This document shows, in pieces, positions 1-64,000 of a DNA stretch of 64,000 bases. Positions within the stretch are counted from its first letter, which is position 1, and each line of letters opens with the position of its first letter. The DNA is from Lysobacterales bacterium (GTDB lineage: Bacteria > Pseudomonadota > Gammaproteobacteria > Xanthomonadales > Rhodanobacteraceae): assembly GCA_015655335.1 (NCBI GenBank), contig JAATFF010000089.1, positions 31,240-95,239 of the forward strand. The letters are read 5' to 3'. A program made the translations under genes and the position numbers. The notes below the pieces were generated by a model. The model saw nothing but the letters and a program-made list of their open reading frames with translations, was not told the origin of the DNA and did no database searches.

Positions 1-165
1 TCCGAAACATCCCGGAACACCCTCGACGCATACCCGAGCACCACCGCGCGACATGCCCCGATGGATCGCTATCGCGACATCACTCGCCATGTCCGCCGTG
101 CATTTTTCATGACGAACATCGCATCGATCCGCGACATGCATCGCATGGGTACGCCATCAAAATGG

Positions 166-189
166 CAACGGCCGCTTAGGCGGCCGTTG
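166..189 (-). terminator. Rho-independent terminator after gcvH
   Basis: A perfect 10-bp inverted repeat (arms 166-175 and 180-189, 4-nt loop) sits just past the gcvH stop. On the minus strand it is followed by a short T-rich stretch (AAAA on the plus strand at 159-162). The U tract is weak, so efficiency is uncertain, but position and orientation fit the end of gcvH transcription. Confidence 0.7.
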
Positions 190-211
190 ACGGAACATAC
201 CGATCGGGCGA

Positions 212-607
212 TCAGTCGTCTTCGTTCTCGATCAGCTCGGAATAGGCATCGGCGTCGAGCAGCTCGTCCAGTTCGGCACGATCGCTGGCTTTGACCACGA
301 AGATCCAACCGTCGCCGTAAGCATCCTCGTTGATCGTCTCGGGCTTGTCGTTGAGGTTGTCGTTAACCTCGACAATTTCGCCCGAGACCGGGGAATAAAT
401 GTCCGAAGCGGCCTTGACCGATTCGACCACGGCCGCGCCGTTGCCGGCCTGCACGTTGCTGCCCACTTCGGGCAGTTCGACGTAGACCAGATCGCAGAGC
501 TGGCCTTGGGCATGGTCGGAGATACCCACGCGGATCAGGCCGTTATCTTCAACACGGGCCCACTCGTGGGATTTGAGGAATTTCAGATCGCCGGGAATCT
601 CGCTCAT
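212..607 (-). CDS. gcvH: Glycine cleavage system H protein
   Basis: This 131-residue protein is the lipoyl carrier of the glycine cleavage complex. It shuttles the aminomethyl group between the P protein, the T protein and dihydrolipoamide dehydrogenase in the cytoplasm. The lipoylation motif [15 protein letters not shown] is clear, with K65 as the lipoyl-lysine. Length and the N-terminal [14 protein letters not shown] stretch are typical of the family. The start ATG is well placed. It lies 108 bp downstream of gcvT on the same strand and is followed by a hairpin terminator, so the two are probably co-transcribed. The gene for the P protein is not in this window. Confidence 0.97.
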
Positions 608-715
608 GGTGGGGTCCAGTCGTCGTAGGTTTTAATCAGGGGTGGAGGCGCCGATTCTAACCGCTTCCGCAGCGGCTCAATACCTGTCTCGTTCGAATGC
701 CTTAGAACAACACCA

Positions 716-1816
716 TCAGATGCCTTCGCAGGGTTTGCCGTCGCGCACAAACGGAAACTTGACGACGCGCACGGGCACTTCGCGGCCGCGGATATCCACC
801 CGCACATCGCCCGAGGCACCGGATGGAATGCGTGCAAATGCTACGGCTTTGTTCAAGGTCGGCGCGAAACTGCCGGAAAGAATCTCGCCATCTCCGCGGT
901 CGGTCAGCACTTTCTGGCCATGGCGAAGCACGCCCTTGTCATCCAGCACCAGCCCGACCATCGTGCGCGGCACACCCGCCACCTTTTGTGCTTCAAGCGC
1001 TTTGCGGCCGATGAAGTCGCGGCCTTCGTCCAGTGCGATGGTCCAAGCCAGCCCTGCTTCCCACGGCGAGACGCTTTCATCCATGTCTTGACCGTAAAGG
1101 TTCATGCCCGCCTCCAAACGCAGCGTATCGCGTGCGCCGAGTCCGCACGGTGCGACACCGGCGGCGATCAGCTCGTTCCATAAGGTGACGGCCTGTTCCA
1201 CCGGAACCAGGATCTCGAAGCCGTCCTCGCCGGTGTACCCGGTGCGCGCAACAAATAGCGGCGCGCCGTGCGGGCCTTGCGCCGCGGCGCCGGCGAAACG
1301 ACCCAGCTTCTCGATACGCGCGCGATCTACTTCGTGCAGCAGCCCGATCGTCTTGGCGCGAGCGTTCGGCCCCTGGACGGCGATCATGGCGAAGTCCGGG
1401 CGCTCCTGGACGGCCACGCCGAATGCTTTCGCCTGCTGCTCGATCCACGCCAGGTCTTTGGCGCGGGTGGCGGCATTGACGACCAGGCGAAAGAACTCAT
1501 CGCCCAGGAAATAGACGATCAGATCGTCGATCACCCCGCCCTGCTCGTTCAACATGCATGAGTACAGCGCCTTGCCCTGCACCTTCAGCTTGTCGACGCT
1601 GTTGGCCAGCAAGTGGCGCAGGAAATCCCGCGTACGCGCGCCATGCAGGTCGACGACCGTCATGTGCGAGACATCGAACATACCCGCATCGCGTCGCACC
1701 ACGTGGTGCTCTTCGATCTGCGAGCCATAGTTGATCGGCATGTCCCAGCCGCCGAAATCGACCATGCGTGCGCCAAGCGCGCGATGGGTGGCGTTGAGTA
1801 CGGTCTTCTCGGTCAT
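716..1816 (-). CDS. gcvT: Glycine cleavage system T protein (aminomethyltransferase)
   Basis: This 366-residue protein is the tetrahydrofolate-dependent aminomethyltransferase, which releases ammonia and forms methylene-THF from the aminomethyl group on GcvH. The N-terminal half carries the family signature around [13 protein letters not shown] and DVSHM. The C-terminal barrel contains [20 protein letters not shown], part of the folate-binding region. The reading frame is open 19 codons further upstream, but the ATG at 1816 ([12 protein letters not shown]) matches the family N-terminus, so it was chosen. No strong Shine-Dalgarno precedes it. gcvH follows on the same strand. The roughly 100-bp gap upstream is too short for a tandem glycine riboswitch. 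Confidence 0.96.
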
Positions 1817-1917
1817 TGCGGGGCCTGCCAAAGGTGAGGAAATGAGGTGGGGACTGCGCATTATCCCCAGCACCCCGAATCAATCCAAGCTGCACGGCAT
1901 CATGGCGGCCCCAACGG

Positions 1918-2553
1918 CTACGTTTGAATAAGTCGAAAGGTGAGGTTGATCCGCGGCGCGCTGACCGCCGCGCTCTTGGGCAGATCGTGCTGGTACAACT
2001 GCTGCGTCGCCCCCGCCATGCAGAGCAAACTGCCGTGGGTCAGCCGCAGATCCAGTCCATCTGCCGGTGCGGCACGCGTCCCTCGCGGCAGTCGGCGGCG
2101 CAGACGGAAGCGTCGCGTCGCGCCTAGGCTCAATGAAGCGATCACCGGCTGCGACCCTAGTTCGGGCTCATCGTCGCTATGCCAGCCCATGGAGTCTTGG
2201 CCATCGCGATAAAGGTTCGCGAGCACGCTATTGAAGCGCGCACCGCAGGCTTGCTGCACCTTTTCGCGCAAGGGAAGCAGCGATGGCGTCCACGCTCGCG
2301 GCTCGAAGCGGCTGCGCGAATAAACGTAGGTGGTGCCGGGATCCCCGATCCAGCAGCTCAGTCGCGGCGCGTCCAGCTCGCGACCGAACATGCGCAGACG
2401 ATGTCGCTCCCACGGAATTTCTTCCAGCAAGTGCTCAAACAATACGTCGGCTTCGTGTGAAGTCAGCCATGACCACGCGCAGCGCACCTGCGCATCGGCC
2501 AATGGCAAACGCTGCCAGGCGCGATTAGCTGTCTCGATGGTCGTCGCGGACAT
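1918..2553 (-). CDS. AlkB-like 2-oxoglutarate/Fe(II) dioxygenase
   Basis: A 211-residue protein of the AlkB family, which oxidatively removes alkyl lesions from nucleic acid bases using Fe(II) and 2-oxoglutarate. The metal triad is visible: H125 and D127 in MGWHSDDEPE, and H189 in YQHDLPKS. The 2-oxoglutarate-binding arginines lie in PRINLTFR (R201, R207). The compact size and the NLYRDGQDSMGWHSD block resemble the ALKBH2/3-like branch rather than E. coli AlkB. The ATG at 2553 was chosen because upstream codons overlap the preceding gene and lack family similarity. The start overlaps the upstream methyltransferase by 29 bp, which suggests translational coupling. Confidence 0.88.
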   Translation of the reverse strand: MSATTIETANRAWQRLPLADAQVRCAWSWLTSHEADVLFEHLLEEIPWERHRLRMFGRELDAPRLSCWIGDPGTTYVYSRSRFEPRAWTPSLLPLREKVQQACGARFNSVLANLYRDGQDSMGWHSDDEPELGSQPVIASLSLGATRRFRLRRRLPRGTRAAPADGLDLRLTHGSLLCMAGATQQLYQHDLPKSAAVSAPRINLTFRLIQT

Positions 2554-3121
2554 AGGCGAACACCTGTGCCGGCGGCAGATTGCGCCACACCATGCCGATT
2601 CGAGTGCAACGCAAGCCAAGTTCCTGCTGCACCTGCTCGTCCAGCGGACTGCGCAAACCGTAGGTGTACTGCACGAAGACTCCACCGGGACGCAGCACCG
2701 CCAAGGCAGCTGAAACGATATCGCGCTGCAGTGCCGGCGGCATGGTCAGCAGACCGAGGCTGCTGAGGATGGCATCGGCGCCTTCGGGTGCCAGCACGCC
2801 GGTACGCTGCGCCAATTCGTTGACGTGACGTGCATCGGCGCAAAGCACCTGTGCTCGTGGAAAACGGCGGCGCAGGATCGCGTGCATCGTGGCGTTCATT
2901 TCCAGCACCAGCAGCTGGGCAGGCGACACGCCGTGATGAATCAGCGCTTCGGTAATCACGCCGGTGCCGCCGCCGAGTTCAATCACGCAGCGGGCGTTGG
3001 CCGGCATGGCGGAGACCATCATGCGCGCCAGGGGACGCCCGGAAGGCAGCACCGATGCCATCTGCAGCGGATGCTTGATCCACTCGCGAAAAAACGTGAG
3101 TTGTTGCGTATAGGCGGGCAT
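2525..3121 (-). CDS. Class I SAM-dependent methyltransferase (phospholipid N-methyltransferase-like)
   Basis: A 198-residue methyltransferase with a Rossmann motif I, VIELGGGTGVITEAL (residues about 47-60), a motif II acidic residue in LVLEMN, and a later ALAVLRPGGVFVQYTYG strand. The N-terminus FFREWIKHPLQMASVLPSG resembles the PmtA/phospholipid N-methyltransferase group and small rRNA dimethylase-like proteins. The substrate cannot be fixed from the sequence; lipid methylation is the leading guess. It overlaps the start of the AlkB-like gene by 29 bp, so the two are co-translated. No membrane segment is seen. Confidence 0.8.
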   Translation of the reverse strand: MPAYTQQLTFFREWIKHPLQMASVLPSGRPLARMMVSAMPANARCVIELGGGTGVITEALIHHGVSPAQLLVLEMNATMHAILRRRFPRAQVLCADARHVNELAQRTGVLAPEGADAILSSLGLLTMPPALQRDIVSAALAVLRPGGVFVQYTYGLRSPLDEQVQQELGLRCTRIGMVWRNLPPAQVFAYVRDDHRDS

Positions 3122-3200
3122 GCTGAAGCCTAGCTGTTTTTTGCCACTTTAACGGGGCGACCGTAACAAAACGTTGTCAGGCGTGCGACGGCTGACGCGA

Positions 3201-4598
3201 TCAGACCAGAACCGGGTAATCCGGCGCCGTATCGAGCGTCGCCGACCACACCTGGGCCAGCTCCAGCAAGCGCAAGTCCGAGCCGCGCGCACCCACCAGC
3301 TGCATACCGATCGGCAAACCATTCGGCAACGTGCCCATCGGGATACTCACGGCAGGACAACCGGCCAGGTTGGCGAAACTGGTCAGATCGGCCTGCGAAT
3401 CGGGCACAGGCCCGTCCAAGGGGAATGCGCCTTGCGGCGTGGTCGGCGTGACGAGCACGTCGATTTGCGCGAACAGTCGACGCATCTTGAGTGCGGCCGC
3501 GTCGAGCATCCGGTCGGCGATCGCGTACTCGGCGGCCGTCTTGCGCGCGGCATAGCCCAACATCTCGCGGAAGCGCGGCGATACGGGGTGTTCGGTATCG
3601 GCCAGCTGCGTCGCGAAGGTGCCCAGCATTTCCGCTTCCATCAACAATAGGCCTGCGCGACGCGCGCGGGCGAAATGCCAGTCCTCGAAATCGACGGTGC
3701 GGCGCTGACCGAGTTCGCGATCGAGCTTAGCGAGGGCCGCCTCGAATACATCGATCACTTCGGGCTGCACGCCCAACTCGGGCAGATTCAACAACACGCC
3801 GCAGCGCAATTTGCCTGGCTCCCAATCGGGCGGCGCGAGCGCCACGCGTCGGCGACGCGAGCGCGGATCGTCCGCGTCATAACCTGCGAGCACCTGCAGC
3901 AGCACCGTGAGATCGTCCACGCTGCGCGCGAGCAAGCCCACGGTATCGAGCCACCGCGCCGCGGGCACCATGCCCCGCGCGGAAATTTCACCTTGCGTGG
4001 GTTTCAACGCGAACACGCCGCAATAGCTGGCGGGAATGCGGATGGATCCCAAACTATCCGAACCGATGGCCGCCACCGCGAGCCCAGCAGCCACCGCTGC
4101 CGCCGCGCCGCCGGAGGAACCGCCGGCGGTATATCCGTGACGATGTGGATTATGGGTTGGCCCGAAGTGAGGATTGTGGGTCACAGCACCCAAGGCGCCC
4201 TCATCCATATTGGTCTTGCCGCTCAGCACCGCACCCGACGCACGCAGCCGCCCAACGACGTGGGCATCGTGCTCGGCGGGGCGTCCCGGTCCGGGCAAGC
4301 CAGCGAGCGTCGGCCATCCGGCGATATCGAAATTGTCCTTGAGCGCCACCGGAATGCCATCGAGCCTGCCGATGACGCCATCGCGCCGGCGATGTTCCGC
4401 GGTGCGCGCTTGCTCCCGCATCAGAGTGGGGCTCACGCCCACATAGGCGTTGAGCTGCGGATTGATGCGCTCGATAGCCTCCAGATAGGCCTCAGCCAAC
4501 GCTTCCGGATGCACTCGGCCCGCGGCTAGCCAGTGCAATAGCTGGCATAGGGTGGCGCGGCGAAGGTCGATATCGGCAATCGGCGGTAGAGAGTTCAT
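3201..4598 (-). CDS. Amidase (amidase-signature family)
   Basis: A 465-residue amidase-signature hydrolase, cleaving an unidentified carboxamide. The Ser-cisSer-Lys triad is readable: K87 in VALKDNFD, the cis-Ser in TAGGSSGG (S162) and the nucleophile S185 in GSDSLGSIRIPA. The remainder is colinear with the GatA/AtzF fold, and the C-terminal block CPAVSIPMGTLPNGLPIGMQ is typical. It stands alone on the minus strand, divergent from ETF-QO, with no gatB/gatC nearby, so it is unlikely to be the Glu-tRNA amidotransferase subunit. The substrate is unknown. Confidence 0.9.
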   Translation of the reverse strand: MNSLPPIADIDLRRATLCQLLHWLAAGRVHPEALAEAYLEAIERINPQLNAYVGVSPTLMREQARTAEHRRRDGVIGRLDGIPVALKDNFDIAGWPTLAGLPGPGRPAEHDAHVVGRLRASGAVLSGKTNMDEGALGAVTHNPHFGPTHNPHRHGYTAGGSSGGAAAAVAAGLAVAAIGSDSLGSIRIPASYCGVFALKPTQGEISARGMVPAARWLDTVGLLARSVDDLTVLLQVLAGYDADDPRSRRRRVALAPPDWEPGKLRCGVLLNLPELGVQPEVIDVFEAALAKLDRELGQRRTVDFEDWHFARARRAGLLLMEAEMLGTFATQLADTEHPVSPRFREMLGYAARKTAAEYAIADRMLDAAALKMRRLFAQIDVLVTPTTPQGAFPLDGPVPDSQADLTSFANLAGCPAVSIPMGTLPNGLPIGMQLVGARGSDLRLLELAQVWSATLDTAPDYPVLV

Positions 4599-4767
4599 GC
4601 GCGCTCCGGCACAGATCCAGCGGGATTATGGACACCCATCGCAATCGGGCCGCAAGGAGGCGCCTGTTTGCCGCGCAGTAGGCGAACCCGGAGAATACTG
4701 TTCGGGCTGCCTCCAGAACACCACGCCGCCCCAAGCCCCTAGCCAACAGCCACACAACGGAGCCCCC

Positions 4768-6369
4768 ATGACCGAACGCGAGACGATGGAATACGACGTA
4801 ATCGTCGTCGGTGCGGGTCCGGCGGGGCTGTCCTTTGCGATCCGCCTCAAGCAGCTCAAGCCGGATGTCACCGTGTGCGTGATCGAGAAAGCGTCGACTA
4901 TCGGCGCCCAGATCCTGTCCGGCGCAGTGATCGAGCCTCAGCCTTTGGACGCCCTGCTTCCCGGCTGGCGCGACAATCCGCCGCCCATCTGCGTGCCAGC
5001 CGCCGAAGACGAATTCTGGCTGCTCAACAAAACGGGCGGGCGCAAATTGCCTGTGCCGCCCGGCATGAAAAATCACGGCAACTTCATTGTCTCGCTAGGC
5101 GCGCTGTGCGCGTGGCTGGCGCCGCAGGCCGAGGCACTCGGTGTGGATGTATTCCCAGGCTTCGCCGCCGCCGACACGATCTACAACGAAGACGGTTCGG
5201 TCGCTGGCGTGCGCATCGGCGACATGGGTGTCGCCAAGGACGGCTCGCATAAAGCGGGCTACACCCAAGGCATTGATATCAAGGCCAAGGTCACCGTGCT
5301 TGCCGAAGGCGCGCGCGGCAGCCTCACCAAGCAACTGATCAGACGCTTTGCGCTGGACAAGGACAGCGATCCGCAGGGCTACTCCATCGGCATCAAGGAG
5401 CTGTGGCAAGTACCCGCCGGACGTGTCACGCCGGGCAAGATCGTGCACAGCTTCGGCTGGCCGGCCGACAACCACACCTATGGCGGCAGCTTCCTCTATC
5501 ACCTGGACAAAGATCGCATCGCACTGGGCTATGTCAGCGGACTCGATTACAGCGATCCGAATTACCAACCATGGGAAGCCTTCCAGCAATGGAAGAATCA
5601 TCCTCTCGTCAAGTCATTGCTGGAGGGCGGCACCATTCTCTCGGCCGGCGCGCGCGCCATCGTCACCGGCGGTTATCAGTCGCTGCCCAAGGTGGAGATG
5701 CCCGGCGCGTTGCTGATCGGCGACACCGCCGGATTGCTCAACGTACCCAAGATCAAGGGCACGCATCAAGCGATCCGCAGCGGCATGCTCGCTGCCGAAC
5801 ATCTGGTTGCCAACAATCTTGAACCCACCGGTTACGACAGCAAGCTCCGCGGCTCCGAAGTGATGAGCGAGCTAAAGAAGGTGCGCAACATCAAGCCCGG
5901 TTTCAAGAAGGGATTGTGGTTCGGCATGTTGAACGCCGCGTGGGAAACTCTCACCGGCGGCGCCTCCCCGTGGACGCTAAAGAACAAAGCCGACTGGTCC
6001 TCGTTGCACAAACTAGGTCGACAAGAAGAACCCAAACGCGACTACGCGCAACGCGATTTAGCACCTCGCGATCGCCTCGCCGGCGTCTATTTCGCCGCCA
6101 CCGAACACGACGAGGACCAACCGATCCATCTGCACGTCGAAGACACATCCGTCTGCGTGACTCGGTGTGCGCAGGAATACGGCAACCCCTGCACACGCTT
6201 CTGCCCCGCAAATGTTTACGAAATGGTGGAGGATGACGCCGGGAAACGCCTGCAAATCAACGCCGCCAATTGCGTGCACTGCAAGACCTGCGACATCAAA
6301 GATCCCTACCAGATCATTAACTGGGTGACGCCGGAGGGTGGTTCGGGGCCGAATTATCAGAATCTTTGA
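4768..6369 (+). CDS. Electron transfer flavoprotein-ubiquinone oxidoreductase
   Basis: This 533-residue membrane-associated flavoprotein passes electrons from reduced ETF to ubiquinone. The N-terminus has the dinucleotide-binding motif VIVVGAGPAGLSFA (residues 12-25). The middle carries the ubiquinone/FAD region. The C-terminus holds the 4Fe-4S cluster cysteines (CTRFCPANVYE, then CVHCKTCDIKDP) and ends in WVTPEGGSGPNYQNL, characteristic of the family. The frame is open further upstream, but the ATG at 4768 with a weak GGAG upstream gives the family start. Its partner etfBA lies at 8.7-10.4 kb, separated by a glycosyltransferase. Confidence 0.95.
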   Translation: MTERETMEYDVIVVGAGPAGLSFAIRLKQLKPDVTVCVIEKASTIGAQILSGAVIEPQPLDALLPGWRDNPPPICVPAAEDEFWLLNKTGGRKLPVPPGMKNHGNFIVSLGALCAWLAPQAEALGVDVFPGFAAADTIYNEDGSVAGVRIGDMGVAKDGSHKAGYTQGIDIKAKVTVLAEGARGSLTKQLIRRFALDKDSDPQGYSIGIKELWQVPAGRVTPGKIVHSFGWPADNHTYGGSFLYHLDKDRIALGYVSGLDYSDPNYQPWEAFQQWKNHPLVKSLLEGGTILSAGARAIVTGGYQSLPKVEMPGALLIGDTAGLLNVPKIKGTHQAIRSGMLAAEHLVANNLEPTGYDSKLRGSEVMSELKKVRNIKPGFKKGLWFGMLNAAWETLTGGASPWTLKNKADWSSLHKLGRQEEPKRDYAQRDLAPRDRLAGVYFAATEHDEDQPIHLHVEDTSVCVTRCAQEYGNPCTRFCPANVYEMVEDDAGKRLQINAANCVHCKTCDIKDPYQIINWVTPEGGSGPNYQNL

Positions 6370-6426
6370 GGTGCTTGTGCGCGACCTACGCGATAATAGG
6401 CGGCTGATCTTCACGAGGAAGTCTCC

Positions 6427-8517
6427 TTGATCGGCCCCCTGAACTGGCGCATGAAGCGCCTGAAGTACCTGACGCAACGTGTGATGGGTAGCATGACCCA
6501 ACGTGGCCTGAGGGGCACGATGGCGCGTATTGCCCAGGAATTTCGCCCTCCCACGGTCAGCGCGCCCACATGGACGCTGGAGCCTGCGGATCAACCTTTC
6601 GCACCCTTCGAGCTTCCGACCAACGAGACACCGTTGGTGTCCGTGATCATTCCGGTGTACGGCAAGCTGTCGTATACGTTGGCTTGTCTACGCTCCATCG
6701 CACGCCACGGTGCCAAGACGCCTTTCGAGGTGATCGTCGTCGACGATGCGTCTACCGACGCAACGGCTACCACGCTCGCGCAGGTATCTGGACTGCGGCT
6801 CCTGCAGAACTCACGCAATCTCGGCTTCATAGGCAGCTGCAACGCCGGCGCAGAGACGGCACGAGGGTCGCATCTGCTGTTTCTCAACAACGACACGCAA
6901 GTCACGCCGGGCTGGCTCGATCGACTGCTCGATTGTTTCCACGAAGAACGCGATTGCGGCATAGCGGGCAGCCGTCTGATCTATCCCGATGGACGATTGC
7001 AAGAAGCCGGCGGCATCATTTTCTCCAACGCAGATGGATGGAATTACGGGCGCTTCGAGCAGCCTGATAACCCCGAGTTTCTCTATCGTCGTGACGCCGA
7101 TTATGTTTCGGGCGCGTCGCTGATGATCGACGCTGCGCTCTTTGGGCAGCTAGGTGGTTTCGACAGCCGCTACGCGCCGGCGTATTACGAAGATACTGAT
7201 CTGGCATTCGCGGCTCGCGCGATGGGCAAGCGTGTTATCTATCAGCCCGAAAGCCTGATCATTCATTTCGAAGGCATCAGTTCGGGAACCGATCTGCAAG
7301 CAGGCGTAAAGCAGTATCAACTCGTCAACAAAACCAAGTTCGCCGATAAATGGGCAGCAGTGTTGGCAAACCAACCGGCACCCAATACACCGGCGAAGGA
7401 TGCCATCCAACACCGCCATCGCCCGCATATCCTCATTCTCGATGCCCTGACGCCCGACGCTTCACGCGACTCTGGCTCGTTGCGCATGGTCAACATCATG
7501 CGGTTGCTTGGCGAGATGGGTTGGCGTGTGAGCTTCATGGCCGACAATCGAATCGCCAGCCACGAAGAAATTCTCCAACTTGGCCGCATCGGAGTGCATA
7601 CGCTGTGCAAGCCATGGTCGCCTTCGCTTGCGCGCTGGTTGGCCAGCGAAAGCAACACCGTGCAAGCGGTGATGATGTGCAGGCACTACGTCGCCACACC
7701 CAATCTCGATCTGGTGCGCCGACTTGCACCCGGCGCCAAGACGATCTTCGATACCGTCGACCTGCATTTTCTGCGCGAACAACGTGCCGCCGAGCACACT
7801 AACAACAAAGCCATAGCCAACCAGGCCAATGCATCGCGGCAGAGAGAGCTGGCGTTGATACGTGCTTGCGACGTCACTTTGGTGGTGAGCCCGGTCGAGC
7901 AAGCGTTATTGTCGCGGGAAGTTCCCGAAGCGAAAGTGGAACTCCTTTCCAACATCCACGAAGTCTTTGGTCGCGGCGCCGGTTTCGCCGAGCGCAAAGA
8001 CTTGGTTTTCGTGGGAGGCTTTGGCCATCCCCCGAATGTCGATGCGGTGAACTGGCTCGTCAGCGAAATCTATCCGCGCATCCGCGCCGCGCGACCGGAG
8101 ATCGCCCTTCATCTGATCGGCGATATTCCCGACTCTGAACGTTCACAACTCAGCGGCCCGGGGATCCATATCCATGGCCGCGTGAGTGATCTTCGCCCAT
8201 GGATGGAAGGATGCCGCATCGCACTGGCGCCGCTGCGTTACGGCGCCGGCGTCAAGGGCAAGGTCAACATGGCCATGAGCCATGGCTTGCCCGTGGTAGC
8301 GACCAGCGTCGCTGCCGAAGGCATGCAGCTGCATCACGGCGACAACATCTTGGTCGGCGATGATGCCGATGCCTTCGCTTCAGCGGTGCTGCGTCTCGAT
8401 GACGACGATTCGCTTTGGCTGCGCTTATCCGAACGCGGGCTGGACAACATCCGCCAGCATTTTTCGTTCGACGCCGCACGCGAGGCCTTGCGCCGGACTC
8501 TCCCCAGCATCTCCTGA
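6427..8517 (+). CDS. Two-domain glycosyltransferase (GT2 then GT4-like)
   Basis: A 696-residue cytoplasmic glycosyltransferase with two catalytic modules. The start is TTG at 6427, preceded by GAGGAAG. Residues about 70-310 form a rhamnosyltransferase-type GT2 domain with LVSVIIPVYG, VVDDAST, FLNNDTQVTPGW and [10 protein letters not shown]. Residues about 330-690 form a GT4/GT1-like domain, with FVGGFGHPPNVDA and a donor-site region AMSHGLPVVATSVAAEG. It is a clear paralogue of the C-terminal two thirds of the protein at 27270-30635, sharing [27 protein letters not shown] and HPPNVDA. It probably adds sugars to the surface polysaccharide. It sits between ETF-QO and etfB, apparently in the same transcription direction. 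Confidence 0.88.
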   Translation: MIGPLNWRMKRLKYLTQRVMGSMTQRGLRGTMARIAQEFRPPTVSAPTWTLEPADQPFAPFELPTNETPLVSVIIPVYGKLSYTLACLRSIARHGAKTPFEVIVVDDASTDATATTLAQVSGLRLLQNSRNLGFIGSCNAGAETARGSHLLFLNNDTQVTPGWLDRLLDCFHEERDCGIAGSRLIYPDGRLQEAGGIIFSNADGWNYGRFEQPDNPEFLYRRDADYVSGASLMIDAALFGQLGGFDSRYAPAYYEDTDLAFAARAMGKRVIYQPESLIIHFEGISSGTDLQAGVKQYQLVNKTKFADKWAAVLANQPAPNTPAKDAIQHRHRPHILILDALTPDASRDSGSLRMVNIMRLLGEMGWRVSFMADNRIASHEEILQLGRIGVHTLCKPWSPSLARWLASESNTVQAVMMCRHYVATPNLDLVRRLAPGAKTIFDTVDLHFLREQRAAEHTNNKAIANQANASRQRELALIRACDVTLVVSPVEQALLSREVPEAKVELLSNIHEVFGRGAGFAERKDLVFVGGFGHPPNVDAVNWLVSEIYPRIRAARPEIALHLIGDIPDSERSQLSGPGIHIHGRVSDLRPWMEGCRIALAPLRYGAGVKGKVNMAMSHGLPVVATSVAAEGMQLHHGDNILVGDDADAFASAVLRLDDDDSLWLRLSERGLDNIRQHFSFDAAREALRRTLPSIS

Positions 8518-8570
8518 TTTCCCTCCGGAAAGCTGATTGAGCACGGCCACCCGGCGTGGAAACGGGACCA

Positions 8571-8600
8571 TTCGTGCCCGGATGGTCCATCGGTTAGAAT
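8571..8600 (+). promoter_or_regulatory. Possible sigma-70 promoter for etfBA
   Basis: A TAGAAT hexamer at 8595-8600 lies 18 nt after a poor -35 (TTCGTG, 8571-8576), about 55 bp upstream of the etfB ATG. A GC-rich imperfect hairpin (GCGCCCCATGGGCGC, around 8625-8639) follows in the leader. The -35 match is weak, so this is a suggestion only. Confidence 0.3.
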
Positions 8601-8656
8601 ATCTGTTTGCGTAACCAATCCAAGCGCCCCATGGGCGCCTGTTTGAAGGAACCACG

Positions 8657-9403
8657 ATGAAGATTCTGGTCGGCTACAAGCGTGTGGTGGACTACAACGT
8701 CCGCATCCAGGTCAAGCCCGACGGCACCGGTGTGGTGACCGATGGCGTAAAGCTTTCCGCCAATCCGTTCGACGATATCGCGCTGGAAGAGGCATTGCGT
8801 CTGCGCGAGAAGGGCGTGGCAGAGGAAGTCGTGGTGGTGGGGATCGGTCCGGCCGACCTTACCGCGCATTTGCGCAACGGCCTGGCAATGGGTGCGAACC
8901 GCGCTATTCACGTTGTTACCGCCGATGCCGTGCAACCGCTGACCGCGGCCCGCGTACTCCAGAAACTGGTAGAAAAGGAACAACCCGGCCTGGTCATACT
9001 CGGCAAGCAAGCCATCGACGATGACGCCAACCAAACCGGCCAGATGCTAGCCGCACTTTGGGATCGCCCGCAGGCCACCTTCGCCAGCAAGGTCGAGATC
9101 GCCAACGGCAAGGTCACGGTGACACGCGAAGTGGATGCGGGTCTTGAGACGATCGAGGCTGAGCTTCCGGCAGTGATCACGACCGATCTGCGTTTGAACG
9201 AGCCGCGCTTCATCAAGCTGCCGGACATCATGAAAGCTAAATCCAAGCCCATCGACTCCATCGAGTTCGCTTCGCTAGGCGTCGACAAGCACGATCAGCT
9301 CAAGACCACCCACTACGCCGCACCCGCCAAACGCAGCAAGGGCGTCATGGTGAAGGACGCAGCCGAACTGGTTGCCGCGCTGAAGCAGAAGGGTCTGCTG
9401 TAA
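8657..9403 (+). CDS. etfB: Electron transfer flavoprotein beta subunit
   Basis: This 248-residue beta subunit of the soluble electron transfer flavoprotein binds AMP and forms the heterodimer with EtfA. Together they collect electrons from acyl-CoA and other dehydrogenases and pass them to ETF-QO. The start MKILVGYKRVVDYNVRI and the block NPFDDIALEEALRLREKG are diagnostic. GKQAIDDDANQTGQM matches the conserved signature. GAAGGAACC precedes the ATG. etfA follows after 26 bp. In Xanthomonas the etfBA pair marks one flank of the LPS locus, and it does so here. Confidence 0.97.
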   Translation: MKILVGYKRVVDYNVRIQVKPDGTGVVTDGVKLSANPFDDIALEEALRLREKGVAEEVVVVGIGPADLTAHLRNGLAMGANRAIHVVTADAVQPLTAARVLQKLVEKEQPGLVILGKQAIDDDANQTGQMLAALWDRPQATFASKVEIANGKVTVTREVDAGLETIEAELPAVITTDLRLNEPRFIKLPDIMKAKSKPIDSIEFASLGVDKHDQLKTTHYAAPAKRSKGVMVKDAAELVAALKQKGLL

Positions 9404-9429
9404 GCAGCCCCTGGATTGAGGAGACACTC

Positions 9430-10374
9430 ATGAGCAAAATCCTGGTTATCGCCGAACATCTGGGCGGCAAATTGAACCCCTCCACGGCGCGTGCCGTAAG
9501 CGCTGCCGTTGCGGTAAAGCCTGAAGCCGTCGATGTGCTGGTGCTTGCAGACAACGTCGACGCGATTGCAGCAGAAGCCGCGAAGATCGAAGGAGTAAGC
9601 CGCGTACTCACAGTGATGCGCGCGGAAAATGCACACCCGCTCGCGGCCATACTGGCGCCGCAGATCGCGAAGGCCGCGGCTGGTTACAGCCACGTGTTTG
9701 CACCCTCTACAACCTTCGGTAAGGACGTTGCCCCACGCGTCGCCGCGTTGCTCGGTGTTGCGCAAGTCAGCGATGTGATGAGCGTGGAAAGTAGCCACAG
9801 CTTCAAGCGCCCGATCTATGCCGGCAACGCCATCATTACCGTAGAGGCCGACGCCGCACACACGGTTGTCGCCACGATCCGCACCGCCTCCTGGTCAGCG
9901 GCCGCTGACGACTCCAGCAGCGCGCCCATCGAGGCGCTCAATCTGGATGTAGCACTGCCCACACACACCCGCTTCGTCGAACTGAAACAGGGCAAGAGCG
10001 ACCGTCCGGATCTGCAGAGCGCTAGCAAGGTCGTCTCCGGCGGCCGTGGCGTGGGCTCGAAAGAAAACTTCGAAATCATCTACAAGTTCGCCGACAAGAT
10101 CGGCGCGGCGGTGGGCGCCTCACGCGCCGCCGTGGATGCCGGCTATGTACCGAACGAACTTCAGGTCGGCCAGACCGGCAAGATCATCGCGCCAGAGCTG
10201 TACATGGCCATTGGCATTTCTGGTGCCATTCAGCACCTAACCGGCATCAAGGACGCCGGCACCATTGTGGCGATCAACAAGGACGGCGAGGCACCGATTT
10301 TCGAAGTGGCCGATATCGGCCTGGTCGGCGATCTGTTCAAGCTGATCCCCGAGCTGGAGCAGGCCATCGGCTAA
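9430..10374 (+). CDS. etfA: Electron transfer flavoprotein alpha subunit
   Basis: This 314-residue FAD-carrying alpha subunit pairs with EtfB. The C-terminal FAD-binding region is clear: GASRAAVDAGYVPNELQVGQ, then GKIIAPELYMAIGISGAIQH and IVAINKD (residues about 225-285). TTGAGGAGA provides a good ribosome binding site. The gene ends at a strong bidirectional terminator, so etfBA transcription stops before the polysaccharide locus. Confidence 0.97.
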   Translation: MSKILVIAEHLGGKLNPSTARAVSAAVAVKPEAVDVLVLADNVDAIAAEAAKIEGVSRVLTVMRAENAHPLAAILAPQIAKAAAGYSHVFAPSTTFGKDVAPRVAALLGVAQVSDVMSVESSHSFKRPIYAGNAIITVEADAAHTVVATIRTASWSAAADDSSSAPIEALNLDVALPTHTRFVELKQGKSDRPDLQSASKVVSGGRGVGSKENFEIIYKFADKIGAAVGASRAAVDAGYVPNELQVGQTGKIIAPELYMAIGISGAIQHLTGIKDAGTIVAINKDGEAPIFEVADIGLVGDLFKLIPELEQAIG

Positions 10375-10391
10375 GCTCACAACTCAAACTG

Positions 10392-10432
10392 TAGAAAAGA
10401 AAAGGCGGCTTTAGGCCGCCTTTTCTTTTCTA
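10392..10432. terminator. Bidirectional intrinsic terminator between etfA and the aminotransferase gene
   Basis: A perfect 18-bp inverted repeat (arms 10392-10409 and 10415-10432, 5-nt loop). The outer part of each arm is A/T-rich and the inner part is GGCGGC/GCCGCC, so either strand yields a GC stem followed by a U tract. It lies between convergent genes ending at 10374 (+) and 10449 (-). Confidence 0.92.
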
Positions 10433-10448
10433 GTCTGACTAAGTCGAC

Positions 10449-11615
10449 TCAGCTGCCCACAATGGCATGCACGGTATCGATGACACGATCTACGTCGCCG
10501 TCCGAAAGCGTCACGGATAGCGGCAGACTAACGGTTTCGCGCCCAAGCTTCATCGCGTGCGGCCATCGCTCCGGAGACCAACCAAATCGATGCTGGTAAT
10601 ACGGATGCTCTGGTATCGAAAGGTAGTGGACCCCCGTACCAATTCGCGCATCGTTCATCGCTTCCAGAAATTCATCGCGTTCGATGCCGCAGCGCTTGGC
10701 GTCGATCATCACGGTATACAGATGATGGCCATGATGGGTGTCGGCTTCTGCGGGCGCAGGTAACGTCATCGGCAACCCGGCGAACGCGTCGTTATACCGT
10801 TGCCAAATTTCCGCACGTCGTCGCCAGCTCACCTCGACGCGCGACAACTGATGCAGACCGATCGCCGCCTGTACGTCCATCATGTTGTATTTGAACCCGC
10901 ACTCCACAACCTGATAATGCTTGTAGCCTTTGTCACCAAAGCGATGCCAGGCGTCCTGGCTCATACCGTGTAGTGCAAGAATACGTGCACGCGCCATTTG
11001 CTCTTCGCTGCGCCCCACGATCATCCCGCCTTCGCCCGTTACGACGTTCTTGGTAACGTAAAAGCTAAAGCAACCAAAATCGCCAAAAGTGCCTAAGGCC
11101 TGCCCTCGATATTCGGCCTCGACGGCATGCGCACAATCTTCGATGACGACCAAGTTGTGTTTGCGCGCGATGTCCATGATCCGATCCATCTCGCAAGGTC
11201 GCCCCGCAAAGTGCACGGGCAGAATCGCGCGTGTCCGTGGCGTGATTGCCGCCTCGATGGCAGACGGGTCGATGTTCTGGCTAACGGGATCCACATCGGC
11301 AAGCACGGGCACGAGGCCCGCATGAAGAATTGCGTTGACGGTTGCGCAGAACGTCAGAGGCGTGGTGATCACCTCCGAACCGGGCTCCATATCTGCCGCC
11401 AGCATGCTTACGTGCAGCGCTGCCGTGCAGGAATTGACGGCGGCGACCTGCTGTGGGAGAACTCCGCGAAACATCGCGAAGTCGCGCTCGAACTGGGCCA
11501 CGCGCGGACCGGTGCCAAGCCATCCGGAACGAAGACAAGCGACGACCTCGGCGATCTCCGCCTCGTCGATCTGCGGTGCTCCGAAAACCAGGAATGGTGG
11601 CCGTGATGACTGCAT
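10449..11615 (-). CDS. DegT/DnrJ/EryC1/StrS-type sugar aminotransferase
   Basis: This 388-residue PLP-dependent aminotransferase converts a keto sugar nucleotide to an amino sugar, as perosamine or 4-amino-4-deoxy sugar synthases do. The PLP lysine is K189 in FYVTKNVVTGEGGM. The cofactor-contacting blocks VNSCTAALHVSML and VIEDCAHAVEAEYRGQ are present. The ATG at 11615 was chosen because the sequence from there matches the family; about 24 extra upstream codons do not. It is the first gene of the etfA-metB locus and lies just downstream of cysNC on the same strand. No 4,6-dehydratase specific for its substrate is adjacent, though Gmd and RmlB products made elsewhere in the window could serve. 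Confidence 0.9.
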   Translation of the reverse strand: MQSSRPPFLVFGAPQIDEAEIAEVVACLRSGWLGTGPRVAQFERDFAMFRGVLPQQVAAVNSCTAALHVSMLAADMEPGSEVITTPLTFCATVNAILHAGLVPVLADVDPVSQNIDPSAIEAAITPRTRAILPVHFAGRPCEMDRIMDIARKHNLVVIEDCAHAVEAEYRGQALGTFGDFGCFSFYVTKNVVTGEGGMIVGRSEEQMARARILALHGMSQDAWHRFGDKGYKHYQVVECGFKYNMMDVQAAIGLHQLSRVEVSWRRRAEIWQRYNDAFAGLPMTLPAPAEADTHHGHHLYTVMIDAKRCGIERDEFLEAMNDARIGTGVHYLSIPEHPYYQHRFGWSPERWPHAMKLGRETVSLPLSVTLSDGDVDRVIDTVHAIVGS

Positions 11616-11732
11616 GCTCGATTCCGTGTCAATACAAGAGAAGTGATCGCGAAACCCATCGGCGAACATCCAGACACGCAATGTCACCGCGACAATCTTG
11701 GCACGCAGTATGCCCGCTTCTGAAATACTGGA

Positions 11733-13589
11733 TCAGTGGCTTTCGGATGGAAGCAGGCGCTCCACCAGCTGCTCCACCATGTTCTCAAGCCCCCTATCGC
11801 CCGTATGCAAATGCACCTCCGGTGTTTCCGGTGCTTCGTAGGGAGAATCGATGCCTGTGAAATTACTGATTTCTCCAGCCCTTGCCTTGCGATACAGACC
11901 CTTCGGGTCGCGCCGCTCGCACTCTTCCAGCGACGTATCGACGAAAACCTCGAGGAATTCTCCGTCCGCAAACAGATTCCGAGCAAACTCACGCTCGCTT
12001 CGGAACGGGGAAATCACGCAAACCAGCACGATCAACCCGGCATCGACCATCAAATGCGCCACCTCGGCCACACGGCGCACATTTTCGACGCGCGCCTCGG
12101 CGGTAAAGCCCAGGTCGCGATTTAGCCCATGGCGCAGGTTGTCGCCGTCCATCAGATACGTGTGGTAGCCGAGCGAGCCAAGACGGCGTTCAAGCAGATT
12201 GGCAATCGTCGACTTGCCCGCACCCGAAAGGCCCGTGAACCATAAGCATCTCGGTTGTTGCCCTTTGCTTCGCGCGCGCGCCTGCTTGTCCACATCCACG
12301 TGCTGCCAGTGCACATTGGTGGCCCGATGCAGGGCGAAATCCAGCATGCCACAAGCCACCGTGGCGTAAGTTTGCCGATCAATCAGGATGAAGCCGCCTA
12401 GGGAATGATTCGCGGCGTAAGTCTCGAAGGCGACCGGATGGTCGAGATCGATATTGCAATAGCCAACCTCGTTCAAGTCGAGGCGATGCGCGGCTAGCCT
12501 GGCTTGTGTGTTCACGTCGACCTTGTGCTTGATTGACGTAATACGTGCATTGACGATTCGGGTTCCTATCTTGAGCCAGTAGCCCCGATTTGGCAGCAAC
12601 GCCTCATCGCCCATCCATAACACGTGCGCGGCAAACTGATCAGCCTCCGACGTCGGACGCGCGGCATCGGCGATAACATCACCGCGACTAATGTCGACCT
12701 CACGGTCGAGGGTCAATGTCACTGCTTGACCGGCGTGCGCCTCTGGCAGATCGCCATCGGCGGTCACGATACGCGTCACGCGTGCCCGACTGGTGCCTGG
12801 CTGGACAACGATTTCGTCGCCCGCTTTTACTCGGCCGCCACAGATCGTCCCTGCATAGCCGCGAAAACTTTGATCTGGGCGATTAACCCATTGCACCGGC
12901 ATGCGAAATTCACTGACCTGCTGTGATTGCACGCTGACCGTTTCCAACACTTCAAGCAGCGCGGGACCACCGTACCAGGACATACGTGCGGAACACGAAC
13001 CCACATTGTCGCCACTCAGTGCAGCGACTGGAAGCGCGTACACTGAGGTGATACCAAGCTGGTCGGCCAATACTCGGTACTCTGCCTCAATGGTCTCGTA
13101 GGTCTCTTGCTTGTAACCGACAAGATCCATCTTGTTTACGGCCAATACGACTTTGCGAATACCTAGCAGCGCGCAGATGTAACTGTGGCGACGAGTTTGC
13201 GGTAGCAGCCCTTTTCGTGCGTCGACCAGCACTACTGCCAGATCGGCATGCGACGCCCCGGTAGCCATATTGCGCGTGTATTGCTCATGTCCTGGGCAAT
13301 CGGCGACAACGAAGCTACGTCGTGCACTGCGAAAGTAACGGTAAGCCACATCGATGGTGATGCCCTGTTGGCGTTCGGCGTCGAGTCCGTCGGTCAATAG
13401 GGAAAAATCCAATACATCGCCGTTGGGATATTGGCGATGACTATCGCGTCGAAGCGCATCGAGCTGATCGTCGGGAAGCATCCCCGTGTCATAGAGCAGC
13501 CGGCCCAGCAACGTGCTTTTGCCGTCGTCTACACTTCCACAGGTAATAAAACGCAATAGATTACGAGCAGAGGATTCGCTGATGGCCAT
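11733..13589 (-). CDS. cysNC: Bifunctional sulfate adenylyltransferase subunit 1 / APS kinase (CysN-CysC, NodQ-like)
   Basis: This 618-residue fusion carries out two steps of sulfate activation: the GTPase partner of CysD that drives APS synthesis, then APS kinase making PAPS. The N-terminal GTPase has [22 protein letters not shown] and NKMDLVGY. The APS kinase begins near residue 450 with [14 protein letters not shown] and continues with [16 protein letters not shown]. Its ATG overlaps the cysD TAA by one base (TAATG), indicating coupling. The fused architecture is that of nodulation NodQ. No cysH, cysI or cysJ (PAPS and sulfite reduction) lies nearby, and a sulfotransferase is next upstream, so a role as PAPS source for sulfation is favoured over assimilation. 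Confidence 0.95.
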
Positions 13590-14497
13590 TAGAAATAGCC
13601 CTCTTGCTTCTTGCGTTCCATGGAAGCAGAGGGGTCGTGATCGATCACTCGACCCTGTCGCTCGGAACTGCGCGAATGAGTCATCTCAACAATGATGTCA
13701 TCCAGCGTACTTGCCGACGACTCGACGGCCCCCGTTAGCGGGTAGCAGCCCAGTGTGCGGAAACGCACCGTGCGCATTTCCACTGTCTCGCCAGGGCGCA
13801 AAATGAAACGCTCATCGTCAACCATGATCAGCGCGCCATCCCGCTCGATTACCGGACGCTCCTTGGCGAAGTAAAGCGGCACGACGGGGATGCTTTCACG
13901 CCGGATGTAATGCCATACATCCATCTCGGTCCAGTTCGACATGGGAAAAACTCGTACGCTTTCGCCTTTGTGAATATGGGTATTGTAGAGATTCCATAAT
14001 TCGGGGCGCTGGCGTTTGGGATCCCAATGATGTTGCGCGTTACGAAATGAGAACACACGCTCTTTCGCGCGAGATTTTTCTTCATCTCGACGGGCGCCAC
14101 CGATCGCGGCATCGAATTGGTACTTGTCCAAGGCCTGCTTGAGCGCGGCAGTCTTCATGACATCCGTGTGCACCGTGGCACCATGTACCAGCGGCGAGAT
14201 GCCCTGGCGCACGCCGTCCTCGTTGATGTGAATCAGCAACTGCACGTCACCGGCAGCGGCCACCTGATCGCGAAACGCTATCATCTCGCGGAACTTCCAA
14301 GTGGTATCAACGTGCAGCAGGGGAATCGGCGGCCGTGCGGGATAGAACGCCTTTCGCAGTAAATGCAGAAGAACGGATGAGTCCTTGCCGATCGAGTACA
14401 GCATGACTGATCGCTGGAAGCCGGCTGCGACCTCACGAAAGATGTGGATGCTCTCGGCTTCAAGCGTATCGAGCTGCGAAAACGGAGTGTTCATCAA
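13589..14497 (-). CDS. cysD: Sulfate adenylyltransferase subunit 2
   Basis: This 302-residue catalytic subunit of ATP sulfurylase makes APS from ATP and sulfate with CysN. The PP-loop motif [13 protein letters not shown] lies near the N-terminus. The family blocks [20 protein letters not shown] and [19 protein letters not shown] are complete. The ATG at 14497 was kept; an adjacent second ATG is equally possible. Its stop overlaps the cysNC start. A 9-bp inverted repeat lies immediately upstream and could control expression. Confidence 0.96.
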
Positions 14498-14507
14498 TTC
14501 ATTCGCT

Positions 14508-14541
14508 TGCCATCAAATTGTATTTTGCCACGTTGATGGCA
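14508..14541 (-). promoter_or_regulatory. Inverted repeat just upstream of cysD
   Basis: Perfect 9-bp arms (TGCCATCAA at 14508-14516 and TTGATGGCA at 14533-14541) enclose a 16-nt spacer containing a -10-like TACAAT on the minus strand (14517-14522). The repeat ends 11 nt before the cysD ATG. It could be an operator or a leader hairpin masking the ribosome binding site. The rest of the 308-bp gap (14542-14805) shows no gene or convincing signal. Confidence 0.4.
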
Positions 14542-14805
14542 GATGCACAGGGCAACATGCATCGACCCGCGGTTCAAAGCGGCCCGTAGCCCGATGCCGA
14601 TGCTTGCTGCAAAATCTTGCGTAGCGATAGCCACGAAGACGTTGAGTGTGTATGAAATGGCCATTGGCGCAAAGCATTCGCAGGCCCAAGGGAGTATAAC
14701 CAGGCGTCACAACAGCACCGAAGACCTATGCGAACGAGCCTCGTCGTCGAATGTATTCATCTAGCTCATTTAATCCTTTCCGCATATACGCCAGGCAGCA
14801 TTTAA

Positions 14806-16095
14806 TCAGCGCGGTTGCTTTGTGCCGACGCCTTTACGGAGTAAAACACTCGCCATAGGTGCATGCTCGACTGTCTTCGCACGAAGAGGAACTGCAGGTG
14901 ATGATGCACGGCGATGGGCATATCGGCTAAATACCCGGGCGGCGAAGTTACCGAGTCCCGCTCTGCGAATGAAAGCGTAAATGCCTGCACCGGCCAGCGC
15001 CGATGCCAGCCAGAGATAGCCCCCGATACTCAAGGGACGTTGCCCGTACAAACTTTCCGCCAATATCGCCGTTCCTGCCAACAATACGTAGGCCGCCAAT
15101 ACCAAACCGCACCAATTCAACCCACTGGCAAGCTTGGCAACCTTCTCCTGCGCTGAGCGATATTCGTTATCCAATCCAATCATGAAGTCAATACGCTCGC
15201 TGAACCCTTCTTCAAATTCAGCTCGAGAGACGGGGCAAGGCACGTAGCCATCGAACGGTCGCTGCAGCTGCTCACTCAACTCAAGAGCTCGCTCTATTAC
15301 TACGGAGTCGGTTTTGGGATCGTGAGCACGAAAATCAACGGGAACTTCTGAGCTGTTGATCTTGCGAGCAACCGGCTCGGTGCACGACTCCGTGAACGGC
15401 TCGTCCAGAAATTCTAATAACCCCTGGAGTGCCCATTCGGGCCTATGCACAAGATCGTCGTAGCGCAACCGATGCACTACATCTGATCCAAGTGCACGCT
15501 CAGCCTGCACGCAAGCTTGCACGGTACCAAGCCAATACTCATACGCCTGTTGCTCCGTATCCACCAGACCGCAATGGCCGCTAGGCTTGAAATTCAGAAT
15601 TGAATTCACGACGGAACGAACATCGCGCACGATGTGCACGAACTTGGCGTCCGGAAAAAGCTTCTTTAGGCCGCAGATATAGAACGAATACTCAGGGGTC
15701 CCATCGACCCAGCGCAATTTTGGCTCAGAACTGGACCGGGAGATGTTGAAATTCGGATCATGCTGAGACGGAGATCGTTCGGCGGCCTGCCTGCAACTTT
15801 TCTCCAGTCGCTGACGATGGCGACGAATCATTGCATCGATGCCGTCGCCGAACGTCTGGAAAAACGTTTCCCGATCGACGCCGAGGGCATTCAGCTGCGA
15901 ACGCTCGCCGTGCATTTTGCCGACCCGGTAGCAGACGCCTACGTCTACCGCGAACTCGCCCATCCAGTCCGATTCTTCTTGGGGCAAGATGTTCGGATGC
16001 TGCCCTAGGCACCATGTGAGTATGCTCGTTCCTGATCGCGGTGAGCCGACCACAAAGATAGGGCCCCTTGCATGCCTTGTTTCAAATTCAGACAT
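14806..16095 (-). CDS. Membrane-anchored sulfotransferase
   Basis: This 429-residue PAPS-dependent sulfotransferase transfers sulfate to a carbohydrate or lipid acceptor. The 5'-phosphosulfate loop is IFVVGSPRSGTSILTW (residues 13-28) and the 3'-phosphate motif is IVRDVRSVVNSILNF. The last third holds two hydrophobic segments (around CGLVLAAYVLLAGTAIL and GGYLWLASALAGAGIYAF), then a basic tail, so the enzyme is probably fixed in the inner membrane with a cytoplasmic catalytic domain. A GTG 48 bp upstream is an alternative start, but the ATG at 16095 follows GGGGAG at 7 nt and was preferred. The adjacent cysD-cysNC can supply PAPS. Confidence 0.86.
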   Translation of the reverse strand: MSEFETRHARGPIFVVGSPRSGTSILTWCLGQHPNILPQEESDWMGEFAVDVGVCYRVGKMHGERSQLNALGVDRETFFQTFGDGIDAMIRRHRQRLEKSCRQAAERSPSQHDPNFNISRSSSEPKLRWVDGTPEYSFYICGLKKLFPDAKFVHIVRDVRSVVNSILNFKPSGHCGLVDTEQQAYEYWLGTVQACVQAERALGSDVVHRLRYDDLVHRPEWALQGLLEFLDEPFTESCTEPVARKINSSEVPVDFRAHDPKTDSVVIERALELSEQLQRPFDGYVPCPVSRAEFEEGFSERIDFMIGLDNEYRSAQEKVAKLASGLNWCGLVLAAYVLLAGTAILAESLYGQRPLSIGGYLWLASALAGAGIYAFIRRAGLGNFAARVFSRYAHRRASSPAVPLRAKTVEHAPMASVLLRKGVGTKQPR

Positions 16096-16592
16096 CCATT
16101 GGCTCCCCAGCCCGGAAATTTTGGCACGCACGTCTAGATTCACCGCGTAGCCAAAAAAAACTATGCTCTACGGCGCCCTCAGTCTCCCAAGGCCTACTCA
16201 GGCCAGGATCAGGTGCCCTAATTGTCAGGCAGGCGCAAGATTACCTTTTTTGGACGCCAATACATAGTCAGGTGTATCACGGCTCGAAATTGGCTGGGTA
16301 CGAAGCAGATATCCAAAAATCGCGCAGATATTACGACCCAGCTTCAAGGAACGGCCCTTTCAGCACCTTCCGACGAGAAATAGATGTCACTTAAGCTCGT
16401 ATTCCGCGAATACCGCTTGGTGGATTCCCATCGCCGATGCAGATCCATCTACCGTTAATACGTCGTACGGTGCCGTTGGAAGCTCATCGAACCGACGCTA
16501 TGCCGGCGTCGGCCATATTAAGGAAATCGACTGTCCGGCCAATAACGCTAGTGCGGATATACTTTCTACGTCTCGTACAAGGGTGTCCGGGT
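16096..16592. other. Intergenic stretch with no recognised gene
   Basis: About 500 bp between the sulfotransferase start and the decayed methyltransferase. It is richer in A+T than the flanks and carries stops in all frames. The sulfotransferase promoter must lie here, but no clear hexamer pair was found. No RNA gene or transposase fragment was recognised. Confidence 0.5.
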
Positions 16593-17490
16593 ATGAGCAA
16601 CGACGATGCTGCATTGCCTCACCGATCGGAACAGCCAGATCTCTGGCAGCTTTGATTTCACTCGCTTGAGGAATGCCGACAGGCTCTGGAAGCAAATGTT
16701 CCTCGATTCCGGGCCAGACGAGCCATTGAGCAAGAGCTTCAGGAACGACTAAATACGCGGGATCAAGCCATTCTCCCCGGGTACTGCTGGGTTTGTCGGG
16801 ACGTCCGTGCCTTTACGTATGACATGCGCTATTCAGATGGGAGGCGTGTCAACTGGCGTGAACGGATCGTATGTCCCTCCTGCCGTCTCAATAACCGTCT
16901 TCGACTATCCGTCCAGATCTTGGAGCGATTGGTGGAAGACACCAGACCGAGTATCTACCTGACCGAGCAGGTCACGCCGTTGGCGAGTTACATCGCCACT
17001 CGCTTTCCATCGGCGACCATGAGCGAGTATTTAGGCACGGAATTTTCGGCGGGTGAGGTAGATGCACGAGGTATCCGTCACGAAAATGTGACATCTCTGA
17101 GTTTTGAAGATGAAACATTCGATTTCATCTTGAGTTTCGACGTCTTGGAGCACGTTCCCAACTATCGCGCAGCGCTCGCTGAACTTTTCCGAGTGCTAAA
17201 ACCAAGTGGTCGAATTCTTATCAGCGTCCCGTTTGGGCTTCTAACCGATCGAAACATTGTTAGGGCCCGAGTGAATGCTGACGGTCGCATAGAGTACCTT
17301 CTACCCCCCCGAATACCACGGCAATCCCGTCGATCCAGCGGGTGGCATCCTTTGCTATTACCATTTTGGCTGGGAATTCTTGGAAGAATTGCACCCCGTT
17401 GGCTTTACTGACGCGTACGTGCTACTGGCCTGGTCACTTGAGTTTGGGCACATAGGCGCCGAGCAAGTCCTCATTATTGGACAAAAGTAG
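16593..17490 (+). pseudogene. Decayed class I methyltransferase (in-frame stop plus frameshift)
   Basis: A SAM methyltransferase of the kind that starts with a zinc-ribbon-like cysteine region. GYCWVCRDVRAFTYDMRY and RIVCPSCRLNNRLR are encoded around 16779-16890, followed by SFDVLEHVPNYRAAL and LFRVLKPSGRILISVP. Two lesions are visible. An in-frame TGA at 16653-16655 separates a possible N-terminus (ATG 16593) from the cysteine region, and no ATG, GTG or TTG lies between that stop and the ATG at 16824. A 7-C run at 17304-17310 shifts the frame; removing one C restores PPEYHGNPVDPAGG and FGWEFLEELHPVGF up to the TAG at 17488. The ATG at 16824 would give a shortened 195-residue product. A sequencing error at the C run is possible, but the second lesion favours decay. 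Confidence 0.75.
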
Positions 17491-17675
17491 CCTTCACCAG
17501 AGCGCTGCGCATACCTTTACCCTTTGATGCGCGTGGAACGTGCCACTCGCGCACTCAACAGCGACGTCCGGGACACCCCGGTAGGGCTTTTCGGGCACGT
17601 CTCTGGTGCAGCTGTGGTTGACGGGCGCGACCATCTATGGAGCGTTGCAGAGACAGGTTGAGCCCGCAACCGAAA

Positions 17676-17820
17676 CTGTGTGAAAACGCAAAGCCACTCG
17701 TACACGTGTGCCACGTACGCAAATTTTGCCTGGTCATCGGGCGGCCTAGAATCGAATCTACGCGTGGCACTTTGATCAACATCTCACCAGTAAAAAATGT
17801 AGTTTTGCGTTTTCACACAG
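17676..17820. repeat. MITE-like element or IS remnant with 17-bp terminal inverted repeats
   Basis: CTGTGTGAAAACGCAAA at 17676-17692 is repeated exactly inverted at 17804-17820, enclosing 111 bp with no coding capacity. Outside the right arm the sequence reads (inward) GAGG before CTGTGTG, while the left reads GAAA, so flanks differ and no target duplication is obvious. Such ends look like insertion-sequence termini, and the short interior suggests an internally deleted or non-autonomous element. The surrounding gap (17491-17860) holds no gene; the flank 17517-17670 encodes nothing recognised. Confidence 0.7.
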
Positions 17821-17860
17821 CCTCGACCCAAAGCGAACCTTGCAATACAACAGCTCGATC

Positions 17861-18853
17861 CTATTGCTGTTCAATCTTGATAGTCATTCGCCCGATCTGG
17901 CCATACACATTTTGCGAAGGGTTTGCGACGGTGCCGGCACCAAACCAAAGGTAGTAGGTGCCGTCATTGCGCCCCGTCTCCATCAACGTGGGGTCCCCCA
18001 TGATCGCGGAAGCCCACGATGGCCGCTGCGTATCGGGGATCAGCAAGCCATGCTTGTCCCAAGTTAGACCATCAGTAGATGTTGCCCAGCCGAGCGAATG
18101 ACGATGATCCGTCGTCGATCCCATGTAGAACATGTAGAAATATGGAGAGATGTACACGACTGATGGTTCGCCAGCACCACCTGCGTCGAACGCTTCCTCC
18201 GCACCACGGAACGTCAAGGGGTCTTTGTCCTTGACCCAGTTGAGTCCATCGGAAGAAACTGCGCGCCCCATGTGAAATTTGTAATCGTGGCTGACAGTAA
18301 GGTAATACATCCAAAAATTTGACCCGACCTGCATGACGAACGGATCTGCTACCGCGAAGTCATCCCACGCGCCTCGCACACCGGCGGGTACGACTGGATT
18401 CGGGAGTAATTTGAAGTTCTTGCCGTCATTGCTAGTCGCCACGCCGATTTGCTGCTTTCCATCGGCAGCTTTGCCGTGAAAATAATAATTAACTTTGCCG
18501 TTAATAACGATCGCGGAGCCATTCGCTGCGATGTATTGAGTATCCCAACCACCAAGATCAACAACTGGCCAGGGCAAGCGATCCCACGTCAGGCCTTCAT
18601 CGTTCGATGTTGCGTAACCGGTACGCCAAATCGAACCGTCATAGCCGGAGTAGTAATCGATCAATTTTCCCTGGAATTGGATGACGGACGGATTGAGATC
18701 GTCCACACCGTCCCATGCCCCCTTTGCGCCAGCGCTCATGACAGGGTTCCGCGCAATATCGACGACCGTTACCTTCGGTTGTCCAGCATCTCGCGTGCAA
18801 CTCGCGCAAATGAGGGAGCAAAATAACGTGATCGCGATAACACAGCTGCGCAC
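17861..18853 (-). CDS. Lipoprotein with five-bladed propeller glycosidase-like fold (GH43/GH32-type)
   Basis: A 330-residue exported protein. The N-terminus has a hydrophobic signal ending in LFCSLICASC, a plausible lipobox, so it is probably lipid-anchored in the cell envelope. The rest repeats short blocks such as IGVATSNDGKNF, GRAVSSDGLNWV and GWATSTDGLTWD, alternating with MYYLTVSHD and FYMFYMGST. This is the blade pattern of GH43/GH32/GH130-type glycosidases. Catalytic residues cannot be assigned with confidence. A role in trimming or degrading a polysaccharide is inferred from fold and location inside the O-antigen locus. Confidence 0.7.
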   Translation of the reverse strand: MRSCVIAITLFCSLICASCTRDAGQPKVTVVDIARNPVMSAGAKGAWDGVDDLNPSVIQFQGKLIDYYSGYDGSIWRTGYATSNDEGLTWDRLPWPVVDLGGWDTQYIAANGSAIVINGKVNYYFHGKAADGKQQIGVATSNDGKNFKLLPNPVVPAGVRGAWDDFAVADPFVMQVGSNFWMYYLTVSHDYKFHMGRAVSSDGLNWVKDKDPLTFRGAEEAFDAGGAGEPSVVYISPYFYMFYMGSTTDHRHSLGWATSTDGLTWDKHGLLIPDTQRPSWASAIMGDPTLMETGRNDGTYYLWFGAGTVANPSQNVYGQIGRMTIKIEQQ

Positions 18854-19458
18854 GGATAAACACTTTTTGAAAGGGATGAAACGATAGCACTATCAGTACC
18901 ATTTGACTAAGCACTGCTGGGTAGCATCGTTAAGCACAAGCAGGTTAGCGGCATCCGCCAGATTTAGCGCCAAGAAGTACTGGCGAAGATGCGATCCTGC
19001 AACCCTCTTACTCACGCAGTCTATGGGGTGTTGTAACGACACGCTGGACGCGCAGTTGTAGGCAGACGGTTTAGCTCACGTCTTACCCCCAGACCTTGAG
19101 CAAGCCTGGGAACATCCGCAAGGCTTGCACCATAAACTCGCGTTTTCACCATTGTTCCTCCGCGTGGCGCGCAGTATGGGGACTACCCTAGCATCGGCGC
19201 CCTCTCGCGGACCGACTGTCGAGTAGTCCATACCGGCAAAGACACACATCGGAGCAAACCGGCACTATCCACCTGCACTGACCACTGTCTATTTTTGAAA
19301 GCCAAAGCGAAGTACCGATATCCCGACCAATTCGAAGATCAACGGTGTCGGAATTAGTCACCATGTTCATGCTTCGCTTCCCGCACATGGACCGCTATGA
19401 TGCTTGAAATTGGGGAGTTAATCGGACCATCCCCGTATGCCTGAGCAGGAGATTTCGT
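18854..19458. other. Divergent intergenic region with no recognised gene
   Basis: About 600 bp between divergently transcribed genes. A -10-like TATGAT at 19396-19401 with a poor -35 (TTCGCT, 19373-19378, 17-nt spacer) could serve the membrane-protein gene starting at 19459. A short imperfect inverted repeat (CAAGCC...GGCTTG) lies near 19098-19125. Small open frames here look non-coding. Confidence 0.4.
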
Positions 19459-21648
19459 GTGAGAAGGCTTTTAAGTGCATGCAATACACCTTTAATAGTA
19501 TTACTCATAGGCATAGCAACATATGTTCTGATGAGCGCTTTTTATCACGGCGCTATCCTTGTCTACGGACCGGACAGTGAAGACATTCTCGCGCCATTAT
19601 TTTTTGATATTAGCCGATCAATCCATCACTACGGGCTATTAGCTGGAATGTATAATCCAGGGCAAGTCGCTGGATTGTCATTATGGGGAACCCCTTATTT
19701 TCATCCCCTATATCCATTCTATTTCAACTGGCTTGGATCGGATGCTAGCCTGTTCGACACGATGGACAGACTAGGAATCATCGATCTCCTCCATCTATCG
19801 ATTTACGGCTCTGGTTGTTACTTACTGTGCCGAGAGATAGGCGTCAAGCAGTGGCTTTCAATAGCTGCCGGCCTTTGCGCCCCATGGCTGCCCGCCGCGC
19901 ACAGCATGCTCAATTGGCCGCAAATCCTAGCTTCGTTCGCCTGGATTCCCTGGGTGATCGCGTGTCAGTTGCGGTTATATAAGAACCCTTCTCTTCATAT
20001 CAGAATCTTGGCAATTCTCGGCGTAGCCGTAACGTTTTCCCTACTCGTATATGCACAGCCCGCCCAAAACATGGTTTTAGCGGTAGTCGGCTCTGGGATT
20101 ATATGGATATATACGGCGGCCTATTCGATACGCAATGGTCAACAGGATGAACGGCAGTCCCTCCTTCACACTACGTGCTCGCTAGCGATCGCAGGTGCGA
20201 TAGCAGCACTTTTGTGCGGCGAATATCTTTTAAATGTTGTCGTTTATCTCAGCAAGGCAATCCGATGGCTGGGCGATCGCGGAGTTGTCATTGGCTCTCA
20301 AAGGATGCCGGTGTCTGCATTACGCGAGTATGCGCTCCACTGGAGCGATATCACTGCCTTAATTAACTACAACCAAGATCATACCGTAATCATCGGAAAC
20401 CTATACATAGGAGCTCCTATAGTCTTGTGCGCAGCACTAGTGTATGCGGCAAATCGGCGTAACTCCAAACTGGCCGCCCCCTTTGTTTCAGCAGCAATCG
20501 CCTTACTGTTCTGCTTCTCCATATTTGTGCCAGTGTTGCGATTGATACCGATTGCTAACAAAGTGCGCGAACTAAATTGGTGGTCGTGTTACGTCGTCAC
20601 GATCATATTTCCATTGGGTGCTTACGGCCTGCAATGGCTTCTCGATCCGCAGAATGCCAATACATCGGTGCCTGCTTCTAAGCGCAAGCGCGTACTGCTT
20701 TGCTGCGCTACGTTGGGCATAGCCTTGGTAATCGCATTTATGTCAAATGCAGGCAAGCCGATAATTGAAGTTTCAATGTTATGCGTCAGTCTGGGTGCGC
20801 TCACTGTATGCCTGGCATGGCCCTTTCCCACACAAAGGTTTCATCAACCTATAGCAGCGATGATCATCATCGTAAGCACGTTGATCCCGATTCTTTCCTA
20901 TCCCCGATATTCATCAGCTGCGTCCCAAATGACGCGAGAAGACCATATTCAGGTGCGTCAAGAGTCAAAGCAGATCGCTGCAATCATTCCCGATGGCGAT
21001 AAGTTTCGGTTTGAGGTCAGCGTGAAATTTCGAAATTACAAAGACTTCACCGTCATCCTTTCGAATTTGGATTTGCGCGGAGTTCGCGGGAATACAAGCC
21101 CCGAGGAATACGACAAATTCAGACTCCTGTTCTTTCCCTCTCCCATGGTCGCTGATCTCTATGGTGTCAAGTATCAGATCATTCCTCGTCAGGATAGCCA
21201 TGCGGGTGACATCGTCATCGATAAGGCAGTTTCTGTACATACAAATGAACATGTTCTTCCGCGCTTGTTCTATGTACAAGGCGGCGTAAAGATTGTTGCG
21301 TCCCCGGCCGATGCTCTTCTCGGCGTCGGTGACGACAGCACATGGCATTTCTATATCGCACCGATTGACCTGCCACCAAGGCTTGATTTTTCTCCCTACA
21401 CCATTGGTAACTCTTTTGTGACTATCCCTAATGTATCGGCCAATAGCCCCGTCGAAATAAAAGCGTCTCTAGTATCCGAAGGGGCAGGGTTGCTTGTACT
21501 AAACGAGGACCCTGCGGGTCGCTGGGAGGCTACGGTTGATGGAATAGTTGCCACGCCGATACGTATTAACGGGTTTCAGACGGCGTTTCCCGTGACAAAC
21601 GCAGGTCGGCATGAATTTGATATCAAACGCCCAACGCATCTTTTCTAG
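19459..21648 (+). CDS. Large polytopic membrane protein, YfhO/GT-C-like
   Basis: A 729-residue inner-membrane protein. About a dozen hydrophobic segments fill residues 10-480, followed by a soluble domain of about 230 residues that ends in LLVLNEDPAGRWEATVDGI and INGFQTAFPVTNAGRHEF. That tail is the pattern of the YfhO family, bacterial proteins linked to lipid-linked sugar transfer onto wall polymers. The start is GTG at 19459 with AGGAG 7 nt upstream. The gene is clearly richer in A+T than the flanking housekeeping genes, pointing to acquisition. With the next gene and the GtrA/GT2 pair at 24.9-26.4 kb it could glycosylate the polysaccharide on the periplasmic face. Acceptor and donor are unknown. 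Confidence 0.72.
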   Translation: MRRLLSACNTPLIVLLIGIATYVLMSAFYHGAILVYGPDSEDILAPLFFDISRSIHHYGLLAGMYNPGQVAGLSLWGTPYFHPLYPFYFNWLGSDASLFDTMDRLGIIDLLHLSIYGSGCYLLCREIGVKQWLSIAAGLCAPWLPAAHSMLNWPQILASFAWIPWVIACQLRLYKNPSLHIRILAILGVAVTFSLLVYAQPAQNMVLAVVGSGIIWIYTAAYSIRNGQQDERQSLLHTTCSLAIAGAIAALLCGEYLLNVVVYLSKAIRWLGDRGVVIGSQRMPVSALREYALHWSDITALINYNQDHTVIIGNLYIGAPIVLCAALVYAANRRNSKLAAPFVSAAIALLFCFSIFVPVLRLIPIANKVRELNWWSCYVVTIIFPLGAYGLQWLLDPQNANTSVPASKRKRVLLCCATLGIALVIAFMSNAGKPIIEVSMLCVSLGALTVCLAWPFPTQRFHQPIAAMIIIVSTLIPILSYPRYSSAASQMTREDHIQVRQESKQIAAIIPDGDKFRFEVSVKFRNYKDFTVILSNLDLRGVRGNTSPEEYDKFRLLFFPSPMVADLYGVKYQIIPRQDSHAGDIVIDKAVSVHTNEHVLPRLFYVQGGVKIVASPADALLGVGDDSTWHFYIAPIDLPPRLDFSPYTIGNSFVTIPNVSANSPVEIKASLVSEGAGLLVLNEDPAGRWEATVDGIVATPIRINGFQTAFPVTNAGRHEFDIKRPTHLF

Positions 21649-21689
21649 GCGCGACTCAAGTTATATTACTCACTCGAAGGCATTGGCTC

Positions 21690-23240
21690 ATGATTGAGGG
21701 GCAATATAGCTGTATCACTTTGCATAGAAATCTGGTCGCAACCGCAGCGTGGTCGATAGCGGTCCTTTGCGCTCTCAACACGTTGTGTTTCATTCTTCGC
21801 ACCGCCAATCCACTCATTGAGATGGACGGATGGTATTTTCTCGACGTTTTTCTAAGCAAAGCTGTGAATGGTACGCTCGGGTTTGCCGATTTCTTTGTCA
21901 AGCGAAGTTTTGACGATCACGCGGAACCTCTCTTTAAACTGCTTCTTCTAATCAATTTTCATTATTTCGATCTTGATTTCGTTCTCGAGGCTATCGTTGG
22001 ATTTATAGCAGCCGTCGCTTGCTCGCTTATCTATTATCGACTTGTCATATCCGAAACTCCTGAGAAAAGCGCGAGATCTATTCGTTATTTGTGTTGGACA
22101 ACAATATGCGCACTACTTTTCTCTCTAAATAGCACCGGCATTTGGGTGTGGCCGATAGTCTCACTTGAAAACATTACTATTCTTATTATTTTATTGTTCA
22201 TTCTGGCAACATGGCATGCTCATCGTACACAGCATTATTCGATGCTTGTGGCTGTCACCCTGCTGCTTGGGCTTAGCAGCGATGACAGTGCTCTGATAGC
22301 CGTTGCGGCAACGCTGAGTGCGCTTTGCCTGGTTCTGCTGCGTGACCCCACACAACGACACCGAGAGGCCTGGAAGGTGTTCGTTTTGATTGGAATTTGC
22401 ATTGGAATGGTACGTATTGGTTATGCGCTTCTCCCCGCGTCATATCCAACGACCCAACTGTCACCAGTCACTGTACTGAGCGAATTGTTTCAGCGCTTTA
22501 AGGATGGCGGCTGGTGGCAATGGTTGTTGCTACCTTTGGCTCTGCCTGTCTATTATCAAAATCCTCTGGGCTCATCGCATTCAGAATCCTGGAGTGCCGC
22601 TCGGGTTGTTATCGCGCTCTTGTTGTTCGTAGCGCACTTAATGTTCTGGCGGCGTGCTTTTAGCGCGAAGTATGGCCTGACCGCTTTCACCGCAATCTGC
22701 ATGATGTTGCTTACTTACGGCTGGATCCTCGGGATCTTGCTCTGGCGCGTGCCAGGAAATGGTAACGATTATCTGTTTCAACCCCGATATGTCTTGTTGT
22801 ATGCGGGTCATCTGATTGCACTGCTTCTTATGTGGATCACGTCCCTGGAACAGCCACCAGAAACGAATCCTTGGTTGCACAACTTCAATAAGTGGATACC
22901 AATCGTTGGGTGCCTAATCGTACTCACCATACAATTGCCCCAAGCATTGGCAGCATGGAAGGCGCGCAACAGTGAGTTGAATTATTACTATCAAATGGCG
23001 CAGGAGATAGATGCGCTTGGCAAAAACCCCACGGGTTACACGGATTGCGCGCTGATACGTCCAGTCTGTGGCTGGTCTCCCGAGACCCGCAAGGAGCTTA
23101 CCGAATTGCTGAGCGGCAATCGGCTTAATGCCTACTCTACGAAAGTTCAGCGATGGCACAAGTACCTTCCAAAACTAAAGCCCCTGACATACGAGTCTGG
23201 GACTGACACATTGAGTCTCAGGGACGGTAGAGCGAAATAG
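21690..23240 (+). CDS. Polytopic membrane protein, possible GT-C glycosyltransferase
   Basis: A 516-residue integral membrane protein with ten or more hydrophobic segments and a short soluble C-terminus. An acidic first loop, MDGWYFLDVFL and then FVKRSFDDHAEPLFKLL, sits after the first membrane helix. That is where GT-C enzymes keep their catalytic aspartate, and the layout resembles GT-C and O-antigen-associated membrane proteins. No family can be named firmly. It follows the YfhO-like gene by about 40 bp on the same strand and shares its A+T-rich composition, so the two were probably acquired and are expressed together. Confidence 0.6.
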   Translation: MIEGQYSCITLHRNLVATAAWSIAVLCALNTLCFILRTANPLIEMDGWYFLDVFLSKAVNGTLGFADFFVKRSFDDHAEPLFKLLLLINFHYFDLDFVLEAIVGFIAAVACSLIYYRLVISETPEKSARSIRYLCWTTICALLFSLNSTGIWVWPIVSLENITILIILLFILATWHAHRTQHYSMLVAVTLLLGLSSDDSALIAVAATLSALCLVLLRDPTQRHREAWKVFVLIGICIGMVRIGYALLPASYPTTQLSPVTVLSELFQRFKDGGWWQWLLLPLALPVYYQNPLGSSHSESWSAARVVIALLLFVAHLMFWRRAFSAKYGLTAFTAICMMLLTYGWILGILLWRVPGNGNDYLFQPRYVLLYAGHLIALLLMWITSLEQPPETNPWLHNFNKWIPIVGCLIVLTIQLPQALAAWKARNSELNYYYQMAQEIDALGKNPTGYTDCALIRPVCGWSPETRKELTELLSGNRLNAYSTKVQRWHKYLPKLKPLTYESGTDTLSLRDGRAK

Positions 23241-23502
23241 TCCGGTTTCGCTTCCATTTTTGAAGCGGTGGGTAGAAGCCAGGTATAAGGCGGCCCATTT
23301 GCTGAAACGGATTGCTATGATTGGACTTCGGGCACAGTTGGCCCCGGAGTTCAGCGAGCGTTATTGCAAAATAGGTGCGCATGAGCGCCCACAGAATAGT
23401 GGTACTTAGATTGCCGATTTATAGAACCTGCGGCGCACCGGATCTGCCACTTACCGGTGCTAATGGTGCAGGTGTTAGATAAGTGCAAAGTTAAGGACGT
23501 TT

Positions 23503-24135
23503 ATGCAAGATGATCGTGGACTAAAACGGATCTTCACCCTCTCGTGGGCCTACAACCTTTTTCAGGATCTGGTTGGCGCGACGAATTCTAGAAAATGGGT
23601 TGCCGAGCATTTTTGGCGCGCACAACCGGGGCAGCGAATCATCGATCTAGGGTGTGGCCCCGCCACGACCGTACATTTTCTGCCTGCGGGAGTGAAGTAC
23701 GTCGGTTTCGACGTAAGTGATAAATATATAGCCAGCGCGCGGACAAAGTACGCTACTGATCCGGACAAGACGTTTCTCGTGGGAGTGCCCGAGGATTTCG
23801 TCAACCATCTACCGCAGCAAATGCAGAATGCCGATCTTGTCATCATCAACGGCCTGCTACATCACCTGGATGATGCCGAAGCCTTGACCGCATTAAAGCT
23901 TGCGCGTAAATCGCTAGCCCCGGGTGGCCGCTTGGTTTGCCTAGAAGCAAGCTTTCTCGTCAGCCAATCGTTTTGGGCTCGATGGGTACTCAAACAAGAT
24001 CGTGGACAAAACGTTCGTAACGAGCCCGAGTGGAAGGCCTTGGTTTCAAAAGTCTTCGACAAGTTTGAAACTTATATCCTGACCGGTCTACTGCGCATTC
24101 CGTACACGTTGATCGTTATCGAAACGAGACTCTAA
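23503..24135 (+). CDS. Class I SAM-dependent methyltransferase
   Basis: A 210-residue methyltransferase. Motif I is IIDLGCGPATTVHF (residues about 46-59), the acidic end of strand 2 is in YVGFDVSDKY, and the later motif reads LVIINGLLHHLDDAEAL, then ARKSLAPGGRLVCLE. It is a soluble enzyme whose substrate is not evident; a sugar or lipid intermediate of the locus is likely. It lies about 260 bp after the membrane-protein gene and converges with the next methyltransferase. The upstream gap contains a short hairpin (CGCTTC/GAAGCG, 23249-23267) but no convincing terminator. Confidence 0.85.
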   Translation: MQDDRGLKRIFTLSWAYNLFQDLVGATNSRKWVAEHFWRAQPGQRIIDLGCGPATTVHFLPAGVKYVGFDVSDKYIASARTKYATDPDKTFLVGVPEDFVNHLPQQMQNADLVIINGLLHHLDDAEALTALKLARKSLAPGGRLVCLEASFLVSQSFWARWVLKQDRGQNVRNEPEWKALVSKVFDKFETYILTGLLRIPYTLIVIETRL

Positions 24136-24218
24136 GTAAGGCACCGTTGCTATCTTTGTAGGATTGCTGCTAACTCGAACAACTCTGTCGTTGCCGGCAA
24201 AAACCAAAATGAGCACCC

Positions 24219-24959
24219 TTAAGCGGCGGTAGCTTGAACGACATATTGCGCACCAAAGGGTATCCAGCCCATGGCTGGCTCGAGAGGCCGCAGATAAGCG
24301 AGCATTCGAGGGAAAAAAACGATGTAGCGGCTGCGCACACTTTCAAAATTGCCGCGTCGAGCAAGGCCCAGTAGCTCGGACCTTGGCAAAAGAATCGCAT
24401 CTTCGTCGAACGGACAATCCCTCACTGTCTTGAGAGTCAACGGGTTCAAAACGTTGTGCTCAAAGATGAACACCTGCCCTCGTGGTTTCAATACGCGCCG
24501 AATTTCCGCTATCCAATAGTTGCGTTCGTCAGGCGGAATGTGATGAAAGACACACGCAGCCATCACTACGTCGAAGCTCTGATCGGCGTACGGAATGCGC
24601 GAATTCTCGATAGTGCGAAACGTCGCTTCATGCGCATGCGACTCAATGGCGAGCCGGATACTTTCACCGGAGAGATCTGCGCCATATAGATCGGCCGAAG
24701 CAAATGCCGTGCGCAAATGCGTAGTGGTATTTCCTACGCCGCAACCGAAGTCGAGAATCGACAAAGACTTTGTTTTGGCATCTAGCCCTATTTGAGCTGC
24801 GATATAGTTAGCTTTATAGGCCGCAAAAAACGCGGGATCTTCCCCGCTGATCTCTATGCTGGCCTGATGCAAGTCAGTATATTCCTTCGCGTACTGATCG
24901 AATTCTGGCTTGTCTGATTTCTTCATACCGATCTCGCAGATGTTTCGAGCAATATTCAA
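24219..24959 (-). CDS. Class I SAM-dependent methyltransferase
   Basis: A methyltransferase of up to 246 residues. SILDFGCGVGNTTTHL is motif I, LYGADLSGESI the acidic strand 2, and VVMAACVFHHIPPDERNYWI followed by IRRVLKPRGQVFIFEHN the catalytic core. The longest frame begins at a TTG at 24959 whose bases overlap the gtrA TGA (TTGA). The ATG at 24926 (MKKSDKPEFDQYA) matches the family start equally well, and neither has a strong ribosome binding site. It is last in a minus-strand operon after the GT2 and GtrA genes. The substrate is unknown. Confidence 0.85.
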   Translation of the reverse strand: MNIARNICEIGMKKSDKPEFDQYAKEYTDLHQASIEISGEDPAFFAAYKANYIAAQIGLDAKTKSLSILDFGCGVGNTTTHLRTAFASADLYGADLSGESIRLAIESHAHEATFRTIENSRIPYADQSFDVVMAACVFHHIPPDERNYWIAEIRRVLKPRGQVFIFEHNVLNPLTLKTVRDCPFDEDAILLPRSELLGLARRGNFESVRSRYIVFFPRMLAYLRPLEPAMGWIPFGAQYVVQATAA

Positions 24960-25381
24960 TTAGCGCGCATGATTAGTCGAGATGCCAGAAATGTCGCCGG
25001 TATCGTTAGAACTGCCACAAGCAATGGTGCTAACCGTGTTGACACATGCAGCCCTTCGATCAATATTTTCAGCAACACCAAGCCGAGTAGGAACTGCATT
25101 AGATAAACAAAAGGGTAGCGCAGCGCGGAGCGCAGCCGCATCGGCTGCCTAAATACATATACCGCATTGAAGACATACGACACAGCAATTCCGACCACAT
25201 AAGCGATAGCGTATGCAACTTCATAGCTCATCCAGTGTAGTAACACCAGATAAGTGCCGTAGCCTACAACGGCATTCAACAGTCCACCGACCAAAAAGCG
25301 AAGGACTTCAGCCGCCCATCCCGGTGCAACTGGCATTTGGCGAGCTTGGGTACGAGTCATCCTGAAAAACAAGCGGCGCAT
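24956..25381 (-). CDS. GtrA-family membrane protein (putative lipid-linked sugar flippase)
   Basis: A 141-residue protein with four membrane helices, starting with LRFLVGGLLNAVVGYGTYLV and containing VSYVFNAVYVF, both typical of the GtrA family. GtrA proteins are thought to flip an undecaprenyl-phosphate sugar across the inner membrane for later transfer to O-antigen. It lies one base after the GT2 gene, which is its usual partner, and its stop overlaps the following methyltransferase start. A dedicated third-component transferase is not adjacent; the polytopic proteins at 19.4-23.2 kb are candidates. Confidence 0.88.
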   Translation of the reverse strand: MRRLFFRMTRTQARQMPVAPGWAAEVLRFLVGGLLNAVVGYGTYLVLLHWMSYEVAYAIAYVVGIAVSYVFNAVYVFRQPMRLRSALRYPFVYLMQFLLGLVLLKILIEGLHVSTRLAPLLVAVLTIPATFLASRLIMRAN

Positions 25382-25382
25382 T

Positions 25383-26399
25383 TTAGTGTGCAGCCTTAGT
25401 TAGATCATCAGAGATGGCGGGACTAATTGGCCCGGGTACTCGGTCAACTGTTTGGCTATCGACGACATACATGGGCCGCCGAAACGTCGCCCCCATCAAA
25501 CGTCCGATATATTCACCGACTACTCCAAGTATCAGCAACTGTATGCCGCACGCAAACAACACAGCGGACATGAGGGATGCATAACCCGGATTGGTAATGC
25601 TACCCCTCAACCTTCCATAGATGACAAAAAGAAGGTAGAGAAAACTTATTGCAGCCAGCGTCGCACCGCCGAACGTCGCAACACGCAATGGCAGCGTTGA
25701 GAAAGTAACAAAGATGTTTGCGGCATGCGAGATAAGTCTTCGTAATGTATAGGCACTCTCGCCATGGTGCCGCTGCTCATGTGGAACCTCGACGCTACGC
25801 GTCGACGAAGTCAGCCACGACAACATGCCATCGATATAAGGGCGATTCAAACCGAAACGATCGAGCTGCTTTGCTAGCGGTGCATAGATGGCACGAAATG
25901 AACAATAGTCCTCATTGAGGTCGGGAAAGGCGCGTTTAAGTACACGACGCATCAATTCCGAACTCAGGTTTCGATAAGCTGCGTGCGTCCGTTTCTTGAA
26001 CACTCCATACACCAGCGGATGATCTTCGTCGCCAGCTGCTAGCAAGGCCGGAACTGATTCAGGAGGATGCTCGAGATCGTCGTCCATAGTGACGATCCAT
26101 TTTCCGCGCGCATATGCCATACCGCAAATGGTTGCGGCGTGCTGACCAAAATTCCTGCCCAGGCGCAGCCCCAGCACATGAGCATCTTCTGCCGCGACTG
26201 TGCATATCTTTCCCCAGGACTCTGCGCGCCCTCGATCGTCGACAAGAATAACCTCATAGTCGAGCCCGGTCGGTTGCATCGCGACGGCTAGTCGCGCGCA
26301 GAGTTCGGAAAGTGCTGAGCTGCCGCCATACACGGGAACTACGATCGACACATCAACACATGAATTGGCATCAGAGGGGGTCATGTCCAGATCGTTCAT
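25383..26399 (-). CDS. GtrB/DPM1-like polyprenyl-phosphate glycosyltransferase
   Basis: A 338-residue GT2 enzyme. The catalytic domain (residues 15-230) has VSIVVPVYGG, VILVDDRG, LGRNFGQHAATICGM and MDDDLEHPPE. Two hydrophobic helices follow (around 235-310, with VVGEYIGRLMGATFRRP), the architecture of GtrB/ArnC/DPM1-type transferases. These load a sugar from a nucleotide onto undecaprenyl phosphate at the inner membrane. It is immediately followed by GtrA, supporting a flip-and-transfer tailoring route. The sugar is unknown. Confidence 0.88.
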   Translation of the reverse strand: MNDLDMTPSDANSCVDVSIVVPVYGGSSALSELCARLAVAMQPTGLDYEVILVDDRGRAESWGKICTVAAEDAHVLGLRLGRNFGQHAATICGMAYARGKWIVTMDDDLEHPPESVPALLAAGDEDHPLVYGVFKKRTHAAYRNLSSELMRRVLKRAFPDLNEDYCSFRAIYAPLAKQLDRFGLNRPYIDGMLSWLTSSTRSVEVPHEQRHHGESAYTLRRLISHAANIFVTFSTLPLRVATFGGATLAAISFLYLLFVIYGRLRGSITNPGYASLMSAVLFACGIQLLILGVVGEYIGRLMGATFRRPMYVVDSQTVDRVPGPISPAISDDLTKAAH

Positions 26400-26413
26400 G
26401 AAGGTTTATTTGA

Positions 26414-27148
26414 TTAGCTACACGCTATTTGGGACGAATGAAGGCCTAAGCCCGCATTATCATCAACACCATAGTACTTGTTGATAACGCTTTCGATATA
26501 GCCGTCACCGAGGTCAATACCAAGCCCGCTGCTTATCTCCCAGACCATCCGAGTATCGATAGCCAAGGGACCGCCCTTATCGACAATTGAGTAATCTGCT
26601 CGCTTCTTCAATGCGCGCTCGAAGATCTTCACGATATCCGGCATTAGCAACGACTTCATGGCAGCGATGGAAACGACCTTCCCGTGACTCACTGTATCGG
26701 TAGCTAACGCGGCTCCGATGCGGACAATGTCATCGATGTCGACAAGGTTGCGCTCCGCACGCGCCCATACCGTAAAGTGTTCTCCGGAAATGATTCGATC
26801 CCTTAGAAAGTTGGTCAGCGTGTGCGAATTGTCGGTTCTTCCCACTACCTGCGGAAGACGAAAAACCAGGCCGTTGGCAGAGGAAAGCACCAATGCCTCC
26901 ATGGACTGCTTGTGCTTCATATATGCGGTGAGTTCGGCATCTTGCGCGGTCACGCCACAACTGCCGAAATAGATGAAGCGCTTCGCATCGCTGTCCAGCA
27001 GCTTGCACAGAAGCGAACGCTCGCGCTCAAATTCAACAGGGCGCGTTTCAAGAGAATTAGACACTCCAGACGCGAAGACCACGACGCTGGAATCCGTGCC
27101 AAAGTGCGGCTCAAATGCCCGCGCCAATAGTCCTTTACCAATGATCAC
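26414..27148 (-). CDS. NAD(P)-dependent epimerase/dehydratase-like protein
   Basis: A 244-residue Rossmann protein, shorter than typical sugar-nucleotide epimerases (about 300). The N-terminus VIIGKGLLARAF gives a degenerate GxGxxA nucleotide site. FIYFGSCGVT sits where the active-site Ser/Thr lies, and AYMKHKQSME provides a YxxxK pair. The start is GTG at 27148 with AGGGG upstream. It probably modifies a nucleotide sugar for the locus, but the specificity and even catalytic competence are open. It is followed by the GT2-GtrA-methyltransferase genes on the same strand. Confidence 0.7.
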   Translation of the reverse strand: MIIGKGLLARAFEPHFGTDSSVVVFASGVSNSLETRPVEFERERSLLCKLLDSDAKRFIYFGSCGVTAQDAELTAYMKHKQSMEALVLSSANGLVFRLPQVVGRTDNSHTLTNFLRDRIISGEHFTVWARAERNLVDIDDIVRIGAALATDTVSHGKVVSIAAMKSLLMPDIVKIFERALKKRADYSIVDKGGPLAIDTRMVWEISSGLGIDLGDGYIESVINKYYGVDDNAGLGLHSSQIACS

Positions 27149-27269
27149 CAGCTAAAACCCCTAGTATCGCAAAAGCCCGCTTGGCTTAAGGTCGATCCAC
27201 TGCCGTTAACCAAACTCCACCCGCAAAGTCTGGCAGCAGCGGCCATCCTCGCCGGATATCCTAAACCAA

Positions 27270-30200
27270 TCATTGCAGACCTGCCGTCTGATCGATTACA
27301 GACGCTTCCAACCGCAAAGCGCGCTTCAATGCTGTAGCCATCGCAGCCTTGGTGAATGAGCGTCTGATAAAACTTTTTCCGCCCTCTGAAACTTTAATCC
27401 AATAGTTATCATCTCGAAGTATGTCGACCATGCTGGCGGCAATCTGCTCGGGTTGATCAAAAACAGGAATATATTTTTCAAGATCCAGCAACCCTTGCGC
27501 ACCCGCCGAAGTAGTCACCAATGGCGTGCCTCGCTGCATCGCTTCAAGCACTTTGAGCTTGACTCCCGCACCAAAACGAAGTGGAGCCACAACCACCCTG
27601 GCATTGCGGTACATGGTTGCCAGGTTCGCGTCACTGACATAGCCATGAACTTCAACGCCCGGACCTGATAGCGCCTTTACGACATCGGTAGGATTTGACC
27701 CAACTAAATGTACGGTCACGTCTGGGTACGACTTACGAACAAGCGGCATGACATCCGTCATCAACCAGCATGCAGCGTCGACATTCGGCGGGTGGGCAAA
27801 TCCTGCCACAAACAAGATGTCAGCTCGCTCTGCGAGATTATCTGCAGCATCTTCTTCTACGCTATCAAAGCAATACAGAGGTACGGCTACCGCATCGACA
27901 TCGGGCGCCAGGCGTCTGACCTCTGCAGCTTCTTCTTCTGATGGATAGAATACCGTATTACTTTGACTCCACAGATAGCGCTCAATTTTCTCGATCGCAT
28001 CAGCTTCCTTGAGACAAGACGCATCACCCGTCACAGCCGCCTGCCTGCGAAGCCGCATGAAATGAAGGTCCACTCCAAAGTAGCTGATGTAAGCACTTGT
28101 ACGCCGCCGCAGCAGATCAATGTAATTGATCGCAATATGCGGGCGGCTCAAAAGAACGCATTCGATGTCTTTGCCACGCTCGGCAATAAACTCCTCAAAC
28201 GCTCCATTCCATCGATTGCCATAGATCACCTCGACACCCATTGCCTGTAAAGGCGCCGAGTACGAAGGATCCCGCCGCAAATTATCAGGCCAGAAAATAA
28301 CTTTCTTGCCCATATTGATCAGCTGCTGCATGAACTGAACCATCACGCGAGATCCGGCATCACGGTCCGGCTGCGGCACATAATGATCGATGACAAGAAC
28401 AGTCCCGGTATAGAGTCGACGTTCCCTGGCACGAGAGACGGACTTGGCGTTCGGCAAATGATGTTTCGACAACGTCTCCGCCCAGCGCTCGTGGAAACGC
28501 TGGCGATTTGAAACCTGATGCGCCTTTACACCAGCCGTCTCATCCGTGCCGTGCGATATACCCTCATAATGGACCACCACTGAGAACGGCGTATAAAAAA
28601 CCCGCTTCCCGGCCTCCCGAACCTTGAATGCCAAATCTGTATCTTCGTAATAAGCGGGGATGTATCGCTCATCAAATCGATCAAGTTTTTCGAACAACGC
28701 CAGCGGAATCAGCAGGGACGCTCCCGAGCAATAGTCGACCTCACGCACGTAGTTATATTCAGGATCCTCCGGATTCTGGAGCCGACCGTAATTCCAGCCG
28801 CATGCGTCATCCCAAATGATGCCACCGGCTTCTTGCAAGCGCCCGTCGGGATAAACCAATTTGGATCCGACCAATCCGCAATCCGGGAAGCGCTTGAAGA
28901 TGTCCAGCATGGCATCCAGCCATCCCATCGTCACCTCCGTGTCGTTGTTCAAAAGATAGAGGTACTTCCCCTTGATGAGCGTCGATGCCCTATTGCAGGA
29001 ACGTAAGAATCCGAGATTCTCCGGATTCTGCTCGTAACGCAAACCTGGTACTGATGCAAGCAAATGCATGGATGCGTCACCCGATGCATCCTCGATCACC
29101 AGAACCTCAAAAGGAACCAATGGTTGATGGCTCATAATGGAATGCAAGCAATTAACCGTATACCCCAGCTGGCCATACGCGGGTATGACGATACTTACCA
29201 GCGGCTCCATGAAGGTTGGGAATGACAAGTCCATCAGCCTGATTTTCGGATCAACAGCGCTTATTTTTTTGAGCATTGGCGATGCGTCCGGGGTGTCGCG
29301 ACGCCCTGCCATGCGTTGCTTCACGCTCTGCCTAACGGAAGCAAAGTCGCCTCTAAGCATTCGTGCCACAAGCCGCAATGGCCTGGTGACGCGCCACGAG
29401 TGAGACCGGACAATTGTTTGCAATTGATCGCGCGTCGAATTCAATTCGAGTTCCATCTCCCCCATGTTCTGGGTAAGCCTTCTGTTGAGTAATTCCTTGT
29501 CATGAAACTGTGCAAGCAAGTCGTTCATCGCGCCTTCGAATTCAGCGATTTTCGCCTTGTTCCTTGCAGGTCCGCGCAATGGATTCAGCTCCGTACATTC
29601 GCCTTGGAGTACCTCTCCCAATTGATGGCGGACGTAGTCGATCTCACCCGTAACATCCTTGATATAGGCACGAAGCCGCTTTAGCTCCTCACCACCCTCT
29701 GTCGTCAGACGCACCCGCCTTTCGTTCTCTTCCTTCAGGGCCGCATAGCGCCGAAGGAGATCCATATGCTCATCATTGGTCTTCGTCGCCCACTGCGCAA
29801 CCCTTTCGTGCTCCTCCACCAGGCTCACATAGCGCGCACTGATACTCGTAAGCTCCTCGTCGGTTTTCTGGGCCCAACTCGCGACTTCGCGATGGTGCGT
29901 GTAAAGATCCTCTATCTCCGAAAAGAACACTGATGAATGAAGGATTGGTATGTGCACATCAGCCGCAGCAGCAATAGCGACAAAATAAACCGGATCCGTC
30001 AGATCCGGAGTTCGTTGCTCCACACCCTTCATCGTATCCGTAAAGGCTTCCAAGAAACTTTCTGGGTCAACGGATTCAATCGCCGTCAGTGCAGAGCCAA
30101 CCGCCAACCTCTGGCCAAAATAACGTCGCTGCTCAAAGCGCGAGCGCAACAGAGCCTCGAACTCACCGAAATCAAGCTCCTTCACGTGAAACTCGTTGTG

Positions 30201-30635
30201 ATACCCCGCCTTTTCGGAATAAACAACGCGATTAGGTGAAGAAATAACCAGAACACCGTCGGGTTTAAGCACACGGCGTATTTCATCGATCATTTCCTGA
30301 TGCTTGTCGTGATGCTCAATCGTTTCGAATGAGACAACAACGTCGAACGAATTGTCCGGAAGCGGTATGGATGCCGCGTTTCCCACTTGAAATTCGAGGC
30401 CCGGGACGCTGGCGTATGCCTCCTTTGCATGGAGAACCGCTTCAGCAGAAACATCCACGCCGATCACCGAAGCCGCATCACGTGCCAACATCGCGCTGCC
30501 ATAGCCTTCGCCACACGCTATATCCAATACCGCTCGGCCTTTGACAAGGCCGCGACACCACGCGTAACGATGAAAATGCTCGTGCCGAATAACGCCATCA
30601 AGCGACGGAAGGAAACGCTCACCGGTAAATTCCAT
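27270..30635 (-). CDS. Methyltransferase-coiled-coil-GT2-GT4 fusion protein
   Basis: A 1121-residue multidomain protein. Residues 1-180 are a SAM methyltransferase ([40 protein letters not shown]). Residues about 235-430 are charged and heptad-like ([31 protein letters not shown]), consistent with a long coiled coil. Residues about 475-740 are a GT2 domain ([32 protein letters not shown]). Residues about 765-1110 are a GT4-like domain ([31 protein letters not shown]). It starts four bases after the wzt stop, so it belongs to the wzm-wzt operon. By analogy with WbdD-type terminators it may methylate chain ends and set length through the coiled coil, while adding sugars itself. Confidence 0.88.
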
Positions 30636-30639
30636 GCTC

Positions 30640-32049
30640 TTAGGCCCCCGACTGAAGGATTTCTATCGAGTGCATGGGAATTCCCACCAAACCGTGCCGC
30701 ATAGTGCTCTCGCTTGCCTTGAAAATAAGTGCGTCGTGGATCCAATGCTGATGCGTGTGGTCGTCCTGCGACCCACTAGCCAATGCAACGTCAATTGAAT
30801 AATCGCCCGATGGCAGTATGGGCATTCTGAACTGAAATCTTGCCTGTAATCGAGCTCCAGCATTGGCGCTGACGGGTTGCTCGCGATACGTCAAATAGGA
30901 ATTGTCTCCAAACAGGCGTTGACCAAGCCTGTCTTTCACGTAAAACCCGAAAATCGGCGCATTCAACGACCGGAGAACGGAAGCCTCGATCTCCAGGCTT
31001 ACCGCCTCTCCGCCGAGCACCATGTTGCAAGATTTACCATCCTCGCCAAGGATTCGCACATCCGTGATGCTGGCAGCCCCGGCGCCGAATTCACTGCCAT
31101 GCTTCTCAGGGTCGAAGTCGAAAACTTCAATCTTGTTGTTCTGCAAGAGCTTGACACGCGTATCAACCACGTCTCGGGGAATTTCCCCACTACTGCGTCC
31201 CACCCCCTCGACCACGAGTGATTCGTTCGCCGAGGCACTGGCATCGGTCAACTTGATCGCTACCGTGTCACCCAACACGGTGCGATCGGCAACATGCTGT
31301 GCCGCAAGATAATGTTCAACAACACCTCGCGTGGCCCCATCAAGCATGAGACGCCCACCGTCCAGCCAAATAGCGCGATCGCACAAATTGGTAACAGCAA
31401 CTGTATCGTGGCTGACAAACAAGAGAGTACCTCTGCGCTGAAATTCACGCATAAAGCGCATACATTTCTGAGTAAAGCGCACGTCGCCAACGCTGAGCGC
31501 CTCATCAATAACCAACGTATCCGCATCGACATGCGCAGCGATGGCAAAGGCCAACCGCACATACATGCCGCTCGAATACGTCTTTACAGGCTGTTTGATA
31601 AAGTCGCCGATGTCGGCAAATGCCAGGATCGAATCGAAACGTTTGCGCAGCTCATTTTCTGGGATGCCATACAGCAGCCCACTAAGGTATACATTCTCTT
31701 CACCGGTAAATTCCGGATTGAATCCCGCTCCAAGCTCAAGCAACGCGGCAATACGCCCACTTGTCTTGAGACTTCCTTCACTGGGATGCAGCGTGCCGCA
31801 AATCAACTGTAGCAATGTTGACTTGCCCGAACCGTTTCGCCCGATGATACCCACAGTCTCGCCACGCTTCACGTTGAAGCTTACGTTGCGCAGCGCCCAA
31901 AATTCTTCGTGATACGAGAGATCGTGCTTGCCAACGACATGCCCTAGCTTTGGCAGCAACATTTGCTTCAGGCGATCGGCAGGCTTGGCATAGATGTTGT
32001 ATTTCTTGCCCAACGAATCGACGGCAATGGTCAGATCTTCAGAGGACAT
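30640..32049 (-). CDS. wzt: Polysaccharide ABC transporter ATP-binding protein with C-terminal glycan-binding domain
   Basis: A 469-residue ATPase of the O-antigen/capsule exporter. The Walker A motif is GRNGSGKST (residues 70-78), the signature is [14 protein letters not shown] and Walker B is [10 protein letters not shown]. After the ATPase (to about residue 250) comes an extension whose last part, FRFQ...[14 protein letters not shown] and HWIHDALIF, is the Wzt C-terminal beta-sandwich that recognises the modified end of the exported glycan. The ATG at 32049 was chosen over an in-frame codon 36 bp upstream because [17 protein letters not shown] fits the family. It overlaps wzm by 11 bp. Confidence 0.95.
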
Positions 32050-32863
32050 CGGCAAAACCCTTGCGTGTACGCTCGAACCAACCAAAGGCTAGCCACGCGA
32101 AAAAAAAAGCCACGAGAGTGTACAGTCCCAATCCCATCCAGTTTGGCTCACGCCCCCAAACCAGCACATCCCGCGAAGCATCCACGATCATCGTCAGAGG
32201 ATTCAGATAGAGAAGATTTCTGTATGGAGGCGGTATTAATTCTTGCGGATAGAAGATAGGCGCAAGGAACATGAGCATGGCAGTAACAATGCCCATGGCT
32301 TGTTTCAGGTCGCGCAAAAAAACTCCGAGCGAGCTAAGCAACCAGATCAATCCAGCCATGAAAGGTACAAAGGCGGCAACCACCAGAGGGAAATATACGA
32401 CTGTCCATGGAATCGATCCACGAACGCCGAGCGAGAAAATGAGCAGCACAATCGTCGAAATAAACAAATGAAACAGCGCCGAACCTAGCGTGCTCCATGA
32501 CAGCGTCTCAAGTGGAAAAACCACTTTCTTCACGAAATTGGTGTTCTCTACAATCAACGTGGGCGCGCGATTGGCGCATTCAGAAAACATGCTGTTTATA
32601 TTGAGCCCGGCAAAAAGTACGACCGCGAAGTCGAAATGCCCCGAAACTTGTGTACTCCATCGAGACTTGAAAATCAGCCCGAACACAAATGTGTATACCC
32701 CAAGCATCAGAAGGGGATTAAAAAAGGACCATAACAAACCAATGAATGATCCGCGATAACGCCCTACGACATCGCGGCGAGCCATTTGCACAATCAAATT
32801 GAAATGGCGCACAAGTGCCTGGTACGGGGAAAATGGATCGCGCAGGCTATAGGTTGAAATCAT
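32039..32863 (-). CDS. wzm: Polysaccharide ABC transporter permease
   Basis: A 274-residue ABC-2 type permease with about six membrane helices. The N-terminus YQALVRHFNLIVQMARRDVV and GRYRGSFIGLLWSFFNPLLM are typical of Wzm/KpsM-like O-antigen exporters. It moves the completed lipid-linked glycan across the inner membrane with Wzt. It is the first gene of a minus-strand operon continuing with wzt and the fusion glycosyltransferase. The 111-bp gap to metB upstream must carry the promoter or read-through. No wzx or wzy was found, so the main chain uses the ABC route. Confidence 0.95.
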   Translation of the reverse strand: MISTYSLRDPFSPYQALVRHFNLIVQMARRDVVGRYRGSFIGLLWSFFNPLLMLGVYTFVFGLIFKSRWSTQVSGHFDFAVVLFAGLNINSMFSECANRAPTLIVENTNFVKKVVFPLETLSWSTLGSALFHLFISTIVLLIFSLGVRGSIPWTVVYFPLVVAAFVPFMAGLIWLLSSLGVFLRDLKQAMGIVTAMLMFLAPIFYPQELIPPPYRNLLYLNPLTMIVDASRDVLVWGREPNWMGLGLYTLVAFFFAWLAFGWFERTRKGFADVL

Positions 32864-32974
32864 GCTTTCTTTGATGCGTCAGTGAAAAAAGGAATAGTCA
32901 TGCGCATGTTGTCTCCGAATGCACAAGCATTCCATGGTCGCGGGGATACCCGCCGATGATTTTATGCGTTCATC

Positions 32975-34153
32975 CTAGGCAAGTGCCGAAGCAAGTTCGT
33001 TCCTTAAATCATCGATATCCTCCACACCTACTGACAAACGAATAAGGCCATCACTGATACCTAGCCTCTTGCGATTAGCCGGAGGCACCGACGCATGGGT
33101 CATGATGGCCGGATGCTCGATAAGGCTCTCCACCCCGCCCAATGATTCGGCCAACGCAAACAACTCGCATCGCTCCAATACCTGCCGAGCCTTCTTCAAG
33201 CCACCCTTCACTTCCACGCTGATGATGCCGCCAAAACCATCCATCTGGCGCTTTGCGAGCGCGTGCTGGGGATGGCTCTTGAGTCCCGGGTAGATGACTC
33301 GCTCTACGGCAGAATGCTTTTCCAGCCACTTGGCCAAATCCAGCGCCGAGTCGCAATGCGCCTTCATCCTCAGATGAAGGGTCTTGAGGCCCCGCATGGC
33401 CAGGAAAGCATCAAATGGTCCGGCGACAGCGCCCACGGAGTTCTGCAGGAAACCCATGCGCTCAGCCAATTCGTCGGATCCGGCCACCACCATGCCGCCA
33501 ACCATGTCGGAGTGACCATTGAGATACTTGGTGGCCGAATGCAGGACTAGGTCGGCACCAAATTCAAGCGGGCGCTGAAGCATGGGCGAACAAAACGTAT
33601 TGTCGACCACCAAGATCAGGCCATGCTTCTTGGCGAAGGCGGCGACCCTGTTAAGGTCGACTAGCTTCAGCATGGGGTTGGTAGGCGTCTCCGCCCAGAT
33701 CATCCGGGTGTTTGGCTTCAAGGTAGCCTTGAGTGCGTGACTGTCGTTGAGATCCACGAAGCTAAAGTCCAACCCGGCGGAACGACGACGGACCCGCTCA
33801 AAAAGGCGGTAACTGCCACCATACAGATCATCCATCGCAATGACATGGCTGCCCGAGTCCAGCAAATCCAAAACGGTGGCTGCAGCGGCCAAGCCCGAGG
33901 CAAAGGCAAAGCCAGCCGCGCCGCCCTCTAGGGCTACGACACAACGCTCATACGCCATCCGCGTGGGATTCTGGGTGCGAGAGTATTCAAACCCCTTATG
34001 CTTGCCAGGGCTTTCCTGCACATAAGTGGAGGTCGCGTAGATCGGCGTCATGATGGCGCCAGTCGATGGGTCCGGAGACTGGCCCGCATGGATTGCCAGT
34101 GTCCCGCGCCCCAACGTTGTCTGCTTCTTGGCATTCCGCGTCACTTTGCTCAT
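32975..34153 (-). CDS. metB: Trans-sulfuration PLP enzyme (cystathionine gamma-synthase/lyase type)
   Basis: A 392-residue PLP enzyme of cysteine/methionine interconversion, acting on cystathionine or O-succinylhomoserine. The cofactor lysine lies in LHSATKYLNGHSDMVGG. YSRTQNPTR, ALEGGAAGFAFASGLAA and SLGGVESLIEHPAIMTHA are the diagnostic blocks. Sequence alone does not separate gamma-synthase from gamma-lyase; the symbol follows the gene that flanks the LPS locus in Xanthomonas. It marks the second boundary of the etfA-metB locus here. Polysaccharide genes continue beyond it. Confidence 0.9.
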   Translation of the reverse strand: MSKVTRNAKKQTTLGRGTLAIHAGQSPDPSTGAIMTPIYATSTYVQESPGKHKGFEYSRTQNPTRMAYERCVVALEGGAAGFAFASGLAAAATVLDLLDSGSHVIAMDDLYGGSYRLFERVRRRSAGLDFSFVDLNDSHALKATLKPNTRMIWAETPTNPMLKLVDLNRVAAFAKKHGLILVVDNTFCSPMLQRPLEFGADLVLHSATKYLNGHSDMVGGMVVAGSDELAERMGFLQNSVGAVAGPFDAFLAMRGLKTLHLRMKAHCDSALDLAKWLEKHSAVERVIYPGLKSHPQHALAKRQMDGFGGIISVEVKGGLKKARQVLERCELFALAESLGGVESLIEHPAIMTHASVPPANRKRLGISDGLIRLSVGVEDIDDLRNELASALA

Positions 34154-34540
34154 ACCCCGGGCACCCGCTTACCTTAAGTCAAACGACAATCTTACCTGCC
34201 AACAGGGCCAAACCGAGACCTCGCTGAATTGGGCTGGATCGGCATTCATACATTTGTAGCCAAACTGGCCCCCAGGAGCGATAGAAGAGCCGTTCTGGCC
34301 TCACCTCCCAACCTGAACGGGGGGGGCTTAGCCCACCCCTATCCCTTCGTAGACCATTGAAGAAATGGGCACGTTGTCACTAGATCAATGGCGAAAGTTA
34401 TCTTAGAGTGAAAACTGTCACGAAACTTACAAGAAGGGCGTGACTCACTAAATGCTTACTTAGGATTTCAAGACGACTGCGATCCAGGGGGATCACATTC
34501 AAGCCCACTTTCAAAAACTCGCATTCAGGACCCCCCTTGA
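34154..34540. other. Divergent intergenic region with no recognised gene
   Basis: About 390 bp between metB (-) and the small sulfotransferase (+). It has an 8-G run at 34319-34326 followed by a C-rich complement (around 34331-34339), which could fold into a short imperfect hairpin. No promoter hexamers stand out. Composition is more A+T-rich near the sulfotransferase start. Confidence 0.4.
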
Positions 34541-35326
34541 ATGAATAACAATTACATCCTGATCCACTACCACATCTTCAAGAATGCCGGCAGCAGCGTG
34601 GATACGAGCCTGCAGCATTCTTTTGGCGACCGCTGGGGCTCTTTCGAGGGACCGCACGCCCATGCCATTCAATCCAAGAAACAGCTGTCGGAGTTCATCG
34701 ACGCCAACAACAGCCTAGTTGCTATATCCAGCCATCTAGCGCGGCCGCCACTTCCACACGCCAACTGCCTGCCCGTGGTTTTTCTCCGGCACCCCCTGTT
34801 ACGCGCCTACTCTGTTTATAAATTCACGCGCTCAGACAGCTCACAGCCTTATTCGGATGTCGCCCAGGATCTGACCTTTTCCGATTACATCGCATGGGCA
34901 TTGAAGAAGGAGCAAGGAAGCATCGTCATCCGTGACTACCAGGTTGTGCATCTTTCAGACGCCTCGTGGCGCGGGGACAACATCCTGAAGACTGAAGCGA
35001 CCCCAGCTGATCTCGAACAAGCCTGCCAACTCCTCTCCGACTGGAGGGTCGCGGGGGTTGTTGAAGAATTTGAATTGTCGGCCAGTGTATTTCAAACTAT
35101 GTACGGCAAGCGATTGCCAGCACTGGAGTTTCTGCCAAGGTGGGAAAACGCCACCTGTAAGGAGATTGTTCCGGTAAGTGAACAGATCGATCGCCTTAGA
35201 AAGATGCTTGGCGAAGACCTTTATGCTGATTTCATGGGTGCCAACCAGTTGGATCTGGCGTTACATGCGCACGCCCGATCTATCCTCGGCAAAGCCGCAG
35301 AGCATTCTAGCTTGGCTGCCGCCTGA
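34541..35326 (+). CDS. Sulfotransferase family protein
   Basis: A 261-residue soluble protein with the sulfotransferase nucleotide sites: HYHIFKNAGSSVDTSL (residues 9-24, the 5'-phosphosulfate loop in its FKNAGSS form) and VVFLRHPLLRAYSVYKF (the 3'-phosphate motif). This pattern is that of carbohydrate sulfotransferase-like (Sulfotransfer_2) enzymes. The ATG follows AGGA at about 11 nt. It is a second, unrelated-looking sulfotransferase beside the membrane-anchored one at 14.8-16.1 kb; both would use PAPS from CysD/CysNC. The acceptor is probably a surface glycan, inferred from neighbours only. Confidence 0.78.
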   Translation: MNNNYILIHYHIFKNAGSSVDTSLQHSFGDRWGSFEGPHAHAIQSKKQLSEFIDANNSLVAISSHLARPPLPHANCLPVVFLRHPLLRAYSVYKFTRSDSSQPYSDVAQDLTFSDYIAWALKKEQGSIVIRDYQVVHLSDASWRGDNILKTEATPADLEQACQLLSDWRVAGVVEEFELSASVFQTMYGKRLPALEFLPRWENATCKEIVPVSEQIDRLRKMLGEDLYADFMGANQLDLALHAHARSILGKAAEHSSLAAA

Positions 35327-35360
35327 CTCGGCACAAAACTCAGTCCAGCCGCCGGAAGAT

Positions 35361-35594
35361 ATGGCGGCTGAAGAAGAAGTCACATATCGCTCGCGATTTC
35401 CGGTGCGGCTGGGTAAAAGCAGCTATTCGTTGCCCTTGTCGCTATCGCGCTTCAGCTCCCATCTGGATGTGAACTACGAGTGGCATGACAACGCACTCAT
35501 ATTCCACGTCTTCAACACGAAGCAAGAGGATTTCGTGGGCAGCAGTTGGCTGGATGCGAAGGTGGACATTGTTCGCCATACCCATCAGCGATAG
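35361..35594 (+). pseudogene. Orphan fragment resembling a Wzt C-terminal glycan-binding domain
   Basis: A 77-codon frame starting at ATG 35361, just after the sulfotransferase stop. It encodes RFPVRLGKSSYSLPLSLSRF, then VNYEWHDNALIFHVFN and FVGSSWLDAKVDIV. The order of blocks (short strand, xYSLxLSLS, then a W-x-DNALIF strand and a final strand) matches the end of Wzt C-terminal domains; compare [14 protein letters not shown] and HWIHDALIF in the complete Wzt at 30640-32049. The ATPase half is absent. Either this is the remains of a second wzt removed by rearrangement, or a free-standing domain. A GGAAG lies only 2 nt before the ATG, too close for good initiation. Confidence 0.6.
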
Positions 35595-35602
35595 CGCTGT
35601 GC

Positions 35603-36529
35603 TTATTCCGATGCCTCATACATCCAGCGCAGGGTATCCATTAAGGTATAGCGGGGTAAGGCTCCAACGCGAGCTTCCAGCAGCCCCGAGTCACCTTCAA
35701 GGTGACGTATCTCGTTATCGCGCACGAAAGCCGGATTGACTCTTACCTCTATTTCATAACCGGCTATGTCGGCCATCACGCGCAGCACCTCACGTAGGGA
35801 ATGGGCCTTGCCTGCACAAATATTGACCGTGTCATTCCCAACACCTGCAGTCTCAAGCAAACGGCGATAAGTCCATCCGACCGCTCGCACGTCCATGAAT
35901 TCGCGCCATACATCCAGGTTACCCAACTCGATATGGCGCTCATGCCGGCGAAAATGCCCAACTATTTTCGGCACTAGGAAGCGCGAATCCTGGCCGGCGC
36001 CGGTGTAATTGAACGGCCGGGCAAATGTCAGCGGCAGGCGATCAGACCAGGTTCTGGCCATGTACTCCATAGCCAACTTGCTTACCGCGTAATCGTTGGC
36101 AGGCCTCAGGGGTGATTGCTCATTGAGGCGGCTTGCCCCATCCACAGCGTTACCATAAACATGCGCGCTGCTCGCCAATACGACAACGGATGGCTCATGT
36201 TTCAGCGCAGCCAGCGCAGATAGCAAATGGCGCGTACCAACAATATTGGTGCGGTAGATGGCGTCAATATCATCGTGCGCCGCAAAAGCCACCGCGGCCA
36301 AGTGGATCACAGCATGCGGCTGAATTTCCGCAACAATATCCTTTACTGCTGCAGCGTCCAAAAGATCCACATGCTCCGTCGAGCCCCCCGCACTCTTCTC
36401 TCTAGACAAACCGAACACCGCATAGCCGACCGATTGCAGCTCGACGGCCACGTGGCGCCCGGTGAATCCGCTCAGGCCCGTAACGAGGACTCGCTTGGTC
36501 CCACCATCAGAAGGAGAAGCCATGCTCAT
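35603..36529 (-). CDS. rmd: GDP-6-deoxy-4-keto-D-mannose reductase (GDP-D-rhamnose synthase)
   Basis: A 308-residue short-chain dehydrogenase/epimerase that reduces the Gmd product to GDP-D-rhamnose. The nucleotide site is [15 protein letters not shown], the catalytic region SSAHVYGNA, with YAVSK as the YxxxK pair and [18 protein letters not shown] as the substrate loop typical of Rmd. It overlaps the 3' end of gmd by 23 bp, the usual partnership. A related reaction (GDP-talose or perosamine routes) cannot be excluded, but Rmd fits best. Confidence 0.85.
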
Positions 36530-37541
36530 TCCTATGCATATCGGCTTGAACCATCATTCGGCATAAGGACTCCAGCGGTGTTTGGGCAGCCCAATTCAAC
36601 TTCTCACGCGCCTTGCTCGCATCGCCAATCAGCAAATCCACCTCTGCCGGCCGATAATGACGCGGGTTTATGCGCACAAGCGTCTTGCCAGTGCGGGTAT
36701 CAACACCGCACTCATCCAGCCCTGTTCCCTGCCATGCGAGCTCGATATCCGCAGCAGCGAACGCGAGCTTAGCGAAATCGCGCACGGTCTCCGTGCGTTG
36801 CGTCGCCAGCACATAAGTATCGGCCTCATCCGCCTGCAACATCCGCCACATGCCCTCGACGTATTCCTTGGCATAGCCCCAATCACGCCTTGCATCAAGA
36901 TTCCCAAGTTCGAGCACATCAAGCTTGCCAAGCTTGATACGGGCGACGGTATCGGTAATTTTGCGAGTCACGAACTCGCGACCACGTAGCGGCGACTCGT
37001 GGTTGAACAAAATGCCGCTGGCACCAAACAATCCGTACGATTCACGGTAATTGACGGTGATCCAGTGAGCGTAGAGCTTGGCGACACCATAGGGGCTACG
37101 CGGATGAAAAGGGGTATCTTCGCTCTGCGGTACCGCATGCACTTTCCCGAACATTTCGGAAGTCGATGCTTGGTAATAACGGATGCTTATATCGACCGTC
37201 CGTATTGCCTCCAGCAAGTTCAAAGCCCCGACACCGGTAATCTGCGTTGTCGTCACCGGCTGCTCGAATGAGACACCCACGAAGCTTTGCGCGGCAAGAT
37301 TGTAAATCTCTCTGATCTGGTAACGATCAAGCAATCGGATAGCCGCCCCCATGTCGCTCAAATCGAACTCGACGAGCTCAAGATTCGGGTGACTGGAGAT
37401 GCCCAATTCATCAATACGCCAGAAATTGGTGGAGCTGGTGCGACGATAGCCACCTATCACGCGATAGCCTTTTTGCAACAAAAGCTCAGCCAAATAGGCA
37501 CCATCCTGACCCGTGATGCCCGTGATCAATACAGCCTTCAT
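36507..37541 (-). CDS. gmd: GDP-mannose 4,6-dehydratase
   Basis: A 344-residue enzyme converting GDP-D-mannose to GDP-4-keto-6-deoxy-D-mannose. The sequence has [19 protein letters not shown], the Gmd-specific [21 protein letters not shown] and the YGVAK catalytic pair. The ATG at 37541 (MKAVLITG) follows TTGGAG at a good distance; the frame is open further upstream without family similarity. GDP-mannose would come from ManC at 41.6 kb. The product can feed Rmd and possibly the DegT-type aminotransferase. Confidence 0.95.
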
Positions 37542-38177
37542 GCATAACTCCAATATGGCATAGAGCGCGATTATACGTTCGCGATAGCAACTATTGAACT
37601 TTCCGGCACAAAGCAGCCATCGCGCCACGACAATCCGCATGAGGTCTCCCTTGCACACCAGGATTCCAGTCACCACGAATGTGCGGCATTGGAGATGCCT
37701 GTCACGTAGCCGCCTAACGGTGCCCTGCCAAGGTAGATCGTATCCGCCTTGCAAACTTAGGCCGCCAGACGACCGCTACAGGGTAAGCGCCAGCTGCCGC
37801 TCTTCGGCATCCCACGCCGCCTTGACGAAATGCTCCGTGGCGTCGCGGTAATGTTGCGCGACCACTGAAGGAGGATGCTTGGTTTCGATCCAGCACGGCG
37901 CCGCAGGATAGATGGAGGCTAGCGACGCGGCGGGGCCGCTAAGGATGATCCAGCACCGACAAAAAGATTTGTCGCCACCGTGAACGCAATCCATGCTGAA
38001 CAGAGGCCGACATAAGTACCTCTAACCGTTGACCTGCCGACGCCATACTGATCCATCGGCACCTACCGGCGGGGCCTACCCGCCCTTCGGCGCATAAGCA
38101 CGAACTCGACTCCTTACGGAGCTGCCTGCACTGCGCTGCCCTGTATGACAGAATAATGGACCACTTTGGAGTTATAC
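37542..38177. other. Divergent intergenic region between gmd and rmlB
   Basis: About 640 bp with no recognised gene. A minus-strand frame around 37776-37994 encodes PSVVAQHYRDATEHFVKAAW, which might be the remnant of a real protein, but no family is evident. Both flanking genes carry the same leader pattern TTGGAGTTAT(G/A)CATG at the start, suggesting shared or duplicated translation signals. Confidence 0.4.
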
Positions 38178-39227
38178 ATGAAGACCCTCCTCGTTACGGG
38201 CGGAGCCGGATTCATCGGTGCCAATTTTGTACTGCAGTCCATCGCCGATGGGCTGCGCGTGATCAACCTCGACAAACTTACCTACGCGGGAAACCCGGAT
38301 ACCCTCGCATCTCTCAAGGGCAACGAGCGGCATGTTTTTGTGCAGGGCGACATAGGTGACCGCAACCTTATCGATCGGTTGCTAACCGAGCATAAGCCCG
38401 AGGCGATCGTAAACTTCGCGGCCGAATCGCATGTCGATCGCTCGATCGATGGTCCTGCAGCTTTCGTCCACACCAATGTCGTTGGTACGCTGGGGCTGCT
38501 GGAGTCTTCGCGAGATTACTGGCGCAGCCTAAGCGGCGCTGCGCAGAAGGCTTTCCGCTTCCTTCACGTATCTACTGACGAAGTCTACGGCTCGCTGGGG
38601 GCGGAAGGTAGCTTCCGTGAAACGACGCCATATGCCCCCAACTCCCCGTACTCGGCCTCCAAAGCTGCTTCCGATCATCTCGTGCGGGCGTTTCACCATA
38701 CCTACGGCCTTCCCACCCTCACCACCAATTGCTCAAACAACTATGGCCCCTACCAGTTCCCCGAGAAGCTGATCCCCCTGGTCATCCAAAAAGCGCTGAT
38801 TGGCGAGCCGCTTCCGGTCTATGGCGACGGGTTGAATATCCGCGACTGGCTGTTCGTGGGCGATCATTGCACGGCTATCCGCCGAGTGCTGGAAGCTGGC
38901 CGAATCGGCGACACCTACAACGTGGGCGGCAATGCTGAGCGCACCAATATCGCCGTCGTGAAGACCATATGCGCACTGCTGGATGCACGCCGCTCGCTTG
39001 CCGATGGCCGCGCTCGCGAGTCACTGATTACCTACGTCAAGGATCGACCTGGACATGACCGGCGCTACGCCATCGATTCCGAGAAACTACAAACCGAACT
39101 GGGCTGGCGGCCATCTCAAACGTTCGAGACGGGCATCGAGCAAACTGTTAATTGGTATCTCTCACATCAACCTTGGGTAAAACGCGTGCTTGATGGCAGC
39201 TACCGCATGGAGCGCTTGGGCGTATGA
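38178..39227 (+). CDS. rmlB: dTDP-glucose 4,6-dehydratase
   Basis: A 349-residue enzyme, the second step of dTDP-L-rhamnose synthesis. It has [15 protein letters not shown], the catalytic loop [32 protein letters not shown] with the YxxxK pair, and [12 protein letters not shown] near the C-terminus, all diagnostic. The ATG at 38178 follows TTTGGAG. It begins a tight operon rmlB-rmlA-rmlC-rmlD with 4-bp ATGA overlaps. Confidence 0.97.
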
Positions 39228-40111
39228 ACGCACATAAAGGCATCATCCTGGCCGGGGGCTCCGGAACCCGGCTATATCCAATCACCCAGTCGATCAGCAA
39301 GCAGCTATTGCCTGTCTACGACAAGCCGATGGTGTACTACCCGCTCTCGACGCTGATGCTTGCAGGTATACGGCAGATCCTGATGATCAACACACCGCAC
39401 GAGCAAGCCCTGTTCCAGCGACTGCTCGGCGATGGCTCGCAATGGGGTATCGATATTCAATACGCCGTACAGCCATCACCGGACGGTTTGGCGCAAGCCT
39501 TCGTCATCGGGCGCGACTTTGTGGGCAAAGATCTCAGCTGCCTTGTACTGGGCGACAACATTTTCTACGGAGTAGGCCTAACGGAGCGCTTGAAACGCGC
39601 CATCTCGCGGGACCGCGGGGCTACCGTGTTTGGCTATTGGGTGAAGGATCCGGAACGCTACGGTGTCGCCGAATTCGCCTCCGACGGACGTGTGATCGGC
39701 CTTGAAGAAAAACCCGCCAAGCCAAAGTCGCACTATGCCGTAACAGGCTTGTACTTTTACGATACTCGAGCCTGTGATTTTGCCGCCGAGCTGAAACCCT
39801 CTCCGCGCGGCGAGTTGGAAATTACCGACCTCAATCGCCGTTATCTCGAGGACGACTCGCTGCATCTGGAACAACTCGGTCGCGGTTACGCATGGCTCGA
39901 CACAGGCACGCATGAATCACTGATGGAAGCGGGCAACTACATCCAGACCATCGAGAACCGTCAGGGCCTAAAAATATGCTGCCCTGAGGAAATCGCTTAT
40001 TTGAATAAATGGATCGACGCGGAACAGCTACTGCGACTTTCAGCACCGCTAGCCAAGACGGGCTATGGCCAGTACCTGCAACGTTTGGTCGAACACGGAC
40101 ACGTACGATGA
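39224..40111 (+). CDS. rmlA: Glucose-1-phosphate thymidylyltransferase
   Basis: A 295-residue nucleotidyltransferase forming dTDP-glucose, the first step of the pathway. The nucleotide motif [16 protein letters not shown], then [28 protein letters not shown] and ERYGVAEF, are the family hallmarks. Length is normal. It overlaps rmlB by ATGA and rmlC by ATGA. Confidence 0.97.
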
Positions 40112-40665
40112 AAGTAATCCAGACAGCGTTACCCGGCGCAGTTACTATCGAACCGCAGGTATTCGGCGATGCACGCGGCTTTTTCTACGAGAGCTACAAC
40201 GAAGCAAAGTACCGCGCGCACGGCATTTACGTAAAGTTCGTACAAAGCAACGTTTCGCGCTCAAGCAAAGGCGTATTACGCGGCTTGCATTATCAGTGGC
40301 CGAATCCACAGGGCAAGCTGGTCAGCGTGCTGGAAGGAGAGGTCTACGACGTTGCCGTGGATATCCGGCAAGGCTCCCCTACGTTCGGCCAGTGGGCTGG
40401 CATAATGCTCACCGCTGACAACCATCGGCATTTCTGGATACCCGAGGGTTTTGCACACGGCTTTTGTGTCATGTCGGAACACGCAACCTTCGCTTACCAA
40501 TGCACAGCAGTCTACGACGCGAAAGCCGATGCGAGTATCTGCTGGAACGATGCAGCTCTTGGCATCGATTGGCCAATCAGCGAACCGCAACTCTCCGAAA
40601 AGGATCTTAAGGCTCCGTTGCTGGCCGACGTGCCCACCGAACGCTTACCTGTGTTTGTCGCATGA
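40108..40665 (+). CDS. rmlC: dTDP-4-dehydrorhamnose 3,5-epimerase
   Basis: A 185-residue cupin-fold epimerase, third step to dTDP-L-rhamnose. It has [35 protein letters not shown] with the catalytic histidine, [17 protein letters not shown] and [15 protein letters not shown]. The ATG at 40108 overlaps the rmlA stop; longer upstream codons overlap rmlA and were rejected. Confidence 0.97.
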
Positions 40666-41597
40666 ATATTTTGCTGCTAGGCTCCAATGGTCAGCTCGGC
40701 CACAGTTTTCTTGAACAGGGCGGATTGGCGACTCACGGTCATGTCTTTGCAGCAAGCCGCGATGGACATCGCTTCGACGGCAGCACGACGGAGATTGCCG
40801 ATCTTTCTGAACCGCAGTCGTTGCTGGATTTGTTGGACAAGCTACAACCGGACGTCATCGTGAACGCCGCCGCCTACACGGCGGTAGATCGCGCGGAGCG
40901 GGAAGAGGATCTTGCCACTCGCGTTAACGGCATAGCCGTGGGCATGCTGGGCACCTGGGCGGCCGCGCATGATGCGCTGGTCGTGCATTACTCCACCGAC
41001 TATGTTTTCGATGGCAGTGCCACAACACCCTACCCCGTGGACGCCACCACCGCTCCGCTGGGTGCGTATGGACGCAGCAAGCTTGCTGGCGAACGCGCAT
41101 TGCTTGAAAGCGGCGCGAAACACCTTTTGCTACGCACAGCGTGGGTCTACGCATCGCATGGCAACAATTTTTTGCGCACCATGCTGAGGCTCGCTGCAGA
41201 CCGCGATGAATTGCGCGTAGTTGCGGATCAGCATGGCGCCCCGACCAGCACTGACATTATTGTGAATGCCACGCTGGTCGCGCTGGATAGATGGCAGCAA
41301 GCAAATGCTACGCAGCGCGCCGCACTACAAGGTATTCATCATCTGGTGGCGAGCGGCTTCACCAGTTGGCATGGCTTTGCCAGCGCGATTTTCCAAGCGG
41401 CTCATGAGCAAGGGTTGATTCAGCGCATACCACGCGTCGTACCAATTGCCACCGCGGAATTCCCTACACCAGCCAAACGCCCGAGCTGGTCCGTGCTGGA
41501 CAACACCAGCTTCCAGCAGCGATTCGGCTATGCTTTGCCAAACTGGCAAGATGGCCTGCACGGCGTTGTCAAAACACTTTCCACTCAGGCTAGTTGA
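40662..41597 (+). CDS. rmlD: dTDP-4-dehydrorhamnose reductase
   Basis: A 311-residue SDR reductase finishing dTDP-L-rhamnose. The N-terminus ILLLGSNGQLGHSFLEQG is the nucleotide site. VNAAAYTAVDRAE, STDYVFDGSA and AYGRSKLAGERALL with the YxxxK pair are diagnostic. It overlaps rmlC by ATGA and precedes manC by 3 bp, so nucleotide-sugar synthesis for both rhamnose enantiomers may be partly coordinated. Confidence 0.96.
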   Translation: MNILLLGSNGQLGHSFLEQGGLATHGHVFAASRDGHRFDGSTTEIADLSEPQSLLDLLDKLQPDVIVNAAAYTAVDRAEREEDLATRVNGIAVGMLGTWAAAHDALVVHYSTDYVFDGSATTPYPVDATTAPLGAYGRSKLAGERALLESGAKHLLLRTAWVYASHGNNFLRTMLRLAADRDELRVVADQHGAPTSTDIIVNATLVALDRWQQANATQRAALQGIHHLVASGFTSWHGFASAIFQAAHEQGLIQRIPRVVPIATAEFPTPAKRPSWSVLDNTSFQQRFGYALPNWQDGLHGVVKTLSTQAS

Positions 41598-41600
41598 ATC

Positions 41601-43013
41601 ATGCTGATTCCTTTGATCCTTAGCGGCGGCAGCGGCACTCGCCTCTGGCCGGTTTCACGCAGAAATCTTCCCAAGCAATTCCTCGCGCTCAGCGGCGACG
41701 GCACGCTTTTCCAGCAGACGGTTGCTCGTACCCGGCAATTGCCGGACGTAGCCGCCCCGATCGTGGTTGCAAGTGAGGATCACCGGTTCCTGGCTGCCGA
41801 TCAGCTTCTGGAGAACGGCATCCAAGGTGCCACCATCGTGCTCGAGCCCGAGGCCCGCAACACAGCACCCGCAATCGCCCTGGGCGCGCTGAAGGCGCTT
41901 GAGCATGATCCCGAAGCCCTGCTGCTGGTGCTTCCTGCCGATCATCTAATTGGCGATACGCAAAGTTTTACCACCGCAGTGCAGCAAGCACTGCCTATGG
42001 CTTGCGATGGCTGGCTGGTAACGTTCGGCATTCGCCCAGACCGCCCGGAAACAGGTTTCGGTTATATCCGTCGTGGCGAATCGATCGGCGGAAATGCGTT
42101 CCGCGTAGCCCAGTTCGTCGAAAAGCCCAACCAGCCCACCGCCGAAACCTATCTGGCAAACGGCGGTTACGACTGGAACTCCGGCATGTTCCTGTTCAAG
42201 GCGGCGCGTTATCTGGAAGAGCTGGGGCTGCATGCCCCCGACATGCTCGCCGCCGTGCGCGAAGCCTACGCCACCGGTCGCAGCGATCTGGATTTCGTGC
42301 GCGTCGATGCCGAGGCTTTCGCCAAGGTGCCGGACAATTCGATCGACTATGCGGTGATGGAAAAAACGTCCCGCGCCGCCGTGATCCCGGTGAGCTGCGC
42401 GTGGAGCGATATCGGCTCCTGGTCGGCGCTGTGGATGTCCGGTCAGCACGATGAGGAAGGCAACCAGCGCGAAGGCGATACGTTGACGGTCAATACGCGC
42501 AACTCGCTGTTGCGCTCGCACGATCGCCACATGATCGCTACCGTCGGTGTGGATGACCTGATCGTGGTCAGCACGCCGGATGCCACACTCGTGGCACATC
42601 GCGATGCCGCGCAGGACGTCAAGAAAGTCGTCGATCAATTGAAAGCGTCGGGCCGTACCGAGCATTCTTTCCATCGCGTGGTGCATCGTCCGTGGGGCAG
42701 CTACGACTCGCTGGAAGCGGGCGGGCGTTTTCAGGTCAAGCGTATCGTCGTGAAGCCGGGCGCCAGCCTCAGCCTGCAGAAGCATCACCATCGCGCCGAG
42801 CATTGGATTGTGGTGTCCGGCACGGCCGAAGTGACCTGCGACGAAAATGTATTTCTGCTGGCCGAAAACCAGAGCACCTATATTCCGCTCGGCAGCGTGC
42901 ATCGCCTGCGCAACCCCGGCAAAGTGCCGCTGGAGCTGATCGAAGTGCAGTCGGGCAGCTATCTGGGCGAGTACGATATCGTCCGCTTCGACGACGTCTA
43001 CGGCCGCGCCTGA
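41601..43013 (+). CDS. manC: Mannose-1-phosphate guanylyltransferase / mannose-6-phosphate isomerase
   Basis: A 470-residue bifunctional enzyme. The N-terminal pyrophosphorylase (LILSGGSGTRLWPVSR, VLPADHLIGD, FVEKPNQPTAETYL) makes GDP-mannose. The C-terminal cupin (RPWGSYDSLEAGGRFQVKRI, SLQKHHHRAEHWIVVSGTA) is the type II phosphomannose isomerase. Relatives are XanB, AlgA and WbpW. It supplies gmd-rmd with GDP-mannose. A phosphomannomutase gene is not in this window. The downstream half reads more GC-rich than the first third, which may mark a recombination point. Confidence 0.95.
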   Translation: MLIPLILSGGSGTRLWPVSRRNLPKQFLALSGDGTLFQQTVARTRQLPDVAAPIVVASEDHRFLAADQLLENGIQGATIVLEPEARNTAPAIALGALKALEHDPEALLLVLPADHLIGDTQSFTTAVQQALPMACDGWLVTFGIRPDRPETGFGYIRRGESIGGNAFRVAQFVEKPNQPTAETYLANGGYDWNSGMFLFKAARYLEELGLHAPDMLAAVREAYATGRSDLDFVRVDAEAFAKVPDNSIDYAVMEKTSRAAVIPVSCAWSDIGSWSALWMSGQHDEEGNQREGDTLTVNTRNSLLRSHDRHMIATVGVDDLIVVSTPDATLVAHRDAAQDVKKVVDQLKASGRTEHSFHRVVHRPWGSYDSLEAGGRFQVKRIVVKPGASLSLQKHHHRAEHWIVVSGTAEVTCDENVFLLAENQSTYIPLGSVHRLRNPGKVPLELIEVQSGSYLGEYDIVRFDDVYGRA

Positions 43014-43083
43014 TCTATACGATCTAACCGCTGACATCCACGCGACTTGATCCTGTCGCGTCATAGCGATGCAATAGACGAAC

Positions 43084-43108
43084 ACTGCCGCGCATCTCGC
43101 GCGGCAGT
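43084..43108 (+). other. Hairpin between manC and the phosphoesterase gene
   Basis: A perfect 10-bp inverted repeat (43084-43093 and 43099-43108) with a 5-nt loop, ACTGCCGCGC type. It is not followed by a U tract, so it may be a weak terminator or a leader structure of the next gene, whose ATG is 21 bp downstream. Confidence 0.45.
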
Positions 43109-43129
43109 AACGGCTAAAGGAATCCGCGG

Positions 43130-44290
43130 ATGTCTTCACACGTCTCAACCGATACCGGCTCGCGTCACGCGTTGGCACGGATCATTCCCCGCATCGTCGC
43201 ACTGGTCGCCATGCTTTGCGGATCGGCCGCATGCCTGGCAGCCGCCGCGACGCCGCACATCGCACCGGTGCGGCACGTCTTCGTCATCATGCTGGAGAAC
43301 GAATCCTACGCGGTGACGTTCGGCCAGAGCTCGCTCGCGCCGTATTTGGCGCATGAACTGCCCAAGCAAGGCGCCCTGCTGCCCAACTACTACGGCATCG
43401 GCCACTACAGCCTGGACAACTACATCGCCATGATCAGTGGGCAAGCACCCAATCCCGCTACACAAAACGATTGCACTACCTACAGCGAATTCGTGCCTAC
43501 CTCGAGCAAGCCCGATGCGAATGGTCAGTGGCCGGGTTCGGGCTGCGTGTATCCCAAGAACGTGCACACTCTCGCCAACCAGCTGACGAACGCTGGCCTG
43601 AGCTGGAAGGCCTATATGGAAGACATGGGCGCGGATCCGTCGCGCGAATCGGCCACCTGCGGACATGTAGCCATCGGTGCCGACGACCCGACGCGTCACG
43701 CCACACCGAAAGATCAATACGCAGCCAAGCACAACCCGTTCGTGTACTTTCACTCGATCATCGACGATGCGAAGTACTGTGGCACGCATGTCGTGAACTT
43801 GGAAACCTTAACCCACGATCTTTCCCACCTCAACACCACGCCGAACTACGTCTACATCACGCCGAATCTTTGCAATGACGGCCACGATGCACCGTGCAAA
43901 AACGGCGATCCTGGCGGCCTGATTTCCGCCGACGCTTTCCTGCGCACATGGGTGCCACGCATCCTCAACTCGCCGGCCTTCAAGAAAGATGGCCTGCTGG
44001 TGATCACCTTCGACGAAGGCACCGACGGTACATCTTGCTGCCATGAGAAGGGTCTGCCGGGCGGCCCGCAACCGGGTCAGTTCGGTCCGGGTGGCGGACA
44101 GATCGGCGCCGTGCTGCTTTCGCCGTTTATCGCACCGGGCACGACGTCGACGGTGGAGTACAACCACTACAGCCTACTGCGCAGCATCGAAGATTTCTTT
44201 GGCTTGCCGCATCTGGGTTACGCGGGAGACAATCAGCTGCAGACCCTCGGCAGCGATGTTTTCACGGCGCACCCTGCATCGTCGAAATAA
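43130..44290 (+). CDS. Secreted phosphoesterase (acid phosphatase AcpA / phospholipase C-like)
   Basis: A 386-residue exported enzyme. An N-terminal signal (IVALVAMLCGSAACLAAAAT) precedes VRHVFVIMLENESYAVTFG, the start motif of the phosphoesterase family that includes bacterial phospholipase C and Francisella AcpA. Later metal-site blocks are HYSLDNYIAMISGQAPNP, VITFDEGTDG and HYSLLRSIEDFFGL. It should hydrolyse phosphomonoesters or phospholipids outside the cytoplasm. TAAAGGAAT precedes the ATG. It stands as a single gene, with a terminator between it and the convergent peptidase gene. Confidence 0.88.
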   Translation: MSSHVSTDTGSRHALARIIPRIVALVAMLCGSAACLAAAATPHIAPVRHVFVIMLENESYAVTFGQSSLAPYLAHELPKQGALLPNYYGIGHYSLDNYIAMISGQAPNPATQNDCTTYSEFVPTSSKPDANGQWPGSGCVYPKNVHTLANQLTNAGLSWKAYMEDMGADPSRESATCGHVAIGADDPTRHATPKDQYAAKHNPFVYFHSIIDDAKYCGTHVVNLETLTHDLSHLNTTPNYVYITPNLCNDGHDAPCKNGDPGGLISADAFLRTWVPRILNSPAFKKDGLLVITFDEGTDGTSCCHEKGLPGGPQPGQFGPGGGQIGAVLLSPFIAPGTTSTVEYNHYSLLRSIEDFFGLPHLGYAGDNQLQTLGSDVFTAHPASSK

Positions 44291-44314
44291 ATCCGCACGA
44301 CGCGATCCAAAAAA

Positions 44315-44342
44315 GACGCCTCCTGGAAACCCAGGAGGCGTC
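44315..44342 (-). terminator. Intrinsic terminator of the S53 peptidase gene
   Basis: A 12-bp perfect stem (44315-44326 and 44331-44342) with a 4-nt loop; on the minus strand it is followed by six U residues (AAAAAA at 44309-44314 on the plus strand). It lies 40 bp past the peptidase stop. It may also slow transcription from the phosphoesterase side, though no U tract follows on the plus strand. Confidence 0.88.
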
Positions 44343-44381
44343 GTCATTACTACAACCATCAGAACATGCTTGCTTCGGTGA

Positions 44382-46532
44382 TCAACCGCCGGTCGGCCAC
44401 GCGTTGACCAGGTTGTACGCATTCACCGAACCGATGCCGGTGGCGAAGTCCCAACCGGTGCCCGTGCCGTAGGCCGGATCATTGGCCGAGGTCGAGGTCG
44501 ACAGCACGCCATACGTGCCCGAGGGCTTGTAGCAGCTGTGCGTGCCGGTGCAGTTCACGTCCATATCGCCCTGGGTGATGTCATAGAACACACAGGAACT
44601 ACCCACGGTGTTGCCGTTGCTGGAGTTGCAAGTGCTGCTGCCGGTGCTGCCGTACTCGCTGCTGGCCAGCGCGTAGTAGGTCGGAGCCGGGTTGCCCTGG
44701 GCCGAACCCACTTTCTCGTTCACCAGCGCCTGGATCGCAGCCATGATCGGCGAGGCGAAGGACGTACCGCCTGCGCCAGCCCAGCCACTCGGTGCACCCG
44801 TGCACGCCACACCTTCACCCCGGGTGTTGCTGTAGCAGTACACGTAGTAGTGACCCCACACGCCGTTGGCTGCGAACAGCGAGACGTCTGGGATATCGCG
44901 CACGCCGTCGGCGGGATTGCCCACCAACGACTGCCACGACGGCTTAGCTGTGCCCTTGCAGGTGCCGCTCACAACGCCGCTGGTGCTGGCCTTGCCGCTG
45001 GCGCAACCGCTGGGACCGCCGCTACCGGAAGCCGTGGTCAGGTAGTCCGCCTTACCCGTTTTGCTATTACAGAAACCGGAGGTACCGTAAGGCGTGCTGT
45101 AGCCAGACTTCGTGCTGATCAGAACACTGGCGCAGGAGTCGTTCCACGGAATTTCCGGGATGTACGACAGGGCCGAACCGTAGGTCGAGCTATTGGTCGA
45201 GCTCCAGTAGGTGCTGTTGGTACCCGCATACGTATCGCCGAAATCGGTACCGCCCACCGCCACGTTATAAGGCGTGGAAGCGAAACCGCTTACACCGATA
45301 CCGTGCGTGGCGTTGGCTTCGTCAGCATCGCAGCTGGCAGCGCCTTCGTCACCGGAGGAGACGAACACCGACACACCTTCCGATGCCGCCTGCTGGTAGG
45401 CCGAAATGTACGCAGCGTTCGCCGTCGCACCGTTCTCCGCTTCGCACTCGCCGTAGCTGATGCTCATGATCGTGGGCACCGATGTGCCGTTGATCAGGTT
45501 CTGCACCGCAATCAGGCCACCGAACGTGGTGGACGTGTCTTTGCACGATGCCAGCTCAAGCGTTGCATTGGGTGCGGCCGCACCGGCGTATTCAACATCC
45601 AGCTCCGCCTCACCGTCGTTACCGGCAACGTCGCCCGGATCGGTACAGCTGCTCGGATGCACCTGGTTGAACGTTGCCGTCGGCAGACCGAAGGTCGAAC
45701 GGAACGTGGTGATGTCCGCCGTCTTGTACACGTCGGTATCTTCGATCAGCACGATGGTCTGACCCGTGCCGTTGATGCCTTCGTTGAAGAGTGGCGTGAG
45801 GTTGTAGATCTTCGCCAGATCCGCAGGCGTTACTGCCTGATAGGTGCTGCCGCTGGCAGTGAAGGTGTAATCGCCGTGCGGTTTGAAGTTCACGTGCGGA
45901 CGGAAGTCGCTCAACGACACCACGCCCTGCACCGCCGCGGCAAACGCTGCGGGGATCTGCGGATCGGTCATGTTGGCGATGTGGTTCTCGCCGTTGACGT
46001 TCAAATGATGAACCTCGGTGGCGAAGGCGTTGCGAACCTGGCCTGCGGTGCCCGAGAAATCGATCGTCATGCCGCTGTCGTACACGCGATTGACCGTGAA
46101 GCCCTGCGACTTCAACCAGCTGGTGACCGCGTCGACGTCCATCTGCGACGGACCGTACTGCTGACCGAATTGCGCGGAGGTCAGCCACTTGTGGTAGTTC
46201 GGCGAGCCAACCGTTGTCTGCTGTTGAATCAAGGATTCAAGCGCGGACTCGCGATCAGCCGGGCGCTTGAGCTGCAAAAACATATGGTCGAGCGAGGTCG
46301 AATCATCAACACGGCCGCGATCATTAGCAGCCGTGGCAAAAGGCGACACATTGCCTTCAACAGCAACTCGGTTGTTGTTATTCGGTGCCTGGGTGATTTG
46401 CGGCTTCGACAGCAAGCCGATCGTGCCGGCATGGCTGTCTGTGGCGTAAGCCGATGCAAGGCCCACGGCTAAAAGAGTCAACACAAACTTGGCAGCGCGA
46501 TGGCCACCAGGACGTACGGATCCAAATCTCAC
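44382..46532 (-). CDS. Secreted S53 (sedolisin/kumamolisin) serine-carboxyl peptidase
   Basis: A 716-residue prepro-protease active at low pH. The signal peptide (AAKFVLTLLAVGLASAYA) is followed by a pro-domain to about residue 220, with YHKWLTSAQFGQQYGPS and VVSLSDFRPH. The catalytic Glu/Asp pair lies in DGEAELDVEYAG, the oxyanion Asp in VFVSSGDEGAASCD and the nucleophile Ser in GAGGTSFASPIMAA. The C-terminus has the DPAYGTGTGWDFATGIGSVN calcium-site region. The start is GTG at 46532 after GGGGAG. It suggests extracellular protein digestion in acid surroundings. A terminator follows. Confidence 0.95.
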   Translation of the reverse strand: MRFGSVRPGGHRAAKFVLTLLAVGLASAYATDSHAGTIGLLSKPQITQAPNNNNRVAVEGNVSPFATAANDRGRVDDSTSLDHMFLQLKRPADRESALESLIQQQTTVGSPNYHKWLTSAQFGQQYGPSQMDVDAVTSWLKSQGFTVNRVYDSGMTIDFSGTAGQVRNAFATEVHHLNVNGENHIANMTDPQIPAAFAAAVQGVVSLSDFRPHVNFKPHGDYTFTASGSTYQAVTPADLAKIYNLTPLFNEGINGTGQTIVLIEDTDVYKTADITTFRSTFGLPTATFNQVHPSSCTDPGDVAGNDGEAELDVEYAGAAAPNATLELASCKDTSTTFGGLIAVQNLINGTSVPTIMSISYGECEAENGATANAAYISAYQQAASEGVSVFVSSGDEGAASCDADEANATHGIGVSGFASTPYNVAVGGTDFGDTYAGTNSTYWSSTNSSTYGSALSYIPEIPWNDSCASVLISTKSGYSTPYGTSGFCNSKTGKADYLTTASGSGGPSGCASGKASTSGVVSGTCKGTAKPSWQSLVGNPADGVRDIPDVSLFAANGVWGHYYVYCYSNTRGEGVACTGAPSGWAGAGGTSFASPIMAAIQALVNEKVGSAQGNPAPTYYALASSEYGSTGSSTCNSSNGNTVGSSCVFYDITQGDMDVNCTGTHSCYKPSGTYGVLSTSTSANDPAYGTGTGWDFATGIGSVNAYNLVNAWPTGG

Positions 46533-47365
46533 GTTTATTTCTCCCCAAGGAGTTTGTAAGAAATGGTGCTCGTGAACCTGTTATGCGTCCCGTTACGGCG
46601 GCGACATGGCAGAGCCACGAAACACCAAACGCAAATCCACAAATGACGTCTTCGGTTACAACTACTTATCCCCTGTGTTTCACAGCGATGAAGCTGTTGC
46701 GACTCTGGTGTGTCGTCGGTCGCTTTTTCCCCCAGCATCTTTCTAACATGCAACTTCTGTGATCGATAGATGACAGTTGCATGATGCACATCACACTCCG
46801 ATGTAGGCGTAACAAGTTCCATTTTTCAGCGCTTGTTGTGCGTCTGCATCACGAATTGAAATGCATGCGCAGAGATGTAGCGTTTTACGGCATAAACATC
46901 GATCCAAATAACCGACACATCGTCCGCACTCGCATTTGTCTCGATCAAACACATGCAACGACGCGCTTTACAGTTACTTTTTGAATAGCTCACTCGACAC
47001 GCACGTGCTGACATGCGCGCAAGCGGACGCCGCGCACGCAAACGCAGTCGCTCATCATTCATCCGGTTACTCACTCCCGTTCGCGCTACAAACAGGATCG
47101 AATCCTGCGAGATCAGCGAACGCCCCGCCCCCTTTCAGTCGCGCAACATGCCCTGGGGAATGTCTTCGTTTTGTGAATAGGCGGACGCGGGAAGCGATGG
47201 ACGCCCCGGCCTGGGGCGCGCGAGCAGGAGATCCGCTTTCTTCCCGCGTGATGCTATTGTGAAGAAGGGAGTTAGGTTCATAGAACGTAGGCGCCGACCG
47301 GCCGGTCGCGCCCCTGGAAGAGATTTTGCGTCGATCCTGACCACCAACGTCAGAGGAGAACAAGC
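46533..47365. other. Long divergent intergenic region
   Basis: About 830 bp between the peptidase gene (-) and the fadL-like gene (+). Small frames on both strands lack any recognisable protein. Composition is mixed, with an A+T-richer part at 46640-46990. Promoters for both secreted/outer-membrane products must be here, but I cannot place hexamers with confidence. No RNA gene recognised. Confidence 0.45.
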
Positions 47366-48742
47366 GTGAATCGTCAATCCAAGTTGCGCATGACCCGTCG
47401 CGATCGCCCTGCCGTCCTCGTCCTCGCTGTCGCCGCTGCCTTTGCGATTCCGATAGCGGCACAGGCGGGTGCTTTCCAGCTTCCTACCGATAACGCCGCC
47501 GGTTGGGCGCGCGCGAACGCGGGTGGCTCGCTTTTCCTCGATGATCCCACCGCGGCCTACAACAATCCGGCTGCCATGGTCTTCTTCACCGGCTCGGTGC
47601 TGCAAGCGACGGCCACCGAGATCCGGCCTCAGGCGCAATTCCACGGACAGACCCTCGATGTGGATGGCAACCCAACGACCGGCGGCAATCCCAACGGCTT
47701 CGGCAAGTTCGTCCCTTTCCCGAACATTGCCTGGGTGACGCCGGTAAATAGCTGGTTTGCATTAGGCGCTAGCCTTACGACGCCCTACGGCCTGGAAAGC
47801 AAGTACAACCCCTCCTGGCAAGGTCGCTACTTCGGCACCGAGACCGATCTCGCGTCCGTCGCGCTAAGTGTGTCGGCGGCGTTCAAACTCAACGAACGGT
47901 TCTCGTTGGGTGTGGGCATACTCGGCCAGCGCACCAAGGCCGAACTCAACACCGTGCTCGATCCGAACGGTACGGCGCAAGCACTGTTTGGCCTTCCGCT
48001 TCCGCCACAGCAGGATGACGTGCAGCTCAACGTCAACGCCAAACGGACATTTTCTTTCGGCTATTTCGGCGGCTTTGTGTTCAAGGCGACCGACCGGGAC
48101 ACTTTCGGCGTGAGCTATCACTCACGCGTGAAGAACACCCTGAGCGGCAGCTACGCTCTTTACGGCAGTCCGGCCGGCAAGCAACTGCTCACCCTGGCGC
48201 CCGAGCTCGATCCCAACTTGCCCAACATCAATCCGAACGGCGGTCCGATCAGCGCCCAGTTCAATGAACCGGCTTTCGCCAGCGCGGACTGGTTGCATGC
48301 GTTCAACGATCGCCTTTCGGTCGCCGCAACAATCAAATGGACCGACTGGTCGAGCTTCAGCGAATTGGCACTCACCTCGAACGGCCAGCAGCTGATTGCG
48401 CTGCCGGAGCAGTTCAAAGACAGCTTCGTGTATGCCGTCGGCGGCGACTACAAGCTGACGGATCAATGGACATTGCATGGCGGCGTCGGCTACGACGAAA
48501 CGCCTACCAGCATCATCAGCCGCGATCCGCGCGTGCCCGACGGCGCCCGCAGATTGTTGGGCTTCGGCATCGGCTACCAAGCGACCCGCCACATCGACCT
48601 CGATCTCGGCTACCAGCACGAATTCATCAACAACACTCCTGTGCACCTGACGAATCAGCCGCTCCTTGGCGCAGGCACCGCGAACGGCTACTTCGTCGAT
48701 TCGGGTGATGTGGTGAGCCTGACCGGCACGTATCATTTTTGA
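47366..48742 (+). CDS. FadL-family outer membrane porin
   Basis: A 458-residue outer-membrane beta-barrel that takes up long-chain fatty acids or other hydrophobic substrates. The signal peptide ends in AIPIAAQAGAFQLPTDN, and mature FadL-type features follow: GWARANAGGSLFLDDPTAAY and NNPAAM at the N-terminal plug, GLESKYNPSWQGRY and GVSYHSRVKNTLSG in barrel strands, and a C-terminal SGDVVSLTGTYHF ending in Phe. The start is GTG at 47366 after GAGGAG. It stands alone and converges on the TonB receptor gene with a 54-bp gap. Confidence 0.94.
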   Translation: MNRQSKLRMTRRDRPAVLVLAVAAAFAIPIAAQAGAFQLPTDNAAGWARANAGGSLFLDDPTAAYNNPAAMVFFTGSVLQATATEIRPQAQFHGQTLDVDGNPTTGGNPNGFGKFVPFPNIAWVTPVNSWFALGASLTTPYGLESKYNPSWQGRYFGTETDLASVALSVSAAFKLNERFSLGVGILGQRTKAELNTVLDPNGTAQALFGLPLPPQQDDVQLNVNAKRTFSFGYFGGFVFKATDRDTFGVSYHSRVKNTLSGSYALYGSPAGKQLLTLAPELDPNLPNINPNGGPISAQFNEPAFASADWLHAFNDRLSVAATIKWTDWSSFSELALTSNGQQLIALPEQFKDSFVYAVGGDYKLTDQWTLHGGVGYDETPTSIISRDPRVPDGARRLLGFGIGYQATRHIDLDLGYQHEFINNTPVHLTNQPLLGAGTANGYFVDSGDVVSLTGTYHF

Positions 48743-48796
48743 TGGGCAGCATCTCTTCGCTATGGGAGAAGGAAATACACTTGCACGGACAACCCG

Positions 48797-51205
48797 TCAA
48801 AAGTCGACGGCGCCGCTCAACAAATAAGTACGGCGATTGCGCAACGGCACAAAGGTTTCATCGAAGTACGTTCCATAGAGATTCCGATTGAGCAAGTTCT
48901 TCACACCCAGCGTTACGCTCCAATGTTGCGTTTGATAGAAAACGTTGGCGGCGACGCTGGCTTGTCCCGGAATGGAAATGTAAGTGGTGAAATCGGAAGC
49001 CTCGCCCAAGCTGCGGCTGCGCGCCAAGACGCCGCCGGCCACACCAAAACCACGCAAACTCCCACCTTGAAAAGCGTAGCTTGCCCATAGGTTGAAGCGC
49101 TGCCGTGGCGCACTGGTGGCAAGCGAACCGTCGTGATTATGAATCAGCGCATCGGTGTAGCTGGCGCTGAGGTTCATGCCCGGCGCAATCCGTCCGTTGA
49201 ATTCGACTTCCACGCCCTTGTTCGTCTGACCAGGGCCGCTGGCCAGAAAATACGGCGGCTGCAAGGAAATCAGGTCGTAGCTGTGATCCAGCATGATGCG
49301 ATAGCCCGCAACGGTCAGACGTGCGCGATCTTGGAACAGATCGAACTTGGCGCCGAGTTCGATCTGGCGGGAAAGAAACAGCGGCAACGGACGTCCATCT
49401 TTGCCAAGCAACGTATCGGGCTGAAAACCATTCGATGTGTTGCCATACACCGATACGTTGGGCGTGAGTTTGTACACGAGACCGAAATTGGGAACCCAAT
49501 GCACCTTGTGCTGGTTCCACGGCGCTCCATCCGGATAGTTGGTTTGCAGTTCGTACGCCGCGCGACGCCAAGCCAGCAGCACTTCCCAGCGCGTGCCAAG
49601 GGAAATCTGATCCTGCACGAAAATACCGCTTTCGGCGGTCCAGGGACTGCCGGGCACGCGAGCACCATCGTAATCGGCCGGCGTCAGCACCGACGCCGGC
49701 AATGGCAAGGGTGCACCGGTGAAGATGTTGTACGGCATGCCGTTGCCATCGTTGCTCAACGCATCGGTGTAGCTACCCATTTGCACGCGCGAGTAGTCGA
49801 AGCCCAGTAGCACCGAGTGCTGCATCCAACCATGTCCGAAGGATGCATTGATATCGCTCTGCATCGAGTAGTACGCATCGGAGGTCCAATAGTCTTCGGC
49901 TGTCGCGGTCGCATTGCCGTTGGGCTGTATCTCGCTCATCGACCAATCTTGCAGATTGGCCGATTCGCGCACGTACTGGGCCTTGCTGCGGAACGTCCAA
50001 ACGTCGTTAAAGCGATGTTCGAACAGGTAGAACAGTCGTCGCGTTTGGATGGCGGTGTGATCGTTGGGATTTTCGAGCAGGATGCCGGGCGGCGATGCGG
50101 ACGACACGGCGTCGTTGAGCAACAAGGTGTGATCGGGAATCGGCATGCGATTCATCATCCATGACAGTCCCGCGATGAATGTCGTGTTCGATGTTGACCA
50201 ACCGATCGATGGCGCGATGTAGCGATTGCGCCGACCGCGCATGCCTTGCACCGTGCTATCTGCGTAATCGCCATTGGCGATCAGACGGTAACTCCACGTC
50301 TTGCTGTTGTTCAACGGGCCCGCCAGATCCACGCCCACTTGCTTTTCGCCGTGTTCGCCGATGGAGAAAGTGAGCTGACGAACCGGTGGGCTCTGCGGCT
50401 TCTTCAGCACGATATCGATCAAGCCACCGAAATTGTTATTGGCCGACGTATCGCCAAGTATGGCTTGCGGCCCCTTCAATACCTCGACGCGCTCCACACC
50501 GATCAGCGGCGGAAAATCACCGATGCCCGAAACGCTGTTGGCCATACCGTCGGTCATACCGTTGCCGGTCACGAATCCGCGGACCTCGAAAATCGGCAGA
50601 CCGCTCGATCCGTCGAAATATTGCGCACCCGCAACGTTCTGAATGGCATCGGCGACGGTCTGAATTTGCTGCGACTGAAGCAGGCCGCTGGTAACGACGC
50701 CGACCGATTCCGGTACGTCGATCGGGTCGGAAAGCGTGCGCGTAGCACCGCTGGTTACATCCGCCATAAAACCGACATCGCGACCCACCAGGCCGATGGC
50801 TTGAATCGGAGGGAGCAACGTCACCGCTGGCGCGTTCGGCGCCGATTTGGAATGGGTAGCTTGCGCGAACTCTGTCGTACGCGGCTTGACGACCACCGTC
50901 CGGGTGTCGACGAAGGTGTAAGTCATGTCCGTGCCTTGAAGCAATCGGACGAGCGCCATCTCTGGCGTGAAATGACCGCTTACCTCGTGCGAGCGCAGCG
51001 CTTCGACCGTTGAACCTGCCGTGAGCACCTGCACGTTGGCCTGCTTGCCGAATGCGATCAGCGCCGTGGAAAGCGATTGGGCAGGAATGAGGAAACGCGT
51101 GCCGGCCGACTGCTCCGCTGCGTACGAAGTCGCCGTGCCGGCATCCGCCGCAACCAACAACAATGTCAGGCAGCCGTAAGCTGGCAGCCAGGCAAATCGA
51201 CTCAT
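48797..51205 (-). CDS. TonB-dependent siderophore-type receptor with signalling domain
   Basis: An 802-residue outer-membrane receptor. After the signal peptide, residues about 35-110 form an STN signalling domain (IPAQSLSTALIAFGKQANVQ, then LVRLLQGTDMTYTFVDTRTV), as in FecA/FpvA receptors that talk to an anti-sigma factor. The plug has GVERVEVLKGPQAILGDTSA and GGLIDIVLKKPQ, and the barrel ends in RRTYLLSGAVDF. It is the target gene of the FecI/FecR pair encoded upstream. Substrate unknown; ferric siderophore uptake is most likely. Confidence 0.92.
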   Translation of the reverse strand: MSRFAWLPAYGCLTLLLVAADAGTATSYAAEQSAGTRFLIPAQSLSTALIAFGKQANVQVLTAGSTVEALRSHEVSGHFTPEMALVRLLQGTDMTYTFVDTRTVVVKPRTTEFAQATHSKSAPNAPAVTLLPPIQAIGLVGRDVGFMADVTSGATRTLSDPIDVPESVGVVTSGLLQSQQIQTVADAIQNVAGAQYFDGSSGLPIFEVRGFVTGNGMTDGMANSVSGIGDFPPLIGVERVEVLKGPQAILGDTSANNNFGGLIDIVLKKPQSPPVRQLTFSIGEHGEKQVGVDLAGPLNNSKTWSYRLIANGDYADSTVQGMRGRRNRYIAPSIGWSTSNTTFIAGLSWMMNRMPIPDHTLLLNDAVSSASPPGILLENPNDHTAIQTRRLFYLFEHRFNDVWTFRSKAQYVRESANLQDWSMSEIQPNGNATATAEDYWTSDAYYSMQSDINASFGHGWMQHSVLLGFDYSRVQMGSYTDALSNDGNGMPYNIFTGAPLPLPASVLTPADYDGARVPGSPWTAESGIFVQDQISLGTRWEVLLAWRRAAYELQTNYPDGAPWNQHKVHWVPNFGLVYKLTPNVSVYGNTSNGFQPDTLLGKDGRPLPLFLSRQIELGAKFDLFQDRARLTVAGYRIMLDHSYDLISLQPPYFLASGPGQTNKGVEVEFNGRIAPGMNLSASYTDALIHNHDGSLATSAPRQRFNLWASYAFQGGSLRGFGVAGGVLARSRSLGEASDFTTYISIPGQASVAANVFYQTQHWSVTLGVKNLLNRNLYGTYFDETFVPLRNRRTYLLSGAVDF

Positions 51206-51309
51206 GAAAAGCGCGATTCCAGGACCAAATCACGAGTCTGACATGCCTCGTTCCCGTTGGCACCTAGAGCGCGCTTATGCACACCAAAACATGTATTCCC
51301 TTATTCGAC

Positions 51310-52311
51310 TCAGCGGCGCGATGAATGTTCCGCATCGGAAAGGATGACCTGATTACCAGTCGTGCTCACGCGCAATGGAAACACCTGCGGCAGCGCACTC
51401 AACCAGCTATCGATGGCATCGGTGTGAATGGTGCCGGTGTAACTGAGCGTATCGAGATCGGTGTCGGAGATATGCATTTGACGCGTGCTATAGCGATTCA
51501 GATTGGCGATCACCACACTCAGTGGCTCGTCGATGAATTCCAATCGATCGCTACGCCACGCAAGAGCCTGTTCCGGCGCGATGCTACCGATCGTCATGCT
51601 CGATGTATGCGGATCGTAGGAAACCAGCTGGCCGGCAGAAACGTCCAGCGTGCCATGCTGCCCTGCGGCCGCTTTCTGACGGATGTCAGCAATTTCCACA
51701 CGACCCTGCGTGACGGCAATCGTCACGCGTTGGCCGGTACGACGCACGTCGAAAGCAGTTCCTATATCGCGGACGGACACGTCGCCTGCGGCGACGACAA
51801 ACGGACGGCTATTGTCGTGGATCACCTGGAAGAACGCTTCGCCGTTGCTCAATTCGACGCGACGCTGGCCATGAGTGAAATGCGTCGTGAGTGTGGATGC
51901 CGCGCCGAGAGCTACCTGCGTACCATCCGGCAAGGTGATGTCTCGGTTTTGCGCCACCGCACTCGCGTACACCTGCGACGCGTTACCCGATGCGAAACGA
52001 GTCCAAGCAAGGTAACCACCGGACAAGGCGACTACAGCCACAGCGGCTGCCGCCGCCAAGGGCATCCAGCGCCGCGGTGCCGCAACGGGACGTGCAAAGG
52101 CTTTGATCAATCCCTGACGCGAGACGTTGTCGAGCGACCCCAGTTGATTCGCCAGTTCCGTTACGCGTTCGAAAGTGGCGAGATGGCGCTCGTCTTCGCC
52201 GGTCCATGCCAACCATTGCTCGATCGTCTCGTCCGCCGCGCCGGGCTCGCGCAGGCGCACCCACCAATCGGCAGCGGCGTACACGATCTCATCGTGTTTA
52301 CTCTTAGCCAT
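51310..52311 (-). CDS. FecR-family anti-sigma/transmembrane sensor
   Basis: A 333-residue inner-membrane regulator. The N-terminal cytoplasmic part (YAAADWWVRLREPGAADETI, WLAWTGEDERHLATF) binds the sigma factor, a single helix (AAAAVAVVALSGGYLAW) crosses the membrane, and the periplasmic FecR domain (DITLPDGTQVALGAASTLT, DIGTAFDVRRTGQRV) contacts the receptor. The ATG at 52311 overlaps the sigma gene stop as TAATG. It should hold or activate the sigma factor according to ligand binding by the TonB receptor. Confidence 0.93.
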   Translation of the reverse strand: MAKSKHDEIVYAAADWWVRLREPGAADETIEQWLAWTGEDERHLATFERVTELANQLGSLDNVSRQGLIKAFARPVAAPRRWMPLAAAAAVAVVALSGGYLAWTRFASGNASQVYASAVAQNRDITLPDGTQVALGAASTLTTHFTHGQRRVELSNGEAFFQVIHDNSRPFVVAAGDVSVRDIGTAFDVRRTGQRVTIAVTQGRVEIADIRQKAAAGQHGTLDVSAGQLVSYDPHTSSMTIGSIAPEQALAWRSDRLEFIDEPLSVVIANLNRYSTRQMHISDTDLDTLSYTGTIHTDAIDSWLSALPQVFPLRVSTTGNQVILSDAEHSSRR

Positions 52312-52868
52312 TACGGCATCTCCTTCTCGTCTACCCGCGCGCGGCAATGAGCCAGCGCGTTGGCAACGTGATAGCGCACCATGCGCTCGCTGAGTTTCAT
52401 GGTTTGCGCGACAGCTCCGAAGTCGCGTCCTTCAATGACATGCATCACAAACGCCTGACTTGCCTTGGGCGGAAGCTCGGTCAGCGCGCGACGAAGACCC
52501 ACGACTTGCTCCGCCGCCATGGCGTGGCGATCGGGCGAGGTTTCCACCACGGGTTCGTCATGGGCTTGCTCGGCGGCGAACTCGTTGCGCACCTTACGTT
52601 TGCGCAGACGATCAATGGCCAGGTTTCCCGCGATCTTGAACAAATAGCCGCGCAGGGAATCGACTTCTTCCCGATTGTGCAGGGTAAGCATGCGCAAATA
52701 GGCCTCCTGAGCAACCTCCTGCGCATCGGAATGCGAATTGAGCCGACACTGCAAAAACGCGATCAGGGCACGATTGTGCTCGCGGAACAGCTTTTCGATA
52801 TCGCTGACGTGCACCGACAGTGTCACGGTCGTCCTATCCTCATAAACCGATGTGTTCAGCTTGCCCAC
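52311..52868 (-). CDS. ECF sigma factor, FecI type
   Basis: A 185-residue RNA polymerase sigma factor with region 2 (LFREHNRALIAFLQCRL, AQEVAQEAYLRML, LRGYLFKIAGNLAIDRLRK) and region 4 (LTELPPKASQAFVMHVIEG, then MKLSERMVRYHVANALAHC). Region 4 would bind the -35 of the receptor promoter. The ATG at 52868 lies inside the end of the DUF535 gene (13-bp overlap); a later start is possible. It is co-translated with fecR and probably drives the receptor gene. Confidence 0.93.
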   Translation of the reverse strand: MGKLNTSVYEDRTTVTLSVHVSDIEKLFREHNRALIAFLQCRLNSHSDAQEVAQEAYLRMLTLHNREEVDSLRGYLFKIAGNLAIDRLRKRKVRNEFAAEQAHDEPVVETSPDRHAMAAEQVVGLRRALTELPPKASQAFVMHVIEGRDFGAVAQTMKLSERMVRYHVANALAHCRARVDEKEMP

Positions 52869-54013
52869 GATGTTTCACGAAAGTTCTGCAATGGCTTGTA
52901 TGACGCCGGCTGTTCCTGCACAAGGGGTTCTTCGACACCAGGGGCGAAATGTCCAAGGGCATGGCCCAACAGCTGCTCGGCTTGAAGCCTGAGGGCTTCG
53001 CGGCGGCGGAAAGCGGAGCGGTGATGGCTGGGCACATCCGCTTCCGACTTGTGTGCTTGCGACGACGGCAAGGCATACCAGCCTCCGTCGATCGCGTTGC
53101 CATGCTGCTCGCTCCAAAACGCATCGTAGTCCGAATGCAAGGGACGTCCCGCGCGCCGCAACGGATGCGCATCGTTGCTGATCGCAACCATCTGTTCGAT
53201 CCCGTAGTGCGGCGCAAAGGCGTAAACCAGCGACAGCATCAGTTGCTTGGGTCGCATGCCGTGCAAGTTACGGGTAAGTGCGCGGACGACGTCTCTTGCA
53301 TGGTCGCCGTTGGGACCCTGCAAGCAGCCAATCACGATGCGATGATGCCGCTCACCGACAATCGAGAACACGATGCGATACAGCGGATGCCCGTTAACGT
53401 CGTTGAGCTGCAAACACAGTTCACCCTCGCAGCCCATGAAAATCGGCGGTCGCATGCACAGGCCCAGCAAAGTGCCATCCTTGGCAACCAACATCCCTAA
53501 ACTGGCGTGCCCGTGCGCATAGATGGAATTGAACAGAGCTTTGGGCAAGCGCGACAAGGCAAAACGATAATGCTGACTTAGGGCTTCCAAGCGCCGACGA
53601 CGACGCCATTCGGCATTCACATAGCGATGCATATGGCGCTCCAGCAAACGCGGGTCGCGCTGCCGATAGGCGCGCATGTGTGCATTTCCATCGACGAACG
53701 CAAGAAAGCGACCATGCTGCACGGGCATGCAAACGCTGCGAACGATGTACTTCAGCGCAGATGCGCCGCGTTTGTACCAAGCGCCGCGCCAATCCTGCCG
53801 GCCGCGCAACGAACGCAACACATTCATCAACGTGCCCAAGCATGCCGTGTCGGCAACGGCCGTGCGAAAACCTGCTGCGGCGACGCGGCCTTTTGCGAGC
53901 GAAGATGACGGGCGGCCGAACCCTTCCGATTCCGACGGTGATGCGCCAGGCGGAAGGAACGCATCGGTACCGATACCCAGAACACCGGCGGGAGGATGGT
54001 TTGGCTTGTTCAA
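52856..54013 (-). CDS. DUF535 (VirK/YbjX-like) protein
   Basis: A 385-residue protein of the VirK/YbjX family. Conserved blocks are LCMRPPIFMGCEGELCLQLN, IGCLQGPNGDHARDVVRALT, NLHGMRPKQLMLSLVYAFAP, MVAISNDAHPLRR and YDAFWSEQHG. The biochemical role of this family is unknown; VirK and YbjX are tied to virulence or resistance to antimicrobial peptides in enterobacteria. The low-complexity N-terminus (about 60 residues, no clear signal peptide) is lineage-specific. It overlaps the sigma factor start by 13 bp, so it heads the FecI-FecR-receptor operon, an unusual association. Confidence 0.82.
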   Translation of the reverse strand: MNKPNHPPAGVLGIGTDAFLPPGASPSESEGFGRPSSSLAKGRVAAAGFRTAVADTACLGTLMNVLRSLRGRQDWRGAWYKRGASALKYIVRSVCMPVQHGRFLAFVDGNAHMRAYRQRDPRLLERHMHRYVNAEWRRRRRLEALSQHYRFALSRLPKALFNSIYAHGHASLGMLVAKDGTLLGLCMRPPIFMGCEGELCLQLNDVNGHPLYRIVFSIVGERHHRIVIGCLQGPNGDHARDVVRALTRNLHGMRPKQLMLSLVYAFAPHYGIEQMVAISNDAHPLRRAGRPLHSDYDAFWSEQHGNAIDGGWYALPSSQAHKSEADVPSHHRSAFRRREALRLQAEQLLGHALGHFAPGVEEPLVQEQPASYKPLQNFRETSWAS

Positions 54014-54183
54014 GGCATTCGCCCCAAGAGACAGTTGCAGTCCTCCTAAGACGTTTCAGAGCCCGGATTTTGAAACGTGGCCGGTATTGGCTTGCGGCGT
54101 GGCTTTGCCCATGCCGCATGCAAGCTACGATGACCGCCACCGGGCACTAAGCAACAGGGTTGCCCGGCGGCGTTTCGGTGCCG

Positions 54184-55647
54184 TTATTTTGCCGCCAGCA
54201 CCGTCGCAGGCGGCACGCCCATCGCCTGAAATAGCGCGGCCGTGTCGGCCAAGCGTGCTGCCCTGGCTTGAATTTCAGACAACTTCGCGCTTTGCCAATG
54301 CTGCTCGCTAAGCACAGCCGTGGGATAGGAAACCGCCCCCAGGCGGTAACGCGTATCGACATCCGTGAACGATCGTCCCGCAGCGGTCGCACCATCTTGA
54401 GCGGATTGCAACGCCAGCGCGTCCTGATTCAACGCCGTGAGCGTATCGGCGACGTTCTGAAAAGCATTAAGCACGGCCTGCTGATATTGCGCTAATGCAG
54501 CGTTGTAGCTCGCGATAGCCGCTCGGCGCTGCGCCAACAATGCACCGCCGTGGAAGATCGGCTGCGTGAGCGATAGGCCCGCACTCCAGATCGAGCCAGC
54601 ACTCGTGAACACGTTCGATGGTTTGAAAGCAGCCGAACCCAGCGAAGCGGACAAGGAGACATGCGGAAACAGGTTGGCTGTCGCCACCCCCACCTGCGCG
54701 GAGGCCGCATGCACCACCGCTTCCGCGGCCAGCACATCTGGCCGTTGCTGCAGCAGATCGGATGGCACGCTAACCGGCACCTCCGAGGGCAGGTGCAATT
54801 GCGCGAGCATGAGATTGGAAGGCGCTTGATCCGGCGTACGCCCCATCAACACCGCCAATGCGTGACGCGCACGCGCGCCCTGTGCACGCAGGGAAGGCAG
54901 CGACGTATCGAAGCTCGCTGCTTCCTGTTGCGCGGCGAGCACATCGTCGTGCGACGAGGCCCCAAGACGATAGGCGCGTTCGGTGAGGTCGGCCTGCTCA
55001 TGCGCCAGGGCGGACAGTCGCTCGCTGGTGTTTATCTGTTCATCGAGCGATGCCGCATTGATCGCCGCTATCACGATATTGGCCGCCAGGGCGCGCTTTG
55101 CTGCATCAAATTCGTAGGATTGCTGGTCGACCTGCGCGGAAGCCTGTTCGATGCCGTGACGGGTTGCGCCGAACAAATCGAAGTCGTAGCTGAGCTGAAG
55201 CTGGCCCGCGTACACATCGTAGAGATTGGTAGGTGGCCCTATTTCCGGAAAGCCCAATGCGCGTTGCCGGCTGACCTGTGTTCCCGCGTCGAGCGAAGGC
55301 AGCATGTTTGCGCCAACCTGTGCACGCAACAGTTGATGTGCTGCCTCAAGCGTGTGCTTCGTCGCCGTCAACGATGGATTGCTGCGCAGCCCCTCGTCGA
55401 CCCAAGCATCGAGCATATCGCTGCCATACAAACGCCACCACTCCGGCACCGCGCGTGCGCCCAGGCTAAAGTGCTGGGCAACACCGTCTGCTGTGGCGCT
55501 GTGGTTGGGAATCGATTGAGCGGCGTAGTGAGCGGGCGCGGAAGGCGCAGGCGGTTTGGCCGGTGGTGCGAAAGCGCACCCCGCCAACATCAGGGCGACC
55601 GTCAGGTACGTTACGCGCGCCGATCGAATCGTGTTTGCAGATTTCAT
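54184..55647 (-). CDS. Outer membrane efflux lipoprotein (OprM/NodT family)
   Basis: A 487-residue outer-membrane channel of a tripartite pump. The lipobox LTVALMLAGC lipidates the mature N-terminus. The duplicated TolC-like half-domains show VPEWWRLYGSDMLDAWVDEG, LQLSYDFDLFGATRHGIEQA, LRAQGARARHALAVLMGR and SLTQPIFHGGALLAQRRAAI. The ATG at 55647 overlaps the pump gene stop as ATGA. An in-frame codon 51 bp upstream was rejected because it lies within the pump gene. It would connect the RND pump and the adaptor to the outside. Confidence 0.94.
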   Translation of the reverse strand: MKSANTIRSARVTYLTVALMLAGCAFAPPAKPPAPSAPAHYAAQSIPNHSATADGVAQHFSLGARAVPEWWRLYGSDMLDAWVDEGLRSNPSLTATKHTLEAAHQLLRAQVGANMLPSLDAGTQVSRQRALGFPEIGPPTNLYDVYAGQLQLSYDFDLFGATRHGIEQASAQVDQQSYEFDAAKRALAANIVIAAINAASLDEQINTSERLSALAHEQADLTERAYRLGASSHDDVLAAQQEAASFDTSLPSLRAQGARARHALAVLMGRTPDQAPSNLMLAQLHLPSEVPVSVPSDLLQQRPDVLAAEAVVHAASAQVGVATANLFPHVSLSASLGSAAFKPSNVFTSAGSIWSAGLSLTQPIFHGGALLAQRRAAIASYNAALAQYQQAVLNAFQNVADTLTALNQDALALQSAQDGATAAGRSFTDVDTRYRLGAVSYPTAVLSEQHWQSAKLSEIQARAARLADTAALFQAMGVPPATVLAAK

Positions 55648-58600
55648 GCGGCAGCCTCCGGCTCTTGTGCCGGTTCGTCGGCACGCACGCGGAACCACGC
55701 CGCATAAAGCGCTGGCAGATAGAACAGCGTAAGTACCGTGGCGACGGTTATTCCGCCCATCAGGGCCGTTGCCATCGGGCCGAAGAAGTTGCTGCGCAAT
55801 AGCGGGATGAGCGCCAGCACGGCGGCGGCAGCCGTCAACGTGATGGGCCTGAAGCGCCGCACCGTCGCACCGATAATCGCTTCCCAGCGTGGATGGCCGG
55901 CGTGGATGTCCTGCTCGATTTGATCGACCAGGATCACGGAGTTGCGCATGATGATGCCGAACATCGCAATCGTGCCAAGCATGGCGACGAAGCCGAACGG
56001 CTGGCCGAACAACAGCAATGCGGCGATCACGCCGATCAGGCCCAGCGGTGCCGTCAGCACAACCATGAAGGTGCGGCCGATACTTTGCAGCTGAATCATC
56101 AGCAACGTCAGCACGGCGATCACCATCAACGGCATCTGCGCGTTGATCGAACCTTGCGCCTTTTCGTTTTGTTCCACCGAGCCGCCTACTTCGACACGAT
56201 AGCCGACCGGCAAATGGCTGCGTATATCGGCCAGTTTCTTGTCGATGTCATTGGTGACGTCGAGACCCTGCGCGCCGTTGCGCGTATCGGATTGCACGGT
56301 GATCGACGGCTGGCGATCGCGCTCCCAGATCACGCCATATTCAAGCCCGTAAGTGACGTGCCCCAGCTGCGCGAGCGGAATCGCGGTACCGCTGGCTGTC
56401 GGTATCGCCAAGCGTTCGATCTGATCGGGATGGATGCGATCGCCGGCCGGGCTACGCAGATCCACCGCGATCAGTTTGTCGCGTTCGCGAAACTGCGTCA
56501 CCGTGGTTCCCGATAGCGTCATCGCCAGGAAATTAGCCACATCCTGCGAACTGATCCCCAGCTGACGTGCCTTGACCTGATCCACCTCGAAGCGCACCGA
56601 GCGCTCGCCAGGCTCGTCCCAATCGAATTGCACGTTGGTGGTGCGTGGGTCGGCGCGCATTGCCGCGGCAACGTGTTCGGCGATGCCGCGCACTGTCGCA
56701 ATATCGTCGCCATCCACGCGGAACTGCACCGGAAAGCCCACTGGCGGCCCGTTTTCCAGGCGGCTGACGCGGCTGCGCACCGCACTGAAATTCTGCTTGA
56801 GCATGCCGTCGAGATAGCTTGCCAGTTGCTCACGGCGCGCGACGTCCTTGGCCGTGATCACGAACTGCGCGAAATTAGTCTGCGTCAGCTGCTGATCCAA
56901 CGGCAGATAGAAACGAGGCGCACCGCTGCCGACGAAGCTGACGTAACTGGCGATTTCCTTGCGGCCTTGAATCGCCGTCTCGAACCGCTTCGTCTCGCGC
57001 AGGGTTGCCGCAAACGATGCGCCCTCAGGCAAACGCAGATCGACCAACAGCTCAGGGCGATCGGAACTTGGGAAGAACTGCTTAGGCACCGCGCCGAATC
57101 CGGCCATGGCAATCACGAACACCGCCACCGTCGATCCCAGCACCAACCAACGATTGCGCAGGCAGAAATCCAGCCACCGACGGAAGCGCCGGTAGAACGC
57201 GGTGTCGTAGATTTCGATGTCGTCGCCGTTGTGGACCGGTTGCGCCACTTTCGTATCGCGCGCCTTCCTCCAGCGTTGCGGCAGAAAGCGCACCCACCAC
57301 GCCTGCCCGGCTTTGGCGCGTTCGTGGTGTTCCGGCAACAAGTGATAGCCCAGCAACGGAATCACGATCACCGCGGCGAGCCATGACACCAACAACGCAA
57401 TGGCTGACACCTCGAAAATCGACCGCGTGTATTCGCCCGTACCGGATTTGGCCAGCGCAATCGGCAGGAAGCCCGAAACGGTGACCAGCGTGCCGGTCAG
57501 CATCGGAAACGCCGTGCTGGTATAGGCAAACGCGGCAGCACGCACACGGCCCCAGCCTTGTTCCAGCTTCACCGACATCATCTCGACCGCGATGATCGCG
57601 TCGTCGACCAGCAATCCAAGCGCCAGTACCAACGTGCCGAGGGAGACCTTATGCAAGCCGATGCCGAGAATATCCATGCATAGCGCGGTCGCCGCCAGCA
57701 CGAACGGTATGGAGATCACCACCACCATGCCGGTGCGAAAACCAAGACTCAGCAGGCTCACCAGCAAGACAATGGCAACCGCTTCGGATACCGATTCCAG
57801 AAAATCATCGACCGACTGCGATACCGCGTGCGGCATGCTGGTGACTTCCGCCAATTTCAGACCGGCCGGCAGGCGCTTCTGCAGCGCGCCTGTCGCCTGA
57901 TCCAGAGCTTTGCCGAGCTGAATGACATCGCCGCCGGGTTGCATGGTGATGCCAATGCCCAACACCGGCTGCCCCATAAAGCGCACTTGCTGGGTCGGCG
58001 GATCGTCATAGCCGCGCCGAATAGTCGCCATGTCGCCAAGACGAAAACTCTTGCCATTGATACGCAGCAACGTGTCGGCCAACGTACTCATGTCGTTGAA
58101 CTGTCCGCTTGGACGTACAAACACGCGGTCGTCGGCGGTGGTTAACACGCCTGTCGAAGCGACGGCGTTCTGCTGATCCAGCGCCTGGGCGATCTGCTGG
58201 GAGCTTATGCCTAGCTTGGCCAGCTGAACATTGGAAATATCGATGTAGATGTGCTGGTTCTGATCGCCGAAATAATCGACCTTGGCCACGCCAGGCACAT
58301 GCAACCATTCGGCGCGTAACTGATCGGCATAGTCGTGCAATTGCGCGGGCGTGTAGCCGTCGCCTTCCAGTGCATAGATGTTGGTGTAGACGTCGCCGAA
58401 TTCATCGTTGAAAAGGGACCTTGCACGCCCTCCGGCAACTGCGACCTGATATCGCCGACTTTCTTGCGTACCTGATACCAGGTCTCCGGCACGATAGACG
58501 AAGGCGCCGAATCTTTGATGTTGAAAAAAATCAGCGACTCGCCGGGGCGCGAATAGCTGCGCAGGAAGTCGATCGATGGCGTTTCCTGCAGCTTGCGCGA

Positions 58601-58819
58601 AATGCGATCGGTCACTTCCTCCTGCACTTGTTGCGCGCTGGCTCCAGGCCAGAAGGTTTGGATCACCATCACTTTGAAGGTGAACGGTGGATCTTCCGAT
58701 TGCGACAAGTGGCGGTACGACAGCATGCCGAACAGCGCGATCATGCCCATCAGGAAGAACACCAACGACTGGTGGCGCAGCGTCCACGCCGATAAGTTGA
58801 AACGTTCTGCGCTGCTCAT
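55644..58819 (-). pseudogene. RND efflux pump permease, frameshifted (AcrB/MexB superfamily)
   Basis: The inner-membrane proton antiporter of the pump, about 1058 codons if intact. It starts at ATG 58819 (MSSAERFNLSAWTLRHQSLV). That frame is correct to GVQGPF, then shifts at an A4 run at 58411-58414; one extra base would give GPFFNDEFGDVYTNIYALEG and continue the normal frame to 55644. Downstream motifs are intact: GTLVLALGLLVDDAIIAVEM in the helix-4 region, repeated porter domains, and APLGLIGVIAALLLFGQPFG. As written, translation stops early after about 200 residues. A homopolymer sequencing error is as likely as a true mutation. Adaptor and outer-membrane genes flank it with ATGA overlaps. 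Confidence 0.85.
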
Positions 58820-59955
58820 TGCGGTGCATCCTCAGGATGCGGCGGCGCAATCGGCGCGACCTTTTCACCCGCGGAAACCGTGTGCACGCCTTGCATGACG
58901 ATGCGCTCGCCGGCTTTCAGGCCATCGGTAATCAAGACATCCCGCTCGTCGTAGCGCACGACGGTGACGGGGCGCAGTTCCAGTGTGGCGGCGGCGGGGC
59001 GAACCACCCATACCGCGGGATGCTCGCCTTGATGAAACAACGCCGTCGCCGGAATGCTTACCGTTGCATTGCGCGTTCCGTCGGCCTGCATCGTGACGTC
59101 CGCCGTCATACCCAATTGCAGTGCGGCTCCCGGTTGATCGAGTGTCAACTTGACCAGATAGGTACGCGATTGCGGATCGGCGGCCGGTGCGATCTCGCGC
59201 ACGTGCGCGATGAAGACGCGCCCAGGCAGCGCGGGCACGGTTACCGTCGCGGCTTGCCCGATGACGAGGCTATCGACCCGGCTTTCCGGCACATCAAGAT
59301 AAACCTCGCGCTCGCCCGACCACGCAAAGCCGAACACCGCTTGCCCGGCAGCCAGCACTTGCCCCACATCCGCCTGCCGACTGGTGACGGCGCCATCGTG
59401 ATCCGCGACTAGCGTCGTGTAGCGCGATTGGTTTTGCGCGAGTTCGAACTGCTGCCGCGCCTGATCGCGTCCAGAGAGCGCCGAGGCATACGCATCTTGT
59501 GTTTGCTCCAGCTGAAGCTGGCTGATGAGATTCTGTTTGGATTGCGCCTCGTCTCGATCGCGCTGTTGCGTGGCGAACAGCAAACGATGTTCGGCCGCTT
59601 CCAGCGCAGCCTTGGCCGAGGCGAGCTGATTGGCCGCATCGGTGGGATCGAGCTGGGCCAGCTCCTGGCCTTTCTTCACCACATCGCCGGCATTGACGTA
59701 ACGCGCCGTGAGTTGACCGCTCACCCGGAACGACAGCGGCATTTCGTAGCGGGCATGAATCTCGCCTGGAAAGCGTCCGTTCGACTGGCCACCAACCGCC
59801 TGAACCGGAAGCGCAATCACCGGCGCGGCCATATCGGTTTCGGGCGCTTTCCGGCCGCATCCGGCCAGTAGGGCCAGGACCGCGACCGCGCCGTATGGCA
59901 ACCAGACATGCCGCTGCAGCGCCCGGCGCGTCAAGGGGGATTTTCGGTAGTTCAC
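58816..59955 (-). CDS. RND efflux adaptor (membrane fusion) lipoprotein
   Basis: A 379-residue periplasmic adaptor. The N-terminal hydrophobic stretch with lipobox VAVLALLAGC anchors it to the inner membrane. FRVSGQLTARYVNAGDVVKK starts the lipoyl half-motif, a long helical hairpin follows (about residues 95-165), then the second lipoyl half (ADVGQVLAAGQAVFGFA) and the beta-barrel (ESRVDSLVIGQAATVTVPAL). The start chosen is GTG at 59955, which has AGGAG at 6 nt; a longer frame begins at 60003. It overlaps the pump gene by ATGA and lies downstream of an operator-like site. Confidence 0.92.
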   Translation of the reverse strand: MNYRKSPLTRRALQRHVWLPYGAVAVLALLAGCGRKAPETDMAAPVIALPVQAVGGQSNGRFPGEIHARYEMPLSFRVSGQLTARYVNAGDVVKKGQELAQLDPTDAANQLASAKAALEAAEHRLLFATQQRDRDEAQSKQNLISQLQLEQTQDAYASALSGRDQARQQFELAQNQSRYTTLVADHDGAVTSRQADVGQVLAAGQAVFGFAWSGEREVYLDVPESRVDSLVIGQAATVTVPALPGRVFIAHVREIAPAADPQSRTYLVKLTLDQPGAALQLGMTADVTMQADGTRNATVSIPATALFHQGEHPAVWVVRPAAATLELRPVTVVRYDERDVLITDGLKAGERIVMQGVHTVSAGEKVAPIAPPHPEDAPQ

Positions 59956-60040
59956 AGGCCGCTCCTGGGGATGGATAGGGCTTTGGCGGCCGCGACCGGC
60001 CATTTCCCGACCCTTCGTGACCGCTTAAATACGTGATGGA

Positions 60041-60070
60041 ATTCTAATACAGTTGTGTATCTGAATGCAA
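60041..60070 (-). promoter_or_regulatory. Efflux operon promoter with a palindrome in the spacer (TetR operator candidate)
   Basis: On the minus strand TTGCAT (60065-60070) and TAGAAT (60041-60046) form a -35/-10 pair with an 18-bp spacer. The palindrome ATACAGTTGTGTAT (60047-60060, 5-bp arms) sits entirely in that spacer, where a bound TetR dimer would block RNA polymerase. It lies about 90 bp upstream of the adaptor GTG and 56 bp upstream of the tetR ATG. Confidence 0.55.
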
Positions 60071-60115
60071 TTTCGTATTGAGATGCATGTGCCAGAGGTC
60101 GTGATACCATGGCGC

Positions 60116-60733
60116 ATGCCGCGTAAACGATTGACCCGTGAAGAAAGCCGCGAACAAACCCGCCTGCGTCTGCTCGACGCGGCCGCGGTAGTCATTGCCA
60201 AAAAGGGGTTGGCTGCGACCAGCGTGGAAGACATGGCCGGCCATGCGGGCTACACCCGCGGCGCGTTCTACTCGAACTTCAAGAGCAAGACGGATCTGTT
60301 CATCGAGCTGCTCAAGCGCGATCACGTGGACATCCAAGAGAGCCTGCAGCAACTGCTCGACACCGATCTTTCGGGAGAGGATCTGCAGCGGCAACTCGCG
60401 CTGTTCTACAGCCAGTGCTATGGCGATAACACCAGTTACGTGCTGTGGGCCGAAGCGCGATTGCATGCGGTGCGGGATGCGAAATTCCGGCAGCGATTGA
60501 ATGCCCTGTGCCTGGAAAAGCGCGATGTGATCGCCTACTTCATCACGCAATTCTGCAAGCGAATGGACATGCCCCTGCCCGCCTCGGCCGCCGATCTTGC
60601 GCTGGCGATGATGGGCCTGATCGATGGCGTGAAGTACTTCAACCTAAGCATGCCCGCCGAATTGCCGGACAGTGCTGCCGAATCGATACTCAGCACGATT
60701 TTCAGCGCGACGTTCTTCGGTTCTCGCGCCTGA
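60116..60733 (+). CDS. TetR-family transcriptional repressor of the efflux operon
   Basis: A 205-residue regulator. The helix-turn-helix domain is residues about 10-55 (LDAAAVVIAKKGLAATSVED, MAGHAGYTRGAFYSNFKSKT), with the TetR/AcrR motif GAFYSNFKSK. The C-terminal ligand domain is less conserved. The ATG at 60116 (MPRKRLTREE) fits the family start; an ATG 51 bp upstream would overlap the operator-promoter region and was rejected. It is divergent from the efflux operon, the usual arrangement for local repression. Confidence 0.92.
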   Translation: MPRKRLTREESREQTRLRLLDAAAVVIAKKGLAATSVEDMAGHAGYTRGAFYSNFKSKTDLFIELLKRDHVDIQESLQQLLDTDLSGEDLQRQLALFYSQCYGDNTSYVLWAEARLHAVRDAKFRQRLNALCLEKRDVIAYFITQFCKRMDMPLPASAADLALAMMGLIDGVKYFNLSMPAELPDSAAESILSTIFSATFFGSRA

Positions 60734-60739
60734 CGGCAT

Positions 60740-61531
60740 TCAGCGCGTGGCTTTGCTTGCAGCTGAGCGACGAAGGCAGTATTCGTCGTAACCCACGTAG
60801 GCGCCAGCGGCCAGCACCATCAAGGCAAGCAGATACCAGGTAATCAGATAGCTGAGATGGTTGTTGGGAAAGCTGATAACCGTCTTGCCGCCGTCGGGCC
60901 ATGAAGGCTGACCCGCCGCAGTCGGCGCAGCATCCGCATCCACGAAATAAGGCGCCACCTCAGACAGACCGCGCGCAGTGGCAATCGCCTGCACATCGCG
61001 CGTGTACCAGCTGTTGCGTGCCGGATCGTTGCGCCGCAGGAATGCCGACGGCTCGGACATGCGCAGCAACCCCGTCACGGTTATGTCGCCGCTGGGACCT
61101 GCGACGCAATGCCCGTCGCGACCGCACCAGTCGGAAGGCGCATAGCCCCGATTGATCATCACGATGGAACCATCGGCCATGCGCAACGGTGTCATCACCC
61201 AGTAGCCGCTACCTTCGTCCGTCGCGGCCCAGATCAATGTCTGACGATCATGCAGAAACACACCGCGCAGAAGAACGCGCCGATATTCGTCGTCTTGCGC
61301 ATTCACATGGCTCCACTGATCGGGTCCGGGCGCGGCAACGGGCGGCGCATGCACGCGCTGATCGACACGCGCGATGAGGTCGCGCTTCCAGGCGAGTCGG
61401 TGAACCTGCCAGTTACCCAATGCGACAAAGCCGCTAAACAAACACAACGCGAAGATAGCGAGCAGCGTGAGACCCAGCGGCCCGCGCGGACCGCGCACAA
61501 CGTCTTCAGTGGAGATGTCGGCTGGAGGCAT
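60740..61531 (-). CDS. SURF1-family cytochrome oxidase biogenesis protein
   Basis: A 263-residue membrane protein with a helix near each end (LTLLAIFALCLFSGFVALGNW and YLITWYLLALMVLAAGAYVG) and a periplasmic middle. GNWQVHRLAWKRDLI, VMINRGYAPSD and FPNNHLSYLITWYLLA are SURF1 signatures. SURF1 proteins help insert heme into heme-copper oxidases. It lies 33 bp after cyoD on the same strand, so it serves the bo3 oxidase encoded here. It converges on tetR with a 6-bp gap. Confidence 0.92.
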   Translation of the reverse strand: MPPADISTEDVVRGPRGPLGLTLLAIFALCLFSGFVALGNWQVHRLAWKRDLIARVDQRVHAPPVAAPGPDQWSHVNAQDDEYRRVLLRGVFLHDRQTLIWAATDEGSGYWVMTPLRMADGSIVMINRGYAPSDWCGRDGHCVAGPSGDITVTGLLRMSEPSAFLRRNDPARNSWYTRDVQAIATARGLSEVAPYFVDADAAPTAAGQPSWPDGGKTVISFPNNHLSYLITWYLLALMVLAAGAYVGYDEYCLRRSAASKATR

Positions 61532-61564
61532 GACCGGAATGATCGCATGCCACCGGCATGCCGG

Positions 61565-61963
61565 TCACGGCTGATTGCGCGCGTCCTGCATCGTCCACGG
61601 CATCATGTTGTCGTTGAGGTGGTACATGATCCAGATCGAACCGCTCAGCGTGATGACCACCAGCACGATCGTGAAGACCAGCGCGAGCATGTTCCAGCCG
61701 CCTTCGGACTTCGTATTCATGTGCAGAAAATAAACCATGTGCACGATGATCTGGATGCCCGCCAGCAAAAGTATCAAGGCATCGGCCGGGCCTGATTTTG
61801 CGAATGCGCCGCTCATCACCAGCCAGAACGGAATCGCCGTCAGAATGGCCGCGAGCGCAAAACCCGTCATGTAGCCTTTCAGGGTGGCATGGATAGCGCC
61901 GACGCCGCTGTCGTCGTGCTCGTGTGCATCATCGCCGTGAACGGGCTGGGTGTGTTCGCTCAT
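61565..61963 (-). CDS. cyoD: Cytochrome bo3 ubiquinol oxidase subunit IV
   Basis: A 132-residue small subunit with three membrane helices and the family blocks LKGYMTGFALAAILTAIPFW and QIIVHMVYFLHMNTKSEGGW. The ATG at 61963 overlaps the cyoC stop as ATGA. The histidine- and aspartate-rich N-terminus (VHGDDAHEHDDSG) is longer than in E. coli CyoD. Confidence 0.95.
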   Translation of the reverse strand: MSEHTQPVHGDDAHEHDDSGVGAIHATLKGYMTGFALAAILTAIPFWLVMSGAFAKSGPADALILLLAGIQIIVHMVYFLHMNTKSEGGWNMLALVFTIVLVVITLSGSIWIMYHLNDNMMPWTMQDARNQP

Positions 61964-62589
61964 GGCAGCACTCCCATCAGATAGACAAAGCTGAAGACGC
62001 CCACCCACACCACGTCCAGGAAATGCCAAAACATGGACAGGCACATCAGCCGGCGTTTGTTGGCGGGAATCAAGCCTTTCTTACCGACCTGCACCATCAA
62101 CGTAATCAGCCAGATGATGCCGCAGGTTACGTGCAGGCCGTGCGTACCGACCAAGGTGAAGAACGACGAAAGAAACGCGCTGCGCTGCGGACCGGCGCCG
62201 ATGGAAATGAGGTGCGCGAATTCCGTCAGTTCCAAACCGATAAAACCTGCACCCAGCAGGCCGGTGACCGTCAGCCACGCCATCATCGGAGCGCGCCGGT
62301 TTTGCTGCATTTCGAGCACCGCAAAGCCGTAAGTGATCGACGAGAGCAACAACAGCGTGGTGTTGAGCGCCACCACGGGCAGCTCAAGCACCTGCGCCGC
62401 CGTCGGGCCGCCCGCATAGTTACGCCCGAGCACGCCGTACGCCGCGAACAGGCAAGCGAAGACGAGACAATCGCTCATCAGATACAACCAGAAACCGAGC
62501 ATCGTGCCGTTTTCGACGTGATGCTCGCCTTCCACATGGAAGCGCAGCGGTTCGGATGGACTGCTCATGGCGATCGAGGTATCAGACAT
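61960..62589 (-). CDS. cyoC: Cytochrome bo3 ubiquinol oxidase subunit III
   Basis: A 209-residue protein with five membrane helices. [20 protein letters not shown] and [20 protein letters not shown] are family blocks, and [20 protein letters not shown] closes it. The ATG at 62589 was preferred over a TTG two codons upstream; it overlaps cyoB by 8 bp. It supports the catalytic subunit in the inner membrane. Confidence 0.96.
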
Positions 62590-63772
62590 GACCAAGCAGC
62601 TCCGTACGTGACGTCTCGACGCGGGCCACTTCGTCTGCCGGTATGTAGTAGTCGCGGTGGTAGTTGAAGGTATGGCCGATGGCCGTGGCGATCAGCGCGA
62701 CGAACGAGATGATCGCCAGTGGCCACATGTACCAAATCATCGCGAAGCCGAACACCGTGGCAATTCCCGCAAGAATGATCCCTGCGCCGGTGTTCTTCGG
62801 CATGTGGATGGGCTGAAAACCTTGCAGCGGTCGCTGATAGCGATGCTGCTTCATCTGCCACCACGCATCGATGTCGTGGATGCACGGCGTAAACGCAAAG
62901 TTGTATTTCGGCGGCGGCGACGAGGTGGACCATTCCAGCGTGCGGCCGCCCCATGGATCGCCGGTCACATCGCGCAACCGCTCGCGGTCGCGGAAGCTGA
63001 CGTAAAACTGCATCAGCATGCTGAGGATGCCCAGCAAAATCAGGAAGGCACCGAACGCTGCGATCTCGAACCAGATCTGCAACGAGGGATCGTCGAAGTG
63101 ACTGAGCCGGCGCGTAACGCCCATGAAGCCAAGCACGTAAAGCGGCATGAAGGCGAAGTAGAAGCCGACCACCCAGAACCAGAACGAACACTTGCCCCAA
63201 AACGGATCGAGCTTGAAGCCGAAGGCCTTGGGGAACCAATAATTGATAGCCGCGAACATGCCGAACAGCACACCGCCAATGATCACGTTGTGGAAATGCG
63301 CGACCAGAAACAGGCTGTTGTGCAGCGAGAAATCTGCCGGCGGCACCGCGAGCATCACACCCGTCATGCCGCCTAGGACGAAGGTCACCATGAAGGCCAC
63401 TGTCCACAGCATCGGCACTTCGAACGTGATGCGGCCTCGATACATGGTGAACAACCAGTTGAAGATCTTCGCGCCGGTGGGAATCGAGATGATCATCGTG
63501 GTGATGCCAAAGAACGAATTGACGCTGGCACCCGAACCCATGGTGAAAAAGTGATGCAGCCACACGAGGTAGGCCAGCACCGTGATCACCACGGTGGCGT
63601 ACACCATCGACGTATAGCCGAACAGACGCTTGCGGCAGAACGTAGCAGTCACTTCGGAGAAAACACCGAACGCCGGCAAGATCAGGATGTACACCTCCGG
63701 GTGGCCACAGATCCGGATCAAGTTGACGTACATCATGGCGTTGCCGCCAAGCATCGTGGTGAAGAAATTCGT
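62582..63772 (-). CDS. cyoB: Cytochrome bo3 ubiquinol oxidase subunit I (5'-truncated)
   Basis: The C-terminal 396 or so codons of the catalytic heme-copper subunit (about 660 in full). [20 protein letters not shown] carries the CuB histidine and the tyrosine that is cross-linked to it. [12 protein letters not shown] gives two further CuB histidines, and [18 protein letters not shown] holds the heme ligands. The sequence is colinear with E. coli CyoB up to the stop, but upstream of about 63772 (TNFFTT) it is replaced by unrelated DNA. Thus the first 260 or so codons, including the quinol site and heme b ligand, are missing. The two residues before the conserved GH read R-I-C where E. coli has W-x-W. 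cyoA is not seen. Confidence 0.93.
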
Positions 63773-64000
63773 TTGGCGGACTTCTCGACGAAGACCGACT
63801 TCGACTTCGACTTGCTGCTGCGCAAGAAGTAGAGCGCGCCGTAGCCGCCCCAGAGCGCCACGACGCCGAGCGCGATGTAGGGCTCCTTCCAGCTCATCCC
63901 CGCGACGGCGAAGGGACCGATCAGGTAGAAGAGCATGCAGATCAGGTTGGCCACCAGGCCGAACAGCGGCACGAACATGTGCTTGAAGCCGCTGAACAGG
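63773..64000 (-). CDS. C-terminus of an APC-type permease (foreign segment, partial)
   Basis: A minus-strand frame reading [19 protein letters not shown], then a hydrophobic helix, [18 protein letters not shown] and [15 protein letters not shown]. This is the last two helices and charged tail of an amino-acid/polyamine APC permease. No stop occurs before the switch to cyoB sequence. G+C and third-position G/C look distinctly higher than in the rest of the window. The gene continues beyond the window end. It most likely belongs to another organism and was joined in assembly. Confidence 0.65.

Follow-up and report, generated by a model that had tools for sequence, protein, structure and literature searches.

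The window analysed here is a stretch of 64,000 nucleotides, and the feature under study occupies positions 10449..34153 of it. Pfam and NCBIfam profile scans of the open reading frames gave the following genes, listed together with the flanks and with those that follow metB:

8657..9403, plus strand: etfB, flank (Pfam ETF)
9430..10374, plus strand: etfA, flank (Pfam ETF, ETF_alpha)
10449..11687, minus strand: putative DegT-type sugar aminotransferase, ArnB/PseC-like, below the cut-offs of both models (Pfam, NCBIfam)
11733..13589, minus strand: CysN-CysC fusion, sulfate adenylyltransferase large subunit plus APS kinase (Pfam, NCBIfam)
13589..14497, minus strand: CysD, sulfate adenylyltransferase small subunit (NCBIfam)
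14806..16143, likely start 16095, minus strand: Sulfotransfer_3 protein (ST3) with long hydrophobic C-terminal helices (Pfam)
16824..17411, plus strand: methyltransferase (Pfam)
17861..18853, minus strand: GH130/GH32/GH43-like protein (Pfam/NCBIfam)
19459..21648, plus strand: large hydrophobic protein with no Pfam assignment; calling it GT-C type would be a guess
21690..23240, plus strand: another large hydrophobic protein with no Pfam assignment
23503..24135, plus strand: methyltransferase
24219..24959, minus strand: methyltransferase
24956..25381, minus strand: GtrA-family membrane protein
25383..26399, minus strand: GT2 glycosyltransferase
26414..27148, minus strand: epimerase-family protein, partial
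27270..30635, minus strand: methyltransferase + GT2 + GT4 protein (MT-GT2-GT4), WsaE-like domain order
30640..32085, minus strand: Wzt with a Wzt_C carbohydrate-binding domain
32039..32863, minus strand: Wzm, ABC-2 permease
32975..34153, minus strand: metB-type gene, flank, Cys/Met-metabolism PLP enzyme (best NCBIfam model just below its cut-off)
34541..35326, plus strand: Sulfotransfer_2-like protein (ST2), past metB (sub-threshold Pfam, alignment, predicted fold)
35603..36529, minus strand: NAD-dependent epimerase/reductase adjoining GMD
36507..37754, minus strand: GDP-mannose 4,6-dehydratase (GMD)
38166..41597, plus strand: rmlB, rmlA, rmlC and rmlD, dTDP-rhamnose (names from families and gene order)
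41601..43013, plus strand: manC

The gene set and order given in the initial annotation agree with the Pfam and NCBIfam matches from etfB through ST2, and so do the flanks, with etfBA falling in the Pfam ETF families and the opposite border being a PLP enzyme of the MetB type. The MT-GT2-GT4 protein (27270-30635), further methyltransferases, GtrA, GMD, the rml genes and manC were absent from that annotation. The genes on the metB side and some of the plus-strand genes converge, and the cys block lies on the minus strand, directed toward etfA.

Both sulfate-activating proteins of the locus have intact frames: CysN-CysC scored 964 bits against an NCBIfam cut-off of 715, and CysD 519 bits against a cut-off of 413. 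The GTPase motifs of CysN and those of the APS kinase are intact, and the solved structure 1zun aligns over nearly the full length of CysD and of the CysN part. No other cysD copy was found in the whole assembly. A scan for promoters and terminators, which included the 308-base gap between ST3 and cysD, gave no signal beyond chance.

The first sulfotransferase, ST3, matches Pfam Sulfotransfer_3 with an E value of 2.6e-29. Its start had been placed at 16095, which is probable, as this methionine is also the first residue of P0007, a relative with 95% identity. The protein is probably anchored at the inner membrane through helices near its C-terminus, as suggested by hydrophobic stretches read by eye and by the helices of a predicted structure of middling quality (pLDDT 75.2). 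ST2 matches Pfam Sulfotransfer_2 only below threshold (E 0.0096); in an alignment the H9-G17 and R83/S91 positions are invariant, and its predicted structure has a mean pLDDT of 89.8. The three best PDB matches of this model are heparan sulfate 2-O-sulfotransferase entries, the best with an E value of 5.6e-5, so that ST2 is predicted to be a sulfotransferase-like protein with a fold of that kind, weak by Pfam. The second sulfotransferase that had been proposed past metB is thus upheld by fold and not by the Pfam cut-off. That ST2 might be a misreading was considered and rejected on the predicted fold.

Another relevant aspect is the route by which this Dyella-type bacterium may activate sulfate for cysteine synthesis. 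The cysDNC genes of the locus are not linked to cysHIJ; these are found on contig 25, in an operon with the order CysJ-CysI-CysH-(ATP sulfurylase+APS kinase)-CysG, whose ATP sulfurylase is unrelated to CysDN. This second enzyme, Sat-CysC, means that cysDNC is not the only sulfate-activating enzyme of the genome. The initial annotation had counted against its own reading a complete assimilatory role, with cysDNC as the only copy and cysHIJ elsewhere; this is literally true for cysD but does not hold in substance, given that Sat-CysC sits with cysHIJ. Full-length Sat-CysC, CysH and CysI are each present in the same 14 of the 16 genus genomes examined, and by their coordinates Sat-CysC adjoins CysH in all 14. 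In the other two, G003 and G009, neither CysH, CysI nor Sat-CysC was detected and cysDNC is kept at the flank; together with the separate operon, this sustains the earlier proposal that PAPS is made on site beyond the needs of cysteine synthesis.

A similar pattern was observed in a wider sample. Of the 66 genomes with cysD, there are 12 in which PF01507 matches nothing besides cysD itself, and all 12 also have no NIR_SIR match and thus lack both CysH and CysI; therefore, PAPS is likely used for sulfation in these bacteria. Three genomes with weak cysD matches only (G029, G048 and G078) were left out of the counts, and four with a second, weak PF01507 match were not scored as lacking CysH (G035, with one NIR_SIR match, and G040, G068 and G099, with none). 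Outside the genus, nine genomes (G044, G047, G061, G065, G067, G068, G075, G082 and G083) carry Sat-CysC although PF01507 matches weakly or not at all, and the claim that the two enzymes divide the work is therefore confined to the genus. The same nine genomes led us to reject the idea that Sat-CysC always accompanies CysH.

These data bear on the possibility that cysDNC serves assimilation as a spare or alternative activation enzyme and came to lie beside the O-antigen locus by chance, with the sulfotransferase as a chance neighbour. It would fit with the single cysD of the assembly and with the presence of cysDNC in the genus with or without ST3 at the locus. Moreover, in family members without Sat-CysC, e.g., G032 and G036, CysH and CysI are found, and the absence of the Sat part leaves cysDNC as the only ATP sulfurylase found, so that it would there serve assimilation too. 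Nevertheless, the pairing of Sat-CysC with CysH throughout the CysH-bearing genus genomes and the retention of cysDNC in the 12 genomes without CysH and CysI argue against it. A further argument is that, of 41 cysD neighbourhoods including that of the window, 10 have a sulfotransferase-type ORF, recognised by motif or profile, adjoining cysD, although six of the ten are weak (L065, L066 and L073-L076, with 26-38 bits, counted as sulfotransferases; one antisense motif match of 180 aa in L072 was dropped). On balance we regard this explanation as improbable.

The comparison of etfA-metB intervals across relatives, from which co-occurrence of cysDNC and sulfotransferases had been expected, gave a divided result. 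cysD was present in all 16 genus genomes, and in 14 of them no more than about 15 kb separates it from etfA, the exceptions being G011 and G013, where this proximity was not seen in the single 20-kb stretch of each; in G010 and G015, cysDNC is located just outside the interval. On the other hand, only six genomes have a relative of ST3 that adjoins or lies close to the cys block or etfA, and none was found in the fetched stretches of the remaining ten, all with cysDNC. Therefore, the cysDNC block at the etf flank belongs to the core of the genus, and the sulfotransferases are variable, exchangeable cargo. The description of the locus as rewired is not supported by this distribution, which shows no local rewiring; likewise, the arrival of cysDNC with an O-antigen cassette was rejected because the block is genus-core. 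In a scan of viral contigs for cysD, two contigs matched.

The cargo itself shows some regularities. Among named species, D. monticola, D. nitratireducens and D. lipolytica have ST3 and ST2 together with cysDNC. ST2 lies past metB in five of six ST3 loci versus none of six other loci covered on both sides (p 0.015, not corrected for kinship and with one of the six from another genus); this table leaves out G003, G004, G011 and G013, where metB is outside the stretch, and G008, which has too little sequence past metB. G054 encodes a Wzt (66%) and an MT-GT2-GT4 protein (67%) like those of the window, yet it has neither sulfotransferase, and the locus of G010 carries a fusion of Sulfotransfer_2 and Wzt_C (L148:2679-4412). 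The association of cysD with Sulfotransfer_3 across 100 genomes was uninformative, with the family present in 93 of them.

If the PAPS is used for sulfation, the acceptor could still be something other than an exported glycan, i.e., a peptide, as for RaxST, a lipid, or the several targets of sulfotransferases spread over the genome. The nearest structures to the ST3 model are tyrosylprotein sulfotransferases, the RaxP/RaxQ/RaxST system of Xanthomonas offers a precedent in the published part consulted (PMC4216712), and in G003 the retained cysDNC has no sulfotransferase near it in the stretch, the two Sulfotransfer_3 matches of that genome being elsewhere. Three further Sulfotransfer_3 genes exist on other contigs of the genome studied here, and their products could also use the PAPS. 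Against this, no peptide-export genes were found among the Pfam-scanned ORFs of the locus (small ORFs fell outside the scan), and the predicted fold of ST2 resembles heparan sulfate sulfotransferases. In addition, 53 loci of the Sulfotransfer_3 family were compared, and 17 of them encode a two-domain GT2-GT4 protein less than 3 kb away on the same strand; CysC or CysDN occurs on the stretch in 5 of the 49 family loci not titled Dyella. An acceptor other than the exported glycan seems to us a minority possibility, to be taken seriously but on the whole unlikely.

We favour, with some confidence, the explanation that cysDNC of this locus makes PAPS to sulfate an exported surface glycan, and that cysteine synthesis likely runs from the separate operon. 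What the sequences show directly is which genes are present, that their frames and motifs are intact, that the genome has a second pathway, and how these genes are conserved or lost among relatives. The occurrence of ST2 with ST3, the fusion in G010, the two-domain glycosyltransferases near relatives of ST3 and the precedents in Vibrio and Cobetia also favour it. Counting against it are the ten genus genomes with cysDNC but no ST3 relative in the fetched stretches, among them G003, as well as G054, the nine Sat-CysC genomes outside the genus, G032 and G036, the other Sulfotransfer_3 genes of this genome and the likeness of the ST3 model to tyrosylprotein sulfotransferases. CysD and CysN would produce APS, which CysC would convert to PAPS; ST3, putatively at the inner membrane, and ST2 would then sulfate the lipid-linked glycan on the cytoplasmic side. 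This surface glycan would be built and exported by the glycosyltransferases, methyltransferases and Wzm/Wzt encoded nearby: the MT-GT2-GT4 protein may extend and methyl-cap a presumably rhamnose-type chain, and Wzt/Wzm would then export it, giving the predicted sulfated product. In a more speculative version, sulfate activation in Dyella is divided between the two unrelated ATP sulfurylases (Sat-CysC for cysteine, CysDNC at the O-antigen locus for sulfation), and sulfate is a mark at or near the chain end, read by Wzt_C and controlling O-antigen length and export, as the Sulfotransfer_2 + Wzt_C fusion in the sister genome G010 suggests; we consider this combined proposal improbable as it stands.

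Polysaccharides with sulfate at the cell surface are familiar mainly from marine bacteria and rhizobia. Searches of an open-licence library for sulfated O-antigens listed no paper on Dyella, and one for sulfotransferases in Dyella led only to work on strigolactones. If the favoured explanation is correct, such polymers would extend to Dyella and its kin, with PAPS supplied throughout the genus from the classic xanthomonad LPS locus. Given the 12 relatives that keep cysD with no detected sulfate reduction, a conjecture from gene context becomes a rule that can be tested, namely that CysDN(C) can here serve sulfation alone; and because cysteine synthesis should survive the loss of cysDNC, the locus would make a clean genetic system. 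There is also a warning for annotation, as genes of the cysDNC type are usually filed under cysteine synthesis.

Several known systems share parts of this arrangement. In rhizobia, NodP and NodQ are CysD and CysN-CysC-type copies that serve the sulfation of an exported sugar molecule, as proposed here; unlike here, the acceptor is a lipo-chitooligosaccharide and the surrounding genes are symbiotic. In the Rax system of Xanthomonas oryzae, as far as described in the part of the source consulted, an ATP sulfurylase and an APS kinase likewise provide the PAPS with which a sulfotransferase modifies an exported product, but RaxST sulfates a peptide tyrosine and sits with secretion genes (PMC4216712), whereas glycan genes are the neighbours here. 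The rhamnan system of Geobacillus resembles the locus in domain order, with WsaE combining a methyltransferase and two glycosyltransferase domains next to wzm-wzt and with rml genes; in contrast, that glycan is carried on an S-layer protein, with no sulfation in the described parts (PMC2943079).

The etfA-metB LPS locus of xanthomonads has the same flanks, strong variation between strains and rml genes nearby in the portions consulted (PMC2238763, PMC524487), and the gene content of the interval also differs among the relatives studied here. Starting from the metB side, wzm and then wzt come first in both cases, and two convergent transcription units were reported for the LPS clusters of two strains (PMC2238763, in part). 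The cys block and the sulfotransferases are additions here; the portions consulted describe no sulfur genes, and 'sulf' and 'sulph' occur 0 times in PMC2238763. The closest known systems are the capsule clusters of Vibrio sp. KMM 8419 (PMC11641403), with cys genes that are second copies, and Cobetia marina KMM 1449 (PMC11766843), whose capsules are both reported as sulfated in the sections consulted. Those marine Gammaproteobacteria use a Kps-type group 3 exporter; the present locus is of the LPS type, its exporter is Wzm/Wzt with a Wzt_C domain, and Pfam found no Kps families among the scanned ORFs. Nevertheless, in the parts of both reports that describe the clusters, as in the present locus, CysD and CysN/CysC, sulfotransferases, rhamnose genes and an ABC exporter are gathered in one polysaccharide region; the features shared here include PAPS genes beyond the assimilatory need and sulfotransferase genes within the region, ST2 being assigned by fold and below the Pfam cut-off.

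The locus lies on contig 7 of an assembly of 3.5 Mb (169 contigs, 86% complete), from a genus taken to be Dyella, with D. lipolytica (G001), D. monticola (G005) and D. nitratireducens (G014) among its members. The protein families found along it confirmed the gene set and order of the initial annotation. From etfB to manC they are:

Gene order along the locus
etfB and etfA: first genes, at the etf end
Next after etfA, minus strand: DegT aminotransferase, CysN-CysC fusion (11733..13589), CysD (13589..14497; with CysN-CysC, cysDNC) and a Sulfotransfer_3 protein (ST3, 14806..16143)
Next after ST3: methyltransferases, GH130-like protein, two large hydrophobic proteins, GtrA and GT2
Next after GT2: protein with a methyltransferase and two glycosyltransferase domains (MT-GT2-GT4; 27270..30635, minus strand), wzt, wzm and metB
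Beyond metB: Sulfotransfer_2-like protein (ST2; 34541..35326, plus strand), epimerase, GMD, rml genes and manC

CysD and CysN-CysC carry the motifs that were sought and both align to solved enzymes. The G+C content is 0.55-0.59 across the cys block versus 0.48-0.53 across 18-34 kb. The epimerase-family protein at 26414-27148, with a 67% identical relative in G005, matches its profile only over positions 95-240 and so lacks the nucleotide-binding half. A GT2-GT4 protein (6427-8517) separates the ETF-QO gene from etfB and has relatives at the same site in genus members; in or beside the ETF-QO gene (6043-6137) ARAGORN calls a probably spurious tRNA with a four-base anticodon. The protein at 44382-46532 has a pro-kumamolisin activation domain and otherwise no Pfam match.

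The only cysD of the assembly is the one in this locus, and the sole PAPS_reduct match besides it is CysH on contig 25, in the order CysJ, CysI, CysH, a fusion of ATP sulfurylase (PF01747) and APS kinase (Sat-CysC), a Pfam-less ORF and CysG; a sulfatase-family (PF00884) protein adjoins this operon (L008:1424-3340). Assimilation therefore has a separate, unrelated sulfate-activating enzyme. The initial annotation had considered that cysDNC, as the only copy, might be assimilatory; cysD is indeed unique and cysHIJ lie elsewhere, but the unrelated Sat-CysC sits with cysHIJ. Including the window genome, cysD was found in all 16 genus genomes, and full-length Sat-CysC, CysH and CysI in the same 14, in all of which the coordinates place Sat-CysC next to CysH. 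The other two keep cysDNC near etfA with CysN-CysC intact: G003, a single contig at 99% completeness, and G009, at 91% completeness in about 250 contigs, where an assembly gap possibly explains the absences. At the genus level, a PAPS supply made on site, beyond the needs of cysteine, is thus well supported, as had been proposed.

In a survey of 100 genomes, this one included, cysD was matched in 69 and strongly in 66, all of which were searched for PF01507 (48 plus 18, the latter within a 52-genome set). No PF01507 match besides cysD was found in 12 of the 66 (G003, G009, G016, G026, G039, G041, G045, G056, G072, G081, G093 and G097), nor any NIR_SIR match in these 12. Since they fall under eight genus labels, assimilation was likely lost repeatedly while cysD stayed. 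A simple rule is contradicted by nine genomes from other genera, which retain Sat-CysC with a PF01507 match that is weak or missing; the four of them tested for NIR_SIR (G044, G047, G061 and G068) show no match to it either, so that across the wider order one or the other enzyme may persist after assimilation is gone. G032 and G036 have CysH and CysI and lack the Sat part; cysDNC there probably does both jobs. Two contigs of a viral collection (L163, L164), which may be virus or host DNA, encode CysD proteins 64-67% identical to that of the window.

The locus had been described as rewired for sulfated polysaccharide; this is better replaced by a core cysDNC at the etf flank with exchangeable sulfotransferases. 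In the fetched stretches cysD lies within about 15 kb of etfA in 14/16 genus genomes (in G010 and G015 cysDNC is just beyond the etfA-metB interval). An ST3 relative occurs in 6/16. It is immediately upstream of cysD in the window genome, G005, G006 and G014; in G001 it is flanked by the aminotransferase and CysN-CysC genes, and in G015 (41% identity) it adjoins etfA. ST2 is present in 5/6 ST3 loci versus 0/6 other loci with both flanks covered (p 0.015, kinship not corrected for); one of the latter, G054, from another genus, has Wzt and MT-GT2-GT4 similar to those of the window and neither sulfotransferase. Further loci of the genus have different sulfotransferase-like parts. G010 has one open frame (L148:2679-4412) with Sulfotransfer_2 (E 8.5e-7) followed by Wzt_C (5.4e-17), so that a sulfotransferase is joined to the domain with which an O-antigen exporter reads carbohydrate. 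In G012 a Sulfotransfer_3 part, below cut-off, is fused to glycosyltransferases. Very long proteins of G012 (L149:8032-13179) and G007 (L144:14317-18843) show a sulfotransferase-like N-terminal motif, WbsX and further glycosyltransferase domains, the N-terminal Pfam match, below cut-off, being found in G012 only.

ST2 has a single, sub-threshold Pfam match (E 0.0096). Its model, from the query and 37 of 120 listed relatives (431 found), reached a mean pLDDT of 89.8, and its only three PDB matches below E 0.001 are each heparan sulfate 2-O-sulfotransferase, the fourth being a 6-O-sulfotransferase (3.2e-3). The ST3 model (query and 22 of 120 listed relatives) is weaker, with a pLDDT of 75.2; its closest matches are tyrosylprotein sulfotransferases, the best of them at E 3.1e-8. 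The acceptor may be a peptide or a lipid, and three further Sulfotransfer_3 genes elsewhere in the genome are in keeping with this; nevertheless, the neighbourhood of the ST3 family favours a glycan. The family was found at 53 loci of named genomes, 17 of which have a GT2-GT4 protein no more than 3 kb away, always on the same strand. With the loci titled Dyella set aside, 5 of the remaining 49 have CysC or CysDN on the same stretch, many contigs being so short that the absence of a neighbour means little. In stretches titled Verrucomicrobia (L088-L109), ST3 relatives, at times two or three consecutively, are directly downstream of a GT2-GT4 protein. Together with MT-GT2-GT4 beside wzt, which resembles the WsaE-type layout as far as the available descriptions go, this gene context makes a putative sulfated surface glycan the likely product.

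In the portions available of the published accounts, the xanthomonad etfA-metB locus is described without sulfur genes (PMC2238763), in contrast to the cysDNC and sulfotransferases present here, and rugose colonies of Vibrio vulnificus require cysD and cysC, not cysH. The closest likeness, within the same limits, is to the clusters of Vibrio sp. KMM 8419, with second cysDNC copies (PMC11641403), and Cobetia marina KMM 1449 (PMC11766843), which combine PAPS genes, sulfotransferases and ABC exporters and whose capsules are reported to be sulfated.
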